Positions 1 to 64,000 of a stretch of 64,000 bases of DNA are shown here, piece after piece; positions within the stretch are counted from its first letter, which is position 1; every line of letters begins with the position of its first letter. The position numbers were made by a program, and so were the translations under genes. The notes under the pieces are model-generated. The model worked only from the letters and a program-made list of their open reading frames with translations, had not been told where the DNA came from and did no database searches. This DNA comes from Streptomyces sp. NBC_00344 (GTDB taxonomy: Bacteria > Actinomycetota > Actinomycetes > Streptomycetales > Streptomycetaceae), in assembly GCF_036088315.1 (NCBI RefSeq), contig NZ_CP107996.1, positions 2,500,501 through 2,564,500 on the forward strand. Reading direction: 5' to 3'.

Positions 1-601
1 CGAAGCCGACGGCGAGGCGGCGGTCCACCATCTCCTCGTCGTCCGCGGCCTGCACGACCCGCCCGGTCGCAGCGGCGAGCTGGCGCCGCCACACGTAGCG
101 CAGAAACTCCTCGAGCTCCGGCAGCAGCAGTTCGACCAGCGGATAGGTGACCTCGGTGCGGGTCATCCCCGGCTCGGGGGGTTCGGTGAGACCGGCCAGG
201 AAGGAGTCGATCTGCCATTCGGCGAGCCGGGCGGTGGTCTGACCGGTGGACCGGGCGACCTGCACGGCCATCGGCTCGCTCAGCAGACCGGCCTCCACCA
301 GACCCGCGAGGCGGCGCAGGGCCAGAACGTCCGCCTCGGTGAGCGCCTTGGCCTGACCGATGTCGGCGAAGCCCATGGCCCGCCAGAAGCGGGAGGCCAG
401 CTCCATCGAGACACCGGCCGTGCGGGCTGCCTGGAACGGGGTGTAACGGCGGTCGGCGCCCAGGATCAGCTGCTCGAGCCGGATGGCCAGCGGATCATCA
501 CTCGGTTCCGCCGTGTGGTCGACCTGGTGATGCGGGGTGGGATAGGGCGAAAAAGGGGGCTGCTCCTCGCCCGAGCCGGACGAGATGTCGTCGACGGTCA
601 C
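1..601 (-). CDS. cya: Class III adenylate cyclase, N-terminal part (runs off left edge)
   Basis: The reading frame starts at a GTG (599-601) preceded by an AGGAGG ribosome site and stays open for 200 codons to the window edge. What is visible is the alpha-helical regulatory region of actinobacterial adenylate cyclases (Ad_Cy_reg type), including the stretch LILGADRRYTPFQAA and a long charged helix region. The catalytic cyclase domain would lie beyond position 1. The family makes cAMP from ATP; the N-terminal domain is known to modulate activity in response to pH or ligands in mycobacterial relatives. It lies downstream of birA on the same strand, which is the Streptomyces arrangement. The identification rests on this recognisable N-terminus plus gene order. 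Confidence 0.85.
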   Translation of the reverse strand, partial: MTVDDISSGSGEEQPPFSPYPTPHHQVDHTAEPSDDPLAIRLEQLILGADRRYTPFQAARTAGVSMELASRFWRAMGFADIGQAKALTEADVLALRRLAGLVEAGLLSEPMAVQVARSTGQTTARLAEWQIDSFLAGLTEPPEPGMTRTEVTYPLVELLLPELEEFLRYVWRRQLAAATGRVVQAADDEEMVDRRLAVGF

Positions 602-686
602 CTGCCGCCTCCTGCCCATTCCCTGCGCACTGCCCTGCCGATCTGGATGTCCTGGCGTGCCGATCTGCCACGGATCGCCTCAACCA

Positions 687-704
687 TACGGCAGGTGTGC
701 CGTA
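687..704. terminator. 7-bp inverted repeat between birA and cya
   Basis: TACGGCA (687-693) and TGCCGTA (698-704) form a perfect stem with a 4-base loop. It sits after the birA stop and about 85 bases ahead of the cya start, so it could be a weak birA terminator or an operator for cya. There is no T-tract, and the sequence alone does not decide between them. Confidence 0.4.
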
Positions 705-756
705 GCTCACTGTGCCGATGCGGGTTCGGCCTCGTCGGATGCCTGCGGCGGCGGGC

Positions 757-1608
757 TCAGACGGGTCGCAGATGCACGATGTCGCCTGCGCCGACCGGCT
801 GAACACCCTGCCGGGTGGCCAGGACCAGCCTGCCGTCACCGTCCACAGCGACCGCTTCCCCGGTCAGCGACGTGTCGCCGGGCAGTTCCGCCCGCACGGT
901 ACGTCCCAGCGTCGAGCACCCGGCGGCGTACGTCTCCTGGAGGCCGGAGGCGACCGGATCGCCGTCCGCGGCACGCCAGTCCCCGTACCACTGCGCCAGC
1001 GAGCGCAGTACGGCCCGCAGCAGGGTGTCGCGGTCGGTGGAGACCGCGCCGGCGAGGGCCAGCGATCCGGCCGTGGGGACCGGGAGCTCGTCGGCGCCGA
1101 GTGAGACGTTGAGGCCGATGCCGACCACCACGGCGTCGTCGCCGGCCCGCTCGGCGAGGATGCCGCCCGCCTTGCGCTCGTCGCCGCCGACCGTGACCAG
1201 CAGGTCGTTCGGCCATTTCAGAGCGGTGTCGACACCGGCGGAGCGGGAGAGACCGGTGGCCACGGCGACCCCGGTGAGCAGCGGCAGCCACCCCCAGCGC
1301 TCGACCGGCACCCGCGGCCCCGGCTTCAGGACCACGGAGAAGAAGAGGCCGGAGCGCGCGGGCGCCGACCACCTCCGGTCGAGCCGGCCACGTCCCGCGG
1401 TCTGTTCCTCGGCAACGAGTACCGCGCCCTCATCGAGGTCCGCGGCCCGCGCCGCCAGGTCGGAGTTGGTGGATCCGGTGCTCTGAACGACATCGAGCGA
1501 GGTCCACAGCGAACCGGGTCGCAGCAGCGCGCGGCGCAGCGCCGTGGCGTTCAGCGGCGGGCGCTCCAGGTCCGACCAGCGATTGTCAGGTACATCCGAT
1601 GGCGTCAT
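757..1608 (-). CDS. birA: Biotin-[acetyl/propionyl-CoA carboxylase] ligase BirA
   Basis: This 283-residue enzyme activates biotin with ATP and attaches it to the carrier lysine of acyl-CoA carboxylase alpha chains, such as AccA2 encoded at 7560-9323. The biotin/ATP loop GRGRLDRRW is at residues 72-80, the KWPNDLL motif starts at 131, and the RKAGGIL segment is near 145. There is no N-terminal helix-turn-helix, so it is a monofunctional class I ligase and not a repressor. The ATG at 1606-1608 is chosen because homology begins there; the frame stays open far upstream, but that stretch is antisense to pccB. It is divergent from pccB, a neighbourhood kept in mycobacteria as well. Confidence 0.95.
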   Translation of the reverse strand: MTPSDVPDNRWSDLERPPLNATALRRALLRPGSLWTSLDVVQSTGSTNSDLAARAADLDEGAVLVAEEQTAGRGRLDRRWSAPARSGLFFSVVLKPGPRVPVERWGWLPLLTGVAVATGLSRSAGVDTALKWPNDLLVTVGGDERKAGGILAERAGDDAVVVGIGLNVSLGADELPVPTAGSLALAGAVSTDRDTLLRAVLRSLAQWYGDWRAADGDPVASGLQETYAAGCSTLGRTVRAELPGDTSLTGEAVAVDGDGRLVLATRQGVQPVGAGDIVHLRPV

Positions 1609-1746
1609 GCAACCCAGATTAGGTGTGGCAAACGACGCACTGCCGAGGCGCACCAGCGCCGATACGCTACGTGTCAGTAGCAAGACCGACCCCAGACCCG
1701 CAATATCCCCCGACCGACGCCTGAGCAGCCAGGGAGCCGCATCCCG

Positions 1747-3330
1747 ATGTCCGAGCCGGAAGCGATCAACGTCCACACCACCGCGGGGAAGCTCGCGGAC
1801 CTTCAGCACCGTATTGAAGAGGCGACACACGCCGGCTCCGCACGCGCGGTCGAGAAGCAGCACGCCAAGGGCAAGCTGACGGCCCGTGAGCGAGTGGAAC
1901 TGCTGCTCGACGAGGGTTCCTTCGTCGAGCTGGACGAGTTCGCCCGGCACCGCTCGACGAACTTCGGCATCGAGAAGAACCGGCCGTACGGCGATGGTGT
2001 CGTCACCGGCTACGGCACGGTCGACGGCCGCCCGGTGTGCGTGTACTCGCAGGACTTCACGATCTTCGGCGGTTCGCTCGGCGAGGTCTACGGCGAGAAG
2101 ATCGTCAAAGTCATGGACTTCGCCATGAAGACGGGCTGTCCGATCATCGGCATCAACGACGGTGGCGGCGCCCGCATCCAGGAGGGTGTGGTGGCGCTCG
2201 GTCTGTTCGCCGAGATCTTCCGCCGCAACGTCCACGCCTCGGGCGTCATTCCGCAGATCAGCCTGATCGTCGGCCCGTGCGCGGGCGGCGCGGTGTACTC
2301 CCCCGCGATCACCGACTTCACGGTGATGGTCGACCAGACGTCGCACATGTTCATCACAGGGCCCGACGTGATCAAGACCGTCACCGGCGAGGACGTGGGC
2401 TTCGAGGAGCTGGGCGGGGCCCGGACGCACAACACGACGTCCGGTGTCGCGCACCACATGGCGGGCGACGAGAAGGACGCGATCGAGTACGTCAAATCGC
2501 TGCTCTCCTATCTGCCTTCGAACAATCTCTCCGAGGCGCCGGCCTTCCCGGACGAGGCGGACCTGGAGACCTCGGACGAGGACCGGGAGCTCGACAGCCT
2601 CATCCCGGACTCGGCGAACCAGCCGTACGACATGCACACCGCGATCGAACATGTCCTGGACGAGAGCGAGTTCCTGGAGACCCAGGCTCTGTTCGCGCCG
2701 AACATCATCACCGGCTTCGGCCGGGTCGAGGGGCATCCGGTCGGGATCGTCGCCAACCAGCCGATGCAGTTCGCGGGCTGCCTGGACATCGACGCGTCGG
2801 AGAAGGCGGCACGCTTCGTCCGCACCTGTGACGCGTTCAACGTCCCGGTCATCACCTTCGTCGACGTGCCGGGCTTCCTGCCCGGTGTGGACCAGGAATA
2901 CGGCGGCATCATCCGCCGCGGCGCCAAGCTCATCTTCGCCTACGCGGAGGCCACCGTGCCGCTGATCACGGTCATCACCCGCAAGGCGTTCGGCGGCGCC
3001 TACGACGTGATGGGCTCCAAGCACCTGGGTGCCGACCTCAACGTCGCCTGGCCGACCGCGCAGATCGCGGTGATGGGCGCGCAGGGCGCGGTCAACATCC
3101 TGCACCGCCGTACGATCGCCGCCGCCGACGACGCGGAGGCCACCCGTGCCGGGCTGATCTCCGACTACGAGGACACGCTGCTCAATCCGTACGTGGCGGC
3201 CGAGCGCGGCTACGTCGACGCGGTGATCATGCCGTCGGAGACCCGGCGGCACATTGTGCGCGGGTTGCGTCAGCTGCGCTCGAAGCGGGAATCCCTCCCT
3301 CCGAAGAAGCACGGCAACATCCCCCTCTAG
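1747..3330 (+). CDS. pccB: Propionyl-CoA carboxylase beta (carboxyltransferase) subunit PccB
   Basis: The 527-residue carboxyltransferase moves CO2 from carboxybiotin to propionyl-CoA (and probably other short acyl-CoAs), giving methylmalonyl-CoA for polyketides and odd-chain metabolism. It has the two crotonase-like halves of the family, with the oxyanion-forming glycine stretches [10 protein letters not shown] (about 176-185) and FGGAYDVMG (about 415-423). Asp420 in AYDVM lines up with the residue (422 in S. coelicolor PccB) known to set acyl-CoA preference. The length matches the family. The epsilon subunit gene follows 32 bases later and the biotinylated alpha chain is encoded at 7560-9323. 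A possible -10 box (TACGCT) lies at 1663-1668. Confidence 0.95.
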
Positions 3331-3362
3331 GCCACCGAAGTAACTCCAGAAAGGGCTCGACG

Positions 3363-3569
3363 ATGATCAAGGTCGTACGGGGCAACCCGACCCCCGAGGA
3401 GCTGGCCGCCGCTCTGGCGGTGGTCCGGGCGCGCGCCGCGGCGGCGGCTTCCGCGCCGTCCGGCGCGCCCCTGCCGCCCGAGGAATGGTCCGACCCGGCG
3501 CGTATCGCCCGCCACCGGATAGCCCGGCCGGGGCCGCGGACCTGGGCGCGGACCTACTGGCCCGGATAG
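3363..3569 (+). CDS. pccE: Acyl-CoA carboxylase epsilon subunit
   Basis: This 68-residue protein opens with IKVVRGNPTPEELAAALAVV, the hallmark of the small epsilon subunits of actinobacterial acyl-CoA carboxylases. Its C-terminus carries the short conserved W/R/P-rich tail (RPGPRTWARTYWP). Such subunits bind the beta chain hexamer and raise its activity with the alpha chain. Position directly after pccB, same strand, fits one transcript ending at the hairpin at 3634-3668. The middle is alanine- and proline-rich and poorly conserved, as usual in this family. Confidence 0.9.
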   Translation: MIKVVRGNPTPEELAAALAVVRARAAAAASAPSGAPLPPEEWSDPARIARHRIARPGPRTWARTYWPG

Positions 3570-3633
3570 CGGCCGGACACCACGGCGGGGCCGGACCCGG
3601 GGCAGGGATGCTCCGGATCCGGCTCCCGAATCG

Positions 3634-3668
3634 CCCTTCGCCCCGTCGCGGTACGTCGGGGCGAAGGG
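3634..3668. terminator. Hairpin between pccE and the convergent GDSL hydrolase gene
   Basis: CCCTTCGCCCCG (3634-3645) and CGGGGCGAAGGG (3657-3668) form a perfect 12-bp stem with an 11-base loop. It lies between convergent genes and probably stops transcription from both sides. There is no U-tract, as is common in Streptomyces. Confidence 0.8.
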
Positions 3669-3705
3669 CTGTCCGCTGCCCGGTCCGGGCTCCGGCGCGC
3701 CGGAC

Positions 3706-4965
3706 TCACATCAGCTCGGCCAGCGTGGCGGCCATCACCCGGTAGCCGGCGTCGTTGGGGTGCAGATGGTCACCGGAGTCGTAGCCGGAGCCGATCCGGT
3801 CGGCGTCGGCCGGGTCGGCCAGGGCCCGGTCGAAGTCGGCGTATCCGTCGAACTCCCCCGACGTCCGGATCCAGTGGTTGATCGCGTCACTCGCCTTCGC
3901 CGCATGCGCTCCCCAGTGGTCGGAGCCCTTGAGCGGGAGCAGGGTCGAGCCGATGATCCGCAGTCCGCGCGCGTGCGCCTGGTGAATCAACTGCCGGTAG
4001 CCGGCGATGACTTCACCGGCCGACACCACAGGCGCCGGCTTGTAGGTGGGCTGATCACCGGTTTCGCTGAACCCGATGTCATTGACCCCCTGCAGCACGG
4101 CGACGGTGGAGACGCCCGGCCGGCCGAGCGCGTCGCGGCCGAAGCGAGCGGTGGCACGCTCCCCGTACCAGGCCGAGTCGTTGAGGAGGAGGTTCCCGCC
4201 GATGCCCGCGTTGAGCACGGGGCGGCGGGTCAGCTCCGCCAGATCATCCGGGTAGCGGCGGTCGGCGCCGGGGGTGGAACCGTATCCGTCGGTGATGGAA
4301 TCCCCGAAGAGGACCACCCCGCGATCGCGGACCGCCTTCCCGCCGCCGCCCACATCGACACCTGAGAGGTAGTACCAGGACCGGGTGCGGTCCGTGAACG
4401 CCGCACCCGGACCGTCGGCGCGGTGATCCCCCGCGGCCCGGTAGGTGTCGGTGAAGCCCTGGGCATGGTAGGTCGCGGGCCCGGTCGTACCCGCCAGATA
4501 GAGCGTGACGGTCACCGATCCCAGCCGCCGCAGACGCAGCCGGGCAGCGTCGCTGCGCAGCTCACCGTGCGCCGGGACGACGGCAGTGCGCCGCCCGGCG
4601 AAGGTGAGACCGCGGACCGTTTCCTTGCGCACCGCCGCGCCCTTCTCCGTCCGGGCGACGGTGGCTCCGGTGATGGTGAGGGGCGAGGTGCCGTAGGTGT
4701 TGGAGAGCCGGATGCGGGCGAGGTCACCCCCCTCGGTCACCCGCACGACCTGGCGGACGGTCTGGTGCGAGAAGCCCTCCTGGGACCAGTTGGGCGTGAA
4801 GCCGGTACTGGGGAGCTGCGGAGACGCGGCCCAGGCCGCCGTCCAGCCGACGCCCTGCGCGGTCCTGGTGGCGGTGGCCGCCCCGTGCGGAGTGGCGGCC
4901 GACAGGACCAGACCGAGGGCGACGGTGAGCGCGGCGGCGGAGGACTGCCTGCGGAACAGCTTCAC
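3706..4965 (-). CDS. Secreted SGNH/GDSL-family esterase or lipase
   Basis: The 419-residue protein has a signal peptide (MKLFRRQ, then a hydrophobic run to about residue 24, then Ala-rich). A beta-rich N-terminal region covers roughly 40-210 and an SGNH hydrolase domain follows. Block I GDSITDGYG is at 221-229 (Ser223), the block II glycine is in NAGIGGN (252-258), block III GVND is at 293-296, and the catalytic Asp/His pair is in DHLHP (399-403). Proteins of this architecture hydrolyse esters outside the cell; the substrate cannot be read from sequence. It is divergent from a TetR regulator, and the shared 84-base spacer holds inverted repeats (4985-5047), so it is probably that regulator's target. 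Confidence 0.9.
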   Translation of the reverse strand: MKLFRRQSSAAALTVALGLVLSAATPHGAATATRTAQGVGWTAAWAASPQLPSTGFTPNWSQEGFSHQTVRQVVRVTEGGDLARIRLSNTYGTSPLTITGATVARTEKGAAVRKETVRGLTFAGRRTAVVPAHGELRSDAARLRLRRLGSVTVTLYLAGTTGPATYHAQGFTDTYRAAGDHRADGPGAAFTDRTRSWYYLSGVDVGGGGKAVRDRGVVLFGDSITDGYGSTPGADRRYPDDLAELTRRPVLNAGIGGNLLLNDSAWYGERATARFGRDALGRPGVSTVAVLQGVNDIGFSETGDQPTYKPAPVVSAGEVIAGYRQLIHQAHARGLRIIGSTLLPLKGSDHWGAHAAKASDAINHWIRTSGEFDGYADFDRALADPADADRIGSGYDSGDHLHPNDAGYRVMAATLAELM

Positions 4966-4984
4966 GGCGAACTCCTAGAGTCGG

Positions 4985-5047
4985 TAACGGGTCTTGAGTT
5001 CCGTTAGGATAGGACGACCGTAACAGAGTCCGGCGCACTAACGGAAC
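4985..5047. promoter_or_regulatory. Putative TetR operators in the GDSL/TetR divergent spacer
   Basis: TAACGG (4985-4990) and CCGTTA (5001-5006) form an inverted repeat with a 10-base centre. GTTCCGTTAG (4998-5007) and CTAACGGAAC (5038-5047) form a second, perfect 10-bp pair 30 bases apart. The last copy ends two bases before the regulator's GTG start. The placement between divergent genes suggests autoregulation plus control of the hydrolase. Confidence 0.65.
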
Positions 5048-5049
5048 AG

Positions 5050-5688
5050 GTGACCCATTTGAATACGGATCCGCAGGTCCCACCCGGCACGCTGCGACCC
5101 GGCGGCCGCACCGCCAAGGTCCGTGCCGCCGTACTGGCGGCCACTCAGGAGGCCCTGGTCGGACAGGGCTTCCAGGACCTCACCATGGATCGGGTCGCCG
5201 CCGCCGCGGGCGTCGGCAAGACCACCGTCTACCGTCGCTGGGGATCCCCGATCGGCCTGGTCACCGACCTGTTGCGCGACATGGCGGAGCAGTCGGTCCC
5301 GGCCGCGGACACCGGCACCGTCGAAGGCGACCTGCGCGCCAACGCCAACCTCGTCCTGGAGACGCTCACCGATCCCCGCATGGGCCCCGTGTTCCGGGCG
5401 GTGATCGCTGCGGCGACGTGCGACACGCAGTGCGCGATCGCCCTCAACGGCTTCTACGCGGCCCGCGTCCGGGCCTGGACACCCTGCGTGGAGCGGGCGG
5501 TGGCCCGCGGTGAGCTCCCCGCGGACACCGTGGCCGCCGAGGTGATCAGGGCCGTGTCGTCTCCGCTCTACTACCGGTTCGCCATCAGCCATGAACCGCT
5601 CCGGACGGCCGATGCGGACCGCGCCGCCACAGCCGCGCTGGCGGCAGCGCGAGCCGGGGCGTACGCAGCGGACCCGGAAGCCCGATGA
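5050..5688 (+). CDS. TetR/AcrR-family transcriptional regulator
   Basis: The 212-residue protein has an N-terminal TetR helix-turn-helix (about 25-70) containing DRVAAAAGVGKTTVYRRWGS, a typical recognition-helix sequence. The C-terminal half is the TetR_C ligand domain type common in Streptomyces, with two cysteines in ATCDTQC. It is expected to act as a dimeric repressor released by a small molecule. The GTG at 5050 is used because the operator-like repeat ends immediately before it. The divergent GDSL hydrolase gene is the likely target. The ligand is unknown. Confidence 0.9.
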   Translation: MTHLNTDPQVPPGTLRPGGRTAKVRAAVLAATQEALVGQGFQDLTMDRVAAAAGVGKTTVYRRWGSPIGLVTDLLRDMAEQSVPAADTGTVEGDLRANANLVLETLTDPRMGPVFRAVIAAATCDTQCAIALNGFYAARVRAWTPCVERAVARGELPADTVAAEVIRAVSSPLYYRFAISHEPLRTADADRAATAALAAARAGAYAADPEAR

Positions 5689-5706
5689 GTCCGCGGCAAC
5701 CGGCTT

Positions 5707-5726
5707 CCTGAGTACCCGTACTCAGG
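5707..5726. promoter_or_regulatory. 20-bp palindrome before the 42-residue membrane protein gene
   Basis: CCTGAGTAC (5707-5715) and GTACTCAGG (5718-5726) are perfect inverted arms around a 2-base centre. The element begins 18 bases after the TetR stop and ends 33 bases before the small membrane protein start. It is too short in its centre to be a good hairpin loop, so a dimeric protein-binding site is more likely than a terminator. Confidence 0.55.
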
Positions 5727-5759
5727 CGTTCGGGCCGCTCCCGCCGCACCATCGGATGC

Positions 5760-5888
5760 ATGCTGTGGTCCGACCCCGAGGACAAACCCCCCAAGGAACT
5801 GCGCGACGTGCAGGCGATGCTGCGCAGGGCGGGGCTTCTGCTCGCGCTCGCGATGGTCCTTGCCATGGTGGTCCTGGGCCTGAACTGA
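5760..5888 (+). CDS. 42-residue single-pass membrane protein, MmpA-like
   Basis: The frame from ATG 5760 to TGA 5886-5888 encodes 42 residues: a charged N-terminus ([18 protein letters not shown]), then [20 protein letters not shown], a clear transmembrane helix, ending in LGLN. Third-position G/C is very high, supporting real coding. From memory a 42-residue conserved Streptomyces protein called morphogenic membrane protein MmpA has this character; I name it as a likely match only. It lies 37 bases before maf on the same strand. It has no strong ribosome site. Confidence 0.75.
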
Positions 5889-5913
5889 TGCGTACACCGT
5901 TCAGGGCGCGCCC

Positions 5914-5926
5914 TACGATGACGCCA
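5914..5926 (+). promoter_or_regulatory. Leaderless promoter -10 box of maf
   Basis: TACGAT (5914-5919) is followed by six bases and then the maf ATG at 5926. This is the spacing expected if transcription starts at or next to the A of the start codon. No ribosome site precedes the ATG. No convincing -35 was assigned. Confidence 0.5.
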
Positions 5927-6528
5927 TGACTGCTCAGCGCCGACTCGTGCTCGGTTCCGCGTCCCCGGCCCGTCTCGGCCTGCTCCGAGCCGCCGGACTG
6001 GCACCCGAGGTGATCGTCAGCGGTGTGGACGAGGACGCCATCAGCGCGCCGACCCCCGCCGAACTGGCGCTCGTTCTGGCCGAGGCCAAGGCGTCCTCCG
6101 TGGCCGCGCGGCCGGAGGCATCGGGAGCCCTGGTCATCGGATGCGACTCCGTGCTGGAGCTCGACGGAGAGGCCCTGGGCAAGCCCGCGGACGCCGGCGA
6201 GGCCACCACTCGCTGGAAGTCCATGCGCGGCCGCTCGGGCGTCCTGCAGACCGGCCACTGCGTCATCGACACGGTCACCGGCCGCCGGTCCTCCGCCACC
6301 GCCTCCACGACGGTCCGGTTCGGCGAACCGACGGACGCCGAGATCGCCGCCTACGTGGCCAGCGGCGAACCGCTGCACGTGGCGGGCTCCTTCACCCTGG
6401 ACGGCCGCTCGGCGCCGTTCATCGACTCCATCGAGGGCAGTCACGGCAATGTCATCGGCCTCTCGCTGCCGCTGCTGCGCACGCTGCTGGCCGAACTGGG
6501 TGTTCCGATCATCGACTTGTGGGTCTGA
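5926..6528 (+). CDS. maf: Maf-family nucleoside triphosphate pyrophosphatase
   Basis: The 200-residue protein begins with [19 protein letters not shown], the phosphate-binding motif of Maf proteins. It continues with [23 protein letters not shown] and [13 protein letters not shown], all conserved Maf segments with the acidic catalytic residues. Maf enzymes hydrolyse non-canonical or modified NTPs to NMP and pyrophosphate, housecleaning the nucleotide pool; overexpression can affect septation. The ATG start fits the TAnnnT box six bases upstream. The gene sits between the carboxylase beta and alpha genes, as in mycobacteria. Confidence 0.95.
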
Positions 6529-6641
6529 GCCGGGGCGCCGCCCCGGCAGGGGCCAGGCGGGCCGCGGTCATGCCGGACCACGGACATGCCGGGCGGGGCG
6601 GGCACCGGACCACGCGGGTACCCGACAGCGGGACTGCCGGA

Positions 6642-6673
6642 CCGCGGGAGGGTCAGGCCGCGGGAGGGTCAGG
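6642..6673. repeat. Tandem duplication of a 16-bp unit
   Basis: The unit CCGCGGGAGGGTCAGG occurs twice head to tail (6642-6657 and 6658-6673). It covers the stop codon (6669-6671) of the membrane protein gene read on the minus strand, so the stop lies within the second copy. It is probably a recent local duplication. Confidence 0.8.
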
Positions 6674-7136
6674 CCGCCGCGGGCGCGCCGTTCCCTCCGG
6701 GGCCGGTCTCGCCGGGCGGCACATCGGCCACCGCGGGCACCGGCCGTTCCCTGTCGTAGGCCACCAGGGTCCATACGATCAGCGCCAGCACGATCATCAT
6801 CAGGACGAAGGCCGGCCAGCCGACCAGACCCACCGTCAGGGCTCCCAGCACTCCGTGCACCACAGCACAGGTGATCAGCAGGATCTTGCCGAAGCGGCCC
6901 GGAGCGCGGTCCTTGATGCCGGTGCGCAGCAGGAAGTACGCGCACAGCAGGAGGTACAGGCCGAATACGGCACCGGCTGCCCACGCGCCGTTGGCTATCG
7001 CCCCGGAGTCCATGCCCGCCAGGGACATGTGCTGATTGTCGGCGACCTTGCCGAGCACCAGGTTCACGAAGGCGATACCGAAGGCCTCCAGAAAGAGGAC
7101 AATCGCAGCCACAAAGGCCACTGGTCTGCGCGCCAT
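6669..7136 (-). CDS. Four-helix integral membrane protein of unknown function
   Basis: A start at ATG 7134-7136 has a purine-rich ribosome site (GGGGGGTGGGGTC) and gives 155 residues. There are four predicted hydrophobic segments: near the N-terminus (PVAFVAAIVLFLEAFGIAF), then WAAGAVFGLYLLLCAYFLL, ILLITCAVVHGVLGALTVGL and FVLMMIVLALIVWTLVAY. The C-terminus is a Pro/Gly/Ala-rich cytoplasmic tail. I do not recognise a functional domain. It is the conserved neighbour between maf and accA2 in Streptomyces. A longer in-frame start exists 51 bases upstream but lacks the ribosome site. Confidence 0.8.
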   Translation of the reverse strand: MARRPVAFVAAIVLFLEAFGIAFVNLVLGKVADNQHMSLAGMDSGAIANGAWAAGAVFGLYLLLCAYFLLRTGIKDRAPGRFGKILLITCAVVHGVLGALTVGLVGWPAFVLMMIVLALIVWTLVAYDRERPVPAVADVPPGETGPGGNGAPAAA

Positions 7137-7559
7137 GACCCCACCCCCCGGTTGATTAACGCCCGTTACCGCAAGTACGTACGACACCGCGCAGGCTACT
7201 CATGGGTATGCACCGGGACAAGGGGTCTGGGCTCATCGCAAAGAATCCTCCGCCAAGTCGTAGGGACTCCACAAAGAAACCGCGGTCGCGGATGGCTCGA
7301 GTGACAGAGACCTAGGCCACATACCGGAGCTACTGTGGGTTCCGGGAACCCTCCTCACCGTGGTGCGACAAGGGACTTCGCACTTGAGCGAAGATCGGAT
7401 AACACCCTGTGTGGGGAAGCTCACCCATGGGAACAGGTCGAAACGCGGTGTCGACAGTCCCTAAACTCAGCATGTTTCAGCGAACTCTTCGGCACGATGA
7501 CCTGCCGAGTCACCCTGCTCGGGTGTGAGCGGGGCAAACACAGCAAGGAGGGAGCCATC
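7137..7559 (+). promoter_or_regulatory. Long untranslated region upstream of accA2 with hairpins
   Basis: About 420 bases separate the divergent membrane protein start from accA2. No coding frame is convincing. GGGTTCC and GGAACCC around one base form a perfect inverted repeat at about 7334-7348. GTGCGA and TCGCAC form a stem at about 7363-7381. TTGAGC and GATAAC lie near 7383-7402 but their spacing (8) is not that of a normal promoter. The last bases carry a strong AAGGAGGGAG ribosome site for accA2. A structured leader is possible; no known riboswitch was recognised. Confidence 0.4.
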
Positions 7560-9323
7560 GTGCGCAAGGTGCTCATCGCCAACCGTGGCGAAATCGCTGT
7601 CCGCGTCGCACGGGCCTGCCGTGATGCCGGAATCGCGAGCGTAGCGGTCTACGCCGATCCGGACCGGGACGCTCTGCACGTACGCGCGGCCGACGAGGCA
7701 TTCGCTCTGGGCGGTGACACCCCGGCCGCCAGTTACCTGGACATGGCCAAGGTGCTCCAGGCCGCGAAGGACGCGGAGGCCGATGCCATCCACCCGGGTT
7801 ACGGCTTCCTCTCGGAGAACGCCGAATTCGCCCAGGCCGTCCTGGACGCCGGGCTGACCTGGATCGGCCCGCCGCCGCAGGCAATCCGCGACCTGGGTGA
7901 CAAGGTCGCCGCCCGCCATATCGCGCAGCGCGCCGGCGCGCCCCTGGTGGCCGGCACACCGGACCCGGTGGGCGGTTCGGCCGAGGTCGTGACCTTCGCC
8001 GAGGAGAACGGTCTGCCGATCGCCATCAAGGCGGCCTTCGGCGGCGGCGGTCGCGGCCTGAAGGTCGCCCGTACGCTCGAGGAGATCCCGGAGCTCTACG
8101 ACTCCGCGGTCCGTGAGGCCGTCGCCGCCTTCGGGCGGGGTGAGTGCTTCGTGGAGCGTTACCTCGACAAGCCGCGGCACGTCGAGACCCAGTGCCTGGC
8201 GGACAGCCACGGCAACGTGGTGGTCGTCTCGACCCGTGACTGCTCGCTGCAGCGCCGCCATCAGAAGCTGGTGGAGGAGGCTCCCGCGCCCTATCTCAGC
8301 GAGGCGCAGAACGCCGAGCTGTACGCCGCGTCCAAGGCCATCCTCAAGGAGGCCGGATACGTCGGTGCGGGCACCGTGGAGTTCCTGGTCGGCGTGGACG
8401 GGACGATCTCCTTCCTGGAGGTCAACACCCGTCTGCAGGTGGAGCACCCGGTCACCGAAGAGGTCTCCGGCATCGACCTGGTCCGGGAGATGTTCCGGAT
8501 CGCCGACGGCGAGGAACTGGGTTACGGCGACCCGGAGCTGCGCGGTCACTCTTTCGAGTTCCGTATCAACGGCGAGGACCCGGGCCGCGGCTTCCTCCCC
8601 GCTCCCGGTACGGTCACCACCTTCGCGCCGCCGACCGGTCCCGGTGTCCGCCTGGACGCGGGTGTGGAGTCCGGATCGGTCATCGGCCCGGCCTGGGACT
8701 CGCTGCTCGCCAAGTTGGTCATCACCGGCGCCACCCGCGAGCAGGCGCTCCAGCGTGCCGCGCGGGCACTGAACGAGTTCCAGGTGGAGGGCATGGCCAC
8801 CGCCATTCCCTTCCACCGCGCGGTTGTCGCCGACCCGGCGTTCGCCCCGCAGGACGGGACGCCCTTCCGGGTGCACACCCGTTGGATCGAGACCGAGTTC
8901 GTCAACGAGATCCCGGCCTTCGCGACCGTTCCGGCGGACGCCGACGAGGACGAGGCGGGCCGCGAGACCATCGTGGTCGAGGTCGGCGGCAAGCGGCTCG
9001 AGGTCTCGCTGCCGTCGTCGCTCGGCATGTCGCTGGCCCGTACCGGTCTGGCCGCCGGTGCGAAGCCCAAGCGCCGGGCCGCGAAGAAGGCCGGCTCCGC
9101 CGCTTCGGGCGACTCCCTCTCGTCACCGATGCAGGGCACGATCGTCAAGATCGCGGTCGAGGAGGGCCAAGAGGTCAAGGAGGGCGACCTGGTCGTGGTC
9201 CTCGAGGCGATGAAGATGGAGCAGCCGCTCAACGCGCACCGCTCCGGCACCGTCAAGGGCCTCACCGCCGAAGTCGGCGCCTCCGTCACATCCGGCGCAC
9301 TGATCTGCGAGATCAAGGACTGA
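7560..9323 (+). CDS. accA2: Acyl-CoA carboxylase alpha subunit (biotin carboxylase + BCCP)
   Basis: The 587-residue protein starts [16 protein letters not shown] after an AAGGAGG ribosome site. Residues 1 to about 450 form the ATP-grasp biotin carboxylase, with [13 protein letters not shown] as the glycine-rich loop and [16 protein letters not shown] as the active-site segment. A short linker rich in Lys and Ala ([11 protein letters not shown]) leads to the biotin carrier domain, whose EAMKMEQ motif places the biotinylated lysine near residue 552. It serves as common alpha chain for acetyl- and propionyl-CoA carboxylases with beta chains such as PccB. BirA at 757-1608 is the modifying enzyme. 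A strong hairpin follows the stop. Confidence 0.96.
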
Positions 9324-9344
9324 CGCACCTCGCGGATGTCGTAC

Positions 9345-9382
9345 GGATGGGCCCCGCCGGATCGTTCCGGCGGGGCCCATCC
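9345..9382. terminator. Strong hairpin after accA2
   Basis: GGATGGGCCCCGCCGGA (9345-9361) and its perfect complement (9366-9382) form a 17-bp stem with loop TCGT. It ends 15 bases before the stop of the convergent DeoR gene and can act for both. Confidence 0.9.
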
Positions 9383-9396
9383 GCGTACAACGGCTG

Positions 9397-10374
9397 CTAT
9401 CTGCGGCGCATTTCGGCCACTCGCGCCCGCTCGCCCGCCGGCTGCTCGACCATCGGAGCCGATGCGGTGCTGCGCAACTGCGGTGCGCCGCCGGGCAGGT
9501 GAGTGCGCCGCTGGCCGGGGAGCGGCATCTCACGGCGGGACTGGCGACCCTGCGTGCTGTCGCCCGGAGCGACCGAGCCGCCCGGACCGGCGGACGAGCC
9601 GGCCACCGCGATCTGCACGCCCTGGTCGGCCAGTGCCTGCAACTCCGTTGCGGCGCGGTCGTCCTGCGCGGGTGGCTCGTCGGTGACCAGGCGCGTGATC
9701 ACGTCGGTCGGCACGGTCTGGAACATGGTGTCGGTGCCGAGCTTGGTGTGATCGGCCAGGACCACCACTTCCGCCGCGGCCTGCACCAGTGCCCGGTCGA
9801 CGCTCGCCGAGAGCATGTTGGACGTGGAGAGGCCGCGCTCCGCGGTGAGACCGCTTCCGGAGAGAAAGGCACGGGACACCCGGAGCCCCTGGAGGGACTG
9901 CTCCGCACCACTGCCCACCAGCGCGTAGTTGGAACCGCGCAGGGTGCCTCCGGTCATCACCACCTCGACCCGGTTGGCATGGGCCAGCGCCTGGGCCACC
10001 AGAAGGGAGTTGGTGACGACGGTCAGTCCTGGGACCCTCGCGAGCCGGCGGGCCAGCTCCTGCGTGGTCGTCCCGGCGCCGACCACGATGGCCTCGCCCT
10101 CTTCGACGAGGCCCGCGGCGAGGTCGGCGATGGCCGTCTTCTCCGCGGTCGCGAGATGGGATTTCTGCGGAAAGCCGGACTCTCGCGTAAAACCGCCCGG
10201 CAGTACCGCACCGCCGTGCCGGCGGTCGAGGAGTCCTTCTGCCTCCAGTGCCCGCACGTCCCGCCGTACGGTCACTTCGGAGGTCTGGACGACACGGGCG
10301 AGCTCACGGAGCGACACGGCCCCATTGGCGCGCACCATTTCAAGGATCAATTGGCGACGTTCAGCAGCGAACAC
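9397..10374 (-). CDS. DeoR/GlpR-family transcriptional regulator
   Basis: The 325-residue protein has an N-terminal DeoR winged helix (RRQLILEMVRANGAVSLREL, then TSEVTVRRDVRALEAEGLLDR, about 6-45). A DeoR sugar-phosphate sensor domain follows, with IVVGAGTTTQELARRL and VLADHTKLG. The C-terminal 65 residues or so are a low-complexity extension (Gly/Pro/Arg-rich) not seen in most relatives. DeoR proteins usually repress catabolic operons and respond to a phosphorylated sugar. It is the only DeoR-family gene beside the nucleoside genes here, so it is a candidate for the CTACGCGCGTAG operator, but that palindrome is absent from its own upstream region. Start is GTG at 10374. Confidence 0.9.
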   Translation of the reverse strand: MFAAERRQLILEMVRANGAVSLRELARVVQTSEVTVRRDVRALEAEGLLDRRHGGAVLPGGFTRESGFPQKSHLATAEKTAIADLAAGLVEEGEAIVVGAGTTTQELARRLARVPGLTVVTNSLLVAQALAHANRVEVVMTGGTLRGSNYALVGSGAEQSLQGLRVSRAFLSGSGLTAERGLSTSNMLSASVDRALVQAAAEVVVLADHTKLGTDTMFQTVPTDVITRLVTDEPPAQDDRAATELQALADQGVQIAVAGSSAGPGGSVAPGDSTQGRQSRREMPLPGQRRTHLPGGAPQLRSTASAPMVEQPAGERARVAEMRRR

Positions 10375-10453
10375 GAAACTGACAGTAACCTGACCGGCCG
10401 ATAGTTCTCAGCATTTTGCGCCGGATAACAGAAGTTGTGCACAGATTGGGTCA

Positions 10454-10483
10454 GTGGGTGGTATACGGGGCGTACTCACCCAC
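10454..10483. terminator. Hairpin after the lpdA-type gene
   Basis: GTGGGTG (10454-10460) and CACCCAC (10477-10483) form a 7-bp stem 13 bases after the stop of the minus-strand reductase gene. It is modest in strength. Confidence 0.55.
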
Positions 10484-10495
10484 CGCCCCGCTCCG

Positions 10496-11935
10496 TCAGG
10501 CCTCGCCCGCCGCCTTACGGGTGTGCAACTGCCGCGCCACCTCCGCGATCGAACCCGAAAGCGACGGGTACACGGTGAACGTGTTGGCGATCTGTTCGAC
10601 CGTCAGGTTGTTGTCGACAGCGATCGAGATGGGATGGATCAGCTCGCTCGCCCGGGGGGCGACGACCACACCGCCGACCACGATGCCGGTGCCGGGGCGG
10701 CAGAAGATCTTGACGAACCCGTCCCGGATGCCCTGCATCTTGGCGCGCGGGTTGCGCAGCAGCGGGAGCTTCACCGCGCGGGCGACGATCTTGCCGGAGT
10801 CGACGTCCGACTGGCTGTAGCCGACGGTCGCGATCTCCGGGTCGGTGAACACGTTCGACGAGACGGTCTTGAGGTTCAGCGGCTGCACCGCGTCGCCGAG
10901 GAAGTGGTACATCGCGATGCGACCCTGCATCGCGGCGACCGAGGCAAGGGCGAAGATCCCGGTGACGTCCCCCGCGGCATAGACACCGGGTGCGCTCGTC
11001 CGGGAGACCTTGTCGGTCCAGATATGACCCGAGTCCTTCAGCCGGACCCCGGCCTCCTCCAGGCCCATGCCCGCGCTGTTGGGGATGGCGCCGACCGCCA
11101 TCAGGCAGTGCGTGCCCGAGATGACCCGGCCGTCGGCCAGCGTCACCTCGACACGGTCGCCCACCCTCTTGGCACTCGCGGCACGGGAACGGGACATGAC
11201 GTTCATGCCGCGGCGGCGGAAGACGTCCTCCAGGACGGCTGCCGCGTCCGGGTCCTCGCCCGGAAGCACCCGGTCACGGCTGGACACCAGGGTGACGCGC
11301 GATCCCAGCGCCTGATAGGCGCCGGCGAACTCCGCACCGGTGACACCGGAACCGACCACGATGAGCTCTGCGGGGAGCTCGTCCAGGTCGTACACCTGCG
11401 TCCAGTTCAGGATCCGCTCGCCGTCGGGCAGCGCGTCCGGGATCTCCCTCGGGTGACCGCCGGTCGCCAGCAGCACGGCGTCGGCGGTCAGGGTCTCCTC
11501 GGTGCCGTCGGCGGCCGTGACGATCACCTTGCGGGAGCCGTCCATGGCCTGCCGGCCGTCGAGCCTGCCGCGGCCGCGCATGACCCGGGCGCCGGCCCGG
11601 GTCACCGACGCGGTGATGTCGTGGGACTGGGCGAGCGCGAGACGCTTCACCCGTCGGTTCACCTTGCCGAGGTCCACACCGACCACCCTGGCCGCCTGCT
11701 CGAGCGGCGGGGTGTCGTCGGCGACGATGATGCCCAACTCCTCGTACGAAGAGTCGAAGGTCGTCATCACCTCGGCCGTGGCGATCAGGGTCTTGGACGG
11801 TACGCAGTCGGTGAGCACGGATGCCCCGCCGAGACCGTCGCAGTCGACGACGGTCACCTCCGCGCCGAGCTGGGCGCCCACCAGGGCAGCCTCATAGCCG
11901 CCGGGTCCGCCGCCGATGATCACGATCCGGGTCAC
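10496..11935 (-). CDS. lpdA: Flavoprotein disulfide reductase-like NAD(P)H quinone reductase (LpdA type)
   Basis: The 479-residue protein has an N-terminal FAD motif (VIIGGGPGGYEAAL), a second nucleotide-binding motif (VVGSGVTGAEFAGAY) and a pyridine nucleotide-disulfide dimerisation domain. In the redox region the family's CxxxxC is reduced to SVLTDC: Ser replaces the first cysteine of GGxCLNxGCxPSK, leaving only the second (DCVPSK). The C-terminus also lacks the usual HPT-E active-site pair of lipoamide dehydrogenases. This matches the mycobacterial LpdA (Rv3303c) group, shown to reduce quinones with NAD(P)H. So lipoamide dehydrogenase activity is unlikely. The GTG at 11935 is preferred over an upstream in-frame start because GAGGCGG precedes it. 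Confidence 0.88.
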   Translation of the reverse strand: MTRIVIIGGGPGGYEAALVGAQLGAEVTVVDCDGLGGASVLTDCVPSKTLIATAEVMTTFDSSYEELGIIVADDTPPLEQAARVVGVDLGKVNRRVKRLALAQSHDITASVTRAGARVMRGRGRLDGRQAMDGSRKVIVTAADGTEETLTADAVLLATGGHPREIPDALPDGERILNWTQVYDLDELPAELIVVGSGVTGAEFAGAYQALGSRVTLVSSRDRVLPGEDPDAAAVLEDVFRRRGMNVMSRSRAASAKRVGDRVEVTLADGRVISGTHCLMAVGAIPNSAGMGLEEAGVRLKDSGHIWTDKVSRTSAPGVYAAGDVTGIFALASVAAMQGRIAMYHFLGDAVQPLNLKTVSSNVFTDPEIATVGYSQSDVDSGKIVARAVKLPLLRNPRAKMQGIRDGFVKIFCRPGTGIVVGGVVVAPRASELIHPISIAVDNNLTVEQIANTFTVYPSLSGSIAEVARQLHTRKAAGEA

Positions 11936-12123
11936 GAAAAATCCGCCTCGCGTTGTCACCCCGGCCGCACTGCCGCCCCGGCCGGGGGTCCGGGGGGTGC
12001 CCCGGGGAATGCAGTACGTGCTTCATTGTCCCGCACTCCTCAAGAAGCTTCACCCCCGGGGCTCCCCCGGGTTTTGCCCCACCTCCGCCGCGGGAAGGAC
12101 CGGACCGGGAAATGCCACTGTCG

Positions 12124-12137
12124 TACCCTCGACACCA
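12124..12137 (+). promoter_or_regulatory. Leaderless promoter -10 box of the GGCT-like gene
   Basis: TACCCT (12124-12129) is followed by seven bases and the ATG at 12137. No ribosome site is present. Confidence 0.5.
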
Positions 12138-12574
12138 TGTCGCTCTACGCCGCGTACGCCGGCAACCTCGACGCGCGGCTGATGTCCCGCCGCGCCCCGC
12201 ACTCTCCGCTGCGCGGCACCGGCTGGCTCAACGGCTGGCGGCTGACCTTCGGCGGGGAGCAGATGGGCTGGGAAGGTGCCCTCGCCACCGTCGTGGAGGC
12301 CCCGCGCTCCCAGGTCTTCGTGGCGCTCTACGACATCGCCCCGATGGACGAGGACTCGATGGACCGCTGGGAAGGTGTCGGTCTCGACATCTACCGCCGG
12401 ATGCGGGTCAGGGTGGACACCCTGGAGGGCGAGGAGCCCACCTGGATCTACGTGCTCAACGGGTACGAGGGCGGGCTGCCCTCCGCGCGCTACCTGGGCG
12501 AGCTGGCCGACGCCGCCGAATCCGCCGGGGCGCCGCACGACTATGTGATGGAACTGCGCAAGCGGCCCTGCTAG
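12137..12574 (+). CDS. Gamma-glutamylcyclotransferase-like protein
   Basis: The 145-residue protein belongs to the GGCT/AIG2 fold: it opens SLYAAYAGNLDARLMSRRAP, a variant of the YxxYGSNL nucleotide- or glutamyl-binding loop with Ala-Gly-Asn replacing Gly-Ser-Asn. A conserved acidic residue follows in YDIAPMDEDSMDRWEGV. Family members release 5-oxoproline from gamma-glutamyl peptides, but many bacterial ones are uncharacterised. Transcription is probably leaderless from the TACCCT box. It is divergent from the quinone reductase gene and 243 bases before the purine nucleoside phosphorylase gene. Confidence 0.85.
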   Translation: MSLYAAYAGNLDARLMSRRAPHSPLRGTGWLNGWRLTFGGEQMGWEGALATVVEAPRSQVFVALYDIAPMDEDSMDRWEGVGLDIYRRMRVRVDTLEGEEPTWIYVLNGYEGGLPSARYLGELADAAESAGAPHDYVMELRKRPC

Positions 12575-12780
12575 GCCGTGCCCGGGAAGTCCCGTCCGCC
12601 CCGCGGCTCCGGCCGGACGCCGCCGCTTCTCCCCCACGGCCCGGCGCCGTGGCGGACAGTGTCCGCCGGTGGGCGGTGGTGACCATGGCCGACCGCGGCA
12701 CCGGCGGCCGGCGGGGCACCGGACCCCGGTCGTTCGTCGAAAACGACAAGACAACGATCCGGACTCCGTCGCTGAGACAT

Positions 12781-12810
12781 CTACGCGCGTAGGGAATGAG
12801 CGGTTACCCT
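12781..12810 (+). promoter_or_regulatory. CTACGCGCGTAG operator and -10 box of the purine nucleoside phosphorylase gene
   Basis: The perfect 12-bp palindrome is at 12781-12792. TACCCT (12805-12810) lies seven bases before the GTG start (12818), so the transcript is probably leaderless and the palindrome covers the -35 region. The same palindrome recurs before five other nucleoside-use promoters in this window, which argues for repression by one shared regulator. Confidence 0.75.
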
Positions 12811-12817
12811 CATCGGC

Positions 12818-13639
12818 GTGAACGATTCAGTTGATCCGGACATCCAGGGCGACCCGCACGCCGCCGCCGACGCCGCCGCCACGCGTCTGCGAGAACTCAC
12901 CGGCGCCGAGACCCATGACGTCGCCCTCGTGATGGGCTCCGGCTGGGCGCCGGCCGTCGACGCACTCGGGACACCCGAGGCCGACTTCGCCGTCACCGAA
13001 CTGCCAGGATTCCCGCCGCCCGCGGTCGAGGGCCACGGCGGCAGGGTCCGCTCGTACGTGATCGGGGGGAAGCGTGCGCTGGTCTTCCTCGGCCGGACCC
13101 ACTTCTACGAGGGCCGCGGTGTCGCGGCGGTCTCGCACGGCGTCCGCACCGCCGTCGCCGCCGGCTGCAAGACGGTCGTCCTGACGAACGGCTGCGGCGG
13201 TCTCCGCCCCGGGATGCGCCCCGGCCAGCCGGTCCTGATCAGCGACCACATCAACCTGACGGCCACCTCGCCGATCATCGGCGCCAACTTCGTCGATCTC
13301 ACCGACCTCTACTCGCCGCGGCTGCGCGCCCTGTGCAAGGAGGTCGACGAGACGCTGGAGGAGGGTGTGTACGTGCAGTTCCCCGGCCCGCACTACGAGA
13401 CCCCCGCCGAGATCGGCATGGTCCGGGTGCTGGGCGGCGATCTGGTCGGCATGTCCACCGTCCTCGAGGCGATCGCCGCCCGGGAGGCGGGCGCGGAGGT
13501 TCTCGGCATCTCCCTGGTGACGAACCTGGCGGCAGGACTCACCGGCGAGCCGCTGAACCACGAGGAAGTTCTCCAGGCCGGCCGGGACTCGGCCGCCCGG
13601 ATGGGTGCGCTGCTGAAGCGGGTGCTCGAGCGCATCTGA
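12818..13639 (+). CDS. Purine nucleoside phosphorylase
   Basis: The 273-residue protein splits purine nucleosides with phosphate into base and (deoxy)ribose 1-phosphate. Family motifs are visible in order: VMGSGWAP (phosphate loop), [31 protein letters not shown], the Y/F-rich [18 protein letters not shown] and [10 protein letters not shown] with the purine-contacting Asn. The length matches the trimeric low-molecular-mass PNP class. The phosphohexomutase gene follows 43 bases later and can handle the sugar phosphate released. A perfect CTACGCGCGTAG site upstream links it to deoC, add, deoA and the transporter. Confidence 0.95.
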
Positions 13640-13682
13640 CCCGCCCGCCCCGCCGAACAACAGGACCGAGAGGCAGACCACC

Positions 13683-15314
13683 GTGCAGCAGAACCTCATC
13701 CAGCGGGCCATGGCCTGGCAGGCCGAGGACCCCGACCCGGAGACCCGCGACGAACTCGCCGGGCTCATCGCAGCCGAGGACATGGACGAGCTGACCGCAC
13801 GGTTCAGCGGCACCCTCCAGTTCGGCACCGCCGGCCTCCGCGGCGAGCTCGGTGCGGGTCCGATGCGGATGAACAGGAGCGTCGTCATCCGGGCGGCGGC
13901 GGGGCTCGCGGCCTACCTGAAGGCCGAGGGGCAGGCCGGCGGCCTGGTCGTCGTCGGCTACGACGCCCGCTACAAGTCCGCCGACTTCGCCCGTGACACC
14001 GCGGCCGTGATGACCGGCGCGGGCCTGCGCGCCGCGGTGCTCCCCTGCCCGCTGCCCACCCCGGTGCTCGCCTTCGCCATCCGTCATCTGGGCGCCGTCG
14101 CCGGCGTCGAGGTCACCGCGAGTCACAACCCGCCGCGCGACAACGGCTACAAGGTCTATCTGGGCGACGGCTCCCAGATCGTGCCCCCGGCGGACGGCGA
14201 GATCGCGGCCGCCATCGACGCGGTGCGGAGCCTGGCCGACGTACCGCGCCCGGACAGCGGGTGGGAGGTCCTGAAGGACGACGTCCTGGAGGCCTATCTG
14301 GCCCGTACGGATGCCGTACTGACCGCGGGCTCCCCCCGCACCGCCCGGGTCGTCTACACGGCCTTGCACGGTGTCGGCAAGGACACCCTGGTCGCCGCCT
14401 TCGCCCGGGCCGGTTTCCCCGCACCTGTGCTGGTCGCCGAACAGGCGGAGCCGGACCCCGCCTTCCCGACCGTCGCGTTCCCGAACCCGGAGGAGCCGGG
14501 CGCGATGGACCTCGCCTTCGCGACGGCCCGCCGCGCCGCGCCGGACATCATCATCGCCAACGACCCGGACGCCGACCGGTGTGCGGTGGCCGTCCCGCAC
14601 GACGGCGACTGGCGGATGCTCAGCGGTGACGAGGTGGGCGCCCTGCTGGCCGCCCACCTGGTCCGCCGGGGTGTCACCGGCACCTTCGCCGAGTCGATCG
14701 TGTCCTCGTCGCTGCTGGGCCGGATCGCCGGCGCCGCCGGGCTCGGGTACGAGGAGACACTGACCGGCTTCAAGTGGATCTCGCGCGTCGAAGGACTGCG
14801 GTACGGCTACGAGGAAGCCCTCGGCTACTGCGTCGACCCTCAGGGCGTGCGCGACAAGGACGGCATCACCGCCGCGCTGCTGATCGCCGAGCTGGCTTCC
14901 GCACTCAAGGCCGATGGCCGTACGCTCCCCGACCTGCTCGACGAACTCGCCGTCCAGCACGGCCTGCACGCCACCGACCAGCTCTCCGCCCGGGTCGACG
15001 ATCTGTCGCTCATCGCGGACGCGATGCGACGGCTGCGCGCCCAGCCGCCCACCGTGCTCGGTGGTCTGCCGGTCACGTCCGCCGAGGACCTCGGCCGGGG
15101 CACGGCGCAGCTGCCACCCACCGACGGGCTGCGCTACCGGCTGGAGGGGGCCAGGGTGATAGTCCGTCCGAGCGGCACCGAACCCAAGATCAAGTGCTAT
15201 CTGGAGGTCGTGCTCCCGGTGGACACGATCAGCGCGGTCCCCGCGGCCCGCACCGAAGCGAAGGCGCTGCTCGAGGCCATCAAGGCGGATCTCTCCCGGG
15301 CCGCCGGGCTGTGA
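13683..15314 (+). CDS. Alpha-D-phosphohexomutase (phosphomannomutase/phosphopentomutase-like)
   Basis: The 543-residue protein is a phosphohexomutase with the phosphoserine loop GVEVTASHNP (Ser147), the metal loop NDPDADR, the sugar loop SGDEVG and the phosphate-binding RPSGTEPKIKCY near the C-terminus. The family moves phosphate between C1 and C6 (or C5) of sugar phosphates. Because it is co-transcribed with purine nucleoside phosphorylase and no deoB is visible here, it may convert (deoxy)ribose 1-phosphate to 5-phosphate, feeding DeoC. The mycobacterial PmmB gene is next to deoD in the same way. Substrate choice is inference; annotation as phosphomannomutase would rest on homology only. 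Confidence 0.9.
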   Translation: MQQNLIQRAMAWQAEDPDPETRDELAGLIAAEDMDELTARFSGTLQFGTAGLRGELGAGPMRMNRSVVIRAAAGLAAYLKAEGQAGGLVVVGYDARYKSADFARDTAAVMTGAGLRAAVLPCPLPTPVLAFAIRHLGAVAGVEVTASHNPPRDNGYKVYLGDGSQIVPPADGEIAAAIDAVRSLADVPRPDSGWEVLKDDVLEAYLARTDAVLTAGSPRTARVVYTALHGVGKDTLVAAFARAGFPAPVLVAEQAEPDPAFPTVAFPNPEEPGAMDLAFATARRAAPDIIIANDPDADRCAVAVPHDGDWRMLSGDEVGALLAAHLVRRGVTGTFAESIVSSSLLGRIAGAAGLGYEETLTGFKWISRVEGLRYGYEEALGYCVDPQGVRDKDGITAALLIAELASALKADGRTLPDLLDELAVQHGLHATDQLSARVDDLSLIADAMRRLRAQPPTVLGGLPVTSAEDLGRGTAQLPPTDGLRYRLEGARVIVRPSGTEPKIKCYLEVVLPVDTISAVPAARTEAKALLEAIKADLSRAAGL

Positions 15315-15385
15315 CCGCCGCCGGCCGCAGGAACCGAGGGCCCGGGACGTGTCACCCGGCCGGGGCGTCAGGCACAATCGGGGCC

Positions 15386-16036
15386 ATGAGTCCTGAGCAT
15401 CCCACCCCGAAGCCTTCCGAACCGGTCTACGCGGACCGCGTGTTCCGGTCAGCGGGCGGCATCGCCGGCGGTGTTCTGCTGCTCCTGCTCACCCTGTGGC
15501 TCGGCGCCGACGCCCTGATCAACGGCCACGGCAACGCCCCCTGGCTGGCCCTGGCCGGTCTGCTCTGCGTCGTGCCGCTGGTGTTCGCCTTCACACTGCG
15601 CCCCGCGGTGTACGCCAACGACGACCGGCTGCGGATCCGTAACCCCTTCCGGACGATCACGCTGCCGTGGTCCTGCGTCGTGGACATCCGGGCCGGCTAC
15701 TCCAGTGAGGTCTTCACGGACGACGGGAAGTACCAGCTGTGGGCGGTACCGGTCTCGCTGCGCCGCCGCAAGCGGGCCAACGCGCGCCAGATGAAGGCCG
15801 CGGCCGGGCAGGGCGGCGGCCTCCGCCGCGACCGCAGCCCCTTCTCCGCCGCATCCGACACCGGATCGGCGCTCGCCCCTTCCGACCAGACCGTGACCGA
15901 TCTGCGGGAACTCGCCGCGCACGGAGCGGACCGCCCGGCCGCGCAGGGCGCGCCCGTCATCCGCTGGGCGTACGAGATCATCGCGCCCGCCGTCGCCGGC
16001 GTGGTGCTCCTGGTCGTACTGCTGGCGGCCGGCTGA
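15386..16036 (+). CDS. Bacterial PH-domain membrane protein
   Basis: The 216-residue protein has two transmembrane helices near the N-terminus (about 24-45 and 53-70). A PH-like beta region follows (VYANDDRLRIRNPFRTITLPWSCVVDIRAGYSSEV), then a basic stretch (SLRRRKRANARQ), a variable linker and a C-terminal helix (IIAPAVAGVVLLVVLLAAG). Similar proteins are widespread in Actinobacteria without assigned function. It follows the phosphohexomutase by 71 bases; a CACAAT box eight bases before the ATG suggests a separate leaderless start. A strong hairpin follows. Confidence 0.8.
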   Translation: MSPEHPTPKPSEPVYADRVFRSAGGIAGGVLLLLLTLWLGADALINGHGNAPWLALAGLLCVVPLVFAFTLRPAVYANDDRLRIRNPFRTITLPWSCVVDIRAGYSSEVFTDDGKYQLWAVPVSLRRRKRANARQMKAAAGQGGGLRRDRSPFSAASDTGSALAPSDQTVTDLRELAAHGADRPAAQGAPVIRWAYEIIAPAVAGVVLLVVLLAAG

Positions 16037-16044
16037 CCCGAACG

Positions 16045-16072
16045 CCCCCTCCCCGGCAGACCGGGGAGGGGG
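16045..16072. terminator. GC-rich hairpin after the PH-domain gene
   Basis: CCCCCTCCCCGG (16045-16056) and CCGGGGAGGGGG (16061-16072) form a perfect 12-bp stem with loop CAGA. It lies between convergent genes. Confidence 0.9.
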
Positions 16073-16095
16073 ACCGTACTACCGCGCGGGGCCGG

Positions 16096-18708
16096 TCACA
16101 CCAGCTGCCACAGATGATCGGCGGACCCGTTGTCCGCCCACTGGGTGACCTGCGCGCTGTCGTTCTGCGACATCCCGTCGACGGCCAGTACCTTGCCGCT
16201 CCGGACGTTGACGATCTTCACCCAGCCGCCTCCGGCGTCGACCAGCTTCCACAGATGGTCCTGTGAACCGTTGTCGTTGTACTGCTGCACCAGCGCGCCG
16301 TCGGCCATGCTCTGGTCGTGGACGGCCAGCAGCTTGCCGCTGTTGCGGTTGTAGATCTTGACCGCACCGCCACCGGCGTCCACCACGGTCCACAGGTGAT
16401 CGAGGGTGCCGTTGTCGCTGTACTGGGTCACGTTGGCGGAGTCGGCCAGCGACTGGTTGCTCACCGCGAGCACCTTGCCGGAGTTCTGGTTCCGGATCTT
16501 CGACCATGCCACCGCCGCACTCCCCTCCGGCAGCAGCAGTGCGAGCACACCGCCGATGACCGGGCGGTCGGCGAACCCCCGCTGGGCCCCGCTGTTCACC
16601 ACGTACCAGTCGGAGAACGGCACCCGCTGCGGCGTGGTGTCGGCGAACCCGTACACGCCGTTGACCAGCGTGTCGCGGGTGGCGGTGTGGTCGGCGAGCC
16701 AGGCCGCCGTCCATATCTCCCAGTCGGCTTTGGTGTAGTCGTTGCGGGGGTCGAGGATCACCCCGTGCGCACCGGCGTGCGCCTGGTACCAGTCGGCCTC
16801 CTGCCGGGCGATCCCGGTGGGCACCAGATTCAGGCCGAGCACGCGGTCCGGGAAGCCGTTGTACTTCAGGCTCCAGGTGCCGTCCTGGTCGTAGGCGAGC
16901 TTCAGATGCGTGCCCGCCGGGTCCTGTCCCTTGCTCACCCACTGGCTGATGTAACCGCGGGCGACGGACAGATAGTGCGCCGAGTCCGATGCGTTGCCGG
17001 CCGCCGTGGCGATCAGGCCCATCGCGCCGATACCGATGATGCCCTTCAGCGCGAGGTTGACGCTGTGCGCGATCCACCCGGTGAAGTCGTCGGTCTGGTT
17101 CTGGTTGCCCGGGTCGAGGGCGTTGGCGACCAGGTAGTCGGCCCACTTGTGCAGGATCTCGTAGTGCGCGTCGGCGAAGGCGGCGGCCTGGTCGGACGGC
17201 AGCCTGCGGATGGCGGCGGCCGCCATGATCAGGATGTTGGCGGACTCCTCGACCGGCATGTCCTCCTCGTTGCCGTCGTCGTGCCCGGTCGCGTTGGGGT
17301 AGCTGGAGCCGAGGTCGTGCTCGGTGAACGCGCCGGGCCAGCCGCCGTGCTCCGCGTAGTCGAGCACGGGCTCGAGCAGCAGTCGCAGATAGCCCGGCGA
17401 CAGATAGAGATAGGCGGGGAAGGCCGGGTAGGTCACATCGACGGTCGAGACGTTTCCGTCGGATGAGATCTCCTTCAGGAATGCCCACGGCGATCCGGCC
17501 CGGTCCACCAGCTCCGTACCGGCGACGCTCTGGCGCAGCGCCAGGGCGCAGACCGCCGCGTAGTGATCGCCGACGGCGCCGCCACCGACCGCGTTCGACG
17601 CGTCGTTGTGGATCCGGGTGTCCAGGGCGGCCGCGGCCGAGAGGGCGGCGCTGTAGTCGGCGTGGAACCAGTCGACCATGTCGGTCCAGGAACCCCAGTA
17701 GTGCGTCCACCACGGGTTGAGGCTGGTGCCGAGGTAGCTGACCGCGGGGGTACGCACATGTCCGAGGCCGACCTTGAAGAGCGCCGGAGCGGCGCCGGGG
17801 GTGACCGTGCCCAGGTCCTGCAGGAGACCGAGGACGGGCCACCGGTCGCTGATCGCCCGTGGCTTCGCGGAGTCGGACGTGTCGCCGAGCGCCCCCGACG
17901 CGGCGGCGGCCCGCACGGTGGTGTCCTGCCCGATCTGCCAGCTGAGGCCGCCGCCGGTGGGAGCGGCGAGCACCAGGGAGCCCCAGGACGCCTGGTCGTT
18001 GTGCTCCTGGAGGACACCGGGGGTGGCCGGGCTGCAGGTCAGCGCGGTCGTCGAAGCGGTCTTCCGCTGGTCCCAGGTGACCTGGGTGGCATCGTCACCG
18101 TGCACCCACTCCGCGGAGACGTCGACATGGACGGCGACGGTGTGGCTCCTGCCGTCGCCCGCGGCCGCCGAGACCGTCACGTAGCTCATCGGCACCGACT
18201 GACGCTGCAGATTGCCCAGGTCGACCGGGGAGAAGAAGGTGACGGTGAGCGTCACGCCGCCGCCGGCCAGCGTGTAGACGGACTTGGTGGCGGTCAGTGA
18301 CAACGATGTCTGCTGCATCGTGGTCAGCGCCGGCCCGCCAGGGACCGACGGGTTGCCGGCGAACACGTACGCGACACCGTCGATCCTGGCGATCCCGCAC
18401 AGCGCGGTGGTTCTGCCGTTCCAGAACGCCGGCCAGGTGCCCGCCAGGTTGTCGCCCGGCAGCCAGGTGGTCAGGTACATCGAACGGACGGCGAGCGGGG
18501 TCGCGGGCGGACGCAGCGGGCTGAAGGTGCTGGAGGCGAGGGAGCCCGGCGTCTGCGCCGCAGCGGCCGCCGCGCCCGCCGGCCAGGCTGAGGTGACGGC
18601 AGCGGCGGTGGCGACGCCGCCCCAGCGCATCAGGGCACGCCTGGAGAGCGCGCCGGGAGGGGTGGAGGCGGGGCCTGCGGGGCGTTCACGGTCCTCAGGA
18701 TGTGACAC
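16096..18708 (-). CDS. Secreted glutaminase-A-like protein with ricin-type lectin domain
   Basis: The 870-residue protein starts at GTG 18708 after AGGGAAACCTCC. SRRALMRW followed by a hydrophobic Ala-rich run suggests a twin-arginine or Sec signal. The body (about 70-730) matches the glutaminase A-like family: PLAVRSMYLTTWLPGDNLAG..WPAFWNG at the N-terminus, then an (alpha/alpha) barrel with the acidic stretch HDDGNEEDMPVEESANI and WVSKGQDPAGTHLKLAYDQDGTWSLKYN. The last 135 residues hold three ricin B-like repeats, each with SGK.LAV and QH/DHLW. Such proteins may release glutamate from glutamine or act on glycans outside the cell; the lectin domain implies polysaccharide binding. Upstream is a CAACGTTG palindrome typical of LacI-type operators. 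Confidence 0.85.
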   Translation of the reverse strand: MSHPEDRERPAGPASTPPGALSRRALMRWGGVATAAAVTSAWPAGAAAAAAQTPGSLASSTFSPLRPPATPLAVRSMYLTTWLPGDNLAGTWPAFWNGRTTALCGIARIDGVAYVFAGNPSVPGGPALTTMQQTSLSLTATKSVYTLAGGGVTLTVTFFSPVDLGNLQRQSVPMSYVTVSAAAGDGRSHTVAVHVDVSAEWVHGDDATQVTWDQRKTASTTALTCSPATPGVLQEHNDQASWGSLVLAAPTGGGLSWQIGQDTTVRAAAASGALGDTSDSAKPRAISDRWPVLGLLQDLGTVTPGAAPALFKVGLGHVRTPAVSYLGTSLNPWWTHYWGSWTDMVDWFHADYSAALSAAAALDTRIHNDASNAVGGGAVGDHYAAVCALALRQSVAGTELVDRAGSPWAFLKEISSDGNVSTVDVTYPAFPAYLYLSPGYLRLLLEPVLDYAEHGGWPGAFTEHDLGSSYPNATGHDDGNEEDMPVEESANILIMAAAAIRRLPSDQAAAFADAHYEILHKWADYLVANALDPGNQNQTDDFTGWIAHSVNLALKGIIGIGAMGLIATAAGNASDSAHYLSVARGYISQWVSKGQDPAGTHLKLAYDQDGTWSLKYNGFPDRVLGLNLVPTGIARQEADWYQAHAGAHGVILDPRNDYTKADWEIWTAAWLADHTATRDTLVNGVYGFADTTPQRVPFSDWYVVNSGAQRGFADRPVIGGVLALLLPEGSAAVAWSKIRNQNSGKVLAVSNQSLADSANVTQYSDNGTLDHLWTVVDAGGGAVKIYNRNSGKLLAVHDQSMADGALVQQYNDNGSQDHLWKLVDAGGGWVKIVNVRSGKVLAVDGMSQNDSAQVTQWADNGSADHLWQLV

Positions 18709-18787
18709 GGAGGTTTCCCTTTCCGGTTCTGACGGAGGCGTACGCGAGGCTCCCGGGAGCCCGGCCGGCTGCCCCAGGGGTACTTTC

Positions 18788-18795
18788 CAACGTTG
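18788..18795. promoter_or_regulatory. CAACGTTG palindrome upstream of the glutaminase-like gene
   Basis: The 8-bp palindrome, flanked by CTTTC and TAAG to give a partly symmetric 17-mer (18783-18799), sits 80 bases upstream of the GTG start. Central CG flanked by AA/TT is typical of LacI-family operators in Streptomyces carbohydrate genes. The evidence is the motif alone. Confidence 0.4.
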
Positions 18796-18937
18796 TAAGT
18801 CGTTATTCAGGCACCACGGAACCGGGCCGTCAAGATGCCCGGCAGCCATCCGTCCGGGCCGGCGGACACCCGGATCGGTTTACGGTCCCGCCGCTCACCC
18901 GTGTCCATCCGGTGACCGACTCCCCCTGTACAGGTTG

Positions 18938-18956
18938 CTACGCGCGTAGATATGCT
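18938..18956 (+). promoter_or_regulatory. CTACGCGCGTAG operator and -10 box of deoC
   Basis: The perfect palindrome is at 18938-18949 and TATGCT (-10) at 18951-18956. Six bases later is the GTG start of deoC (18963), so the mRNA is probably leaderless and the operator lies in the -35/-10 spacer, where a bound protein would block polymerase. Confidence 0.78.
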
Positions 18957-18962
18957 CATCTG

Positions 18963-19934
18963 GTGACCATGCCCACCACTGTTCCCCCCGCATTCGCCGA
19001 CGCGACCGCGTCCGACAGCGCGCTGCGCCGTTTCCTGCACGGGCTGCCCGGCGTGGACGCCGTTGGCCTCGAAGCGCGCGCCGCCTCCCTCGGCACCCGT
19101 TCGATCAAGACCACAGCGAAGGCCCACGCCATCGATCTGGCCATCTCGATGATCGACCTGACGACGCTCGAAGGCGCTGACACCCCGGGCAAGGTCCGGG
19201 CGCTGGCCGCGAAGGCCGTCCATCCCGACCCCACGGACCGCAGCGCACCGATGACGGCCGCGGTCTGTGTCTATCCGGACATGGCGGCGGTCGCCAGGGA
19301 AGCGCTGCACGGCGCCGATGTGAAGGTCGCGTCGGTCGCCACCGCCTTCCCGGCGGGCCGGGCCGCACTGCCGGTGAAGCTCGCCGATGTGCGGGACGCC
19401 GTGGCGGCGGGCGCCGACGAGATCGACATGGTGATCGACCGCGGCGCGTTCCTTTCCGGCCGGTACCTGTCGGTCTTCGAGGAGATCCAGGCCGTCAAGG
19501 CGGAGTGCGTACGTCCTGAGGGCAGCGCCGCCCGGCTGAAGGTGATCTTCGAGACCGGCGAGCTGTCGACGTACGACAACATCCGCCGCGCCTCCTGGAT
19601 CGGCATGATGGCCGGCGCCGACTTCATCAAGACCTCGACCGGCAAGGTCGCGGTCAACGCCACACCCGCCAACACCCTGCTGATGCTGGAGGCGGTGCGC
19701 GACTACCGTGCGCAGACCGGCATCCAGATCGGTGTGAAGCCCGCGGGCGGCATCCGCAGCACCAAGGACGCGATCAAGTTCCTGGTGCTGGTCAACGAGA
19801 CCGTCGGCGAGGACTGGCTGGACAACCACTGGTTCCGCTTCGGCGCCTCCAGCCTGCTGAACGACCTGCTGATGCAGCGGCAGAAGCTCAGCACCGGCCG
19901 CTACTCCGGCCCCGACTATGTGACGGTGGACTGA
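18963..19934 (+). CDS. deoC: Deoxyribose-phosphate aldolase DeoC
   Basis: The 323-residue enzyme splits 2-deoxyribose 5-phosphate into glyceraldehyde 3-phosphate and acetaldehyde. The Schiff-base lysine is in GADFIKTSTGK and the second catalytic lysine in IGVKPAGGIR; EIDMVIDRGAF is the conserved barrel strand. The start GTG 18963 fits the leaderless promoter; ATG 18969, two codons in, is the alternative. The length exceeds the about 220-residue E. coli type, matching the longer animal/actinobacterial class with an N-terminal extension. Two aldehyde dehydrogenase-like genes follow five bases later, well placed to oxidise the acetaldehyde. Confidence 0.95.
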   Translation: MTMPTTVPPAFADATASDSALRRFLHGLPGVDAVGLEARAASLGTRSIKTTAKAHAIDLAISMIDLTTLEGADTPGKVRALAAKAVHPDPTDRSAPMTAAVCVYPDMAAVAREALHGADVKVASVATAFPAGRAALPVKLADVRDAVAAGADEIDMVIDRGAFLSGRYLSVFEEIQAVKAECVRPEGSAARLKVIFETGELSTYDNIRRASWIGMMAGADFIKTSTGKVAVNATPANTLLMLEAVRDYRAQTGIQIGVKPAGGIRSTKDAIKFLVLVNETVGEDWLDNHWFRFGASSLLNDLLMQRQKLSTGRYSGPDYVTVD

Positions 19935-19939
19935 TCACC

Positions 19940-21376
19940 ATGGCATCCGTATTCGAATACGCCCCCGCGCCGGAGTCCCGCGCGGTCGTCGACGTCGCCC
20001 CGTCCTACGGGCTCTTCATCGACGGCGAGTTCACCGAAGCGGCGGACGGCAAGGTCTTCAAGACCGTCAGTCCCTCCAGTGAGGAAGTGCTCTCGGAGGT
20101 CGCCCGGGCGGGCGCAGCCGATGTGGACCGTGCGGTGCAGGCGGCCCGCGGGGCATTCGGTTCGTGGTCGGCGCTGCCCGGCTCGGAGCGCGCCAAGTAC
20201 CTCTTCCGTATCGCCAGGATCGTCCAGGAGCGATCGCGCGAGCTGGCCGTCCTGGAAACTCTCGACAACGGCAAGCCCATCAGGGAGACCCGCGACGCGG
20301 ACCTCCCGCTGGTCGCCGCGCACTTCTTCTACTACGCGGGCTGGGCCGACAAGCTGGACCACGCGGGGTACGGTGCGAACCCGCGCCCGCTCGGTGTCGC
20401 CGGTCAGGTCATCCCGTGGAACTTCCCGCTGCTGATGCTCGCGTGGAAGATCGCACCGGCGCTCGCCACCGGTAACACCGTGGTCCTGAAGCCCGCCGAG
20501 ACCACCCCGCTCAGCGCGCTGTTCTTCGCCGACATCTGCCGTCAGGCCGGTCTGCCGAAGGGCGTCGTCAACATCCTTCCCGGTTACGGGGACGCGGGCC
20601 AGGCGCTTGTTGAGCACCCGGACGTCAACAAGGTCGCCTTCACCGGTTCGACCGCCGTGGGCAAGGCCATCGCCCGCTCGGTGGCCGGTACGGACAAGAA
20701 GGTCACTCTGGAGCTCGGCGGCAAGGGCGCCAACATCGTCTTCGACGACGCCCCCATCGACCAGGCCGTCGAGGGCATCGTCACCGGCATCTTCTTCAAC
20801 CAGGGGCAGGTCTGCTGCGCGGGTTCGCGCCTGCTCGTACAGGAGTCGGTCCAGGACGAGCTTCTGGACTCGCTGAAGCGGCGCCTCTCCACGCTCCGCC
20901 TCGGCGACCCGCTGGACAAGAACACCGACATCGGCGCCATCAACTCCGCCGAGCAGCTGGCCCGGATCACCGCGCTCGCCGACACCGGTGAGGCCGAGGG
21001 CGCCGAGCGCTGGTCGCCCGCGTGTGAACTCCCCTCCGCCGGATACTGGTTCGCACCGACGCTGTTCACCGGCGTCACCCAGGCACACACCGTGGCCCGC
21101 GACGAGATCTTCGGCCCGGTGCTCTCGGTGCTGTCCTTCCGCACACCGGACGAGGCCGTCGCCAAGGCGAACAACAGCCAGTACGGCCTCTCGGCCGGCA
21201 TCTGGACGGAGAAGGGCTCGCGGATCCTCGCGGTCGCGAGCAAGCTCCGGGCCGGTGTGGTGTGGGCCAATACATTCAACAAGTTCGACCCGACCTCGCC
21301 CTTCGGCGGCTACAAGGAGTCGGGATACGGACGTGAAGGCGGCCGCCACGGCCTGGAGGCGTACCTCGATGTCTGA
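19940..21376 (+). CDS. Aldehyde dehydrogenase (active), DeoC-linked
   Basis: The 478-residue NAD(P)-dependent aldehyde dehydrogenase has the general base Glu258 in [12 protein letters not shown], the nucleophile Cys292 in [12 protein letters not shown], and the cofactor segment [30 protein letters not shown]. It begins five bases after deoC, so both are surely co-transcribed. The C-terminus ([18 protein letters not shown]) is typical. A role in turning acetaldehyde from deoxyribose breakdown into acetate is inferred from context. It resembles the first, catalytic domain of ALDH16-type double-domain proteins. Confidence 0.93.
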
Positions 21377-22256
21377 CGGACGACTGAATGTCTTCAAGAC
21401 CTACAAGCTGTACGTCGGGGGCAAGTTCCCCCGTTCCGAAAGCGGGCGGGTGTACGAGGTGACCGACTCCAAGGGCAACTGGCTGGCCAACGCGCCCCAG
21501 TCGTCCCGCAAGGACGCGCGGGACGCGGTCGTCGCGGCGCGCAAGGCGTTCGGCGGCTGGTCGGGGGCCACGGCGTACAACCGCGGCCAGGTGCTCTACC
21601 GCATCGCCGAAATGCTGGAGGGCCGCCGCGACCAGTTCGTGCGCGAAGTGGCGGACGCCGAAGGCCTGTCCAGGCCGAAGGCGGCGGCAGCGGTGGACGC
21701 GGCGATCGACCGCTGGGTCTGGTACGCGGGCTGGACCGACAAGATCGGCCAGATCGCTGGCGGGGCCAATCCGGTGGCCGGGCCGTTCTTCAATCTGTCG
21801 TCCCCCGAACCCACCGGCGTCGTCACGGTCCTCGCACCGCAGGACTCGTCGTTCCTCGGCCTGGTCTCCGTCGTCGCCCCGGTGATCGCCACCGGGAACA
21901 CGGCGGTGGTGATCGCCTCCGAGAAGTCCCCGCTGCCCGCGCTCTCGCTCGGCGAGGTGCTCGCCACGTCGGACCTGCCTGGCGGTGTCGTCAATGTGCT
22001 GTCGGGGAGGACCGCTGAGATCGCGGCGCCGCTCGCCGCGCACCAGGACGTCAACGCGATCGATCTCACCGGCGCTGACGCCGGGCTGGCCGTCGAGCTG
22101 GAGATCGCAGCGGCCGACAACCTGAAGCGGGTGCTGCGTCCACAGCCGGTGGATTTCTTCGCCGGCCCCGGCACGCACCGGCTGACGGCGTTCCTGGAGA
22201 CGAAGACGGTCTGGCACCCGACCGGTGCGCTGGGTGTGTCCGGCTCGTCGTACTGA
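21369..22256 (+). CDS. Half-length aldehyde dehydrogenase homologue lacking catalytic residues
   Basis: The 295-residue protein begins with an ATG overlapping the stop region of the preceding gene by eight bases. It aligns with the N-terminal cofactor-binding part of aldehyde dehydrogenases (KLYVGGKFPRSESGRVYEV, RKAFGGWSGATAYNRGQVLYRIAEMLEGR, PVIATGNTAVVIASEKSPLPALSLGEV) but stops before the cysteine-bearing domain. The LELGGK glutamate motif is replaced by LEIAAADNLKRV. It therefore cannot be a complete dehydrogenase. It is probably a structural or regulatory partner of the active enzyme, similar to the pseudo-domain of ALDH16. The compact, high-GC3 reading frame argues against decay. Confidence 0.88.
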   Translation: MSDGRLNVFKTYKLYVGGKFPRSESGRVYEVTDSKGNWLANAPQSSRKDARDAVVAARKAFGGWSGATAYNRGQVLYRIAEMLEGRRDQFVREVADAEGLSRPKAAAAVDAAIDRWVWYAGWTDKIGQIAGGANPVAGPFFNLSSPEPTGVVTVLAPQDSSFLGLVSVVAPVIATGNTAVVIASEKSPLPALSLGEVLATSDLPGGVVNVLSGRTAEIAAPLAAHQDVNAIDLTGADAGLAVELEIAAADNLKRVLRPQPVDFFAGPGTHRLTAFLETKTVWHPTGALGVSGSSY

Positions 22257-22273
22257 GTACGCAGGAGCCCGCG

Positions 22274-22296
22274 CCCTGCGGGGCGGCCCCGCAGGG
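22274..22296. terminator. Hairpin ending the deoC-aldehyde dehydrogenase operon
   Basis: CCCTGCGGGG (22274-22283) and CCCCGCAGGG (22287-22296) form a perfect 10-bp stem with a 3-base loop, 18 bases after the last stop. It is between convergent genes. Confidence 0.8.
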
Positions 22297-22317
22297 GCCG
22301 CCGCGCGAGGTGGAGGC

Positions 22318-22698
22318 TCATCGGCCGGGCAGCAGATCCTTCAGTGCGGCGCCCCTGGCCACCGGTGCGGTGACCTGAGTGGTGGAGACCGGCTTGAAGT
22401 CGGCGACCTGGGTGCCGACCCCGTTGTTGAGCGGATCCACCCCGGTGTTGGCGAGCGGGTCCAGCTGGAGGTTCTTCACCGCTCCCATCGCGCCTTCCGC
22501 TCCACCGTTCAGGACCTTCACCGGTGGCGCTCCGTGGTCTCCCGATGCCGCGGTGGGAGCGGCGGCGCCGTTCTTGGCGGGCGCCGCGGCCTGGGCCGCC
22601 GCAGCTCCCATCCCGAGCGCCGCACCGGCCACCGAAACGGTGAGGCCGATGCGCAGCAGGGAGTTACGCCGGGGCCCGGGAGAAGCATGCTTTGCCAT
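22318..22698 (-). CDS. Small secreted protein of unknown function
   Basis: This 126-residue protein has a clear Sec signal peptide: basic start (RRNSLLR), hydrophobic core (IGLTVSVAGAALGMGAAAAQA) and likely cleavage after AQAAA. The mature part is Ala/Pro/Gly-rich, then contains LQLDPLANTGVDPLNNGVGTQVADFKP. This resembles abundant short secreted Streptomyces proteins without enzyme motifs. A second small secreted protein of similar style is encoded at 28744-29079, but clear sequence identity between them is not evident. No domain assignment is offered. Confidence 0.75.
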   Translation of the reverse strand: MAKHASPGPRRNSLLRIGLTVSVAGAALGMGAAAAQAAAPAKNGAAAPTAASGDHGAPPVKVLNGGAEGAMGAVKNLQLDPLANTGVDPLNNGVGTQVADFKPVSTTQVTAPVARGAALKDLLPGR

Positions 22699-22844
22699 GG
22701 GTTTCCTGACTCACTGGACAGTCGTCTGAGTAATCACAAGCCCACGCAGCGTAGTTGAGACGCGGTGTGCTTTCCAAGGAACGCACCGGGAAGCACTCTC
22801 CCGGGTGGACGCACCGGCCGCCGGATGACGGAGAATGGTCACCC

Positions 22845-23498
22845 GTGAGTTCATCCCAGCCCATACAGACCCGCGTTGTCCTCCTCACGGGACCCTCCGG
22901 TTCCGGAAAGTCGTCCCTCGCCGCGCGCTCGGGCCTTCCTGTGCTGCGCCTGGACGACTTCTACAAGGAGGCTGACGACCCCACGCTGCCGCAGGTCTCC
23001 GGCAGTGCCGACATCGACTGGGACTCGCCGGAGTCCTGGGACGCGGACGCCGCGGTCACGGCGATCGGGGAGCTGTGCCGTACGGGGCGCACCACGGTCC
23101 CGGTGTACGACATCGCGACCAGCGCCCGGGTCGGTGCGGAGACGCTCGGCATCGGCCGGCCCGCGGTGTTCATCGCCGAGGGGATCTTCGCCGCGGACAT
23201 AGTGCGGCGCTGCGCGGATCTCGGCCTGCTGGCGGACGCCCTGTGCCTGCGCGGGCGGCCGTCGACCACCTTCCGGCGCCGGCTGCTGCGGGATCTGCGT
23301 GAGGGGCGTAAGTCGGTGCCGTTCCTGCTGCGGCGCGGATGGCGGCTGATGCGGGCCGAACGGGGGATCGTGGCCCGTCAGTCCGGACTCGGGGCGTACG
23401 CCTGTGACAAACCGGAAGCCCTCTCCCGGCTCGCGGCTGCCGCCGGGTCCCGCGCCGCGGCCCGGCAACCCCTTGCCGGCCGGGCCCTCAGCGAGTAG
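22845..23498 (+). CDS. udk: Uridine kinase-like P-loop kinase
   Basis: The 217-residue protein carries a Walker A motif GPSGSGKSS near the N-terminus, followed by LRLDDFYKE (the aspartate and lysine of uridine/cytidine kinases), IDWDSPESWD and VYDIATSARV. The C-terminal part has an Arg-rich lid (RRRLLRDLREGRKS). Uridine kinases phosphorylate uridine and cytidine to the monophosphates. The GTG at 22845 is chosen with GGAGAA upstream; an earlier in-frame ATG lies in a stretch without conservation. It has no copy of the nucleoside-catabolism palindrome upstream, fitting a salvage role and not a catabolic one. The exact substrate is inferred. Confidence 0.85.
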   Translation: MSSSQPIQTRVVLLTGPSGSGKSSLAARSGLPVLRLDDFYKEADDPTLPQVSGSADIDWDSPESWDADAAVTAIGELCRTGRTTVPVYDIATSARVGAETLGIGRPAVFIAEGIFAADIVRRCADLGLLADALCLRGRPSTTFRRRLLRDLREGRKSVPFLLRRGWRLMRAERGIVARQSGLGAYACDKPEALSRLAAAAGSRAAARQPLAGRALSE

Positions 23499-23700
23499 TC
23501 CGGAGCCTCGGCGGTCAGTCCGGGCGGTACGCACGGCTGTCCGCACGCTTCGCCGTCCGATCCCGGTGCGGCGGTGAGGAGTTCGGGGCAGGCGACTTGC
23601 GCACGCCGCTCCACGCTCCGCCGCGGGTCCTGGCCGGGACGCCGCGGGTCCGGGACTGCGCCCGGGCCCCCGGTCTGCCGCGCGTGCTGTGTCCGCGCAC

Positions 23701-23747
23701 GGAAGCGGGGCCGGACAGGCCCCCCCGGCCTGTCCGGCCCCGCTTCC
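23701..23747. terminator. Perfect 21-bp stem hairpin between udk and sigQ
   Basis: Bases 23701-23721 and 23727-23747 are exact reverse complements around a five-C loop. This is the strongest hairpin in the window and lies between convergent udk and sigQ. Confidence 0.92.
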
Positions 23748-23754
23748 CCCGTGC

Positions 23755-23890
23755 GGTACATCTGCCGTCTCCCCCGAAACAGCAGCCCCCGTACCCCCTT
23801 CGGTACATCTGCCGTCTCCCCCGAAACAGCAGCCCCCGTACCCCCTTCGGTACATCTGCCGTCTCCCCCGAAACAGCAGCCCCCGTACCC
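23755..23890. repeat. 47-bp tandem repeat, about 2.9 copies, after sigQ
   Basis: Copies begin at 23755, 23802 and 23849; each starts GGTACATCTGCCGTC and contains CGAAACAGCAG and CCCCCGTACC. Copies are identical; the third ends at about 23890, six bases before the sigQ stop codon (23896-23898, minus strand). Each unit is bounded by GGTAC and GTACC, with inner CTGC/GCAG, so a hairpin can form in every copy. Because it directly follows sigQ, transcripts of sigQ would end in a series of hairpins. Confidence 0.92.
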
Positions 23891-23895
23891 GATCC

Positions 23896-24642
23896 TCAGG
23901 CGACCAACTCGCCGAAGGACTCCTCCTCGTCACGGCCGAAGCTGAGGACGTCGTCCTCGCGCAGCCGGCGCAGGGAGCGCCAGATGCTGGACTTCACCGT
24001 GCCGACACTGATGTCGAGGATCTCTGCGATCTCGGGATCCGTACGACCCTCGTAGTACCGCAGCACCAGCATGGTGCGCTGCGGTTCGGGCAGCCTGGCC
24101 AGCGCCTGCCAGAGCACGGCGCGCAGTTCGGTGCCGCGCATCGCGTCCGTGTCGCCCGCCGTCTCCGGCAGCTGCTCGGTCGGATACTCGTTGAGCTTGC
24201 GCCGGCGCCAGGCACTGATGTGCAGGTTGGTCATGGTGCGGCGGAGGTAGCCGCCGACCGCCGCCTTGTCACTGATCCGGTCCCAGGCGCGGTAAGTGGA
24301 GAAGAGCGCGCTCTGCAGCAGGTCCTCGGCCTCGAAACGGTCACCGGTCAGGTGATACGCGGTGGCGTACAGGGAGGCGCGGCGCTCCTGGACGTAGGCG
24401 GTGAACTCCGCCTCCGACAGGGACTGCCGTTCCCCCGTGCCCTCCCGGTACGCCACCGCGGGTTTCGGTGCGTCGACCACGGTCATGTAGGCCGTGCGCT
24501 GACGCCCGGCGCCACGGGTGCACCCCCGTCCGATCGGGGAGGTGCTTCCTTCGGCACCGGACTTCTCGGTGTTGCGCGCTGCCACGACGTCGTGCAGACG
24601 CGTGACTACTGCGCTGGAGTTGTTGCTGTGCAGTGTGTTCAT
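23896..24642 (-). CDS. sigQ: ECF sigma factor SigQ
   Basis: The 248-residue sigma factor has an N-terminal extension of about 75 residues with no assigned role, then region 2 (SLYATAYHLTGDRFEAEDLLQSALFSTYRAW) and region 4 (LARLPEPQRTMLVLRYYEGRTDPEIAEILDISVGTVKSSIWRSL). It is divergent from afsQ1-afsQ2, the arrangement known for S. coelicolor sigQ, which is part of the AfsQ regulon and affects antibiotic production under nitrogen-rich conditions. A perfect AfsQ1 box (24725-24740) lies in the shared spacer, 83 bases upstream of this start. The ATG at 24642 has a GGGGGGCGCGAG ribosome site. Confidence 0.93.
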   Translation of the reverse strand: MNTLHSNNSSAVVTRLHDVVAARNTEKSGAEGSTSPIGRGCTRGAGRQRTAYMTVVDAPKPAVAYREGTGERQSLSEAEFTAYVQERRASLYATAYHLTGDRFEAEDLLQSALFSTYRAWDRISDKAAVGGYLRRTMTNLHISAWRRRKLNEYPTEQLPETAGDTDAMRGTELRAVLWQALARLPEPQRTMLVLRYYEGRTDPEIAEILDISVGTVKSSIWRSLRRLREDDVLSFGRDEEESFGELVA

Positions 24643-24724
24643 CTCGCGCCCCCCGTCGTGGAGTCGTGCTCCGGCTTGTGATGAAGAGACTGCCCTCGCA
24701 GTTTCATGGGGGTGTCTGCCGACT

Positions 24725-24740
24725 GTCACAGGCGCGTCAC
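24725..24740. promoter_or_regulatory. AfsQ1 box in the sigQ-afsQ1 spacer
   Basis: GTCAC (24725-24729), six bases, GTCAC (24736-24740) exactly matches the published AfsQ1 direct repeat GTnAC-N6-GTnAC. Its position between sigQ and afsQ1 agrees with AfsQ1 control of sigQ and possibly of itself. Confidence 0.88.
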
Positions 24741-24877
24741 AAGGGCCGCCAGGGTCCGCTCCCCCCGGTCGCCGGGGTACCGGAAACGGGCGCCCGGAGA
24801 CCATCGGCCGGATTACGGAGGCGATGGGAGCGCTCCAGAGGTCGAACTCCCCTGCACCATGGGCCAGAATGACCTCC

Positions 24878-25555
24878 GTGCCTTTCCTGTTGCTGATCGA
24901 GGACGACGACGCCATCCGCACGGCTCTTGAGCTGTCTCTGTCACGCCAGGGGCACCGTGTGGCCACGGCGGCCACCGGCGAGGACGGATTGAAGCTGCTG
25001 CGCGAGCAGCGGCCCGATCTGATCGTGCTGGATGTGATGCTGCCCGGGATCGACGGATTCGAGGTGTGCCGGCGGATCAGACGGACCGACCAGCTGCCGA
25101 TCATCCTGCTCACCGCGCGCAGCGACGACATCGATGTGGTGGTCGGACTGGAGTCCGGGGCCGACGACTACGTGGTCAAACCTGTGCAGGGCCGGGTGCT
25201 CGACGCCCGGATCCGTGCGGTGCTGCGCCGCGGCGAGCGCGAGTCCACCGACTCTGCGGCCTTCGGCAGTCTCGTCATCGACCGGTCCGCGATGACCGTG
25301 ACCAAGAACGGCGAGGATCTCCAGCTCACCCCGACCGAACTGCGGCTGCTCCTCGAGCTCAGCCGCAGGCCTGGGCAGGCGCTGTCCAGGCAGCAGTTGC
25401 TGCGGCTTGTCTGGGAACACGACTACCTCGGTGACTCACGGCTGGTCGACGCCTGTGTCCAGCGGCTGCGTGCGAAGGTCGAGGACGTACCCTCGTCGCC
25501 GACCCTGATCCGTACCGTCCGCGGGGTCGGCTACCGGCTGGACACGCCTCAGTGA
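24878..25555 (+). CDS. afsQ1: AfsQ1 response regulator (OmpR/PhoB family)
   Basis: The 225-residue protein has a receiver domain with acidic pocket IEDDD, phosphoacceptor Asp52 in LIVLDVMLPG and Lys in DDYVVKP. A winged-helix OmpR-type DNA-binding domain follows (LTPTELRLLLELSRRPGQALSRQQLL, then SRLVDACVQRLRAKVE and TVRGVGYRL). Phosphorylated AfsQ1 activates sigQ and antibiotic pathway regulators in S. coelicolor. The GTG at 24878 gives the expected length of 225; an ATG nine bases upstream is the alternative. A CAGAAT box seven bases before the GTG may give a leaderless transcript. The stop overlaps the afsQ2 start by four bases. Confidence 0.96.
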   Translation: MPFLLLIEDDDAIRTALELSLSRQGHRVATAATGEDGLKLLREQRPDLIVLDVMLPGIDGFEVCRRIRRTDQLPIILLTARSDDIDVVVGLESGADDYVVKPVQGRVLDARIRAVLRRGERESTDSAAFGSLVIDRSAMTVTKNGEDLQLTPTELRLLLELSRRPGQALSRQQLLRLVWEHDYLGDSRLVDACVQRLRAKVEDVPSSPTLIRTVRGVGYRLDTPQ

Positions 25556-27051
25556 GTCGTACGTTCCTCCACGGACTGCGCTGGACCAGCCTGCGGCTGC
25601 GGCTTGTCGTCGTCTTCGCCCTGGTGGCGCTCACCGCGGCCGTCTCCGCCTCCGGTATCGCCTACTGGCTCAACCGCGAGGCGGTGCTGACCCGCACCCA
25701 GGACTCCGCACTCAAGGACTTCCGGCAGGAGATGCAGAACCGGGCCGCCTCACTGCCCCTGCAGCCGTCGCAGAGCGAACTGCAGACCACCGCTTCGCAG
25801 ATAGCGGGCAGCAGCAACCCGGGCTACAGCGTGCTGCTGGTCGGTGAGCGGGCGAAGGGCAAGCCGGTCGTCGGCTATTCCAACCTGGACGGCTTCACCC
25901 TCTCCGATGTGCCGAAGCGGCTGCAGGACGCGGTGGGCAAGCAGCAGAAGGTGAGCACGGGCAATCCCTTCGCGTACCACCTGTTCTGGCAGCGCATCAC
26001 CCTGCACGGCAAGCCCTATCTGGTCGGCGGCAGCAGGATCATCGGGGGCGGCCCCACCGGCTACATGCTGACCTCGCTCGCCCAGGAGCGGGAGGATCTC
26101 AACTCGCTGGCCTGGTCGCTGGCGATCGCCACCGCGCTGGCGCTGATCGGCTCCGCGCTGCTCGCCCAGGCGTCGGCGACCACCGTCCTCAAACCCGTGC
26201 AGCGGCTCGGCGACGCTGCCAGGCGGCTCGGCGAGGGCAAACTCGACACCCGGCTCAGGGTCTCCGGCACCGACGAACTCGCCGAACTGTCGAGGACGTT
26301 CAACAGAACCGCGGAGGCGCTGGAGCAGAAGGTCAGCGACATGAGCGCCAGGGAGGAGGCCAGCCGCCGCTTCGTCGCCGACATGTCGCACGAGCTGCGG
26401 ACGCCGCTGACCGCGATCACCGCGGTGTCGGAAGTCCTGGAGGAGGAGGCCGACAGCCTCGATCCGATGATCGCGCCCGCCGTGCAGCTGGTGGTGAGCG
26501 AGACCCGCAGACTCAACACCCTGGTGGAGAACCTGATGGAGGTCACCCGCTTCGACGCGGGCACCGCCAGGCTGGTCCTCGACCATGTGGACATCGCCGA
26601 CCAGATCACCGCCTGCATCGACGCCCGTGCCTGGCTGGACGCGGTGGAGCTCGACGCGGACCGCGGCATCCTGGTGAGCCTCGACCCGCGCCGCCTCGAT
26701 GTCATCCTGGCCAATCTGATCGGGAACGCCCTGAAGCACGGCGGATCGCCGGTCCGGGTCGCCGTACGCATCGAGGGCGACGAGCTGGTCATCGAGGTCC
26801 AGGACCACGGCCCCGGCATCCCCGAGGACGTGCTCCCCCATGTCTTCGACCGTTTCTACAAGGCGAGTGCGTCCCGACCGCGCTCCGAGGGCAGCGGCCT
26901 CGGTCTCTCCATCGCGATGGAGAACGCGCACATCCACGGCGGGGACATCACGGCGGCCAACGCGCCGGACGGCGGCGCGGTGTTCGTCCTGCGGCTGCCG
27001 CGCCACCCCGCGGACCCCGCGGGGGACGAACAGGAAGGCGACAGCGCATGA
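25552..27051 (+). CDS. afsQ2: AfsQ2 sensor histidine kinase
   Basis: The 499-residue membrane kinase has transmembrane helix 1 at about 15-39, an extracytoplasmic sensor region of about 145 residues, helix 2 at about 186-206, a HAMP domain (TTVLKPVQRLGDAARRL) and the phosphoacceptor His280 in VADMSHELRTPL. The ATP-binding domain shows the N box NLIGNALKHG, G1 DHGPGIPED, F box VFDRFYKA and G2 GSGLGLSIA. It phosphorylates AfsQ1. The gene overlaps afsQ1 by four bases and the following lipoprotein gene by four bases, so the three are one operon. Confidence 0.95.
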   Translation: MSRTFLHGLRWTSLRLRLVVVFALVALTAAVSASGIAYWLNREAVLTRTQDSALKDFRQEMQNRAASLPLQPSQSELQTTASQIAGSSNPGYSVLLVGERAKGKPVVGYSNLDGFTLSDVPKRLQDAVGKQQKVSTGNPFAYHLFWQRITLHGKPYLVGGSRIIGGGPTGYMLTSLAQEREDLNSLAWSLAIATALALIGSALLAQASATTVLKPVQRLGDAARRLGEGKLDTRLRVSGTDELAELSRTFNRTAEALEQKVSDMSAREEASRRFVADMSHELRTPLTAITAVSEVLEEEADSLDPMIAPAVQLVVSETRRLNTLVENLMEVTRFDAGTARLVLDHVDIADQITACIDARAWLDAVELDADRGILVSLDPRRLDVILANLIGNALKHGGSPVRVAVRIEGDELVIEVQDHGPGIPEDVLPHVFDRFYKASASRPRSEGSGLGLSIAMENAHIHGGDITAANAPDGGAVFVLRLPRHPADPAGDEQEGDSA

Positions 27052-27659
27052 GGGCGGGCAGGCCGGCGACGGCTCTCATAGGGATGACCGCCGTGGTCTC
27101 GGTGGCCGCCGGGTGCGGGATCCGGGACACCTCGGTACCGGTGGACGCGGGCGCCGCACCGTCCCGGGTGGCCTGCGACCTGCCCGCGCCCAACGTCACG
27201 GCCCAGGCTCTCGAGGGCATCCCGGTGCGGGTCTATCTGGTCTGCGGCAGCCGTCTCGTACCGGTCGACCGTACGGTGCAGATCGCCGAGGGCAGGACGC
27301 TGTCCGACGGTGTACGGGTCGCCGAGAAGCTGCTGGACGAGCTGCGGGAACAGCCGACCGCCGCAGAGAAGGACGCCGGGTTCGCCACCGATGTGCGGAC
27401 CCCGCTCTCGGTGAGCGCCGGGAGGAGCAGCGATCCGGACGGCGCGCTGCGGCTGAGCCGCGATCCGGCGGACCTGCCGTCCGCCGCGCTGGCCCAGATC
27501 GTCTGCACCTACGCGGAGAGCGCGGCGGCCGGGGCCGATGGTGCGGTGGTGCTCGGCGGTCCGGGCCAGGACCCGCCGCGCGCCTACTCCTGCACCCAGC
27601 AGCTGAAGACCAGCCCGGACTCCGACCCGGATCCCGGCGACGTACGGACCGGGAGATGA
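27048..27659 (+). CDS. Lipoprotein with GerMN-like domain, AfsQ operon
   Basis: The 203-residue protein has a signal sequence ending in the lipobox VAAGC (lipidated Cys near residue 22). The mature part (VRVYLVCGSRLVPVDRTVQ, SDGVRVAEKLLDELREQPTAAEKDAGFATDV, ALAQIVCTYAE) resembles the GerMN domain found in spore-germination and LpqB lipoproteins. It overlaps the afsQ2 stop by four bases (ATGA), so production is coupled to the sensor. A lipoprotein so tightly linked to a sensor kinase may modulate its extracellular signal sensing, as LpqB does for MtrB; this is inference. Confidence 0.85.
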   Translation: MRAGRPATALIGMTAVVSVAAGCGIRDTSVPVDAGAAPSRVACDLPAPNVTAQALEGIPVRVYLVCGSRLVPVDRTVQIAEGRTLSDGVRVAEKLLDELREQPTAAEKDAGFATDVRTPLSVSAGRSSDPDGALRLSRDPADLPSAALAQIVCTYAESAAAGADGAVVLGGPGQDPPRAYSCTQQLKTSPDSDPDPGDVRTGR

Positions 27660-27703
27660 CGGACCGCCCGCTCCCGGCGGCCGTACCGCGGGGCCCGGGA
27701 GCG

Positions 27704-27719
27704 GTGACGTCACAGTGAC
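27704..27719 (+). promoter_or_regulatory. Second AfsQ1 box, before the VanZ-like gene
   Basis: GTGAC (27704-27708), six bases (GTCACA), GTGAC (27715-27719) matches the AfsQ1 consensus GTnAC-N6-GTnAC. It is 46 bases upstream of the VanZ-like start and 45 bases after the lipoprotein stop. The spacer itself contains GTCAC, making an extra overlapping palindromic half. Confidence 0.65.
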
Positions 27720-27764
27720 AAACTCGGCGGAACCGAACCCGCCGCTCACCGCGTCTTGGGGAGC

Positions 27765-28319
27765 GTGCGTCAAGGAATCGACGGTCGCTCCGTCATCCGG
27801 TCCCGTGTCGGGGGGATACTCCTCCTCGCCGCGCATCTACTGATCGTCGGCTGGCTGACGCTGCGCCCGCTCGACGTGATGTGGGTGACCGCGTCGAACT
27901 TCACCCCGTTCGCCGGGATCAGGGCGGACCTCGCCCTGGGCGCCTTCGCGGCCACCCGCAGGATCGGCGAGGGACTGCTGCTGCTGGCGCCGCTCGGGGT
28001 GCTGCTGCCCCTGGCGGGCGGGCGGCTGGATGTCTCGCCCTGGGCCTCGCTGGCCCGTACGGTCGCGTCCGGCGCGCTGATCTCGCTGGCCATCGAGCTG
28101 CTGCAGACCGGGGTGCCCGGGCAGGTCGTCGATGTGGACTCGCTGCTGCTGAACACCGTCGGTGTGGCCCTGGCACACGCCGCCGTCGTACCGGCCGCGC
28201 GCTCCCGGATGCGGGGCAGGCAGGCGCACACCGGACGCAGCGTGCGCCCGCGGCGGAAGGCGGAAGGGGCCCCTCAGGGGGCGACCCCGACGATTCCCAG
28301 GGTCGGCGTCGCCCCGTAG
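27765..28319 (+). CDS. VanZ-like membrane protein
   Basis: The protein (184 residues from GTG 27765; a TTG at 27756 adds three) has helices LLAAHLLIVGWLTLRPL, GEGLLLLAPLGVLLPLAGG, VASGALISLAIELLQTG and VDSLLLNTVGVALAHAAVV. These fit the VanZ family, including the conserved FxPFxG-type loop (NFTPFAGI), IELLQ and DVDSLLLNTVG. VanZ relatives confer low teicoplanin resistance or act on the cell envelope. An AfsQ1 box precedes it. The C-terminus is basic and low complexity and overlaps a strong inverted repeat. The exact start is uncertain because the GGGGAG ahead of the GTG is too close. Confidence 0.82.
   Translation: MRQGIDGRSVIRSRVGGILLLAAHLLIVGWLTLRPLDVMWVTASNFTPFAGIRADLALGAFAATRRIGEGLLLLAPLGVLLPLAGGRLDVSPWASLARTVASGALISLAIELLQTGVPGQVVDVDSLLLNTVGVALAHAAVVPAARSRMRGRQAHTGRSVRPRRKAEGAPQGATPTIPRVGVAP
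28278..28317. terminator. Inverted repeat within the 3' end of the VanZ-like gene
   Basis: GGGGCGAC plus CCGAC on the left pair with GTCGG plus GTCGCCCC on the right with one internal mismatch, spanning 28278-28317. It ends just before the stop codon, so the terminator is partly coding. Confidence 0.6.
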
Positions 28320-28409
28320 AGCGACGCTCCGCCTCGCTGCCGGCGGCATGATGGAAGGACGGGGAGCTCGATGGAGCAGCTCCCACGACGCTTCGCGAAG
28401 GAGCCCCTC

Positions 28410-28610
28410 ATGTCCGCACTTGCCCGCCCCCGTGAAGGCCGCGTCCTCGGTGGAGTGTGCGCAGCGCTGGCACGGCGCTTCGGCACCTCTGCGACGACGA
28501 TGCGAGTCATCTTCGTGGTCTCGTGTCTGCTGCCGGGACCGCAGTTCCTGCTCTACCTGGTGCTGTGGATCGTGCTGCCCGACGAGGAGAAGGCGTCGGC
28601 CGCCTGGTAG
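28410..28610 (+). CDS. PspC-domain small membrane protein
   Basis: The 66-residue protein is a single PspC domain: LARPREGRVLGGVCAALARRFG, TTMRVIFVVSC, then GPQFLLYLVLWIVLPDE, with one hydrophobic helix and the conserved final LPxE. PspC proteins sense envelope stress; short single-domain actinobacterial ones are common. GAAGGAG lies nine bases ahead of the ATG at 28410. A longer in-frame start at 28371 lacks such a site. Confidence 0.85.
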   Translation: MSALARPREGRVLGGVCAALARRFGTSATTMRVIFVVSCLLPGPQFLLYLVLWIVLPDEEKASAAW

Positions 28611-28656
28611 CCCGCCATCCCGCAGCCCGGCGTTCCGGGCTGCCCCGCCCGCCAGG

Positions 28657-28702
28657 GCAGCGGGGCCGCACACCCCTGGGGACGGGTGTGCGGCCCCGCT
28701 GC
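28657..28702. terminator. 19-bp stem hairpin after the PspC gene
   Basis: Bases 28657-28675 and 28684-28702 are exact reverse complements with an 8-base loop. It lies between convergent genes. Confidence 0.9.
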
Positions 28703-28743
28703 TGTGCTGCCGCGGTTCTCCCGCGGGTGCGCCGTGGGAGTGC

Positions 28744-29079
28744 TCAGCCGCCGAGGCCGGGCAGCGCGGCGCGGGTCACGCCACCGGTCGGCAGTCCGCC
28801 GAGGAGGCCGGAGGCGGGGTTGGCCATGTGGGGAGTGGGCAGCGCCTGGGACACGGTGCTGCCCATGGCGGTGCGCCCGGCCGCCAGGGATTCGCCGGCA
28901 CCGGCCGGCAGCGTCGACGCGCTGCTGTCCGAGGGAAGCTGGCCGGCGACGGTGTCCAGCGTGCCGGCCAGGTCCGGCGTGGCCTTCACGGTGGCCGCCG
29001 AGGCGGACCCCGCGGCGGCCGCGGCGAAGGCGGCACCGACGAGGGCGACGCCGAGGGTCTTGGCAGCAGACTGCTTCAT
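28744..29079 (-). CDS. Small secreted protein of unknown function
   Basis: The 111-residue protein has a Sec signal (KQSAAKTLGVALVGAAFAAAAAGSASA), cleavage likely after SASA. The short mature part contains VKATPDLAGTLDTVAGQLP and GSTVSQALPTPHMANPASGLLGGLP and has no recognised catalytic motif. It is similar in style to short secreted proteins often encoded in Streptomyces near envelope genes. ATG 29079 with AAGGA ten bases upstream is preferred to an earlier in-frame start. It is followed by, and converges on, the PspC gene terminator. Confidence 0.75.
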   Translation of the reverse strand: MKQSAAKTLGVALVGAAFAAAAAGSASAATVKATPDLAGTLDTVAGQLPSDSSASTLPAGAGESLAAGRTAMGSTVSQALPTPHMANPASGLLGGLPTGGVTRAALPGLGG

Positions 29080-29153
29080 GAGGAAAACGTCCTTGCGAAG
29101 GGGAATTGAGCGGCTACGCACGGTAGCCATCCATTCGCACGGCCCGCAAACAC

Positions 29154-29191
29154 CACGAGCGGCCGGAGAGGACGGTCTCCGGCCGCTCGTG
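29154..29191. terminator. 16-bp stem hairpin after add
   Basis: CACGAGCGGCCGGAGA (29154-29169) and TCTCCGGCCGCTCGTG (29176-29191) form a perfect stem with a 6-base loop, 12 bases beyond the add stop. Confidence 0.92.
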
Positions 29192-29202
29192 AGTCTGTAC
29201 GG

Positions 29203-30357
29203 TCAGCTCGTCGCAGCCGTGGAACCACTGGTCACAGCGGTCTGGCGGAACAGCCACTCGGACTTCAGTTCGGCGTAGCCGGGCTTGATGACCTCGTTGA
29301 TCATGGCCAGCCGTTCATCGAAAGGAATGAACGCTGATTTCATCGCATTGACGGTGAACCACTGCATGTCGTCGAGCGTGTAGTCGAACACATCGACCAG
29401 GGACTCGAATTCACGGCTCATCGTGGTGCCGGACATCAGGCGGTTGTCGGTGTTCACGGTGGCCCGGAAGTGCAGCTTCCTGAGCAGCCCGATCGGGTGG
29501 TCGGCGTAGGAGGCGGCGGCGCCGGTCTGCAGGTTGGACGTCGGGCAGAGCTCCAGCGGAATGCGCTTGTCCCGGACATACGACGCGAGGCGACCCAGCT
29601 TCACGGTGCCGTCGTCGGCCACCTCGATGTCGTCGATGATACGGACCCCGTGCCCGAGCCGGTCGGCTCCGCACCACTGCAGCGCCTGCCAGATCGACGG
29701 CAGTCCGAACGCCTCGCCCGCGTGGATGGTGAAGTGGTTGTTCTCCCGCTTCAGGTACTCGAAGGCGTCGAGGTGCCTGGTGGGCGGGAAGCCCGCCTCG
29801 GCGCCCGCGATGTCGAAGCCGACCACGCCCAGATCGCGGTAGCTGTTCGCGAGTTCGGCGATCTCCAGCGCCCTGGCGGCGTGCCGCATGGCGGTGAGCA
29901 GCGCACCGACGCGGATCCGGCGGCCGTTCTCGCGGGCGATCCGCTCGCCCTCCCGGAAGCCCTCGTTGACGGCCTCGACGACCTCTTCGAGGCTGAGGCC
30001 GCCCTCCAGGTGCTGCTCGGGGGCGTACCGGATCTCCGCGTACACCACACCGTCCTCCGCCAGGTCCTCGGCGCACTCGGCGGCGACCCGCACCAGCGCC
30101 TCACGCGTCTGCATGACGGCACAGGTGTGCGCGAAGGTCTCCAGATAGCGCTCCAGCGAACCGGAGTCGGCCGCCGCCCGGAACCAGATGCCGAGCTTGT
30201 CCGCGTCGGTCTCCGGAAGGGCCTCGTAGCCGGCCGCCCGGGCGAGTTCGATGATGGTGCCGGGGCGCAGACCGCCGTCGAGGTGGTCGTGCAGCAGCAC
30301 CTTCGGCGCTCGGCTGATCTGGTTCGTGGTGGGCGATTGCGTGGTCTGGCTCGTCAT
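29203..30357 (-). CDS. add: Adenosine deaminase
   Basis: The 384-residue enzyme deaminates (deoxy)adenosine to (deoxy)inosine, the substrate of the nucleoside phosphorylase encoded at 12818-13639. Zinc ligands and catalytic residues are visible: HDHLDG near residue 22, IHAGEAFG with the catalytic glutamate, [19 protein letters not shown] and VNTDNRLM with the final aspartate. The ATG at 30357 fits a TACAGT -10 box six bases upstream and a perfect CTACGCGCGTAG operator. The transcript is therefore probably leaderless and co-regulated with deoC. The N-terminal 16 residues (Thr/Gln/Ser-rich) are not conserved. Confidence 0.95.
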
Positions 30358-30363
30358 CCGTGC

Positions 30364-30385
30364 ACTGTAGCCCCTACGCGCGTAG
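30364..30385 (-). promoter_or_regulatory. CTACGCGCGTAG operator and -10 box of add
   Basis: The perfect palindrome is at 30374-30385. On the minus strand TACAGT (30369 to 30364) follows it by four bases, then six bases to the ATG at 30357. The operator overlaps the promoter spacer, as at deoC. Confidence 0.78.
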
Positions 30386-30460
30386 AACCGGGTGGGCCGA
30401 TATGTAACAGTGACCGTCCTGAAGGGTGGTGTACACCTTCGCTTCTGAGACTGTTCCGTT

Positions 30461-31225
30461 ATGGCACAGCAAGCACCAGGCCTGCCGGAAGCGCGGCTGG
30501 GACGGGCAGTTGGGGCAGACGGCGCGCAGTCGGCGGTCAGCGGCGTGGTGCTGCTGCTGCCCGACGGCGCCCCGCTCTCCACCCGCCGCCCCTCCCCCCT
30601 CCCGTACGCCTCCCTGCAGCCCCTGGCCCGCAGACTGGCCCGCGCCGGACGCGGCGACGGCCTTGCGGCCCATGTCGTCCGCTACCGGTTCCACGGGTGG
30701 AACGGCACCGACGCGCATCTCGCCGAGGACGCGGCCTGGGGGGTGGACGAGGTGATGCGGCGCTACGGTGACGTGCCCGTCTGCCTGGCCGGCCACGGCA
30801 TGGGCGGCCGTGCGGCCCTGCACGCGGCCGGCCACCGGGCCGTCACCTCCGTCTTCGCGATGGCCCCCTGGCTCCCCGAGGACGACAGGGCTGCCGTGCC
30901 CGAACCGGTGAGACAACTGGTCGGCCGTCAGGTCCTGATCGTGCACGGCACGACCGACTCCCGCTCGGACCCCGAACTCTCCTACCGTCTCGCCGAACGT
31001 GCCAAGAAGACCAACCACGACATCTGCCGCTTCGAGGTGCACTCGGACGGGCATGCGCTGCGCCAGCACCGGGCCGAAGTGGTGGCCCTCGCATCGGACT
31101 TCGTGCGGGGCACGCTCTTCTCCAGGGCCTTCGCCAGACCGGTGGCCGACGCGTTCGCGGCCCCGCCGCCGCTGGGCCTGCGCATGCCACTGGCAGCCGG
31201 CTTCGGGCGCACGCTCGGCCGGTAG
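30461..31225 (+). CDS. Alpha/beta-hydrolase homologue lacking the nucleophile serine
   Basis: The 254-residue protein has the alpha/beta-hydrolase fold: [12 protein letters not shown] (first strand and oxyanion region), [53 protein letters not shown] and [10 protein letters not shown]. The nucleophile elbow reads GHGMGG: Gly113 stands where GxSxG has serine. The aspartate (HGTTD) and histidine (SDGHA) are present. So ordinary ester or peptide hydrolysis is not expected, and it may bind a ligand or use another chemistry. It is divergent from add. There is no obvious ribosome site. Confidence 0.85.
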
Positions 31226-31258
31226 CCGGGGGGGGCCGGCCCCCGGGTCCGCCGCCCG

Positions 31259-32212
31259 TCACTCCGGCAGCAGCTTCCCCCGCCGCGACAGCAGGAACTC
31301 CTTGAAGGCCGCGACGGGGGCCGTGTCCGGATGGCCGTCCAGCCACGCCACCCCGATCTCCCGTACCGCTCGCGGTGCGGTGACGGCCAGCTCCACCACC
31401 CCCGGCCTCGCCACCGCCGGCGGCGGCAGCAGCGCCACCCCCAGACCGGCCGCGACCAGACCGCGCAGTGTCTCCGCCTCCTCGCCCTCGAAGGCGACCC
31501 GCGGGGTGAACCCGGCCTCGGCGCACAGGTCGTCGGTGATGCGCCGCAGTCCGTAGCCCGGCTCCAGCGTCACGAACGTCTCGTCGGCGGCTTCCGCGAG
31601 CCGGACCCGCTTGCGGCCGGCGAGCCGGTGGTCGTCCGGCACCACGAGGCGCAGCCGTTGCTCGTCGAGCCTGCGGCTGACCAGGTCGGGTGCGTCGGGG
31701 ACCGGCGATGTCAGACAGAGGTCGAGCTCCCCCGCCCGCAGCCGGCTGATCATCGCCTCGCCGTAGTTCTGCACCAGCTGGAACCGCACCCGCGGATGAC
31801 CTGCCCGGAAGGCCCTGATCAGGGCGGGCACCGTCTCGGATCCCATGGTGTGCAGAAATCCGAAGGAGACCCTGCCCGCGGTCGGGTCGGCGTCCGCCCG
31901 CACCGAGTCCGCCGCGCGCTCGACCTCGGCGAGGGCCCGCTCGACGGTGCCGAGGAAGGTGCGGCCCGCCGGGGTCAGCGAGACCGTACGGCCCCTGCGC
32001 GCGAACAGCGCCACACCCAGGTCGGCCTCCAGTCTGACCATGGCCCGCGACAGGGTGGACTGCGGCACCGACAGCTCCTGCGCAGCCCGGGTCACATGCT
32101 CATGGCGCGCCACCGCCTCGAAGTACGCGAGACGCGGTGCGAGCAGGAGTCGGATGTCGTCTTCGTAACTGCTCGGTGACAGCCGCGGCTGTGAGCTGTA
32201 GTCATGCGCCAT
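31259..32212 (-). CDS. LysR-family transcriptional regulator
   Basis: The 317-residue protein has the LysR helix-turn-helix (APRLAYFEAVARHEHVTRAAQELSVPQSTLSRAMVRLEADLGVALFARRGR) and a periplasmic-binding-like effector domain (GRVSFGFLHTMGSETVPALIRAFRAGHP). It is divergent from an MFS exporter gene, with a palindrome in the spacer, so regulation of that transporter is likely. The ATG at 32212 is preferred; a CATAAT box seven bases upstream suggests a leaderless mRNA. Confidence 0.92.
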   Translation of the reverse strand: MAHDYSSQPRLSPSSYEDDIRLLLAPRLAYFEAVARHEHVTRAAQELSVPQSTLSRAMVRLEADLGVALFARRGRTVSLTPAGRTFLGTVERALAEVERAADSVRADADPTAGRVSFGFLHTMGSETVPALIRAFRAGHPRVRFQLVQNYGEAMISRLRAGELDLCLTSPVPDAPDLVSRRLDEQRLRLVVPDDHRLAGRKRVRLAEAADETFVTLEPGYGLRRITDDLCAEAGFTPRVAFEGEEAETLRGLVAAGLGVALLPPPAVARPGVVELAVTAPRAVREIGVAWLDGHPDTAPVAAFKEFLLSRRGKLLPE

Positions 32213-32229
32213 GGGAACGATTATGACCA

Positions 32230-32268
32230 GTCCATGCATTGGACGCATGAGGATCGGCGGCCTACGTT
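32230..32268. promoter_or_regulatory. LysR-type operator and MFS promoter in the divergent spacer
   Basis: GTCCA (32230-32234), TGCAT, TGGAC (32240-32244) is a 15-bp inverted repeat between the lysR and MFS starts. TACGTT (32263-32268) lies six bases before the MFS ATG at 32275, a leaderless -10 box. Confidence 0.6.
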
Positions 32269-32274
32269 CGCTGT

Positions 32275-33555
32275 ATGCCTCCTGCAAGTACCGGGGTGCT
32301 CACCACGGTGAGTGCCTCCGCCGCGCCGTCATCCGATTCCCGGCCCCAGCAGCTCACCCCGGGACGCCCCGGCTACCGCCGGATGAGCTTCGCGCTCTTC
32401 GCCGCCGGTATGGCCACGTTCGCGCTGCTCTACTCGACCCAGGCACTGCTGCCCGCCATCACCGCGGACTTCGGCGTCACGGCGAGCCAGGCCAGCTGGA
32501 CGGTGTCCGCCGCGACCGGCGGGCTGGCGCTCTTCGTGCTGCCGCTCAGCGCGCTCTCGGAACGCTTCGGGCGGCGGACGATGATGACCGCTTCGCTCGC
32601 GGTTGCCGTCGGCATCGGACTGCTGGTGCCGTTCGCACCGGGTCTGGGCTGGCTGATCGCGCTGCGCGCCGTGCAGGGCGCCGCCCTCGCGGGTCTGCCG
32701 GCGTCCGCGATGGCCTTTCTCGCCGAGGAGGTGCAGCCGAAGGCGCTGGTCGCGGCGATCGGTCTGTTCGTGGCGGGCAACTCCATCGGCGGGATGAGCG
32801 GCCGCATCCTCGCCGGCTGGGTGGCGCAGGCCTGGGGCTGGCGGGCGGCGCTCGGCGCGATCGGCGTGGTCGCGGTCGTCTGCGCGGTCGTCTTCCGTCT
32901 CATGCTTCCGGCGGCACGTAACTTCAGCCCGGTCTCCCTCAACCTCCGCGCCCTCGGCCGCACCGTCGCCGCACACGTGGGCGACCCACTGCTGCGCAGG
33001 CTGTACGCCATCGGCGCGCTCTTCATGACGGTCTTCGGCGCCGTCTACACCGTGATCGGCTACCGGCTGGTCGACGCCCCTTTCGGTCTGGCCCAGGGCC
33101 TCGCGGGTTCGGTCTTCCTGGTCTACCTGGTCGGCACGGTCTCGTCCGCCGCTGCCGGGCGGCTGGTCGGCCGGCTCGGCCGCCGTGGCGCGCTCTATCT
33201 CGCGGGGTCGACGACCGCCGCCGGGCTGCTGCTCTCGCTGGCCGATGTGCTGGCGGCGGTTCTCCTCGGACTCGTACTCATCACGGCGGGCTTCTTCGCC
33301 GGGCACGCGGTCGCCTCGTCCTCCGTGAGCCACACAGCGAAGACCGGACGCGCCCAGGCGTCGGCGCTCTACCAGTCGGCGTACTACCTGGGCAGCAGCG
33401 CGGGCGGCGCGCTCGGCGCGATCGCCTTCCACGCGGGTGGCTGGGCGGGCACGGTCGCGCTGGGGCTGCTCGCCGTGCTCGGCGTCGTGGCGATCACGCT
33501 GTACGGATCGCACCGCGCCCGCTCGGCACAGCGGCTGCCCGTCGCGGCCCGCTGA
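32275..33555 (+). CDS. Major facilitator superfamily transporter
   Basis: The 426-residue protein has about twelve transmembrane helices, beginning FALFAAGMATFALLYSTQALLPAI and including the inter-helix 2/3 motif LSALSERFGRRTMM typical of drug/H+ antiporters. AYHAGG-like and YQSAYYLGSSAGGALG segments place it with the sugar/drug exporters often paired with a LysR regulator. The substrate is unknown. The N-terminal 35 residues are Ser/Pro-rich and cytoplasmic. Confidence 0.92.
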   Translation: MPPASTGVLTTVSASAAPSSDSRPQQLTPGRPGYRRMSFALFAAGMATFALLYSTQALLPAITADFGVTASQASWTVSAATGGLALFVLPLSALSERFGRRTMMTASLAVAVGIGLLVPFAPGLGWLIALRAVQGAALAGLPASAMAFLAEEVQPKALVAAIGLFVAGNSIGGMSGRILAGWVAQAWGWRAALGAIGVVAVVCAVVFRLMLPAARNFSPVSLNLRALGRTVAAHVGDPLLRRLYAIGALFMTVFGAVYTVIGYRLVDAPFGLAQGLAGSVFLVYLVGTVSSAAAGRLVGRLGRRGALYLAGSTTAAGLLLSLADVLAAVLLGLVLITAGFFAGHAVASSSVSHTAKTGRAQASALYQSAYYLGSSAGGALGAIAFHAGGWAGTVALGLLAVLGVVAITLYGSHRARSAQRLPVAAR

Positions 33556-33667
33556 CCGGAGGACGGAAGAACCGTGGCGCGGCCGTGCAACTGCCGGCCG
33601 CCCCCGGCCGTCTACCTCTCCGAACACACGAATTGCGCAGCACATGCGGAGAAGAAGGACGGGTCGC

Positions 33668-34366
33668 ATGGAACACATACGACGAAGAGGGGCTGCGGCG
33701 GCGGGCATCACCGCTCTGGTGGTCCCGCTGACCATGGCGCTGGGCGGGGCGACCCCCGCCATGGCGGCCGGCTGCACCACGAGCACGGGCCCGTACCAGA
33801 AGCAGGCCGAGAGGTTTCTCGGCCGGACGGCGGACGGAAAGCAGTCCGCCGCGGACTGCGCGGCGATCAGGAGCTTCCAGTCCACCCACGGCATCACTCC
33901 GGCGATCGGCTACGCCGGCCCCGTCACCTGGGGCGTGATGGACCTGATGAACCAGCAGAAGGCCGCAGGAAAGAATCCGGACAAGGCCGGCAAGTGCCCG
34001 GTGAACAAGGGCCGTATCGCCTGCGTCGACCTGACCCGTCAGCTGAGCTGGATCCAGGACGGCAGGAAACTGGTGTTCGGACCGGTGCCGGTACGCACCG
34101 GGCGGGACGGTCACGAGACGCGGACCGGCCTCAAGAAGATCTACTGGCGGGACAAGAACCATGTGTCCTCGCTCTACAACGTGTCGATGCCGTACAGCCA
34201 GTTCTTCGACGGCGGCGAGGCCTTCCACTCGGTGGGCCTGAGCATGTGGAACCCGCCCGGATCGCACGGGTGCGTCAACATGACCGGCACCAACGCCGCG
34301 ACGTACTGGTCGCTGCTCAAAAAGGGTGACGACGTCTACGTCTACGGCCGCAAGCCGGGAACCTGA
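33668..34366 (+). CDS. Secreted L,D-transpeptidase (YkuD) with peptidoglycan-binding domain
   Basis: The 232-residue protein has a signal peptide ([30 protein letters not shown]), a peptidoglycan-binding-like region ([36 protein letters not shown]) and a YkuD catalytic domain whose active-site motif is [10 protein letters not shown]. The cysteine forms 3-3 cross-links between diaminopimelate residues of peptidoglycan stems. GAAGGA precedes the ATG at 33668. A second, lipidated family member is encoded at 57364-58239. Confidence 0.92.
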
Positions 34367-34396
34367 TCCGGGGCCGTACGGGGAACCGTGTGCCGA

Positions 34397-34419
34397 TTGT
34401 CAGTGGCCCCCTGTAGTTT
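34397..34419 (+). promoter_or_regulatory. RecA-NDp (PafBC-type) DNA-damage promoter of the SigG-like gene
   Basis: TTGTCAGTG (34397-34405), eight bases, TAGTTT (34414-34419) matches the mycobacterial RecA-independent damage promoter consensus TTGTCRGTG-N8-TAnnnT at every defined position. It lies 39 bases before the ATG of the sigma factor gene. Confidence 0.85.
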
Positions 34420-34457
34420 CGGATCGCTGGTGTGATTCGTCTCGGACAGGGGGCACC

Positions 34458-35435
34458 ATGGCCGACCTCGCGACTACAGACCTCGACTCCCGTCTGGAAG
34501 GACACCGGACCGAGCTGACGGGCTACTGCTACCGCATGCTCGGTTCCTCCTTCGAAGCGGAGGACGCCGTCCAGGACACCATGGTCCGGGCCTGGCGGAG
34601 CTTCGACCGCTTCGAGGGGCGTTCCTCGCTGCGCTCGTGGCTCTACCGCATCGCGACCAATGTCTGCCTGGACATGCTGAACGCGGGGAACAAGCGGGCC
34701 CGGCCGATGGATCTCACCGCCGCGACCCCGGTCGCCCAGGCGGCGCTCAACTCCCGCCCCGAGGTCACCTGGCTGGAGCCGGTGCCGGACGGCAGGGTGC
34801 TCCCCACGGCCGCCGATCCGGCCGAGGCGGCGGTGGAACGGGAGTCGATCCGGCTTGCCTTCGTCGCCGCCCTGCAGCATCTGCCGCCCAAACAGCGGGC
34901 CGTACTCATCCTCCGCGAGGTGCTGGCCTGGAAGGCGAGCGAGGTCGCCGAGCTGCTCGAGACCTCGGTGGCATCGGTCAACAGCGCCCTCCAGCGGGCC
35001 CGCTCGACCCTCGCCGACTCCGCACCCGCGGCCACCGACACCGCCGATCCGCTCGACGAGGAACAGCAGAAGCTGCTCGCCCGCTATGTGGCGGCCTTCG
35101 AGGGTTACGACATGCAGGCACTGACCGCTCTGCTGCATGAGGACGCCACCCTCTCCATGCCGCCGTACGACCTGTGGCTGCGCGGCCACGACAACATCGT
35201 CGGCTGGATGCTGGGGGTCGGCTCGGTCTGCCGGGGCTCCCGGCTGCTGCCGGTGGTGGCCAACGGCACGCCGGCCTTCGCCCACTACCACCCGAGCGAA
35301 TCGGGCAAGGGCTTCGATCCCTGGGCGCTGATGGTCATCGAGATCACCGACGGCGCGGTCGCCGGGATCACGTCGTTCCTGGACACCGAGCGGTGGTTCC
35401 CGCTGTTCGATCTGCCCGCCCGTCTGGAGGAGTGA
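34458..35435 (+). CDS. SigG-like ECF sigma factor with SnoaL-type C-terminal domain
   Basis: The 325-residue protein has sigma region 2 ([30 protein letters not shown] and [18 protein letters not shown]), region 4 ([41 protein letters not shown]) and a C-terminal SnoaL-like domain of about 130 residues ([31 protein letters not shown]). This architecture is that of M. tuberculosis SigG (TIGR02960-type). These factors lack a separate anti-sigma; the SnoaL domain is thought to control activity. The upstream RecA-NDp promoter predicts DNA-damage induction, as known for mycobacterial sigG. Confidence 0.92.
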
Positions 35436-35481
35436 GCGGCCGGACCGGCGTGTCCGGGAGTGTGAGCGGCCGGACCGGCAG

Positions 35482-35763
35482 CTACGGCGGGTCCGGCAGG
35501 CCCACCAGATTCAGCAATGCGCGCAGAGCGGGGGCGGCGTTGCGCAGCCGCAGGAGGCTGCCGTGTCTGCGCGCGGTCAGCCTGAGCCGCAGGACGGCTT
35601 CGACCGCGGTCAGGTCGGGACACACCAGCGCCCCTGCGTCGCAGACGACCTCGGATGCCCCGGTGCTGGTCAGCAGTGCTCCGAGTTCCTCGCACAGGCG
35701 CGGCACATCGGCCCGGGAGACCGGGCTGGGGAGCACAAGGGCGATCGGCTCGATGACATCCAC
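35482..35763 (-). CDS. STAS-domain protein (anti-sigma factor antagonist-like)
   Basis: The 93-residue protein has the STAS pattern: PIALVLPSPVSRADVPRLCEEL (first strand and helix), SEVVCDAGALVCPDLTAVEAVLRLRLTARRHG and a final LLRLRNAAPALRALLNLVGL. It has the Asp-x-x-x-L pattern but no canonical DSSG phosphorylation loop (DLTAVEA instead), so phosphoswitching by a kinase is doubtful. It lies between the SigG-like gene and deoA. A role is not assigned. Confidence 0.75.
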   Translation of the reverse strand: MDVIEPIALVLPSPVSRADVPRLCEELGALLTSTGASEVVCDAGALVCPDLTAVEAVLRLRLTARRHGSLLRLRNAAPALRALLNLVGLPDPP

Positions 35764-35772
35764 AAGGGGAAA

Positions 35773-35810
35773 GACCGGCCCGGCGTGCGGAACTCATCGC
35801 CCGGCCGGTC
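35773..35810. terminator. Hairpin after deoA
   Basis: GACCGGCC (35773-35780) and GGCCGGTC (35803-35810) pair across 22 bases, 20 bases beyond the deoA stop. Confidence 0.6.
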
Positions 35811-35829
35811 CTCCAGCGCCGTACGTCCC

Positions 35830-37107
35830 TCAGGCGATGCGGTCCAGCACGATCGGGCTCGCCGTGAAGCCGGTGCCCGCAGCGGCGATGTCGAACGCCG
35901 CGGGAAGCGACTCGAGCGCGTAGGCGAACTTCTCCGGGGTGTCCGTGTGCAGGGTCAGCAGCGGCTGGCCCGCGGTCACCGTGTCACCCGGCTTCGCATG
36001 CAGCTCGATGCCGGCACCCGCCTGCACCGGGTCCTCCTTGCGTGCGCGGCCCGCACCGAGCCGCCAGGCGGCGACGCCGATGTCATACGCGTCGAGACGG
36101 GTCAGCACTCCGCTCGAAGGGGCGGTGACGATGTGCTGCTCGCGGGCGACCGGCAGGGCGGCGTCCGGGTCGCCGCCCTGGGCCTCGATCATCCGGCGCC
36201 AGTGGTCCATGGCGGAGCCGTCGGCGAGTGCCTTGGCCGGATCGGCGTCCTTGAGTCCTGCCGCGTCCAGCATTTCGCGGGCCAGCGCGAGAGTGAGCTC
36301 GACGACGTCGGAAGGACCGCCGCCCGCCAGGACCTCGACGGACTCACGTACTTCGAGGGCGTTGCCCGCGGTCAGACCGAGCGGCGTGGCCATGTCGGTG
36401 AGGAGCGCGACGGTGCGGACGCCGTGGTCGGTGCCGAGTCCGACCATCGTCGAGGCGAGCTCGCGGGCATCCGCCAGATTCTTCATGAAGGCGCCGGAGC
36501 CGACCTTCACGTCCAGCACCAGGGAGCCGGTGCCCTCGGCGATCTTCTTGGACATGATCGAGGACGCGATCAGCGGAATGGCCTCGACGGTGCCGGTGAC
36601 GTCGCGCAGCGCGTAGAGCTTCTTGTCGGCAGGGGCCAGTCCGTCTCCCGCCGCACAGATGACCGCGCCGACCGAATCGAGGACGTCCATCATCTCGGTG
36701 TTGGAGAGCAGCGCCCGCCAGCCGGGGATGGACTCCAGCTTGTCCAGGGTGCCACCGGTGTGGCCGAGGCCCCGGCCGGAGAGCTGCGGCACCGCGGCAC
36801 CGCAGGCGGCGACCAGCGGAGCCAGCGGCAGCGTGATCTTGTCGCCGACGCCACCGGTGGAGTGCTTGTCGGCGGTCGGCCGGGAGAGCGCCGAGAAGTC
36901 CATCCGCTCACCGGAGGCGATCATCGCCGCGGTCCAGCGGGCGATCTCGGTGCGGTTCATTCCATTGAGCAGGATCGCCATGGCCAGCGCCGACATCTGC
37001 TCGTCGGCGACCTCGCCGCGGGTGTAGGCGTCGATCACCCAGTCGATCTGCTCCGGGCTCAGCTCGCCGCGGTCCCGCTTGGTGCGGATGACGGAGATGA
37101 CGTCCAT
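35830..37107 (-). CDS. deoA: Thymidine phosphorylase
   Basis: The 425-residue enzyme splits thymidine (and deoxyuridine) into base and deoxyribose 1-phosphate. The glycosyltransferase family signature is intact: AMAILLNGMNRTEIARWTAAMIASG, then SRPTADKHSTGGVGDKITLPLAP with the phosphate-binding Lys-His-Ser-Thr-Gly-Gly, and SGRGLGHTGGTLDKLE. The start ATG at 37107 has GGAAGGAA nearby. A near-perfect CTACGCGCATAG site lies upstream, and a hairpin separates it from the cdd-transporter operon, so deoA has its own promoter in the same regulon. Confidence 0.95.
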   Translation of the reverse strand: MDVISVIRTKRDRGELSPEQIDWVIDAYTRGEVADEQMSALAMAILLNGMNRTEIARWTAAMIASGERMDFSALSRPTADKHSTGGVGDKITLPLAPLVAACGAAVPQLSGRGLGHTGGTLDKLESIPGWRALLSNTEMMDVLDSVGAVICAAGDGLAPADKKLYALRDVTGTVEAIPLIASSIMSKKIAEGTGSLVLDVKVGSGAFMKNLADARELASTMVGLGTDHGVRTVALLTDMATPLGLTAGNALEVRESVEVLAGGGPSDVVELTLALAREMLDAAGLKDADPAKALADGSAMDHWRRMIEAQGGDPDAALPVAREQHIVTAPSSGVLTRLDAYDIGVAAWRLGAGRARKEDPVQAGAGIELHAKPGDTVTAGQPLLTLHTDTPEKFAYALESLPAAFDIAAAGTGFTASPIVLDRIA

Positions 37108-37140
37108 GGCATTCCTTCCGGCAGACATACGTATCGCGCG

Positions 37141-37155
37141 ACTCTACGCGCATAG
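37141..37155 (-). promoter_or_regulatory. Variant CTACGCGCGTAG operator overlapping the deoA -10 box
   Basis: CTATGCGCGTAG on the minus strand (37155 to 37144) has one change from the consensus and is extended symmetrically by T and A (TCTATGCGCGTAGA). TAGAGT (37146 to 37141) is the likely -10 and shares its TA with the operator. The start codon is 34 bases further on. Confidence 0.7.
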
Positions 37156-37171
37156 AAAACAGGCGGTGAGT

Positions 37172-37201
37172 ACGGCCCTCCCGCAGTCGCGGAAGGGCCG
37201 T
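37172..37201. terminator. Hairpin after cdd separating it from deoA
   Basis: ACGGCCCT (37172-37179) and AGGGCCGT (37194-37201), with inner CCGC/GCGG and one mismatch, form a 13-pair stem starting five bases after the cdd stop. It shows that deoA is transcribed separately. Confidence 0.8.
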
Positions 37202-37205
37202 TCAC

Positions 37206-37595
37206 TCAGTTGAGGTGCTGCGGGCCGAACGCCTGGGGCAGCATCTCGGACAGCGGGAGGACCCCGCCCGGGGTTTCGAGCAGCAGCTCGGGCCCGCCGA
37301 ATTCGTACAGCAGCTGACGGCAGCGACCGCACGGCACCAGCACGGCGCCCTCACCGTCCACACAGGTGAAGTGCGTCAGCCGTCCCCCGCCGGTGGCCTG
37401 GAGCTGGGAGACCAGTCCGCACTCGGCGCACAGCCCGAGACCGTACGAGGCGTTCTCGACATTGCAGCCGACGACCGTGCGGCCGTCGTCCACCAGGGCG
37501 GCCACACCGACCGGGTACTTCGAGTACGGCGCGTACGCACGGGACATCGCACCCCGCGCAGCCTCCCGCAGAACATCCCAGTCGATCTCGGTCAC
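37206..37595 (-). CDS. cdd: Cytidine deaminase
   Basis: The 129-residue enzyme deaminates (deoxy)cytidine to (deoxy)uridine. The zinc site is clear: VGCNVENASYGLGLCAECG supplies the Cys-Ala-Glu motif, and VPCGRCRQLLYEFGG the CxxC pair. The length fits the homotetrameric class. The GTG start overlaps the stop of the upstream permease gene by four bases, so cdd is the last gene of the nucleoside transporter operon. A hairpin follows immediately. Confidence 0.95.
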   Translation of the reverse strand: MTEIDWDVLREAARGAMSRAYAPYSKYPVGVAALVDDGRTVVGCNVENASYGLGLCAECGLVSQLQATGGGRLTHFTCVDGEGAVLVPCGRCRQLLYEFGGPELLLETPGGVLPLSEMLPQAFGPQHLN

Positions 37596-38878
37596 TTGCC
37601 CTGGCCCTTCCGGTAGCGCATACCGTCCGCCTTGGGCATCCGCAGCCGCTGCGCGGAGAGCGAGAGCACCAGCAGCGTCACCACATACGGCGTGGCACCC
37701 ACGAAGTCGGACGGGACATCGTCGGTCAACAGGTACCAGACGAGGATGACCGCGGCCATCACCGCGCTGATCGTGCCCTGCACGAGCGCCCTGCGGTACA
37801 GCTTCCACCCGGCGAGCAGCACCAGCAGCACCACGATGAGCAGCAGCAGCGCATGGACGGTCTCGCCGCCGTTGCGCAGCTGGAGCGCGTCGGAGAAGCC
37901 GAACAGCCCGGCGCCCATGGCGAGTCCGCCCGGCCGCCAGTTACCGAAGATCATCGCGGCGAGACCGATGTAGCCACGGCCGCCGGTCTGGTTCTCCAGA
38001 TAGGTGTGCGTGGGGACCATCGCCAGGAACGCACCGCCCAGACCGGCCATACCGCCGGAGATGGCGACGGCCGCGTACTTGTACCGGTAGACGTTGACAC
38101 CCAGCGACTCGGCGGCGATCGGGTTCTCACCGCTGGAGCGCAGCCGCAGGCCGAACGTGGTCTTCCACAGCACCCACCAGGTGCCGGCGAAGAGCAGCAC
38201 GGCCAGGATCGTCAGCACCGAGACGTCGGTGACCAGGCCGCCGAGGATGCCGGCCAGGTCGGAGACCAGGAACCAGTGGTGGTTCGCGATCGAGTTCAGA
38301 CCGTCCGAGAGGCCGGGAACGGTGACGGTGGGCAGCGAGTCGACCGGCGGCGACTGCTTGGGGTTGCCGCCCTTGACGGCCGCTTCGCCGTTGGTGAAGA
38401 AGATCTTGGCGAGGTACTGCGTGATGCCGAGCGCCAGCAGGTTGATCGCGACACCGGACACGATGTGGTCGACGCCGAAGGTGATGGTGACGATGCCGTG
38501 GATCAGACCGCCGAGCATGCCGAAGGTGATTCCGGCGAGCAGCCCGAGCCAGGGGCTGCTCTGCCAGCCGATCCAGCCGGCCCCGAAGGTGCCGAGGATC
38601 ATCATTCCCTCGAGGCCGATGTTGACCACACCGGCCCGCTCGGACCACAGTCCGCCCAGACCCGCGAGGCCGATCGGGACGGCGAGCCCGAGCGATGCGC
38701 TGATCTGCCCCTCGGAGGTGAGCTGGTCGGCGCCGGTGACGATCCGGACCAGCGAGATCAGGATCAGGGCGCCCGCGACGATCAGCAGGACCTTGGGAAG
38801 GCTGAGTTTGCGGCCGGACCTGGCCTTCGCCGCCTTCGGAGCCGCCGGAGGCGGGGTCTTCGTCATCGTCGCGGTCAT
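37592..38878 (-). CDS. Nucleoside ABC transporter permease (second)
   Basis: The 428-residue integral membrane protein belongs to the branched-chain amino acid/nucleoside-type permeases (BPD_transp_2). After a Lys/Pro/Ala-rich cytoplasmic N-terminus it has about ten helices, including VLLIVAGALILISLVRIV, ISASLGLAVPIGLAGLGGLWSERAGVVNIGLEGMM and TTFGLRLRSSGENPIAAESLGVNV, the coupling-loop region. The start overlaps the stop of permease one by four bases (ATGA). It forms a heterodimer with the preceding permease. Confidence 0.93.
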   Translation of the reverse strand: MTATMTKTPPPAAPKAAKARSGRKLSLPKVLLIVAGALILISLVRIVTGADQLTSEGQISASLGLAVPIGLAGLGGLWSERAGVVNIGLEGMMILGTFGAGWIGWQSSPWLGLLAGITFGMLGGLIHGIVTITFGVDHIVSGVAINLLALGITQYLAKIFFTNGEAAVKGGNPKQSPPVDSLPTVTVPGLSDGLNSIANHHWFLVSDLAGILGGLVTDVSVLTILAVLLFAGTWWVLWKTTFGLRLRSSGENPIAAESLGVNVYRYKYAAVAISGGMAGLGGAFLAMVPTHTYLENQTGGRGYIGLAAMIFGNWRPGGLAMGAGLFGFSDALQLRNGGETVHALLLLIVVLLVLLAGWKLYRRALVQGTISAVMAAVILVWYLLTDDVPSDFVGATPYVVTLLVLSLSAQRLRMPKADGMRYRKGQGK

Positions 38879-39999
38879 GCCGTCACCTGCTGCGGGATCG
38901 AGGCGGCCTGCGCGGCGAGTTCGGCGCCGACCTTCTGCTGCTGGCGCTTGAGTCCGTACCGGCGGACGACCTCGTAGGCGATCACGACGCACAGGACGAT
39001 GACGCCCTGGATCACGCCGAGGATCTCCTTGTCGTACCCCTTGAACTCAAGGTGGTTGGTGGTGCGCTCCAGGAAGCCCCAGAGCAGCGCGGCGAGCGCG
39101 ATGCCGATCGGGTGGTTGCGGCCGAGCAGGGCGATCGCGATGCCGGTGAAGCCGACACCCACCGGGAAGTCGTTGCTGTACATGTGGCTGTCGTTGAGCA
39201 GCGTCGGCATACCGATCAGACCGGCCATCGCGCCGGAGATGATCATGCTGGTGGCGACCATCTTCTTGACACTGACACCACTCGCGGAGGCCGCGGACTC
39301 GGACTGGCCGACCGCCCGCAGATCGAAGCCGAAGCGGGTGCGTCCCAGCACGAACCAGTACGCGACACCGGCCAGCGCCGCGATCACGATGAAGCCCCAC
39401 AGCACACCGGCCGGGCCGGTGTCGATGGAGAAGAACCAGGACGACTCCGGCAGCGGCCTGGTGGAGACCAGAGTGCCTGAGTCGTCGAGCTGACCGAGCC
39501 TGCCCGGCTGCATCAGATAGGCGATGACCGCGGTGGCGATCGAGTTGAGCATGATCGTCGAGATGACCTCGCTGACGCCGCGCGTCACCTTCAGAACACC
39601 CGCGATCCCCGCCCACATCGCGCCGACCAGCATGGCGGTGACGATCATCAGTGGGATCTGGACGGCGCCCGGCAGTGTGAGGGCGCCGCCGACCACCGCG
39701 GCGAAGAAGGCGGCCATCCGGTACTGGCCGTCGACGCCGATGTTGAAGAGGTTCATGCGGAAGCCGATGGCCACCGCGATACCGGCGAGGTAGTACGTCG
39801 TCGCCTTGTTGAGGATGTAGATCTGGCTGTCGCTGGCGGAGCCGAAGGTGAGCATGTCGCTGAACGCGGCGAGCGGGTTCTTGCCCGTGGCCAGGATGAC
39901 CAGTGCGGTGACGACCAGGGCCGCCACGAGCGCGAGCAGGGGTGCGGCGATCCCGAGGATCAGCCGTTCCCGGTCGATGCGTGAGGTGTACTTCTTCAT
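38875..39999 (-). CDS. Nucleoside ABC transporter permease (first)
   Basis: The 374-residue membrane protein of the same family has about nine helices, with TTYYLAGIAVAIGFRMNLFNIGVDGQYRMAAFFAA as the family-typical early segment and TRFGFDLRAVGQSESAASASGVSVKKMV as the cytoplasmic coupling loop. It matches YufP/NupP-type permeases of BMP-dependent nucleoside importers. It overlaps the ATPase gene stop by four bases and the second permease by four bases, so expression is tightly coupled. Confidence 0.93.
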   Translation of the reverse strand: MKKYTSRIDRERLILGIAAPLLALVAALVVTALVILATGKNPLAAFSDMLTFGSASDSQIYILNKATTYYLAGIAVAIGFRMNLFNIGVDGQYRMAAFFAAVVGGALTLPGAVQIPLMIVTAMLVGAMWAGIAGVLKVTRGVSEVISTIMLNSIATAVIAYLMQPGRLGQLDDSGTLVSTRPLPESSWFFSIDTGPAGVLWGFIVIAALAGVAYWFVLGRTRFGFDLRAVGQSESAASASGVSVKKMVATSMIISGAMAGLIGMPTLLNDSHMYSNDFPVGVGFTGIAIALLGRNHPIGIALAALLWGFLERTTNHLEFKGYDKEILGVIQGVIVLCVVIAYEVVRRYGLKRQQQKVGAELAAQAASIPQQVTA

Positions 40000-41573
40000 C
40001 GGTCCTCTCCCCCAGCTTCTGCACCGGCAGCGTCCTGGTGGTCCAGGTGTCCGGTGGCGGCGCCGGTCATCGCGGAGCCGAGTTCCTCGGGGGTGATCGT
40101 GGCGGGGTCCGCGTCGGCGACAAGCCGGCCGCGGTACATCACCCGCAGGGTGTCGGACAGGCCGATCAGCTCGTCCAGGTCGGCGGAGATCAGCAGGACC
40201 GCGAGGCCCTCACGGCGGGCCTCCTTGATCTGGTCCCAGATCTGCGCCTGGGCGCCGACGTCCACACCCCGGGTGGGGTGCGCGGCGATCAGCAGCTTGG
40301 GGCGGTGGCTCATCTCCCGGCCGACGATCAGCTTCTGCTGGTTGCCGCCGGAGAGCGAGGCCGCAGTGACATCGATACCGGGCGTACGGACGTCGTACTG
40401 GGCGACGATCCGATCGGTGTCGGCGCGTGCGGCCTTGGCGTCGATCAGTCCCCGCCGCGAGTTGGGGCGTTCGGTGACGTGGCCGAGAATGCGGTTCTCC
40501 CAGAGCGGCGCCTCGAGGAGCAGGCCGTGGCGGTGCCGGTCCTCGGGGATGTAGCCGATACCGGCCTCGCGCCGCTTGCGGGTGGGTGCGTGCGAGATGT
40601 CGTCGGTGCCGAGAGTGATGACCCCGCCGTCAGGGTCGCGCATACCCATGATCGCTTCGACGAGCTCCGCCTGGCCGTTGCCCTCCACACCTGCGATGCC
40701 CAGGACTTCGCCCTTGCGGATGGTGAACGAGACCCCGGAGAGCACATCGCGCACGAACCCGTCGGCGTCGGCCGCCGTCAGCCTGAGGTCGTCGATGTCG
40801 AGCATCGGCGTTTCGGTGACCGTCGACTCACGGGTCTCGGGCGAGGGCAGCTCGCTGCCGACCATCAGCTCGGCCAGCTGCCTGGACGTGGTGGACGCCG
40901 GATCGACGGTACCCACGGTGGTGCCGCGGCGGATGACCGTGATCTCGTCGGCGACCGACAGCACCTCGCCCAGCTTGTGCGAGATGAAGATGACGGTCAG
41001 GCCCTCGGACTTGAGCTCGCGCAGGTTGTCGAAGAGCGCGTCGACCTCCTGCGGGACCAGCACCGCGGTCGGTTCGTCGAGGATCAGGGTGCGGGCGCCG
41101 CGGTAGAGGACCTTGAGGATCTCCACCCGCTGGCGGTCGGCGACCCCGAGGTCCTCGACCAGCACGTCCGGGCGGACGTTCAGCCCGTACGCCTCCGAGA
41201 GCTCCCTGATCCTGGCACGGGCCTTGTTGCCGATGCCGTACAGCTTCTCGCCGCCGAGTACGACGTTCTCGAGGACGGTGAGGTTGTCGGCGAGCATGAA
41301 GTGCTGGTGCACCATGCCGATGCCGAGGGCGATGGCGTCGGCCGGGGTGGAGAAGGACGCCTGCTTGCCGTCGACAGCGATGGTGCCCTCGTCCGGCTTC
41401 TGCATGCCGTAGAGGATCTTCATCAGGGTGGACTTGCCGGCACCGTTCTCACCGCACAGGGCGTGCACGGTGCCCTTGCGGACGGTGATGTCGATATCGC
41501 GGTTGGCGACGACACCGGGGAATCGTTTGGTGATGCCGCGCAGTTCGACGGCGGGCGGGCTGAACGCGTTGAT
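39996..41573 (-). CDS. Nucleoside ABC transporter ATPase with non-canonical ATC start
   Basis: The protein has two ATPase domains. Walker A motifs are GENGAGKST near residue 44 and the degenerate GVEGNGQAE in the second half; LSGGNQQKLIVGRE is the second signature. This is the RbsA/NupO-like class for sugar and nucleoside importers. Homology extends 35 codons upstream of the first standard start codon (GTG 41468): residues INAFSPPAVELRGITKRFPG are encoded in frame. No ATG, GTG or TTG occurs between that segment and an in-frame TAG. The likely start is ATC at 41573-41571, nine bases after GGAG, giving 525 residues. It heads the operon with both permeases and cdd. Confidence 0.88.
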   Translation of the reverse strand: MNAFSPPAVELRGITKRFPGVVANRDIDITVRKGTVHALCGENGAGKSTLMKILYGMQKPDEGTIAVDGKQASFSTPADAIALGIGMVHQHFMLADNLTVLENVVLGGEKLYGIGNKARARIRELSEAYGLNVRPDVLVEDLGVADRQRVEILKVLYRGARTLILDEPTAVLVPQEVDALFDNLRELKSEGLTVIFISHKLGEVLSVADEITVIRRGTTVGTVDPASTTSRQLAELMVGSELPSPETRESTVTETPMLDIDDLRLTAADADGFVRDVLSGVSFTIRKGEVLGIAGVEGNGQAELVEAIMGMRDPDGGVITLGTDDISHAPTRKRREAGIGYIPEDRHRHGLLLEAPLWENRILGHVTERPNSRRGLIDAKAARADTDRIVAQYDVRTPGIDVTAASLSGGNQQKLIVGREMSHRPKLLIAAHPTRGVDVGAQAQIWDQIKEARREGLAVLLISADLDELIGLSDTLRVMYRGRLVADADPATITPEELGSAMTGAATGHLDHQDAAGAEAGGEDR

Positions 41574-41658
41574 GGCGCACTCTCCTCGGGAGAAGGAGCG
41601 ATGGGGCGGCGGGCCCCGGCGGAGGCGGGGGGTGCGGTGACGCTAACGCGTCAACTGA

Positions 41659-41673
41659 ACGCTACACGCGTAG
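41659..41673 (-). promoter_or_regulatory. Variant CTACGCGCGTAG operator overlapping the ABC operon -10 box
   Basis: On the minus strand CTACGCGTGTAG (41673 to 41662) differs from the consensus at one base. TAGCGT (41664 to 41659) is a good -10 box that shares its TA with the operator, the same geometry as at deoA. The proposed ATC start is 86 bases downstream of the -10. Confidence 0.7.
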
Positions 41674-41688
41674 AGTTGACACATTGTT

Positions 41689-41730
41689 ATGGGCCCGGCA
41701 AGGGGATCACAACCCTCTCACCGGGCCCAT
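41689..41730. terminator. Hairpin after the transporter lipoprotein gene
   Basis: ATGGGCCCGG (41689-41698) and CCGGGCCCAT (41721-41730) form a perfect 10-bp stem; inner AGGG/CCCT extends it. It follows the lipoprotein stop by 13 bases and precedes the ABC operon promoter, so the lipoprotein and the ABC genes are separate transcripts. Confidence 0.85.
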
Positions 41731-41743
41731 GTGACGTGACAGG

Positions 41744-42799
41744 TCAGGGAGTGGTCTTGACCTTGACGGTGCCGTCGGCGATCTTCTTCTTGGCCGCGTC
41801 GAGCTGCGCCTTGATGTCGTCGATGTAGCCACCGCTGGTGGACAGCGAGACGCCGCCCTTGGCCAGCGAGTAGGCGTTGGTACCGGTCATCGGCTTGCCG
41901 CCGTGGACCGACTTGACCAGGTCGTAGACGCCGATGTCGACGTTCTTGACCACCGAGGTCAGGATCGAGGTCTTGTACTTGGACAGCGACGGGATGTTGT
42001 ACTGGTCCGAGTCGACACCGATCGCCCAGGTGCCCTTCTTGCCGTTCACGGCCTCGATCGCGCCGTTACCGGAGGAGCCGGCCGCCGAGTAGACGACGTC
42101 CGCACCCTTGTCGAGCATGCCCTGTGCGGCTTCCTTGCCCTTGTCGGGGCTTGCGAAGCCGGAGAGGTCCGAGCCGTGGCTCAGGTACTGCCGGTCGATC
42201 TTGATGCTCTTGTTGGTGTCCTGGACACCCTGGATGTAGCCCGCCTCGAACTTCTTGATCAGCGGAATGTCCACACCGCCGATGAAGCCGACGTGCTTCG
42301 TCTTGGTCTTCAGCGCGGCGGCAACACCCGCGAGGTAGGAGCTCTGCTCCTCCGTGAAGACGATGTTGTCGACGTTCTTCGCGTCGACAACCGAGTCCAC
42401 GAGGCCGAAGGTGATCTTCGGGTACTTCGCGGCAACCTTCTGCATCGATGCCTGGTAAGAGAAGCCGATGCCGACAATCGGGTTGTAGCCCGCGTCGGCC
42501 AGGTCGGTGAGCCGCTGTTCGCGGTCCGCCTCGGTGTCCGATGTCTTGGCAGTCAGCTCCTTGACATCACCGCCGAACTCAGACTTGGCCTTGTCGATGC
42601 CGCGCGAGGCGGAGTCGTTGAAGGAGTGGTCGCCGCGGCCGCCGACGTCGTAGGCGACGCCGACCTTGACGCCCTTGCCCGAGGAACCGGACGACGAGTC
42701 CGACTCCTTCTGGGTCGACGTGCTGCCGCAGGCAGAAACGGAGAGAGCGAGGGCCGCGGTGGCTATGCCCGACGCGGCGATCTTGGTTACCCGGCGCAA
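41744..42799 (-). CDS. BMP-family nucleoside-binding lipoprotein
   Basis: The 351-residue protein has a lipoprotein signal ending LSVSAC, a Ser/Gly-rich linker and the BMP (PnrA-like) solute-binding fold: VKVGVAYDVGGRGDHSFNDSASRGIDKAKSE, NPIVGIGFSYQ, FGLVDSVVD and NIVFTEEQSSYLAGVAAAL. PnrA relatives bind purine and pyrimidine nucleosides. The start is TTG at 42799, with AAGGGA seven bases upstream. A degenerate CTACGCGCGTAG operator overlaps its -10. High expression separate from the ABC genes is usual for binding proteins and fits the terminator that follows. Confidence 0.93.
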   Translation of the reverse strand: MRRVTKIAASGIATAALALSVSACGSTSTQKESDSSSGSSGKGVKVGVAYDVGGRGDHSFNDSASRGIDKAKSEFGGDVKELTAKTSDTEADREQRLTDLADAGYNPIVGIGFSYQASMQKVAAKYPKITFGLVDSVVDAKNVDNIVFTEEQSSYLAGVAAALKTKTKHVGFIGGVDIPLIKKFEAGYIQGVQDTNKSIKIDRQYLSHGSDLSGFASPDKGKEAAQGMLDKGADVVYSAAGSSGNGAIEAVNGKKGTWAIGVDSDQYNIPSLSKYKTSILTSVVKNVDIGVYDLVKSVHGGKPMTGTNAYSLAKGGVSLSTSGGYIDDIKAQLDAAKKKIADGTVKVKTTP

Positions 42800-42857
42800 G
42801 AGGAGGTCCCTTCAAACCAAACCTGGAGCGCCTCTTCCGGCGCTGGTTTTCGCCAGG

Positions 42858-42873
42858 ATCGTAACGCGCGTAG
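42858..42873 (-). promoter_or_regulatory. Degenerate CTACGCGCGTAG operator overlapping the BMP lipoprotein -10 box
   Basis: On the minus strand CTACGCGCGTTA (42873 to 42862) keeps the whole left arm and centre. TACGAT (42863 to 42858) is the likely -10 and overlaps the operator by two bases, as at deoA and the ABC operon. Confidence 0.65.
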
Positions 42874-42939
42874 ATGTCAGGTAAAGGCCTGTTCGGAACC
42901 TGTTATCGGATCGACGCGAACGGGGCTTCGCGTGTCCGG

Positions 42940-44208
42940 TTACAAACGGTGTCCATCAAGCAACGCGGCGGCTGTGAAGAGCTCCACGGCCACCTCGATC
43001 GAGGCCTCGTCGGCATCGAAATCACCCCGGTGCAAGTCACCCCTGGCGCTGTCACCGGGGGTACGCACCCCGAGCCTGGCCATGGCTCCCGGCACCTGCT
43101 CCAGGTACCAGGAGAAGTCCTCGCCGCCGAGACTCTGCTCGGTGTCCTCGATCGCATGCAAGCCGCGGCGTGCGGTCATCGCCTCGCGCAGCAGTTCGCT
43201 CACCGCCCCGTCATTGACGACCGGCGGAACCCCGCGCACGTAGTTGATCACCGACTTGGCCCGGTGCATTCCGGCCACCTCGTCGATGGCCGCGTGGACC
43301 AGATCCGGTGCGGACCGCCAGGCGTCGAGATCCAGGCACCGCACGGTCCCGGAGAGCTCGGCGTGCTGCGGGATCACGTTGCAGGCGTGCCCGGCCTCGA
43401 TACGCCCCCAGGTCACGGCGAGTCCCGAGCGCGCGTCGACCCGCCTGGCCAGCAGGGCCGGTACCTCGCTGACGACCTTCGCCGCCGCGGTGACCAGGTC
43501 GGTGGTCAGATGCGGCCGCGCGGTGTGGCCGCCGGGGCCGTCCAGGCTGACCTCCAGCCGGTCGCAGGCGGAGGTGATGGGCCCGGCCCGCAGCCCGATC
43601 CTCCCGGCGTCGACCTTGGGATCGCAGTGCACCCCGATGATCCGTCCGACCCCTTCGAGCACCCCCGACGCGATGGCGTCCGGCGCTCCCCCGGGCAGTA
43701 CTTCCTCCGCCGGCTGGAAGATCAGCCGCACCGGGTACGGCAGCATTCCGGCCCGGTCCAGCTCCGCCAGCACGAGCCCGGCTCCGAGCACCGCGACCGT
43801 GTGGATGTCGTGGCCGCAGGCGTGCGCCATGTCCGGCACGGTGGACCGGTAGTCGCAACCCACCTTGGTGTCCGGGATGGGCAGCGCGTCGATGTCGGCC
43901 CGCAGCGCCAGCATGGGCCGGGCCCCGTCCAGGTCACGGGCTCCGATGTCGCACATCAGCCCGGTGCCGGTGTTGAGCACCTGCGGTGCGAGTCCGGCCT
44001 GCTCCAGCCGCGCCTTGAGGGCCGCGGTGGTGCGGAACTCCTGATTCCCGAGCTCAGGGTGCCGGTGCAGGTCCCGGCGGATGGCGATCAGCTCGTCACG
44101 CAGTGTGACCGGGAGCACGCCGGGCAGCACTGCCTCGCCTGCGTCGACGGCCGCGCCGCCATCGGTGGGCTGATGGACATCGGAGTTACGGGAGATCAAC
44201 TGGCTCAC
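42940..44208 (-). CDS. M20-family amidohydrolase
   Basis: The 422-residue metallopeptidase belongs to the IAA-amino-acid hydrolase/aminoacylase group. Visible motifs are LRADIDALPI, PDMAHACGHDIHTVAVLGAG, IFQPAEEVLPGGAPDAIASGVLEG and GPGGHTARPH (dimerisation domain). SLGGEDFSWYLEQVPGAMARLG closes the site. These enzymes remove acyl groups from amino acids or related amides. It is on the same strand as the transporter lipoprotein gene, 140 bases upstream of it, but no operon link is clear since the lipoprotein has its own promoter. The natural substrate is unknown. Confidence 0.9.
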   Translation of the reverse strand: MSQLISRNSDVHQPTDGGAAVDAGEAVLPGVLPVTLRDELIAIRRDLHRHPELGNQEFRTTAALKARLEQAGLAPQVLNTGTGLMCDIGARDLDGARPMLALRADIDALPIPDTKVGCDYRSTVPDMAHACGHDIHTVAVLGAGLVLAELDRAGMLPYPVRLIFQPAEEVLPGGAPDAIASGVLEGVGRIIGVHCDPKVDAGRIGLRAGPITSACDRLEVSLDGPGGHTARPHLTTDLVTAAAKVVSEVPALLARRVDARSGLAVTWGRIEAGHACNVIPQHAELSGTVRCLDLDAWRSAPDLVHAAIDEVAGMHRAKSVINYVRGVPPVVNDGAVSELLREAMTARRGLHAIEDTEQSLGGEDFSWYLEQVPGAMARLGVRTPGDSARGDLHRGDFDADEASIEVAVELFTAAALLDGHRL

Positions 44209-44566
44209 CTGTTCAAGGTTAGGCCCCTTCCCGGCTCAACTGGCCATCGATCAACAAAACTTCAGCCGCTCAGGCGAAAGAATCGCGGACTGGGCGGCAT
44301 GACCTGTGCTTGTGCTGGGTAAAATCGTCCATTTGCCGAGACGGTCTGGTACAGCAGGTGCCGGTCCCGTCCGACCACTGTCCGTCGCGACCGCGGCGGT
44401 CCCCCGCCGGACGCTCCCGTGGATTCGAGGCGGCCATGGGGGTCTTCTCTCCCTCCGCGACCAGCTCACACGGTGCGGCAAGGGCCGCGACCCGGGTCAT
44501 GTGCGGGCATGGTGAACATCAGGAGGCCGCGATCCTGCGCAGGGCTCCGGCTCCCGCGTGCCGGCT
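44209..44566. other. 358-base spacer without a supported gene
   Basis: Short frames exist on both strands but none has consistent codon use, a ribosome site or recognisable homology. Relatively A/T-rich stretches occur near 44250-44280. TAAAAT at about 44321 could be a -10 box. The spacer separates the amidohydrolase start from the end of the nonulosonic acid cluster. No inverted repeat strong enough to call a terminator was seen. Confidence 0.5.
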
Positions 44567-45622
44567 TCACACACCTCCCGCGGCCGTAGGGCCCATCGGC
44601 GTCAGCCGCTGCACGTCCCGGGCCGTCCCCGTCACCCCCGCGAGGAATCCCTGCGCCCGGGGCGACGCCGTCTCCGTGAGCCAGAGGGGGTCGATGTCGC
44701 AGACCGCGACCCGGACGTCCGTACCGGCCAGGGCCAGCGGGAGGGTGTGCACCACCGTGGACGGGAAGCTCACCACGGTGCGGCCGATGGGGCCGCGGCG
44801 GGCGATCAGTTCCAGCGGAAGGTCCGGGCGGACGATCTCCACACCGGTCTCCGCATGCAGCCGGTGCAGTTTCTCGGTGGACTCCCGGCGGTGTGCGAAG
44901 TAGCGGGTCGCGTTGTGGGCGCGGGCCAGGGCGCCCACCGCGGTGATGTACCGGTCCTGATCCACCACGCCCGTCTCGACGAGTGAGGTGCCCACCAGGT
45001 CGGATGTCCGGGTGATACGGGGCGGGCCGAAGCGGGCCCGGGTCCAGGCGAACTCGTTGCGCGTGACGGTGAGACCGGGGGGTCCGCCGTCGACCGGCAT
45101 GGAACTGAAGATCTCCACGGCGCGGCGGCCCGACGGGGTCAGGCGGCGCCGCGCGCCTGAGGACATCGGGGCGAACAGCAGGTCACGGGGGCCCCGGCGG
45201 CCACGCCTGTGCCAGCGGACCAGCGGCTCCTTCGCGGCCAGTTGGGCGATGAACTCCATCGTGGCCGTGCCGTCGTCGACCACCGTCAGGTCGCGCGCGC
45301 CGGTGAGGGTGAGGAGGAGTTGTACGTAGCGGGAGAAGGGATCTCCGATGACGATCCGGCGGGCCCGGCGCAGCAGGGGTGTGAGCCCACCGATCGTGTG
45401 GAAGGGCGCCGCCACGCCGCCACGCGCCTCCTCCCACCGCACGGTGATGCCCTCGCCCCGTGCCAGCTCCGCCATCCGGCGCAGCTGCCCCCGGGACATG
45501 GGGTCGAGCGGTGAGAGGACGACCACGGTCAGGTCCATGGTCGTCGTGTGGGCCCACTCCAGCAGGTTCAGCAGCTGGACGGGGCTCTCCACGAAGGCGA
45601 GCGTGGCGGGGGCGCTCTTCAC
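44567..45622 (-). CDS. Polysialyltransferase-like glycosyltransferase (GT52-type)
   Basis: The 351-residue protein opens ATLAFVESPVQLLNLLEWA, the start typical of the bacterial sialyl-/polysialyltransferase-like group. It has an Asp-Asp-Gly motif (VVDDGTATME, 115-122), a His-containing segment (RYFAHRRESTEKL) and a Ser-Thr pair in VSFPSTVVHTLPLAL. These motifs correspond to the D/E-D/E-G, H-P-like and S/T motifs of the family, though the HP motif is weak. It ends the NeuA/NeuB operon. A role in polymerising or adding a nonulosonic acid is inferred from motif and context. Confidence 0.75.
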   Translation of the reverse strand: MKSAPATLAFVESPVQLLNLLEWAHTTTMDLTVVVLSPLDPMSRGQLRRMAELARGEGITVRWEEARGGVAAPFHTIGGLTPLLRRARRIVIGDPFSRYVQLLLTLTGARDLTVVDDGTATMEFIAQLAAKEPLVRWHRRGRRGPRDLLFAPMSSGARRRLTPSGRRAVEIFSSMPVDGGPPGLTVTRNEFAWTRARFGPPRITRTSDLVGTSLVETGVVDQDRYITAVGALARAHNATRYFAHRRESTEKLHRLHAETGVEIVRPDLPLELIARRGPIGRTVVSFPSTVVHTLPLALAGTDVRVAVCDIDPLWLTETASPRAQGFLAGVTGTARDVQRLTPMGPTAAGGV

Positions 45623-45651
45623 TGTGGCGGCTCTCCTCGGACGGACGGGCC

Positions 45652-46575
45652 TCAGACGGACGCGGGCTCGCGGTCCGCGCCCTCGGCGACCACACCGGCG
45701 ACCCGGCGCAGCTTCTTCATCGGGGCCAGCTCGGAGTCGTAGACCTTCTTGACCCCGTCACCGAGGGAGGCCTCGATGGTGCGGATGTCGCGCACCAGGC
45801 GCTGCAGGCCCTGCGGCTCGACGGATGCCGCCTGGTCGGAGCCCCACATGGCGCGGTCCAGGGTGATGTGGCGCTCGACGAAGGACGCGCCGAGCGCTAC
45901 GGCGGCCAGCGTCGTCTGGAGGCCGGTCTCGTGGCCGCTGTAGCCGATCGGCACGTTCGGGTACTCGCCCTGCAGGGAGTTGATGACCCGGAGGTTCAGC
46001 TCTTCGGCCTTCGCCGGGTACGTCGAAGTGGCGTGGCAGAGCAGGATGTTGTCGCTCCCCAGCACCTCGACCGCGTGGCGGATCTGGCGCGGCGTCGACA
46101 TGCCGGTGGAGAGGATGACCGTACGGCCGGTGGCACGCAGCGAACGCAGCAGCTCGTCGTCGGTCAGCGAGGCGGATGCGACCTTGTGCGCCGGGAGGTC
46201 GAACTTCTCGAGGAAGGCGACGGCCTCGGTGTCCCACGGGGAGGCGAACCAGTCGATGCCGCGCAGCGCGCAGTGGTCCGAGATCGCCCGGTACTCCTCC
46301 TCACCGAACTCCACACGGTGGCGGTAGTCGATGTACGTCATCCGGCCCCAGGGGGTGTCGCGCTCGATGTCCCACTGGTCGCGCGGGGTGCAGATCTCCG
46401 GGGTGCGCTTCTGGAACTTGACCGCGTCGCAGCCGGCTTCGGCGGCCACGTCGATCAGGGCGAGGGCGTTGTCCAGTTCACCGTTGTGGTTGATGCCGAT
46501 CTCGCCGGTGATGTAGACGGGGTTGCCGGGGCCCGCGGTCTTGGCGCCGAGGGTGCGGAGGCGGGTGGTGCTCAT
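45652..46575 (-). CDS. Nonulosonic acid (NeuB-type) synthase, no SAF domain
   Basis: The 307-residue protein is a NeuB-family condensing enzyme joining a hexose derivative to phosphoenolpyruvate. Motifs include VYITGEIGINHNGELDNALALID, AVKFQKRTPE, FASPWDTEAVAFLEKF, VILSTGMSTPRQI, CHATSTYPA and GYSGHETGLQ. FVERHITLDRAMWGSDQAASVEP is the metal/active-site end of the barrel. The usual C-terminal SAF (antifreeze-like) domain of about 60 residues is absent, as the protein stops soon after SELAPMKKLRR. In other NeuB proteins that domain caps the partner subunit's site. A Kdn-type or phosphorylated product is possible given the phosphatase fused to the next enzyme. Confidence 0.88.
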   Translation of the reverse strand: MSTTRLRTLGAKTAGPGNPVYITGEIGINHNGELDNALALIDVAAEAGCDAVKFQKRTPEICTPRDQWDIERDTPWGRMTYIDYRHRVEFGEEEYRAISDHCALRGIDWFASPWDTEAVAFLEKFDLPAHKVASASLTDDELLRSLRATGRTVILSTGMSTPRQIRHAVEVLGSDNILLCHATSTYPAKAEELNLRVINSLQGEYPNVPIGYSGHETGLQTTLAAVALGASFVERHITLDRAMWGSDQAASVEPQGLQRLVRDIRTIEASLGDGVKKVYDSELAPMKKLRRVAGVVAEGADREPASV

Positions 46576-46587
46576 GAGGGAGTGTCC

Positions 46588-47757
46588 TTACTTGTTGAGA
46601 GTGGGGCCCAGGAGCCAGGCGGCGATCTCGCGGATCGCGCCGTCGCCGCCGGGGGTGGTGGTGACCGCGCGTGCGGCGCCGCGTACGACGTCGTGTGCCT
46701 GGGCGACCGCGACGGGCCAGCCGACGAGGCCGAAGCACGGCAGGTCGTTCACGTCGTTGCCGACGTAGAGCACGCGCTCGGGCGCGACGCCCTGTTCTTC
46801 GCACCACTGCTTGAGTGCGAGGTCCTTGCGGTCGATGCCGTGCAGCACGGGAATGCGGAGCTTGCGCGCACGTGCGGCGACGACCGGGTTCTGTTCCGTG
46901 GAGAGGATCAGAAGTCTGAGGTCCGTGGTGTCACGGAGGGCCGCGATCCCTAGGCCGTCCCCGCGGTGCACGGCGACGAACTCGCGGCCTTCGGCGTCGA
47001 TCAGCACCCGGTCGTCGGTCTGGGTTCCGTCGAAGTCGAGGACCACGGCGTCGACATCGTCGCGGGTCGGGAGCGACCGGGTGTCGAGGAGCGGCGCCAG
47101 GGCGCGGGCCCGGGCCAGGTCGTGCGGGTCGTCGATCTCCAGGACGCGGGCCGGGTCCGTGACGACCAGCGCGGTGTCCCCGAAGAAGCGGTGCCGGACG
47201 GCCCGGAAGCCCGCGGCGTTCATCGCGTAGGCCGCGCCGGTCTCCAGATAGTCCTGGGGGCGGTCCTGCCGGCGGGGCCGGTGCGACTTGTCGTGGTTGA
47301 CCCCGGTGGCCTCGCCGCTCTCCCTGCTCTCCCGCCAGAGGAATCCGTGCGAGGGGGCGACCGTGTGCGCGGTGTCCGCGCCGCCCTCGGCGACCGCGGC
47401 CGCCACCCCGTCGATCTCCTGGCTGGTGAGGAAGGGGCTGGTGCACTGGACGAGCAGCACCACGTCGGTGCCGGGATACGCGTGCAGCGCATGCTCCACC
47501 GCGGCCTCGCTGGTCGCGGTGTCGCCGGAGATCCCGGCCGGGCGCAGCACCACATCGGCGCCGGCCTCCCGTGCCGCGGCCGCGATCCGTTCGTCGTCGG
47601 TCGAGACGGCGACGTCCGTGACCAGGCGGCTGCCCAGGCAGGCGCGGACCGCGCGGACGACCAGCGGCACACCACCGACGGCGGCCAGGTTCTTGGCGGG
47701 TACGCCCTTGGATCCTCCGCGGGCGGGGATCACGGCCAGGATCTTGGAGGGCATCAC
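46588..47757 (-). CDS. CMP-nonulosonate cytidylyltransferase fused to HAD phosphatase
   Basis: Residues 5 to about 225 form an acylneuraminate cytidylyltransferase (KILAVIPARGGSKGVPAKN, QCTSPFLTSQEID, RPQDYLETGAAYAM). Residues about 235-389 form a KdsC-like HAD phosphatase: DFDGTQTD at 241-248 (nucleophile Asp241, acid Asp243), ILSTEQNP (motif II), a lysine in GIDRKDLALKQW and YVGNDVNDLPCF (motif IV). The HAD catalytic set is intact. Vertebrate CMP-sialate synthetases have the same two-domain order. The enzyme could dephosphorylate a 9-phosphate sugar and activate it to the CMP form. GTG at 47757 overlaps the previous stop. Confidence 0.9.
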   Translation of the reverse strand: MMPSKILAVIPARGGSKGVPAKNLAAVGGVPLVVRAVRACLGSRLVTDVAVSTDDERIAAAAREAGADVVLRPAGISGDTATSEAAVEHALHAYPGTDVVLLVQCTSPFLTSQEIDGVAAAVAEGGADTAHTVAPSHGFLWRESRESGEATGVNHDKSHRPRRQDRPQDYLETGAAYAMNAAGFRAVRHRFFGDTALVVTDPARVLEIDDPHDLARARALAPLLDTRSLPTRDDVDAVVLDFDGTQTDDRVLIDAEGREFVAVHRGDGLGIAALRDTTDLRLLILSTEQNPVVAARARKLRIPVLHGIDRKDLALKQWCEEQGVAPERVLYVGNDVNDLPCFGLVGWPVAVAQAHDVVRGAARAVTTTPGGDGAIREIAAWLLGPTLNK

Positions 47758-49061
47758 AGTTCTCCCATACGGCGGATGACGGGGACCACGCGCTGCACTC
47801 CGTGGCGGTACGCACCGCGCGCCGCGTCCCGCACGGCGTCGCGCACCACCCGCCGGACACCGGTGACTTCGGTGGCCGGGGCGGCGTCGAGGCGGTGGCG
47901 GGCGAGGATGCCGGGGAGGTATCCGGGCGCGGTGACGGGGGTGTAGTAGGGAGCGATGGGCGGGAGTCCCGGCCGGTCCAGGAGGTGTCCGACCCGGGCG
48001 CGTACGGCGTCGAAGGCGCTCTCGTACGAGCCTCCCCCAGAGGGGGGACCCCCAGCCGCCACACCCTGCCGGGCCAGCCAGTGCGGGTCGGCGCGGGGTC
48101 GTTCACCGGCGTCGAGCTGGTCCCAGGACGCGAGGCAGCCCGAACCGATGAAGTGGTGATTGCCCAGCGCCTCCCTGATCCCGAGGTCGGTGAGGATCGC
48201 GGTGGGGATGCTCCGGTGCAGCGATTCCAGGGCCGCGGTGGAGGAGACGGTGACCAGCAGATCCGCTCGGTCCAGCACGTCACCCATGTGCCCGTACACC
48301 AGGCGGAAGTTGGGCGGGAGCCCACCGGGCAGCCGCTCGGCCATCTTCTGGTAGGGCAGTTCCTCGATGTGCGTGGTGTGCTCGCCCGGCTTGGAGCGGA
48401 GCTTCAGCAGCACCTCGCGGGCCGGATGCAGCCGGGCGTGCCCGACCAGCCGGCGCAGCAGGTAGCTGCGCCCTTCGCGCGACTCGGGGACGGAGGGCTG
48501 GGCGGCGAAGACCACCGTGTCGCGGCCGTCCGCCGGGGCATAGGGCGCCCCGCCGAGAAAGGGCAGGGCGGTCTCGGTCACCGCCGACGCGTCGGCGCCC
48601 ACCCCCTCGTAGACGGCGCGGAAGCGTTCCGCGTCGTGGCGGGAGTTGGCGAGTACGACATCGGCGCCGTGGCGCAGCAGCAGTCCGTCGGCGAGCTTCT
48701 CGTAGACCACTCCGACGTAGCCGGTGACGACGACCGGTCGCCTGCTGAGCGACGCCAGCCCGTGCAGCATCGCCTGGACGGCGCCGCCGACGAGCGCGAG
48801 GACCACCACGTCGGGGGGGTCCTGTTCCATCGCCCGGACGAATTCCGCCCCGGTGACTTCCCGGATGGTGTCGGGGTCCACTCCGGCCCCGACCTCGGCG
48901 AGCTGGCGGGGGGTGGGTGTGGCCCGCCCCCGCAGCAGAAAGCCGCTGAGGCCGGCGTCACGTTCGGAGAGGCGGCGTGCGGTGAGCGCGCCCCATTTCC
49001 AACGGGTGTCGGAGTCGGCGATCACGGCTACGCGAAGAGCCTTGCTGGTACTTACTGGCAC
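47754..49061 (-). CDS. DUF6716-type putative glycosyltransferase
   Basis: The 435-residue protein (from GTG 49061) opens KALRVAVIADSDTRWKWGA, found in a Streptomyces family annotated as putative glycosyltransferases beside neuB. A GT-B-like layout is suggested by the second half: VVFAAQPSVPESREGRSYLLRR, KLRSKPGEHTTH, LVYGHMGDVLDRADLLVTVSSTAALESLHRSIPTAI. The SSTAALE stretch resembles the donor site of CDP-glycerol- or sialyl-type transferases. It heads the minus-strand arm of the locus. TACCTT seven bases before the GTG indicates a leaderless mRNA, and an earlier in-frame start lacks support. Activity is inferred. Confidence 0.78.
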   Translation of the reverse strand: MPVSTSKALRVAVIADSDTRWKWGALTARRLSERDAGLSGFLLRGRATPTPRQLAEVGAGVDPDTIREVTGAEFVRAMEQDPPDVVVLALVGGAVQAMLHGLASLSRRPVVVTGYVGVVYEKLADGLLLRHGADVVLANSRHDAERFRAVYEGVGADASAVTETALPFLGGAPYAPADGRDTVVFAAQPSVPESREGRSYLLRRLVGHARLHPAREVLLKLRSKPGEHTTHIEELPYQKMAERLPGGLPPNFRLVYGHMGDVLDRADLLVTVSSTAALESLHRSIPTAILTDLGIREALGNHHFIGSGCLASWDQLDAGERPRADPHWLARQGVAAGGPPSGGGSYESAFDAVRARVGHLLDRPGLPPIAPYYTPVTAPGYLPGILARHRLDAAPATEVTGVRRVVRDAVRDAARGAYRHGVQRVVPVIRRMGEL

Positions 49062-49068
49062 AGCTACG

Positions 49069-49074
49069 AAGGTA
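49069..49074 (-). promoter_or_regulatory. Leaderless -10 box of the minus-strand glycan operon
   Basis: TACCTT (49074 to 49069 on the minus strand) lies seven bases before the GTG at 49061. It is one of a divergent pair with the box at 49236-49241. Confidence 0.45.
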
Positions 49075-49235
49075 GAAAGGCATTTCGTTCGGCGGCCCAA
49101 CTCGGCTGCAACAAAGGGTTAACAGAACACTGACGGATGGGGATGAAGCCCTGCGCGCGGCCCGGTTCACTATTCCGCCGCACGGCGTTCACCTGGCGTA
49201 CCACCGAAGGTCAGAGGAAATGCCGGATACGAAAT

Positions 49236-49241
49236 TAGCCT
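49236..49241 (+). promoter_or_regulatory. Leaderless -10 box of the plus-strand glycan operon
   Basis: TAGCCT (49236-49241) lies seven bases before the GTG at 49249, with no ribosome site between. Confidence 0.45.
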
Positions 49242-49248
49242 CACCCGG

Positions 49249-50232
49249 GTGGTTAAGCTCTCCGTCATCGTGCCGTTTTTCAACGTGCAGACATACGCCC
49301 CCGACACCATAAGAAGCCTGCGTGCCAACGCCCGCGAGGACTTCGAGTTCCTGCTCGTCGACGACTGTTCGACGGACGGGACTCCGGAGATCCTTGAGCG
49401 GGCGGCCCGCGAACTTCCCGGGGCGGTCCTGCTCAGACATCAGCAGAACGGAGGTCTCGCGACCGCGCGCAACACCGGCCTCGATGCGGCCCGCGGTCAG
49501 TACATCGCCTTCCTCGACGGCGACGACTGGCTGGCTCCCGGCTACTACGAGCGGCTGCTGGCCGCGACCGAGGAGCTGGGCTGCGATTTCGTCCGCACCG
49601 ACCACGTGCAGTGCACGGGCAGTTCCCGTACGGTCCACCGCGTCCCGTACGGAAGGCGCGGGGAGGTGCTGAACCCGCGCGACGTGATTCTGCCCGCCGA
49701 CCGCTCCACCCCGGTCGACTACGCATACGCCTGGGCTGGCATGTATCACCGCAGGCTCATGGACCGGGGGCTGCTGCATTTCACCCACGGGCTGCGCACC
49801 GCCGAGGACCGGCCCTGGATCTGGCGGCTGCACCGCGAGGCCGGGTCGTTCGCCGCGCTGAGCCAACTCGGGGTTTTCTACCGGCGAGGAGTCGCCTCAT
49901 CGCTCACCCAGATCGGCGACGTGCGCCAGCTGGATTTCATTCGCGCATTCGACCAGGTCATCGAAGAAACGTCGAAGGACGACGATGCCGCCCTCCTTCT
50001 CCCCAAAGCAGTACGGACTTATTGCGCCATCATTTCGCATCATCTGGGATCCGTCGAAAGGTTCGAACCGGCCGTGGCACGTAAATTGCGCACGCTGAGC
50101 GCGGCTGCGCTGAAACGGATGCCGCAGGATCTGCTGAGCGACGCCATCGACTCGATGGACGCGCCGCGCGCCGCGCGGCTGCGCAGGTTGCGCCGCCGTC
50201 CGGTCTCCGCGACGGCGGAGGTCGCCGCGTGA
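49249..50232 (+). CDS. Family 2 glycosyltransferase
   Basis: The 327-residue GT-A enzyme opens KLSVIVPFFNVQTYAPDTIRS, has the nucleotide-binding VDDCSTDGT, NGGLATARNTGL, and the metal-binding IAFLDGDDWL (Asp-Gly-Asp-Asp). RTAEDRPWIWRL carries the ED motif of the acceptor side. It would transfer a sugar from a nucleotide donor to a cell-wall glycan. It heads the plus-strand arm, divergent from the NeuA/NeuB arm, and overlaps the next gene by four bases. Confidence 0.9.
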   Translation: MVKLSVIVPFFNVQTYAPDTIRSLRANAREDFEFLLVDDCSTDGTPEILERAARELPGAVLLRHQQNGGLATARNTGLDAARGQYIAFLDGDDWLAPGYYERLLAATEELGCDFVRTDHVQCTGSSRTVHRVPYGRRGEVLNPRDVILPADRSTPVDYAYAWAGMYHRRLMDRGLLHFTHGLRTAEDRPWIWRLHREAGSFAALSQLGVFYRRGVASSLTQIGDVRQLDFIRAFDQVIEETSKDDDAALLLPKAVRTYCAIISHHLGSVERFEPAVARKLRTLSAAALKRMPQDLLSDAIDSMDAPRAARLRRLRRRPVSATAEVAA

Positions 50233-51557
50233 GGACCGCCCGTACGACGCAGATCTTCTACGCCTCCACCCTCTACGGAGCGGCCACCCTCGCCGCCGCG
50301 ATCGACAGCGGCTGTTTCGGACCTGCCGACCGCAGGCTCCTGCTGGTCAGCAATAACGCGGGCATTCCGGAGACCACTCCCCCGCTCGACCGGATGCCCG
50401 GATTCGGTGAGCTGCGCGCACGGTTCGACGGGGTGCTCTCCTGGAACGAGACCATCGCCCCGCTCCACCCGGGCGGCTGGGCCCCGAGGCCCGACGACAT
50501 CCCGCTGTGGGAGCGGCAGTTGAGGCTGCTGTGGGATCTGGGGGACGACCGGATCGAGCTGGCGGTCGAGTCCATCCAGGTCAACCCGGCGCAGGCACTC
50601 GCCCAGCTCTTCCAGGACGCCCCGGTGACGGTGTACGCGGACGGGCTGATGTCGTACGGCCCCACCCGCAACAAGATCGATCCGCTGATCGGCACCCGGG
50701 TCCGCGCACTGCTGCATCTGGATCTGGTCCCTGGCCTGAAGCCGCTGCTGCTGGCCGAGTTCGGGGTGGAACCGGAGATCGTCCCCACCGCCGCCTTCGT
50801 CAAGGTGCTCAGTGAACTGGCGTCGTCGGCGACCGGGCTGCCCGACTGCGCGGAGCCTCCGGCCCTGCTGCTCGGCCAGTATCTTTCGGCCCTGGAGATC
50901 CTCACTCCGCAGGAGGAGGAGGACCTGCACGTGCGGATGCTCCGCGGCGCGGTCGAGCGCGGTCACCGCACGATCGTGTTCAAGCCGCATCCGACGGCGC
51001 CGGCCCGCTGGTCGAGGCTGCTGGAGAAGGAAGCGGCGAAACTCGGCGTCGAACTGAGTGTGGTGGAGCAGCCGTTGCTCGCCGAGACGCTCTACGAACG
51101 GGTCCGCCCCGCCCTGGTGGTGGGGTGCTTCTCCACCGCGCTGCTGACGGCGAGCGCCTTCTACGCCATCCCGGTCGCCCGCACCGGCACGGATCTGCTG
51201 CTCGACCGGCTCTCCCCCTACCAGAACAGCAATCGCGTGCCGGTGACCATCGTCGACGCGCTGCTGCCGCAGCTGGAGGACCTGGACGCCCCGCGCGTCA
51301 CCGATCTGTCCGGACTCGTGTCGGCCGTGGGCTTCGCCATGCAGCCCCAGTTGCGGCCCGATCTCCGTCCCGCCGCCGAGGCGTTTCTCGCCCGTCATCT
51401 CGACAGCCGCACCTGGCGGTACTTCAAGCGGCGCCGGCTGACCGTGCTGGGCCTGCCCGGCGCCGTGCCGCCGCAGCTGGCGTTCATCCCCCGCAACGCG
51501 ACCGTGCGGCGGGTGGCCCGGCGGGCACGCTCACTCAAGAGAGTTGCCATCGGATGA
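50229..51557 (+). CDS. Alpha-2,8-polysialyltransferase-family protein
   Basis: The 442-residue protein carries the three signature motifs of the bacterial polysialyltransferase family: an acidic-Asp-Gly motif (VYADGLMSYGP, Asp138-Gly139), the HP motif (VFKPHPTAP, His254-Pro255) that binds CMP, and a Ser-Thr motif (GCFSTALL, Ser302-Thr303). It begins QIFYASTLYGAATLAAAID. It is expected to add CMP-activated nonulosonic acid to a growing chain or acceptor. Start GTG overlaps the preceding stop by four bases and its own stop overlaps the next ATG by four bases. Confidence 0.88.
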   Translation: MRTARTTQIFYASTLYGAATLAAAIDSGCFGPADRRLLLVSNNAGIPETTPPLDRMPGFGELRARFDGVLSWNETIAPLHPGGWAPRPDDIPLWERQLRLLWDLGDDRIELAVESIQVNPAQALAQLFQDAPVTVYADGLMSYGPTRNKIDPLIGTRVRALLHLDLVPGLKPLLLAEFGVEPEIVPTAAFVKVLSELASSATGLPDCAEPPALLLGQYLSALEILTPQEEEDLHVRMLRGAVERGHRTIVFKPHPTAPARWSRLLEKEAAKLGVELSVVEQPLLAETLYERVRPALVVGCFSTALLTASAFYAIPVARTGTDLLLDRLSPYQNSNRVPVTIVDALLPQLEDLDAPRVTDLSGLVSAVGFAMQPQLRPDLRPAAEAFLARHLDSRTWRYFKRRRLTVLGLPGAVPPQLAFIPRNATVRRVARRARSLKRVAIG

Positions 51558-52723
51558 CCTCCGTACCGGTGTCCGCGCCGGCCGCCGCCGCAGGCCCGGC
51601 GTCCGCGGCGGCTGTCGCCGGCCCTGCGGCGGAAGCGGCGCCCGTGTCCCGGTCCGGCGGGCGGCTGCGGGCGCTCGACGGGCTGCGGCTGGTCGCCGCC
51701 CTGATGGTCGCGGCCTACCACTACGGGGGCCGGGACGGGGACATCACCCGTGCCTGGGGCAGCTCGCCACGGCACCAGTTCCCCACCCTGCACGCATGGT
51801 TCGCCTATGGCTGCCTCGGGGTGCAGATCTTCTTCGTCATCAGCGGCTTCGTGATCTGCATGAGCGGCTGGGGCCGCCCGCTGCGGTCCTTCTTCGCCTC
51901 GCGCGTCGCCCGGCTCTATCCCGCGTACTGGGTGGCCATCATCCTGGTCACCGCGACGTTCGCGCTGCCCTGGGTCGCGTACCGCACGGTCTCGCCCAGT
52001 GATGCGCTGGTCAACCTCACGATGCTTCAGCAGCCGGTCGGGGCCGAGCGGGTGCTGGGGGTGTGCTGGACGCTCTGGGCCGAGCTGCGCTTCTACGTCC
52101 TCTTCGCACTCTGCGTGGTCCTGCCCGGCGCGACCCGGCAGCGTGTGCTGATCTTCTGCGGGGTGTGGACCCTGGCCGCCGCGATCACCGACGCGGTGGG
52201 CGAGCCGCTGCCGGCCATGGTGCTGATGCCGCAGTACGCTCCGTTCTTCATCGGCGGTATAGGCCTCTATCTGCTGCACCGCGATCGCCGGGACGTGAGC
52301 GCCTGGGGGGTCGTGGGGGTCAGCTGGGCGATCGGGCAGCACTACGCGGTCGACGGCCTGTGGCACAAGCCCGATCCGGCGTTCTTCTCCTACCGGCACC
52401 CGTCAGTGATCATCGCGATCGTCACCCTGGGATTCGTCCTGGTCGGCCTGGTCGCCCTGGGGCATCTGCGCTGGGCGCACTGGCGCTGGCTCAGCGCCGC
52501 CGGGGCGCTGACCTATCCCTTCTACCTGGTGCACGAACACCTGGGATGGGTGGTGGTGGGCGTACTCCACCGGAAGCTGGGGATCCCCGCGTACGGCACG
52601 CTCATCCTCACCGTCGCCCTGATGCTGGGGCTGGCCCGGCTGCTCAACCGCTGCGTGGAGGAGCCTCTGGCGCCCCTGCTGCGCAGAAGCCTGGCCCGGG
52701 TCACCCTTCCGGGTTCCCGGTGA
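51554..52723 (+). CDS. Acyltransferase-3 family membrane O-acyltransferase
   Basis: The 389-residue protein has an Ala/Pro-rich N-terminus, then the acyltransferase-3 core: LRALDGLRLVAALMVAAYHYGGRDG (with the family's catalytic-type histidine, His in AAYHYGG), LGVQIFFVISGFVICMSGWGRPLRSFFASRVARLYPAYW and around ten helices. Such proteins acetylate exported sugars. Last in the plus-strand arm of the glycan locus, it probably modifies the nonulosonic acid polymer. Its 3' end overlaps the convergent TetR gene by 23 bases. Confidence 0.9.
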   Translation: MTSVPVSAPAAAAGPASAAAVAGPAAEAAPVSRSGGRLRALDGLRLVAALMVAAYHYGGRDGDITRAWGSSPRHQFPTLHAWFAYGCLGVQIFFVISGFVICMSGWGRPLRSFFASRVARLYPAYWVAIILVTATFALPWVAYRTVSPSDALVNLTMLQQPVGAERVLGVCWTLWAELRFYVLFALCVVLPGATRQRVLIFCGVWTLAAAITDAVGEPLPAMVLMPQYAPFFIGGIGLYLLHRDRRDVSAWGVVGVSWAIGQHYAVDGLWHKPDPAFFSYRHPSVIIAIVTLGFVLVGLVALGHLRWAHWRWLSAAGALTYPFYLVHEHLGWVVVGVLHRKLGIPAYGTLILTVALMLGLARLLNRCVEEPLAPLLRRSLARVTLPGSR

Positions 52724-53366
52724 CGCTTCCCGGGCCGTACACCGCCTCGACCCCCGCGACGACGAGCCGCAGCCCCTCCTCGAAGCGCCGGTCGTAGTCG
52801 GTGAAGATCTCCCGGCCCGCCGCCGCTGTCAGCGGATAGTCGGCCAGCCTGCGGGCGCGTTCCTCGATGTCGTAACCCTCGCGGCGTTCCTCCGGCATCG
52901 GCTGGACACCCTGTTCCTCGATGACGAAGCCCACGGTGTAGGAGTATGCCGTGGTGCCCGCCCCGACCGCCTGCGCGAGACCGAATCCGCAGGCGGTCAT
53001 CGCGCTCAGATGTCTCTCCAGTGAGTTTGCGTGCTCGGTGCCGGTGAAGCGGGCGCCGCTGTACACGCGGGCTCCGTCACGATGGCGCAGCAGCATGGCG
53101 CGCAGGGCCCGGTTGTAGGCCAGCAGCCCCTGCTGCCAGCTGCCGTCCGTCGCCGGCAGGTCCTCTGCGGCCATCCGCCGGTACATCTCCGTCGCCATCT
53201 CGTCGAGCAGCGCCTGTTTGTCCTTGAAGTGCCAGTAGAGCGCGGGTGCCTTGACGCCGAGTTCCCTGGCGATGGCGCGCAGCGACAGCCCGTCGAGGCC
53301 CACCTCGTCCAGCAGCCGCAGCGCGGTCGCGGCGACGCGTGTCCGGTCGATCTTCGTTGTTCCCAC
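52701..53366 (-). CDS. TetR-family regulator (TetR_C type)
   Basis: The 221-residue protein has the TetR helix-turn-helix DRTRVAATALRLLDEVGLDGLSLRAIARELGVKAPALYWHFKDKQALLDEMA and a C-terminal ligand domain of the tetracycline-repressor type. It is divergent from a FAD monooxygenase gene, and the spacer holds two CTTAAC-N3-GTTAAG sites, one just upstream of its start. The arrangement mirrors tetR with its efflux or inactivation gene. Its 3' end overlaps the convergent acyltransferase gene by 23 bases. Confidence 0.93.
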   Translation of the reverse strand: MGTTKIDRTRVAATALRLLDEVGLDGLSLRAIARELGVKAPALYWHFKDKQALLDEMATEMYRRMAAEDLPATDGSWQQGLLAYNRALRAMLLRHRDGARVYSGARFTGTEHANSLERHLSAMTACGFGLAQAVGAGTTAYSYTVGFVIEEQGVQPMPEERREGYDIEERARRLADYPLTAAAGREIFTDYDRRFEEGLRLVVAGVEAVYGPGSVTGNPEG

Positions 53367-53374
53367 CTTGACAA

Positions 53375-53425
53375 CTTAACAGCGTTAAGGGCACTCTCGG
53401 AACCATGGAACTTAACGATGTTAAG
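53375..53425. promoter_or_regulatory. Twin TetR operators CTTAAC-N3-GTTAAG
   Basis: Site 1 is 53375-53389 (CTTAACAGCGTTAAG) and site 2 is 53411-53425 (CTTAACGATGTTAAG). Their centres are 36 bp apart. Site 2 lies inside codons 3-7 of the monooxygenase gene (start 53405), so the operator is part of the coding sequence. Confidence 0.9.
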
Positions 53426-54808
53426 GAAACCGACGTCCTGATCGTCGGCGCGGGCCCCACCGGCCTCGCCCTGGCCGTCGATCTGGCCCGTCGGGGGGTG
53501 CGTACGGTCGTCGCCGAGAAGGCCGGGGGGCTCTTCCCCGGCTCCCGGGGCAAGGGCATCCAGCCGCGCACCCTGGAGGTCTTCGACGACCTCGGGGTGG
53601 TCGGAGACGTGCTGGAGGCGAGCGGCCCCGCTCCGGTCCAGATGATCTGGCAGAACGGCGAGCGGCAGGGCGAGCGCACCATGTTCGAACCGGTCGAAGC
53701 GACCCCGGCAGCGCCGTACGCCGGAATGCCGCGCATCCTGCCGCAGTGGCGCACCCAGCAGATCCTGCACGCGCGGCTGACCGGACTGGGCGGTGAAGTG
53801 ACCTTCGGTGCCGCGCTGACATCGATCAGCCAGGACGGGTCCGGGGTCACCGCCACGCTCTCCGCCGGCGGCCGGGTGCGCGCCCGCTATGCCGTGGCGG
53901 CGGACGGCGGCCGCTCCACGGTCCGTGCCGCGCTCGGCATCGGAATGACCGGCGAGGCCCTGGACCCCTCGTCCCTGCTGGTCGCCGACGTCCGGGTGCC
54001 GGCTCTCGACCGGCTGAACTGGCATGTCTTCCCCGCCGACGCGGGCTTCCTGGTGCTCTGTCCGCTGCCCGGCACCGAGGACTTCCAGCTGGCCGCGCAG
54101 TTCCCCGGCGGTGAGCGTCCCGACCTCTCCCGGGAAGGCGTACGCGCGCTGGTCGCCGCCCGTACCCATCTCGCCGCGGACGACGTCACCGACGTGCTGT
54201 GGGCATCGGACTTCCGCCCGCGCGCGGCGCTGGCCGACCGGTTCCGCGAGGGGCGGGTCTTTCTGGCGGGCGATGCCGCACATGTCCATTCACCGGCCGG
54301 CGGCCAGGGCCTCAACACCAGCATCCAGGACGCGTACAACCTGGGGTGGAAGCTTGCCAGGGTCCTGCGCGACGGAGCCCCGGTGTCCCTCCTCGACTCG
54401 TACGAGGAGGAGCGCCGCCCCAACGCGGCTCAGATGCTGGGCCTTTCCACCCGTGTGCACCGCGGTGAGCAGCAGCGCGGCGCGGCCACCCAGCAGCTGG
54501 GCATCGGATACCGCGGCGGCCCGCTCTCGGTCGGCGCCGCGGGCGAACTGGCGGCGGGCGACCGGGCACCGGACGGTCCCGTGGCCGACGGCACGCTCTT
54601 CGACACGTTCCGGGGCCCGCACTTCACCCTGCTCGCGGTGGGAACGGACGCCGGCATCCCGCCACTGGACGCGGCGGCCGTGCACGTCCTGCGCATCGAC
54701 GCGTACGAGCCGTACGGCAAGGGTCTCTTCCTCGTCCGGCCCGACGGCTACATCGGCTGGGCGGGTGCGGACACGACCGGGCTGGCCGCCTACCTCACAC
54801 GCTGCTGA
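53405..54808 (+). CDS. FAD-dependent aromatic monooxygenase (PheA/TfdB-like)
   Basis: The 467-residue flavoprotein has the N-terminal dinucleotide motif VLIVGAGPTGLALAVDLARRG, the family arginine region GSRGKGIQPRTLEVF, the DG motif AVAADGGRSTVRAALG and the GD motif RVFLAGDAAHVHSPAGGQGLNTSIQDAYNL. The C-terminal thioredoxin-like part is short. This group hydroxylates phenolic rings; relatives inactivate rifampicin or tetracycline. The TetR control fits induction by an aromatic compound. The substrate is unknown. It overlaps the convergent LysE gene by 14 bases. Confidence 0.9.
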   Translation: MELNDVKETDVLIVGAGPTGLALAVDLARRGVRTVVAEKAGGLFPGSRGKGIQPRTLEVFDDLGVVGDVLEASGPAPVQMIWQNGERQGERTMFEPVEATPAAPYAGMPRILPQWRTQQILHARLTGLGGEVTFGAALTSISQDGSGVTATLSAGGRVRARYAVAADGGRSTVRAALGIGMTGEALDPSSLLVADVRVPALDRLNWHVFPADAGFLVLCPLPGTEDFQLAAQFPGGERPDLSREGVRALVAARTHLAADDVTDVLWASDFRPRAALADRFREGRVFLAGDAAHVHSPAGGQGLNTSIQDAYNLGWKLARVLRDGAPVSLLDSYEEERRPNAAQMLGLSTRVHRGEQQRGAATQQLGIGYRGGPLSVGAAGELAAGDRAPDGPVADGTLFDTFRGPHFTLLAVGTDAGIPPLDAAAVHVLRIDAYEPYGKGLFLVRPDGYIGWAGADTTGLAAYLTRC

Positions 54809-55448
54809 GCGAGAGCTTCGCGGCGAAGCCCAGGAAGAGCGCACCGGCCGCGGTGGTCAGGCCCGCCGAGAGCCGCCTGCGGCGGCGGAACGCGGCGGCG
54901 AGGCGGGTGCCGCCGAATATGAGCAGGGTCAGATAGACGAAGCTCGCCGCCTGGGCCAGCGCACCGAGCACCACGAAGGAAAGCGCCGGGTAGGCGTAGT
55001 GCGGGTCGACGAACTGCACGAAGAACGAGATGAAGAAGAGGATCGCCTTCGGGTTGAACAGGCTGACCACGAGAGCACGGCGGTAGGGCCGTTCCAGAGC
55101 GGCGGCCGGCTCATCACCTGCCGCCTCCGCCGCCCCTTCGCGGCGGTCGGCCCACAGTCCGCGGGCCGTCCGGACCATGCCGAACGCCAGGTAGGTGAGA
55201 TACCCGGCTCCCGCGTACTTCACCGCGCCGAACAGCAGCGGGTTGGCCTGGAGCAACGAGGCCACGCCCGCCGCGGAGAGCGTCATCAGCACGGCGTCCC
55301 CGCAGAACACTCCGGCCGCCGCGGTGTATCCGGTCCGCACCCCCCGCCGGGCCGCGACGGAGAGCACATACAGCGAATTGGGGCCCGGCAGCAGAATGAT
55401 CAGCACCAGGCCGGCGAGATAGGTCGGGAGATCAGTGACGCCAAGCAT
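54795..55448 (-). CDS. LysE-family amino acid exporter
   Basis: The 217-residue membrane protein has six hydrophobic segments and the LysE/RhtB hallmark LIILLPGPNSLYVLSVAARRGVRTGYTAAAGVFCGDAVLM near the N-terminus, plus YRRALVVSLFNPKAILFFISFFVQF. It is closest in style to leucine/homoserine exporters. The start ATG at 55448 is where homology begins. The 3' end overlaps the convergent monooxygenase gene. The exported amino acid cannot be told from sequence. Confidence 0.92.
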   Translation of the reverse strand: MLGVTDLPTYLAGLVLIILLPGPNSLYVLSVAARRGVRTGYTAAAGVFCGDAVLMTLSAAGVASLLQANPLLFGAVKYAGAGYLTYLAFGMVRTARGLWADRREGAAEAAGDEPAAALERPYRRALVVSLFNPKAILFFISFFVQFVDPHYAYPALSFVVLGALAQAASFVYLTLLIFGGTRLAAAFRRRRRLSAGLTTAAGALFLGFAAKLSLSSV

Positions 55449-55568
55449 GGAACGAGTCTCGCACGCGGGTACGACACCCGGACCAGCGGCTTCCCCCTGC
55501 CGGGCGAACCCTCCGGACGGCAGGGGGCAGGGAAGTGCGGGGAGGATCCGCAGCCCCGGCCGGGGCAC

Positions 55569-57167
<1,599 letters not shown>

Positions 57168-57363
57168 CCGCTGTGCCTCCCGCTCAAGCTACTCACTGGT
57201 AAGTCCCGGTCCTCGCGACGGACTGTAGTGGCGGGCACGCGGTGGGCGGAGTCCCACACGCTGGGACCTTGCTCACAGGTTTTCCGCAATCGTGTCCGTG
57301 CTTTCGCAACCGCCGGGCGCGGGAATCAGTCCCTGGACATACCGGAGAGAGCAGGGGGCCGAG

Positions 57364-58239
57364 ATGCGGAAGACCTTGATGCGCAGAGCACTTGCCACGG
57401 CGGCGGTGGTCGCGGTGGCTGCGGGATGTTCGGCACACACGACGGGGAGCGCGGGTCCGGACGACGCCAAGCGGGGCAGCCCCGCGGCTTCCCACTCCCC
57501 GACCACGTCGCCGGGCCCCTCCCGGAGCAGCGCGGCGCCGGAACCGGCCACGAGCGCGTCACCCACCCGCAGGTCGCCGGAGCGACCGGTGAGCGCACCC
57601 GCGCCGAAGACCCTGATGGCAAGCGGCGCAACCGGCATACAGGTACGCGAACTGCAGGCGAGGCTGCGGCAGATCGCCTGGTTCGACGGGGCCCCGACGG
57701 GGACCTACGGCCCGGTGACCGTCGCATCGGTCAAGGGCTTCCAGGCCCGGCGCGGCCTGCCGGCCACCGGCAGGACCGACTCCACGACCTGGCAGAGACT
57801 GCTGGCCATGACCCGGACCCCGAGCGGCGACGAGCTGAGCGGGACCGCGGCAGGCCGGACCCCGGGCAGGCTCGACGCGCGCTGCATGACGGGCCGGGTC
57901 CTGTGCATCAGCAAGACGAGCCGCACGCTGAGCTGGGTCAACGACGGCAAGGTGCTCTCGTCGATGGATGTGCGCTTCGGCTCGCAGTACACCCCGACCA
58001 GGGAAGGCACCTTCCACGTCGACTTCAAGAGCAGGCACCACGTGTCGACGATCTATCACACGGCCATGCCGTACGCGATGTTCTTCAGCGGCGGCCAGGC
58101 GGTGCACTACTCGTCGGACTTCGCGGCCCGCGGCTACAACGGCGCCTCGCACGGCTGCGTCAACGTCCGCGACGAGGCGAAGATCGCCTCGCTTTTCGCC
58201 CAGGTGAGAACCGGCGACAAGGTCGTCGTGTACTGGTGA
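57364..58239 (+). CDS. Lipoprotein L,D-transpeptidase (YkuD) with peptidoglycan-binding domain
   Basis: The 291-residue protein has a lipoprotein signal ending VAVAAGC, a Ser/Pro/Thr-rich linker of about 65 residues, a PG_binding_1 domain (GATGIQVRELQARLRQIAWFDG, TVASVKGFQARRGLPATGRTD) and a YkuD domain with the active site GASHGCVNVRD. It would form 3-3 peptidoglycan cross-links at the outer face of the membrane. ATG 57364 is preferred because the signal peptide begins there. The catalytic part resembles the secreted enzyme at 33668-34366. Confidence 0.92.
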   Translation: MRKTLMRRALATAAVVAVAAGCSAHTTGSAGPDDAKRGSPAASHSPTTSPGPSRSSAAPEPATSASPTRRSPERPVSAPAPKTLMASGATGIQVRELQARLRQIAWFDGAPTGTYGPVTVASVKGFQARRGLPATGRTDSTTWQRLLAMTRTPSGDELSGTAAGRTPGRLDARCMTGRVLCISKTSRTLSWVNDGKVLSSMDVRFGSQYTPTREGTFHVDFKSRHHVSTIYHTAMPYAMFFSGGQAVHYSSDFAARGYNGASHGCVNVRDEAKIASLFAQVRTGDKVVVYW

Positions 58240-58291
58240 TGCCCGGAAACGACGCCCGCGGGCGGCGGGCAGTGCGGGTGAGGATTGGGGG

Positions 58292-58326
58292 CGCGGGTGG
58301 GTCCGGGGGAACGTAACCCACCCGCG
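58292..58326. terminator. Hairpin after the L,D-transpeptidase gene
   Basis: CGCGGGTGGGT (58292-58302) and ACCCACCCGCG (58316-58326) form a perfect 11-bp stem with a 13-base loop between convergent genes. Confidence 0.85.
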
Positions 58327-58430
58327 CCGGGTGCGTGGAGCCGAAGGTACGGGGGGAACCCCGGCTCACACGCGGCCGATGACCAGTCGGCTCACTTTCT
58401 TCTGCGCCGTACCTCCGGAAAGTGTCACAC

Positions 58431-59417
58431 CTACTGGTCGGTCCGGCCGTCCTGGCCGTTCCCGGCGCTCTTGCCACCGGGCCGCGGAGCTGCGGAGCTC
58501 CGCAACGGGAGCGAAGGACCGGGCAGGGGAGATGACGTCGAAGCGGTGGGCACAACGGGGCCGAACGTGAAGTGGTGGCCGGCGTCGTCGCCTTCACCCG
58601 TGGCGCCGAGTATCCGGTCGCAGAACTTCCCGACCTTCGACGCGCCGTCCGCCTGCGACTCGAGGATGCGCCGGTGCTCCCCGTCGACCCGCCCGGCGCG
58701 GTAGTCACGGCAGGCACTGGTCAGCCTGCGGTAGACGTCCTCCGTCGTCCCGTGGACGTTCTTGTCCGGGGTCTTCGTCCGGTCCCGGCCCGCGCCGGTC
58801 TCCGGGTCCGCCGAACCGGCTCCCCGTTGACCGGGGTCAGGGCCGCGCTGCGCGTCGCCGGACGGGGGCTGCCCGGTCCGCTGTTCCTTGTTCCCGTCGT
58901 CCGGGGCTCCGGTACCGGGGCCGGGCGCAGCACTCGTACCGGTGCCGGTGGGTGATGCGGAGATCAGCGTGCGGGGTGAGGCGGCGGCCGACACCGATGA
59001 TGCCGGCACGGGTGCGTCCTGACCGAAGGGCGACGGCAGCACGCCGGTACCGGCCGCGACAGCCACGCCGCTCAGCGCGCACCCGGCGACCACGGCGGCA
59101 AGGCCGAACCGCACGGGTCTGCGCCAGAGTCCGCCCGCCGCGGATGCGGCGCCTGGTGCGGCTGCCAGCCAGACAGGACCGAGTGGGTCCGCGTCCGCGC
59201 CGCCCTCCCCGGCCAGCCGGAACGCCTCGAGCGCCGCTTTCTCGCCGGGGAGTTCGGCGTTCTCCGGGTGTACGGATGGCCGGGCCACGCCGTCCAGCGC
59301 GGCGTAGAGCCGCGCGGCCTGCGCCCTCGCATGATCGTCGACAGCACCGACAGGTCCACCGCGCAACAATCGGTCCGCCGTGTCCTTGTCGAGCCATTCG
59401 CACCGCTCGTCGGCCAT
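58431..59417 (-). CDS. Single-pass membrane protein, probable partner of the ECF sigma factor
   Basis: The 328-residue protein has an N-terminal cytoplasmic part of about 100 residues (ERCEWLDKDTADRLLRGG, HARAQAARLYAALDGVA, GEKAALEAFRLAGEGG), one transmembrane helix (FGLAAVVAGCALSGVAVAAG) and a long Pro/Ser/Gly-rich exterior. A conserved-looking YRRLTSACRDYRAGRVD and FCDRILGA region ends it. Its ATG shares one base with the sigma factor stop, so translation is coupled. This is the layout of membrane anti-sigma factors, but no zinc HxxxCxxC motif is present. The function as anti-sigma is inferred. Confidence 0.75.
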   Translation of the reverse strand: MADERCEWLDKDTADRLLRGGPVGAVDDHARAQAARLYAALDGVARPSVHPENAELPGEKAALEAFRLAGEGGADADPLGPVWLAAAPGAASAAGGLWRRPVRFGLAAVVAGCALSGVAVAAGTGVLPSPFGQDAPVPASSVSAAASPRTLISASPTGTGTSAAPGPGTGAPDDGNKEQRTGQPPSGDAQRGPDPGQRGAGSADPETGAGRDRTKTPDKNVHGTTEDVYRRLTSACRDYRAGRVDGEHRRILESQADGASKVGKFCDRILGATGEGDDAGHHFTFGPVVPTASTSSPLPGPSLPLRSSAAPRPGGKSAGNGQDGRTDQ

Positions 59418-60127
59418 CACATGTCCTTCTGCGTCCAGGGACGCGAATGCGTCACACCGACCGCCGTTGCCGCCTCCTCGCGCGCCGTGCGCTGCGTGGG
59501 TACGCCATCGAGCCCGTGCGGACCGGCGTCGGGGCCGAGGAGTTCCGCGAGCCGCTTCAGACCGCGGTGCGCTGCGGTCCGTACGGCGCCCGGGCGCTTG
59601 CCCAGCGTCCTGGCCGCGGTCTTGGCGTCGAGTCCGACGACCACCCGCAGCACGACCGCTTCGGCCTGGTCCTGCGGGAGCTGTGCGATGAGCCGCATCG
59701 TCCGGCCGGTCGCCAGGGCTTCCATGGCCTCGCCCGCGGTGTCGCACTCACCGGGCTCACCCGCGAGTTCCGTCTCGTCGCCGCCGGCGGCGGGGCGCCT
59801 GCCCCTCATGCGTATGTGATCCAGCGCGCGGTTCCTGGCTATCCGCGCCGCCCAGCCGCGGAAGCGGTCCGCGTCTCCGCTGAAGCGCTGCAGGTCACGT
59901 GCGATCTGCAGCCAGGCCTCCGATGCGACGTCCTCGGCATCCGGTTCCCCGACCAGTGTGCGGACATAGCCCAACAGCCGCGGATGCACAGCGCGGTACA
60001 CAGTCCGGAAGGCGTTCTCGTCCCCGTCCTGTGCCGCGAGCACCGCGGCGGTCAGCTCCGCGTCGTCCCCCAGCACTTCCTCAACCTGCCCCGCTGCCCT
60101 GCTCACCGATTCGCAGTTGGTCGCCAC
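59417..60127 (-). CDS. ECF sigma factor
   Basis: The 236-residue protein has sigma region 2 (NAFRTVYRAVHPRLLGYVRTLVGEPDAEDVASEAWLQIARDLQRF, FRGWAARIARNRALDHIR) and region 4 (LIAQLPQDQAEAVVLRVVVGLDAKTAARTLGKRPGAVRTAAHRGLKRLAELL). A C-terminal tail of about 30 residues follows. It is translationally coupled to the downstream membrane protein gene, its likely regulator. GTG at 60127 is the assumed start; homology begins a few residues later. The target promoters are unknown. Confidence 0.9.
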   Translation of the reverse strand: MATNCESVSRAAGQVEEVLGDDAELTAAVLAAQDGDENAFRTVYRAVHPRLLGYVRTLVGEPDAEDVASEAWLQIARDLQRFSGDADRFRGWAARIARNRALDHIRMRGRRPAAGGDETELAGEPGECDTAGEAMEALATGRTMRLIAQLPQDQAEAVVLRVVVGLDAKTAARTLGKRPGAVRTAAHRGLKRLAELLGPDAGPHGLDGVPTQRTAREEAATAVGVTHSRPWTQKDM

Positions 60128-60287
60128 TGCCGCGCCACTGTGCGCAAAACGTCACGCTACGGCCTAAGCCTCCCCGCGTCCACGACTTGTACAACCTGCA
60201 ACAACTTCTTGACCCTGCGCGGTGTGACAGAAAACGCATGCCCGGCGCTGAGAGAGATACGGGACCCGTACCGCGGCTCCCGCGGAC

Positions 60288-60331
60288 GACGACCGGGGCC
60301 TCTCCTGTGGGGGGTGGCGGCCCCGGTCGTC
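60288..60331. terminator. Hairpin after the lamin-tail gene
   Basis: GACGACCGGGGCC (60288-60300) and GGCCCCGGTCGTC (60319-60331) form a perfect 13-bp stem, 35 bases beyond the stop of the minus-strand lamin-tail gene. Confidence 0.85.
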
Positions 60332-60365
60332 CTCCCTGAACGAGGACGGCCGGGGCCGCCGGCTG

Positions 60366-60833
60366 TCAGCGGTGGTGACGGCCCCAGCTCTGGGTGTCCA
60401 CCACGTGGCCGCGCGCATCGCGCAGCGTCGCCTTGTCCCCGGCCTTGTCCCAGACGCTGGAACGACGGTCCTGGTACACGTTGCTCGCGTTGTCACGCCC
60501 GAAACCGGTGCGGACCTTGACCGACTTGTGGGCGCCCAGCCACAGCGAGTGGAACCGGTAGGTGTGGTGCTGCGCGTCGCTCAGCGTCCACCCCCGCAGA
60601 TTGACCGACTTGCGGGACTTGTTGGTGACGGTGACCCACTCGGCCCCCAGGTCCGCGCGGTGACCGCGGCCCTGGGTGCGGAAGTGAACGCCGCCGAGGT
60701 CGACCGCGGACCGCTCGTGACGCGGAGCCGGGTGGTGATGGTCGGAGGCCGCGGCCGGGAAGGCCGCGGCCAGCAGGGCTCCCGCGGACAGTACCGCTGC
60801 GGCGAGACGGGAGCCCGAAGACAGAGACGACAT
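60366..60833 (-). CDS. Secreted lamin-tail domain protein
   Basis: The 155-residue protein has a Sec signal (SSGSRLAAAVLSAGALLAAAFPAAA) and one lamin-tail (LTD) domain: EWVTVTNKSRKSVNLRGWTLSDAQHHTYRFHSLWLGAHKSVKVRTG, followed by YQDRRSSVWDKAGDKATLRDARGHVVDT. The core NxS-x-NLxGWTLxD is diagnostic. LTD domains bind DNA, membranes or proteins in extracellular settings; the role here is unknown. ATG at 60833 follows GGGGG with five bases spacing. The mature N-terminus is His-rich (SDHHHPAPRHER). Confidence 0.88.
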   Translation of the reverse strand: MSSLSSGSRLAAAVLSAGALLAAAFPAAASDHHHPAPRHERSAVDLGGVHFRTQGRGHRADLGAEWVTVTNKSRKSVNLRGWTLSDAQHHTYRFHSLWLGAHKSVKVRTGFGRDNASNVYQDRRSSVWDKAGDKATLRDARGHVVDTQSWGRHHR

Positions 60834-61545
60834 GTAAACCCCCAGATCAGGGCATGCGCACGCCGGATGGCGAAGACGCATGGTGCAGATGAACGCCCGG
60901 CTTCGTGCCGGACATCCACACTGTGGACCGGCCCGGACTGCCCAAGCCGGAGAAACCCTCCCGTGTTACAGAAAGCGGACAAAACACGCAACGTCAGATC
61001 ATCCGGCGCACACCACCCGGCGCACCGAGGCCCGCACACGCTCCCCGCGAGTGACCGATCGCAGTACGTGACGCCTCCTGGTGGGATCAGCTCTGATCAC
61101 TTCCGATGGGCCGGCCACCGTGGACCGCCGGGACCTGAGGGACACCAGCGCGCCACCGGTGCGCCGGAGGGCTGGTACCGCATCGAAGGCTCCATGAGCC
61201 TGCCCCCGCACCCCCGGCTTCCCTTTGCCCAGGAGGAGTTCCGGCGCAGAGGGGGGTGGGAGACCGGTGCGTACGAACACGGGGAGCACGCGGCCATCGC
61301 GGGCCACCCGGACGAGCGGGAGACCTGCGCGCGTTCGCCGCGGCCGCCGGTGTGAGGCCCAGCGGACCCGCTCGGGGCACGGGCCGGTGTGCCGGGTGGA
61401 TCAGTCCGGACCGGGCCGCGGCGTCCGGCGCGGTGCATCGCAAGGCGGAGCATGCCCCGCGGACCCGGTGCACTCGGGTGATGCGGAAACCCGCCGAGGT
61501 GCCGGGCCGGGCGTCACGGCCCCGGGACGATCCGGGCGGCATTCC
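60834..61545. other. 712-base region with no well-supported gene
   Basis: This is the largest gap in the window. A small, codon-biased frame is described separately (61194-61355). Between 60840 and 61190 no frame looks coding. TGTTACAG near 60966 is relatively A/T-rich. Long overlapping frames on the minus strand (61087-61542) are Arg/Pro-rich and read antisense or noncoding. No hairpin or repeat stands out. Decay of an older gene is possible. Confidence 0.4.
61194..61355 (+). CDS. Possible 53-residue protein
   Basis: From ATG 61194 to the TGA ending at 61355, 53 codons show about 89 percent G or C at the third position. The product (SLPPHPRLPFAQEEFRRRGGWE, then TGAYEHGEHAAIAGHPDERE) has no recognised domain. 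There is no clear ribosome site. It may be a small gene or a remnant; confidence is low because high GC alone gives biased frames in Streptomyces. Confidence 0.25.
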   Translation: MSLPPHPRLPFAQEEFRRRGGWETGAYEHGEHAAIAGHPDERETCARSPRPPV

Positions 61546-61800
61546 CTACTCGTCGCCCACGTCCCGCCGGTTCGACAGAGCCGACTCCGCCAGCGGGGAC
61601 AGCCCCTCGACGTACACCAGCCCGCCCGGCACCGGCCTGACGACCAGCCAGCCGCGCTTGCCCAGACTGCGCACCTGGGCACGCACGTCCTCGCCGAGTT
61701 CGGCCACCAGCTCGTCCTCCCGGGGCCGGTTGCCTGCGTGCAGATGCTCACGGATACGCAGGAGAAGTGCCTCGTCCTCCGCGCTGATATTGAAGTCCAT
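61546..61800 (-). CDS. Small protein of unknown function, winged-helix-like
   Basis: The 84-residue protein (DFNISAEDEALLLRIREHLHAG, EDELVAELGEDVRAQVRSLGKRGWLVVRP, GGLVYVEGLSPLAESALSNRRD) has the helix-helix-beta hairpin pattern of small winged-helix DNA-binding proteins, including a turn after GKRGWLV like a wing. No defined family is recognised. AGGG lies close to the ATG at 61800. It stands alone between the gap and the GH20 gene, on the same strand. Confidence 0.65.
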   Translation of the reverse strand: MDFNISAEDEALLLRIREHLHAGNRPREDELVAELGEDVRAQVRSLGKRGWLVVRPVPGGLVYVEGLSPLAESALSNRRDVGDE

Positions 61801-61890
61801 CCCTGGACGCTAAGGCGCAAGGGGCGCTGCCGCCTGCCGAATGACGTGCGGAGGGGCTTCCGCGACGTGGCGCAAGCCCCTCCGGCCGGA

Positions 61891-63507
61891 TCAGCCGACT
61901 TTCGCCGCCAGCGCCCGGAACTGCTGCCAGGTCAGCTTCGGCTTGTCCGGGTTCCAGACCTTCTGGGCCGTCGCCGCCAGCGGCATCCTGATGCCGGACG
62001 CGACCTGCGCGGGGGTCTGCGCGTTCGGGAAGTCGCCCCAGACCGCGAACCGGGCCCCCTGGATGAGGTGGGCGTACTTCGCCGGAACCGGCTTGGTACC
62101 CCGCACCACCCGGGGGGTCCACTCCTCGTAGATCCGTCGGCCCGTCGGATAGGTGAAGTTGTTGGGCTCACCTAGTACGTAGTAGAGGTACTCGTCGTTG
62201 AGATTCACCAGGTGCCGGCCGGCGCTCAGATACTCCACCGGCGGCCGGACGCCGTACTCCTTGCCGGTCCAGTACTCGACCTCGATGGACGGGTCGGCCT
62301 TCACCACTCCGTCGCGGAAGAACCCGTCGTTCCATGCCTTGAGCTTCTTGCCGTACGGGCGCATCACCGCGGCACGGTCGTTCAGCCAGCCCGCCGCCAG
62401 GTCCTGGACCGTGGCCTTCGCCCCGTACTTCCGGTGCGCCTCCTTGGCCAGCTGCGGATAGGAGGCCTCCGGATTCTTCACGGTCAGCGCACGGTACTCG
62501 TCGCCTCCCAGGTGCCAGTAGGCGGTGGGACCACCCTTGGGCGAGAAGAGCGGGGCGTACTCGCGCAGCAGGTCGTCGACGATCCGGGCCGAGGCCGGGT
62601 TGGACACGTCGACGGCGCCGGTTGACGCCGCCCCGTTGACGTCCTTCAGCTGGAGATCGGGGTGCGCCTTGATCACCGCTCCCAGATGTCCCGGCGAGTC
62701 GATCTCCGGCACGACGGAGATGTGCAGGCTGGAGGCGAGAGCAACGATCTTGCGGACCTCCGCCTTGGTGAGGTGCTCGGGCGAGACCACCTCGGGGTGC
62801 GAGTCCGACTCGATGCGGAAGGCCTGGTCGTCGGAGAAGTGCAGCCCCAGCTGGTTGAGCTTGAGGTCCGCCATCTCCCTCAGCCGGTCCTCGATCCAGC
62901 CCGCCGTGTAGTGCTTGCGCGCGATGTCGAGATTGAATCCACGCTGCGGAAAGGCCGGCCAGTCGTGCACCACGCCCTCGGGCAGCTTCCCTTCGGCCCG
63001 CACCGACTGCCGGAGGGTGCGCGTCCCGTAGAAGACTCCGGCGCTGTCCGGACCTGTGATCCTGACCCGGTTGTCGCGGGTGGTGAGGGCGTACGACTCG
63101 TGAACGGCCTTCTTGTCCGGTTTCAGGGCGAGCTCGATGTCGCCCGCTCGCGCCGTACCGCCGTACGCGTAGCCCATCTTCAACTCGTGCGAGAGGAGTT
63201 CCCCCTCGTCGGTGAGGCCCTTGCTGCCCTGGGCCACCAGCACCCGCGCTCCGGACGCCGGACGCCAGCCCGGGCCGTGCGCCGCACCGAACTCCCTGAC
63301 CGACGGGATGGTCCGCGGCGCTTCGGAGACCGGATAGTTCCGTGTGGCCACGGGAGCGGGAGAGGAATTCACCGGACCGGTGCTCACCGGTCCGTTCCCG
63401 CCCCTGGTGTCGTCGTCCGGCCAGACCACGAAGGCCAGTACCACTGCGGTGGCGGCCGTGACGGCCACTCCGGCGGCCACACCAACTGATCGGTTGAACT
63501 GCCTCAT
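61891..63507 (-). CDS. Beta-N-acetylhexosaminidase, GH20, membrane-anchored or secreted
   Basis: The 538-residue protein has an N-terminal hydrophobic helix (VGVAAGVAVTAATAVVLAFVVW, about 8-29) that may be a signal anchor or signal peptide, a GH20b-like domain (about 60-185) and the GH20 barrel from FNLDIARKHY. The catalytic motif HLGGDE (332-337) holds the Asp-Glu pair; FPQRGFNLD and FSDDQAFRIESDSHPEV are also typical. It removes terminal N-acetylglucosamine or related sugars from chitin fragments or peptidoglycan. No DasR-type operator was seen upstream. GGGAGG lies ten bases before the ATG. Confidence 0.93.
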   Translation of the reverse strand: MRQFNRSVGVAAGVAVTAATAVVLAFVVWPDDDTRGGNGPVSTGPVNSSPAPVATRNYPVSEAPRTIPSVREFGAAHGPGWRPASGARVLVAQGSKGLTDEGELLSHELKMGYAYGGTARAGDIELALKPDKKAVHESYALTTRDNRVRITGPDSAGVFYGTRTLRQSVRAEGKLPEGVVHDWPAFPQRGFNLDIARKHYTAGWIEDRLREMADLKLNQLGLHFSDDQAFRIESDSHPEVVSPEHLTKAEVRKIVALASSLHISVVPEIDSPGHLGAVIKAHPDLQLKDVNGAASTGAVDVSNPASARIVDDLLREYAPLFSPKGGPTAYWHLGGDEYRALTVKNPEASYPQLAKEAHRKYGAKATVQDLAAGWLNDRAAVMRPYGKKLKAWNDGFFRDGVVKADPSIEVEYWTGKEYGVRPPVEYLSAGRHLVNLNDEYLYYVLGEPNNFTYPTGRRIYEEWTPRVVRGTKPVPAKYAHLIQGARFAVWGDFPNAQTPAQVASGIRMPLAATAQKVWNPDKPKLTWQQFRALAAKVG

Positions 63508-63682
63508 TAGTCAGAAACCTCCCATTTACAGCGAAGGTAGGGCGAAACTCCGCCCAAATCGTCCATCCCACGCCATGAAACTCTCCCTTCCGGGTGAAAT
63601 TCGTGCATCCGTCGGACACGGGACACTCCGCGCCGATACCGTTGGGGCTCATCCATCTGCCGTCACACCCGACCCACCCGTC

Positions 63683-64000
63683 GTGTTCGAGGAGCTCACG
63701 CTGTCCAGCGAACCCCACGCCGGCCCGCCGACGCGACCGCCGACACTTCACCACACGGCGCGCGGCCCGGCCCGCCTGGCCCCGCTGGGTCAGGCGCACG
63801 GCCAGCAGCCACCGGGCAGGCCCAGCGCCGGCGCGCACGGTCTGGACCGGTTCAACAGCGCCCCTCCCCATCTCGCCGAGGCCGCACTGCTCGGCTGCTG
63901 CGGAAGCCGGCGCTGGGCCGAACGCGTGGCCGCACACCGCCCCTACCCCGATCTGGCCGCTCTGTTCGCGGCGGCCGACGAGGCGAGTTACGACCTCTCC
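63683..64000 (+). CDS. OHCU decarboxylase, N-terminal part (runs off right edge)
   Basis: The frame from GTG 63683 stays open for 106 codons to the end. After an about 52-residue Pro/His-rich N-terminus it reads GLDRFNSAPPHLAEAALLGCCGSRRWAERVAAHRPYPDLAALFAAADEA. This matches 2-oxo-4-hydroxy-4-carboxy-5-ureidoimidazoline decarboxylases (FN.. then LL.CC.SRRWA). The enzyme acts in urate breakdown to S-allantoin. The long N-terminus is unusual and the true start may be later. A TACCGT box near 63638 could be a -10. Confidence 0.82.
   Translation, partial: MFEELTLSSEPHAGPPTRPPTLHHTARGPARLAPLGQAHGQQPPGRPSAGAHGLDRFNSAPPHLAEAALLGCCGSRRWAERVAAHRPYPDLAALFAAADEASYDLS

Follow-up and report, generated by a model that had tools for sequence, protein, structure and literature searches.

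A conserved palindrome, the probable operator of one repressor, at nucleic-acid scavenging and purine supply genes of the Streptomycetaceae

The DNA analysed here, referred to as the window, is a stretch of 64,000 nucleotides from Streptomyces sp. NBC_00344. An earlier note, made by reading the letters, had placed in it a purine nucleoside phosphorylase (PNP), deoC, add, deoA, an ABC ATPase operon and a BMP lipoprotein. Pfam bore out the assignments of PNP, deoC, add, deoA, cdd, two permeases, the ABC ATPase and the BMP lipoprotein. The starts of deoC, add, deoA and the ABC ATPase were chosen by reading, and that of the ABC ATPase is possibly the ATC at 41573. The phosphohexomutase-family protein encoded 3' of PNP is possibly a phosphopentomutase. 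The genes are as follows.

9397..10374, minus strand, DeoR-family regulator (Pfam DeoRC/HTH_DeoR)
12818..13639, plus strand, PNP (Pfam PNP_UDP_1)
13683..15314, plus strand, phosphohexomutase-family protein (Pfam PGM_PMM I-IV)
18963..19934, plus strand, deoC, deoxyribose-phosphate aldolase (Pfam DeoC/LacD on ORF 18702-19934)
19940..21376, plus strand, aldehyde dehydrogenase, immediately 3' of deoC (Pfam Aldedh)
29203..30357, minus strand, add, adenosine deaminase (Pfam A_deaminase on ORF 29203-30582)
35830..37107, minus strand, deoA, pyrimidine nucleoside phosphorylase (Pfam Glycos_transf_3 and PYNP_C)
37206..37808, minus strand, cdd, cytidine deaminase, given as ORF with the real start inside (Pfam dCMP_cyt_deam)
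37592..38992, minus strand, ABC permease, ORF (Pfam BPD_transp_2)
38875..39999, minus strand, ABC permease, ORF (Pfam BPD_transp_2)
39996..41573, minus strand, ABC ATPase (Pfam ABC_tran on 39996-41468)
41744..42799, minus strand, BMP/PnrA-like nucleoside-binding lipoprotein (Pfam Bmp)

Six sites of a palindrome, CTACGCGCGTAG in its exact form, lie upstream of these genes.

12781..12792, no strand, exact, 25 nt upstream of the PNP start
18938..18949, no strand, exact, 13 nt upstream of the deoC GTG and 19 nt upstream of the ATG
30374..30385, no strand, exact, 16 nt upstream of the likely add start
37144..37155, no strand, one change, upstream of deoA
41662..41673, no strand, one change, upstream of the ABC operon
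42862..42873, no strand, two changes, CTACGCGCGTTA on the gene strand, upstream of BMP and overlapping TACGAT

All six sites had been described in the earlier note. A search of the 64 kb with up to two changes recovered each of them at the same coordinates and with the same mismatches, and returned no further match. The overlap with the -10 region described for three promoters was also found: the TA of the site begins a TAnnnT word at deoA (TAGAGT), ABC (TAGCGT) and BMP (TACGAT). At deoC, add and PNP the TAnnnT word lies downstream of the site, by 1 nt, 4 nt and 12 nt, respectively. The number of sites is unremarkable (4.25 +/- 1.94 expected, and at least six in 25 of 100 shuffles), but their placement is remarkable.

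The whole genome of 7,063,827 bases holds three exact copies, all inside the window and spanning 17.6 kb. Up to one change was found in 18 sites, five of them in the window, versus 28 for the reversed palindrome used as control; the core CTACGCGCGT gave 22 matches, versus 22 for the control pattern. Site counts are no higher than those of the control pattern, and the case stands on position and conservation. Loci existed for 15 of the 28 reversed-palindrome sites, and of these 14 fell within predicted genes and one across a gene start. The claim that no copy precedes a non-nucleoside gene held in the window and failed genome-wide, where 13 more one-change sites were found. Many of these are at promoters of related genes, while others are within genes or show no evident link: the rpoB leader, the dnaA coding region, a desaturase, a small protein (L008) and a membrane protein (L135), with gene starts taken from a simple GC3 caller and a reading of N-termini. 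Counts that do not rise above controls, in window or genome, are what would be expected if the repeats were a chance or promoter-composition effect and no operator.

Conservation speaks against chance. All 61 genomes of the genus carried perfect copies, as did 80 of the 81 in the family, and elsewhere in the class they occurred in 7 of 181, so that the palindrome is nearly absent from other families; genus and family are called Streptomyces and Streptomycetaceae on the basis that all 80 loci fetched by deoA were Streptomyces. These 80 loci, the closest 80 of 577, allowed the comparison of the same promoters in other Streptomyces that the earlier note had called for. Among them, the site was conserved before BMP in 76/76 loci examined, always as CTACGCGCGTTA, before ABC in 75/77 and before add in 54/55 (two opposite-strand add loci were dropped, and the remaining loci stop short of add); before deoA it was present in 41/80 and absent in 39/80. 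The flanks have diverged around the site while the per-gene conservation holds in dozens of genomes. Family loci not fetched via deoA contributed 91 distinct exact sites, a set in which outlying sites were chosen on purpose among the genomes listed and which overlaps with the named loci, some genomes probably being the same strains. Eighty of these sites precede a reference gene (29 PNP, 18 add, 15 ABC, 6 purN, 5 second add, 3 deoC, 3 a secreted protein without assigned role and 1 purS) and 11 do not. The proposal of a regulatory palindrome common to the genes of uptake, deamination, phosphorolysis and aldol cleavage, conserved and in positions that suit a repressor, is supported.

The exact sites outside the family (nine sites in seven genomes, inspected by eye) did not include any before a nucleoside salvage gene. 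The site at 5062 of locus L174 lies about 0.1 kb upstream of QueD-, QueE-, IMP-dehydrogenase- and phosphoribosyltransferase-like genes. At the site of L184, outside the family, no gene was found by the simple gene caller.

The regulon had been thought local, a description which proved too narrow, as the site also precedes unlinked genes. Allowing up to two changes, it was present at 30/30 secreted-nucleotidase loci (32 matches, 30 with loci counted and none from genome G147), split 15 ushA-type and 15 cpdB-type by search score, not by alignment. It was likewise present at 15/17 purS-purQ loci and at 7/15 secreted-RNase loci, 8/15 being without it; the four weakest of 19 ribonuclease matches (L281-L284) were excluded from the latter count. 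One of the excluded loci, L282, carries two two-change sites. Six genomes, from two sister genera, have exact copies before purN-purH. Five genomes have one at a second, unlinked add gene, where the site falls within the opening codons as predicted; the gene starts at these loci likewise come from the GC3 caller and a reading of N-termini. In the source genome, to which these observations are confined, the site was also found upstream of a secreted nuclease, two GH25 lysozymes and a purine-type permease, as well as at a carbon-nitrogen hydrolase and the rpoB leader. De novo purine genes and genes of purine and nucleoside transport both carry the site, as in a PurR-like regulon. With functionally related targets that are unlinked on the genome, in addition to the conservation described above, a chance origin of the repeats is scarcely credible.

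The 14-bp consensus was TCTACGCGCGTAGA. In a class-averaged profile of eight gene classes the central C and G each reached 1.00; two changes were allowed in picking the profile sites, which tilts the profile towards the consensus, and the BMP row holds two and the add row one mis-picked window, the deoA-locus counts being cleaner. No earlier description of the site was found among the papers listed in searches of the open-licence PMC literature.

The sites, their promoter positions, their conservation and the families of their targets are established directly. With a probability of about 0.85, the palindrome is the operator of one DNA-binding repressor governing nucleic-acid scavenging and purine supply in the Streptomycetaceae. 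The site spans the spacer, the -10 region, the transcription start or the first codons, and a dimer bound there would block initiation or clearance. Its targets would form a supply line, leading from secreted RNase and nucleotidases through BMP-type nucleoside import to deamination, phosphorolysis and deoxyribose-phosphate cleavage, with purS-purQ and purN-purH added. Repression would set in when purines are plentiful, in answer to a purine-related signal. We infer repression, a single protein and such a signal from the sequences; a purine corepressor or general purine signal fits at least as well as release by a nucleoside or sugar phosphate, because the site is shared with purine synthesis genes. 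An activator at the same site was also considered, since at the nucleotidase, add and deoC genes the site apparently lies just upstream of the -10 word, the position of MerR-type activators. However, the position of the site is variable: at BMP, deoA and ABC there is overlap with the -10 word, and at the second add gene the site lies within the predicted opening codons, which an activator would rarely tolerate. Such variable operator positions, including the latter, suit a repressor, and activation appears most improbable.

The repressor might belong to the LacI/GalR family, which is suited to the site by its even palindrome and invariant central CG; the half-sites are of about 5-7 bp, as in LacI/GalR operators. 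A candidate was picked out of the 28 LacI genes in the genome, and its gene lies directly after glnR (SCO4158 position). An element in its promoter matches the consensus in 11/14 bases, a score reached by 7/1409 control windows, and the half-site was found in this promoter in 12/12 genomes where the gene was found (12/15 fetched regions; L414, L420 and L425 may stop short). In LacI operators the base three positions from the centre is usually A rather than C, which counts against the candidate. The NCBIfam PurR model scored 171.6 bits against it (cut-off 501) and the UriR model 113.9 bits (cut-off 550). Judged from sequence, the glnR-linked protein may be regarded as the best single candidate for the repressor, albeit a tentative one. 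A different regulator, perhaps from a family such as TetR or MerR, has roughly even prospects or marginally better of being the protein that binds the site, as the regulator survey of the genome covered the LacI genes, and palindromes of 12-14 bp are bound by several HTH families. On the other side, among the promoters read in a narrow search, that of the glnR-linked gene was the sole one of a regulator to show a conserved element resembling the site.

The neighbouring DeoR-family protein (9397-10374), which had been suggested as the regulator, would sense (deoxy)ribose phosphate. E. coli DeoR controls deo genes, and the best match to the window protein, at 72-100% identity, was present in 81/81 family genomes, with the first 60 residues identical in 31 aligned family loci. 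In 32 genomes compared by eye, its gene and an exact site are about 2-4 kb apart, but this proximity was not seen in G258, G273, G283, G289, G299 and G303. Relatives of 47-69% identity occur in 15/181 genomes outside the genus, and these genomes lack the exact palindrome or, in G168, have it within a gene. In ten loci outside the family, read by eye, neither nucleoside genes nor the palindrome adjoined the relative; a ribose-type ABC operon did in four (L347, L348, L349 and L351), whose intergenic DNA holds GATCG-like words and lacks the palindrome, and was missing from the other six. These varying contexts are weak evidence against DeoR. Furthermore, its own promoter is without the site, and purS and purN are not easily explained by it. 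It is thought an unlikely, weak candidate, and the glnR-linked LacI protein is the better guess.

The LysR gene at 31259-32287 was set aside, LysR sites being longer and further upstream. This gene adjoins add in other genera too (L209, L218). The known motifs of BldD, DasR/GntR, GlnR, AfsQ1 and LexA do not match the palindrome.

Several known systems resemble the proposed regulon in part. E. coli PurR, a LacI-family protein, binds an even palindrome with central CG and joins purine synthesis and transport genes under one regulator. Enteric DeoR and CytR similarly control deoC, nucleoside phosphorylases, a deaminase and nucleoside uptake, but their operator differs, and the Streptomyces site is also at purine synthesis and secreted-enzyme genes. 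The Corynebacterium LacI-family protein UriR is a likeness in the actinobacterial LacI-type control of nucleoside use; it controls a narrow uridine operon, unlike the Streptomyces regulon. In the PurR regulon of Bacillus (PMC8789054) one regulator likewise governs purine synthesis and transport genes. The operator sequence of the PurR regulons differs from the Streptomyces palindrome, and the proposed Streptomyces regulon also includes secreted RNase, nucleotidases and nucleoside catabolism. GvmR, GvmR2 and ScnR1 of Streptomyces caniferus are LacI-family regulators with the 14-bp palindrome RTCATWCGYATGAY (PMC12292694). The palindromes of 14 bp to which GvmR and ScnR1 bind share the central CG with the Streptomycetaceae palindrome, whereas the half-site is different; as targets, that paper describes the guvermectin cluster and the regulators' own genes. 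The review PMC6627660 names XdhR for the xdh genes, and a word search in it for PurR gave 0 occurrences.

A broader reading, of rather low probability, is that a single family-wide repressor, most likely the glnR-adjacent orphan LacI, commands a programme for purine starvation or for scavenging from dead cells. If true, this programme would comprise lysozymes, the secreted enzymes RNase, nuclease and nucleotidases, the import of nucleosides and bases, their salvage and catabolism, and de novo purine synthesis, and nucleic-acid recycling would be tied to the nitrogen regulator locus. A family-wide operator offers a target list and a short DNA probe to fish out the regulator. It would link the digestion of nucleic acids outside the cell to salvage and purine synthesis in a single testable circuit. 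The levels of purines and nucleotides act through (p)ppGpp and c-di-GMP, and in this way bear on Streptomyces development and antibiotic production.

All six copies of the palindrome that the earlier note had claimed for the window were recovered in their places by a scan, and no further window matches with up to two changes were found. The number of sites was ordinary, with 4.25 expected and six or more in 25 of 100 shuffles. What is remarkable is where the sites stand, not how many there are. The three exact copies in the genome (7,063,827 bases) all fell inside the window, G000:C1:2500501-2564500 in genome coordinates, as did five of the 18 genomic sites with at most one change. As a genome-wide control, the reversed palindrome gave 28 sites versus 18 for the real palindrome. 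Placement was read for the 15 of these 28 control sites with loci; 14 were located inside predicted genes and one overlapped a gene start.

The gene assignments in the window were upheld by Pfam, with support for PNP, a phosphohexomutase-family protein, deoC, an aldehyde dehydrogenase, adenosine deaminase, pyrimidine nucleoside phosphorylase, cytidine deaminase, two permeases, the ABC ATPase and the BMP/PnrA-like lipoprotein. The overlap with the -10 box proposed earlier was observed for the deoA, ABC and BMP genes, where the site's TA doubles as the first two bases of a TAnnnT word. The geometry of the other three promoters was as follows.

Distances from the end of the site to the likely start and to the TAnnnT word
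PNP: likely start after 25 nt, TAnnnT after 12 nt
deoC: likely start after 13 (or 19) nt, TAnnnT after 1 nt
add: likely start after 16 nt, TAnnnT after 4 nt

Because of the spacing between TAnnnT and start codon, these three transcripts look leaderless. The ABC ATPase gene may use an ATC start (window 41571-41573, minus strand). No in-frame ATG, GTG or TTG occurs in the window between the last stop and the GTG at 41468, and a start at this GTG would truncate the ATP-binding region. The peptide GEC(A/V)IN recurs across many Streptomyces loci. A usual in-frame start was absent from this region in 16 of 79 loci and present somewhere in 63, so the ATC start is only a suspicion. Near deoA, 34326-35435 encodes an ECF-type sigma factor that carries a SnoaL_2 domain at its C-terminus. 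Genes at 44567-51557 look like those for sialic-acid-type (nonulosonic) sugar synthesis; among them are one for a NeuB-like synthase and one for a protein resembling CMP-sugar synthetases, both named from their N-termini alone, by eye.

The exact site was found in 61/61 genomes of the genus, own genome counted, at two to six copies each; the reversed pattern has zero to three. In the family, 80 of 81 genomes carry it, spread over 16 of the 17 genera. Only G263 does not, and there a one-change site stands close to where deoC is expected and a two-change site close to where PNP is expected. Among 197 genomes of the class, the exact site occurred in 16/16 of the genus and 7/181 of the others. Comparison of the same promoters in other Streptomyces, as proposed earlier, used 80 loci fetched by deoA alone, and the site was kept: in 76/76 BMP promoters (invariably CTACGCGCGTTA), 75/77 ABC promoters (57 exact, 18 with one change), 54/55 add promoters and 41/80 deoA promoters. 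A deoA gene lacking the site may be transcribed with the ABC-cdd operon. The flanks were far more variable than the twelve bases, in sites picked at no more than one change.

Contrary to the earlier supposition, the regulon is not local, since the same site also precedes unlinked genes (a second add, nucleotidases, an RNase, purS-purQ and purN). A set of 91 distinct exact sites was taken from family loci not fetched via deoA, partly picked for sites outside the main cluster; 80 of them precede a reference gene.

Exact sites before reference genes
PNP: 29
add: 18
ABC: 15
purN: 6 (six genomes, two sister genera)
second adenosine deaminase: 5
deoC: 3
secreted protein of unknown role: 3
purS: 1

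The second add gene lies far from the cluster in both single-contig cases, G007 and G115. Three of the remaining 11 sites resemble PNP or BMP-ABC cases that escaped the test because of contig ends or a longer gap. For six no clear link was evident, and two stand close before the start of one HAD-type hydrolase in two genomes (L143:549-1484 in G159, Pfam Hydrolase_3; L039:1529-2464 in G024), a possible new regulon member. The secreted protein (L224:3052-4806, L220, L223) comes from three genomes that belong to a single sister genus; the L224 protein has putative Ig and MAM-like domains. One exact site from a genome outside the family (L174:5062) stands some 0.1 kb ahead of what may be a deazapurine gene set, perhaps by chance.

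The earlier restriction to nucleoside genes did not extend to the whole genome. The genome-wide search gave 13 one-change sites outside the window. They mark promoters or 5' ends of purS-purQ and of genes for two secreted nucleotidases, a guanyl-type ribonuclease, a xanthine/uracil-family permease, a carbon-nitrogen hydrolase and two GH25 lysozymes (L007:1526-2425 and L134:579-1487, each with the site 13 nt upstream of the likely start). The others, which have no obvious link, lie in the rpoB leader, in the dnaA coding region and at a desaturase, a small protein (L008) and a membrane protein (L135). Matching the shorter core CTACGCGCGT brings in a secreted endonuclease/exonuclease/phosphatase-family nuclease, with the site about 47 nt upstream of the likely start. 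By itself the core lacks specificity, because it gave 22 genome matches versus 22 for its reversal and at least six of 19 distinct core sites lie inside other coding regions.

Three protein families were searched in 17 family genomes, mainly well-assembled ones from earlier draws, and sites with up to two changes at matching distances were accepted. The site was found in 30/30 nucleotidase, 15/17 purS and 7/15 ribonuclease loci, or 28/28, 13/15 and 6/14 without the discovery cases (own genome for all three, G191 for purS). Variants were systematic by gene class: CTACGCGCGTTG at the majority of nucleotidase loci, CTACGCGCGTCA at RNase loci and mostly CTAC(C/T)CGCGTAG at purS. In the average profile of eight gene classes, positions 1, 6, 7, 9 and 10 reached 1.00, 2 and 3 nearly so, and 11 and 12 were loosest. 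Some nucleotidase promoters (L256, L257, L251) carry two tandem sites 14-15 bp apart.

The DeoR-family protein (9397-10374, minus strand), a weak candidate for binding the site, has a best match in 81/81 family genomes, with the first 60 residues identical across 31 family loci. Relatives occur in 15/181 genomes outside the genus. Ten such loci were read by eye; a ribose-type ABC operon adjoined in four and was absent in six, and neither nucleoside genes nor the palindrome stood beside the relative in any.

With its invariant CG at the centre, the site is reminiscent of LacI-type operators, and the genome holds 28 LacI genes. One of these is listed here.

LacI candidate: L401; L428:2285-3304, directly after glnR (GlnR_1st domain)

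In 12 of the 15 regions fetched, this candidate was found roughly 4-12 kb from the first nucleotidase gene, its HTH unchanged. CGCGTAGACT, an 11/14 match to the 14-mer, stands in its promoter ahead of the start in 12/12 cases; scores this high were reached by 7 of 1409 control windows, in a control set that may hold some of the same promoters. Picked from 28 genes, it is a candidate binder of the site, a lead and not a proof. The place directly after glnR is that of SCO4158, which was reported to be abundant under phosphate limitation and was suggested as a possible regulator of glnR (PMC9739823); SCO4158 also appears in tables of ArgR sites (PMC5839063) and carbon-repression regulators (PMC4848846), and the passages on it in these three papers give no operator. 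SCO4158 has reportedly also been studied for pigment production, in a 2012 paper. The S. caniferus LacI proteins GvmR and ScnR1 bind 14-bp palindromes of a shape like the present site (PMC12292694).

No description of the motif or regulon in Streptomyces was found among the matches listed from the open PMC literature; an account in a subscription journal or regulon database is possible. Among the listed matches, the exact 12-mer appeared in two papers, on DNA structures and on GapR, and ACGCGCGT led to one unrelated paper.

Depending on the promoter, the site falls on the spacer, the -10 word, the start point or, in the second add gene, the first predicted codons, a position that suits a repressor, which when bound would block RNA polymerase. 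That secreted enzymes, import, salvage, catabolism and purine synthesis share the site suggests that the site-binding protein reports purine supply and would release its targets when purines are short; alternatively, a nucleoside might induce the targets.
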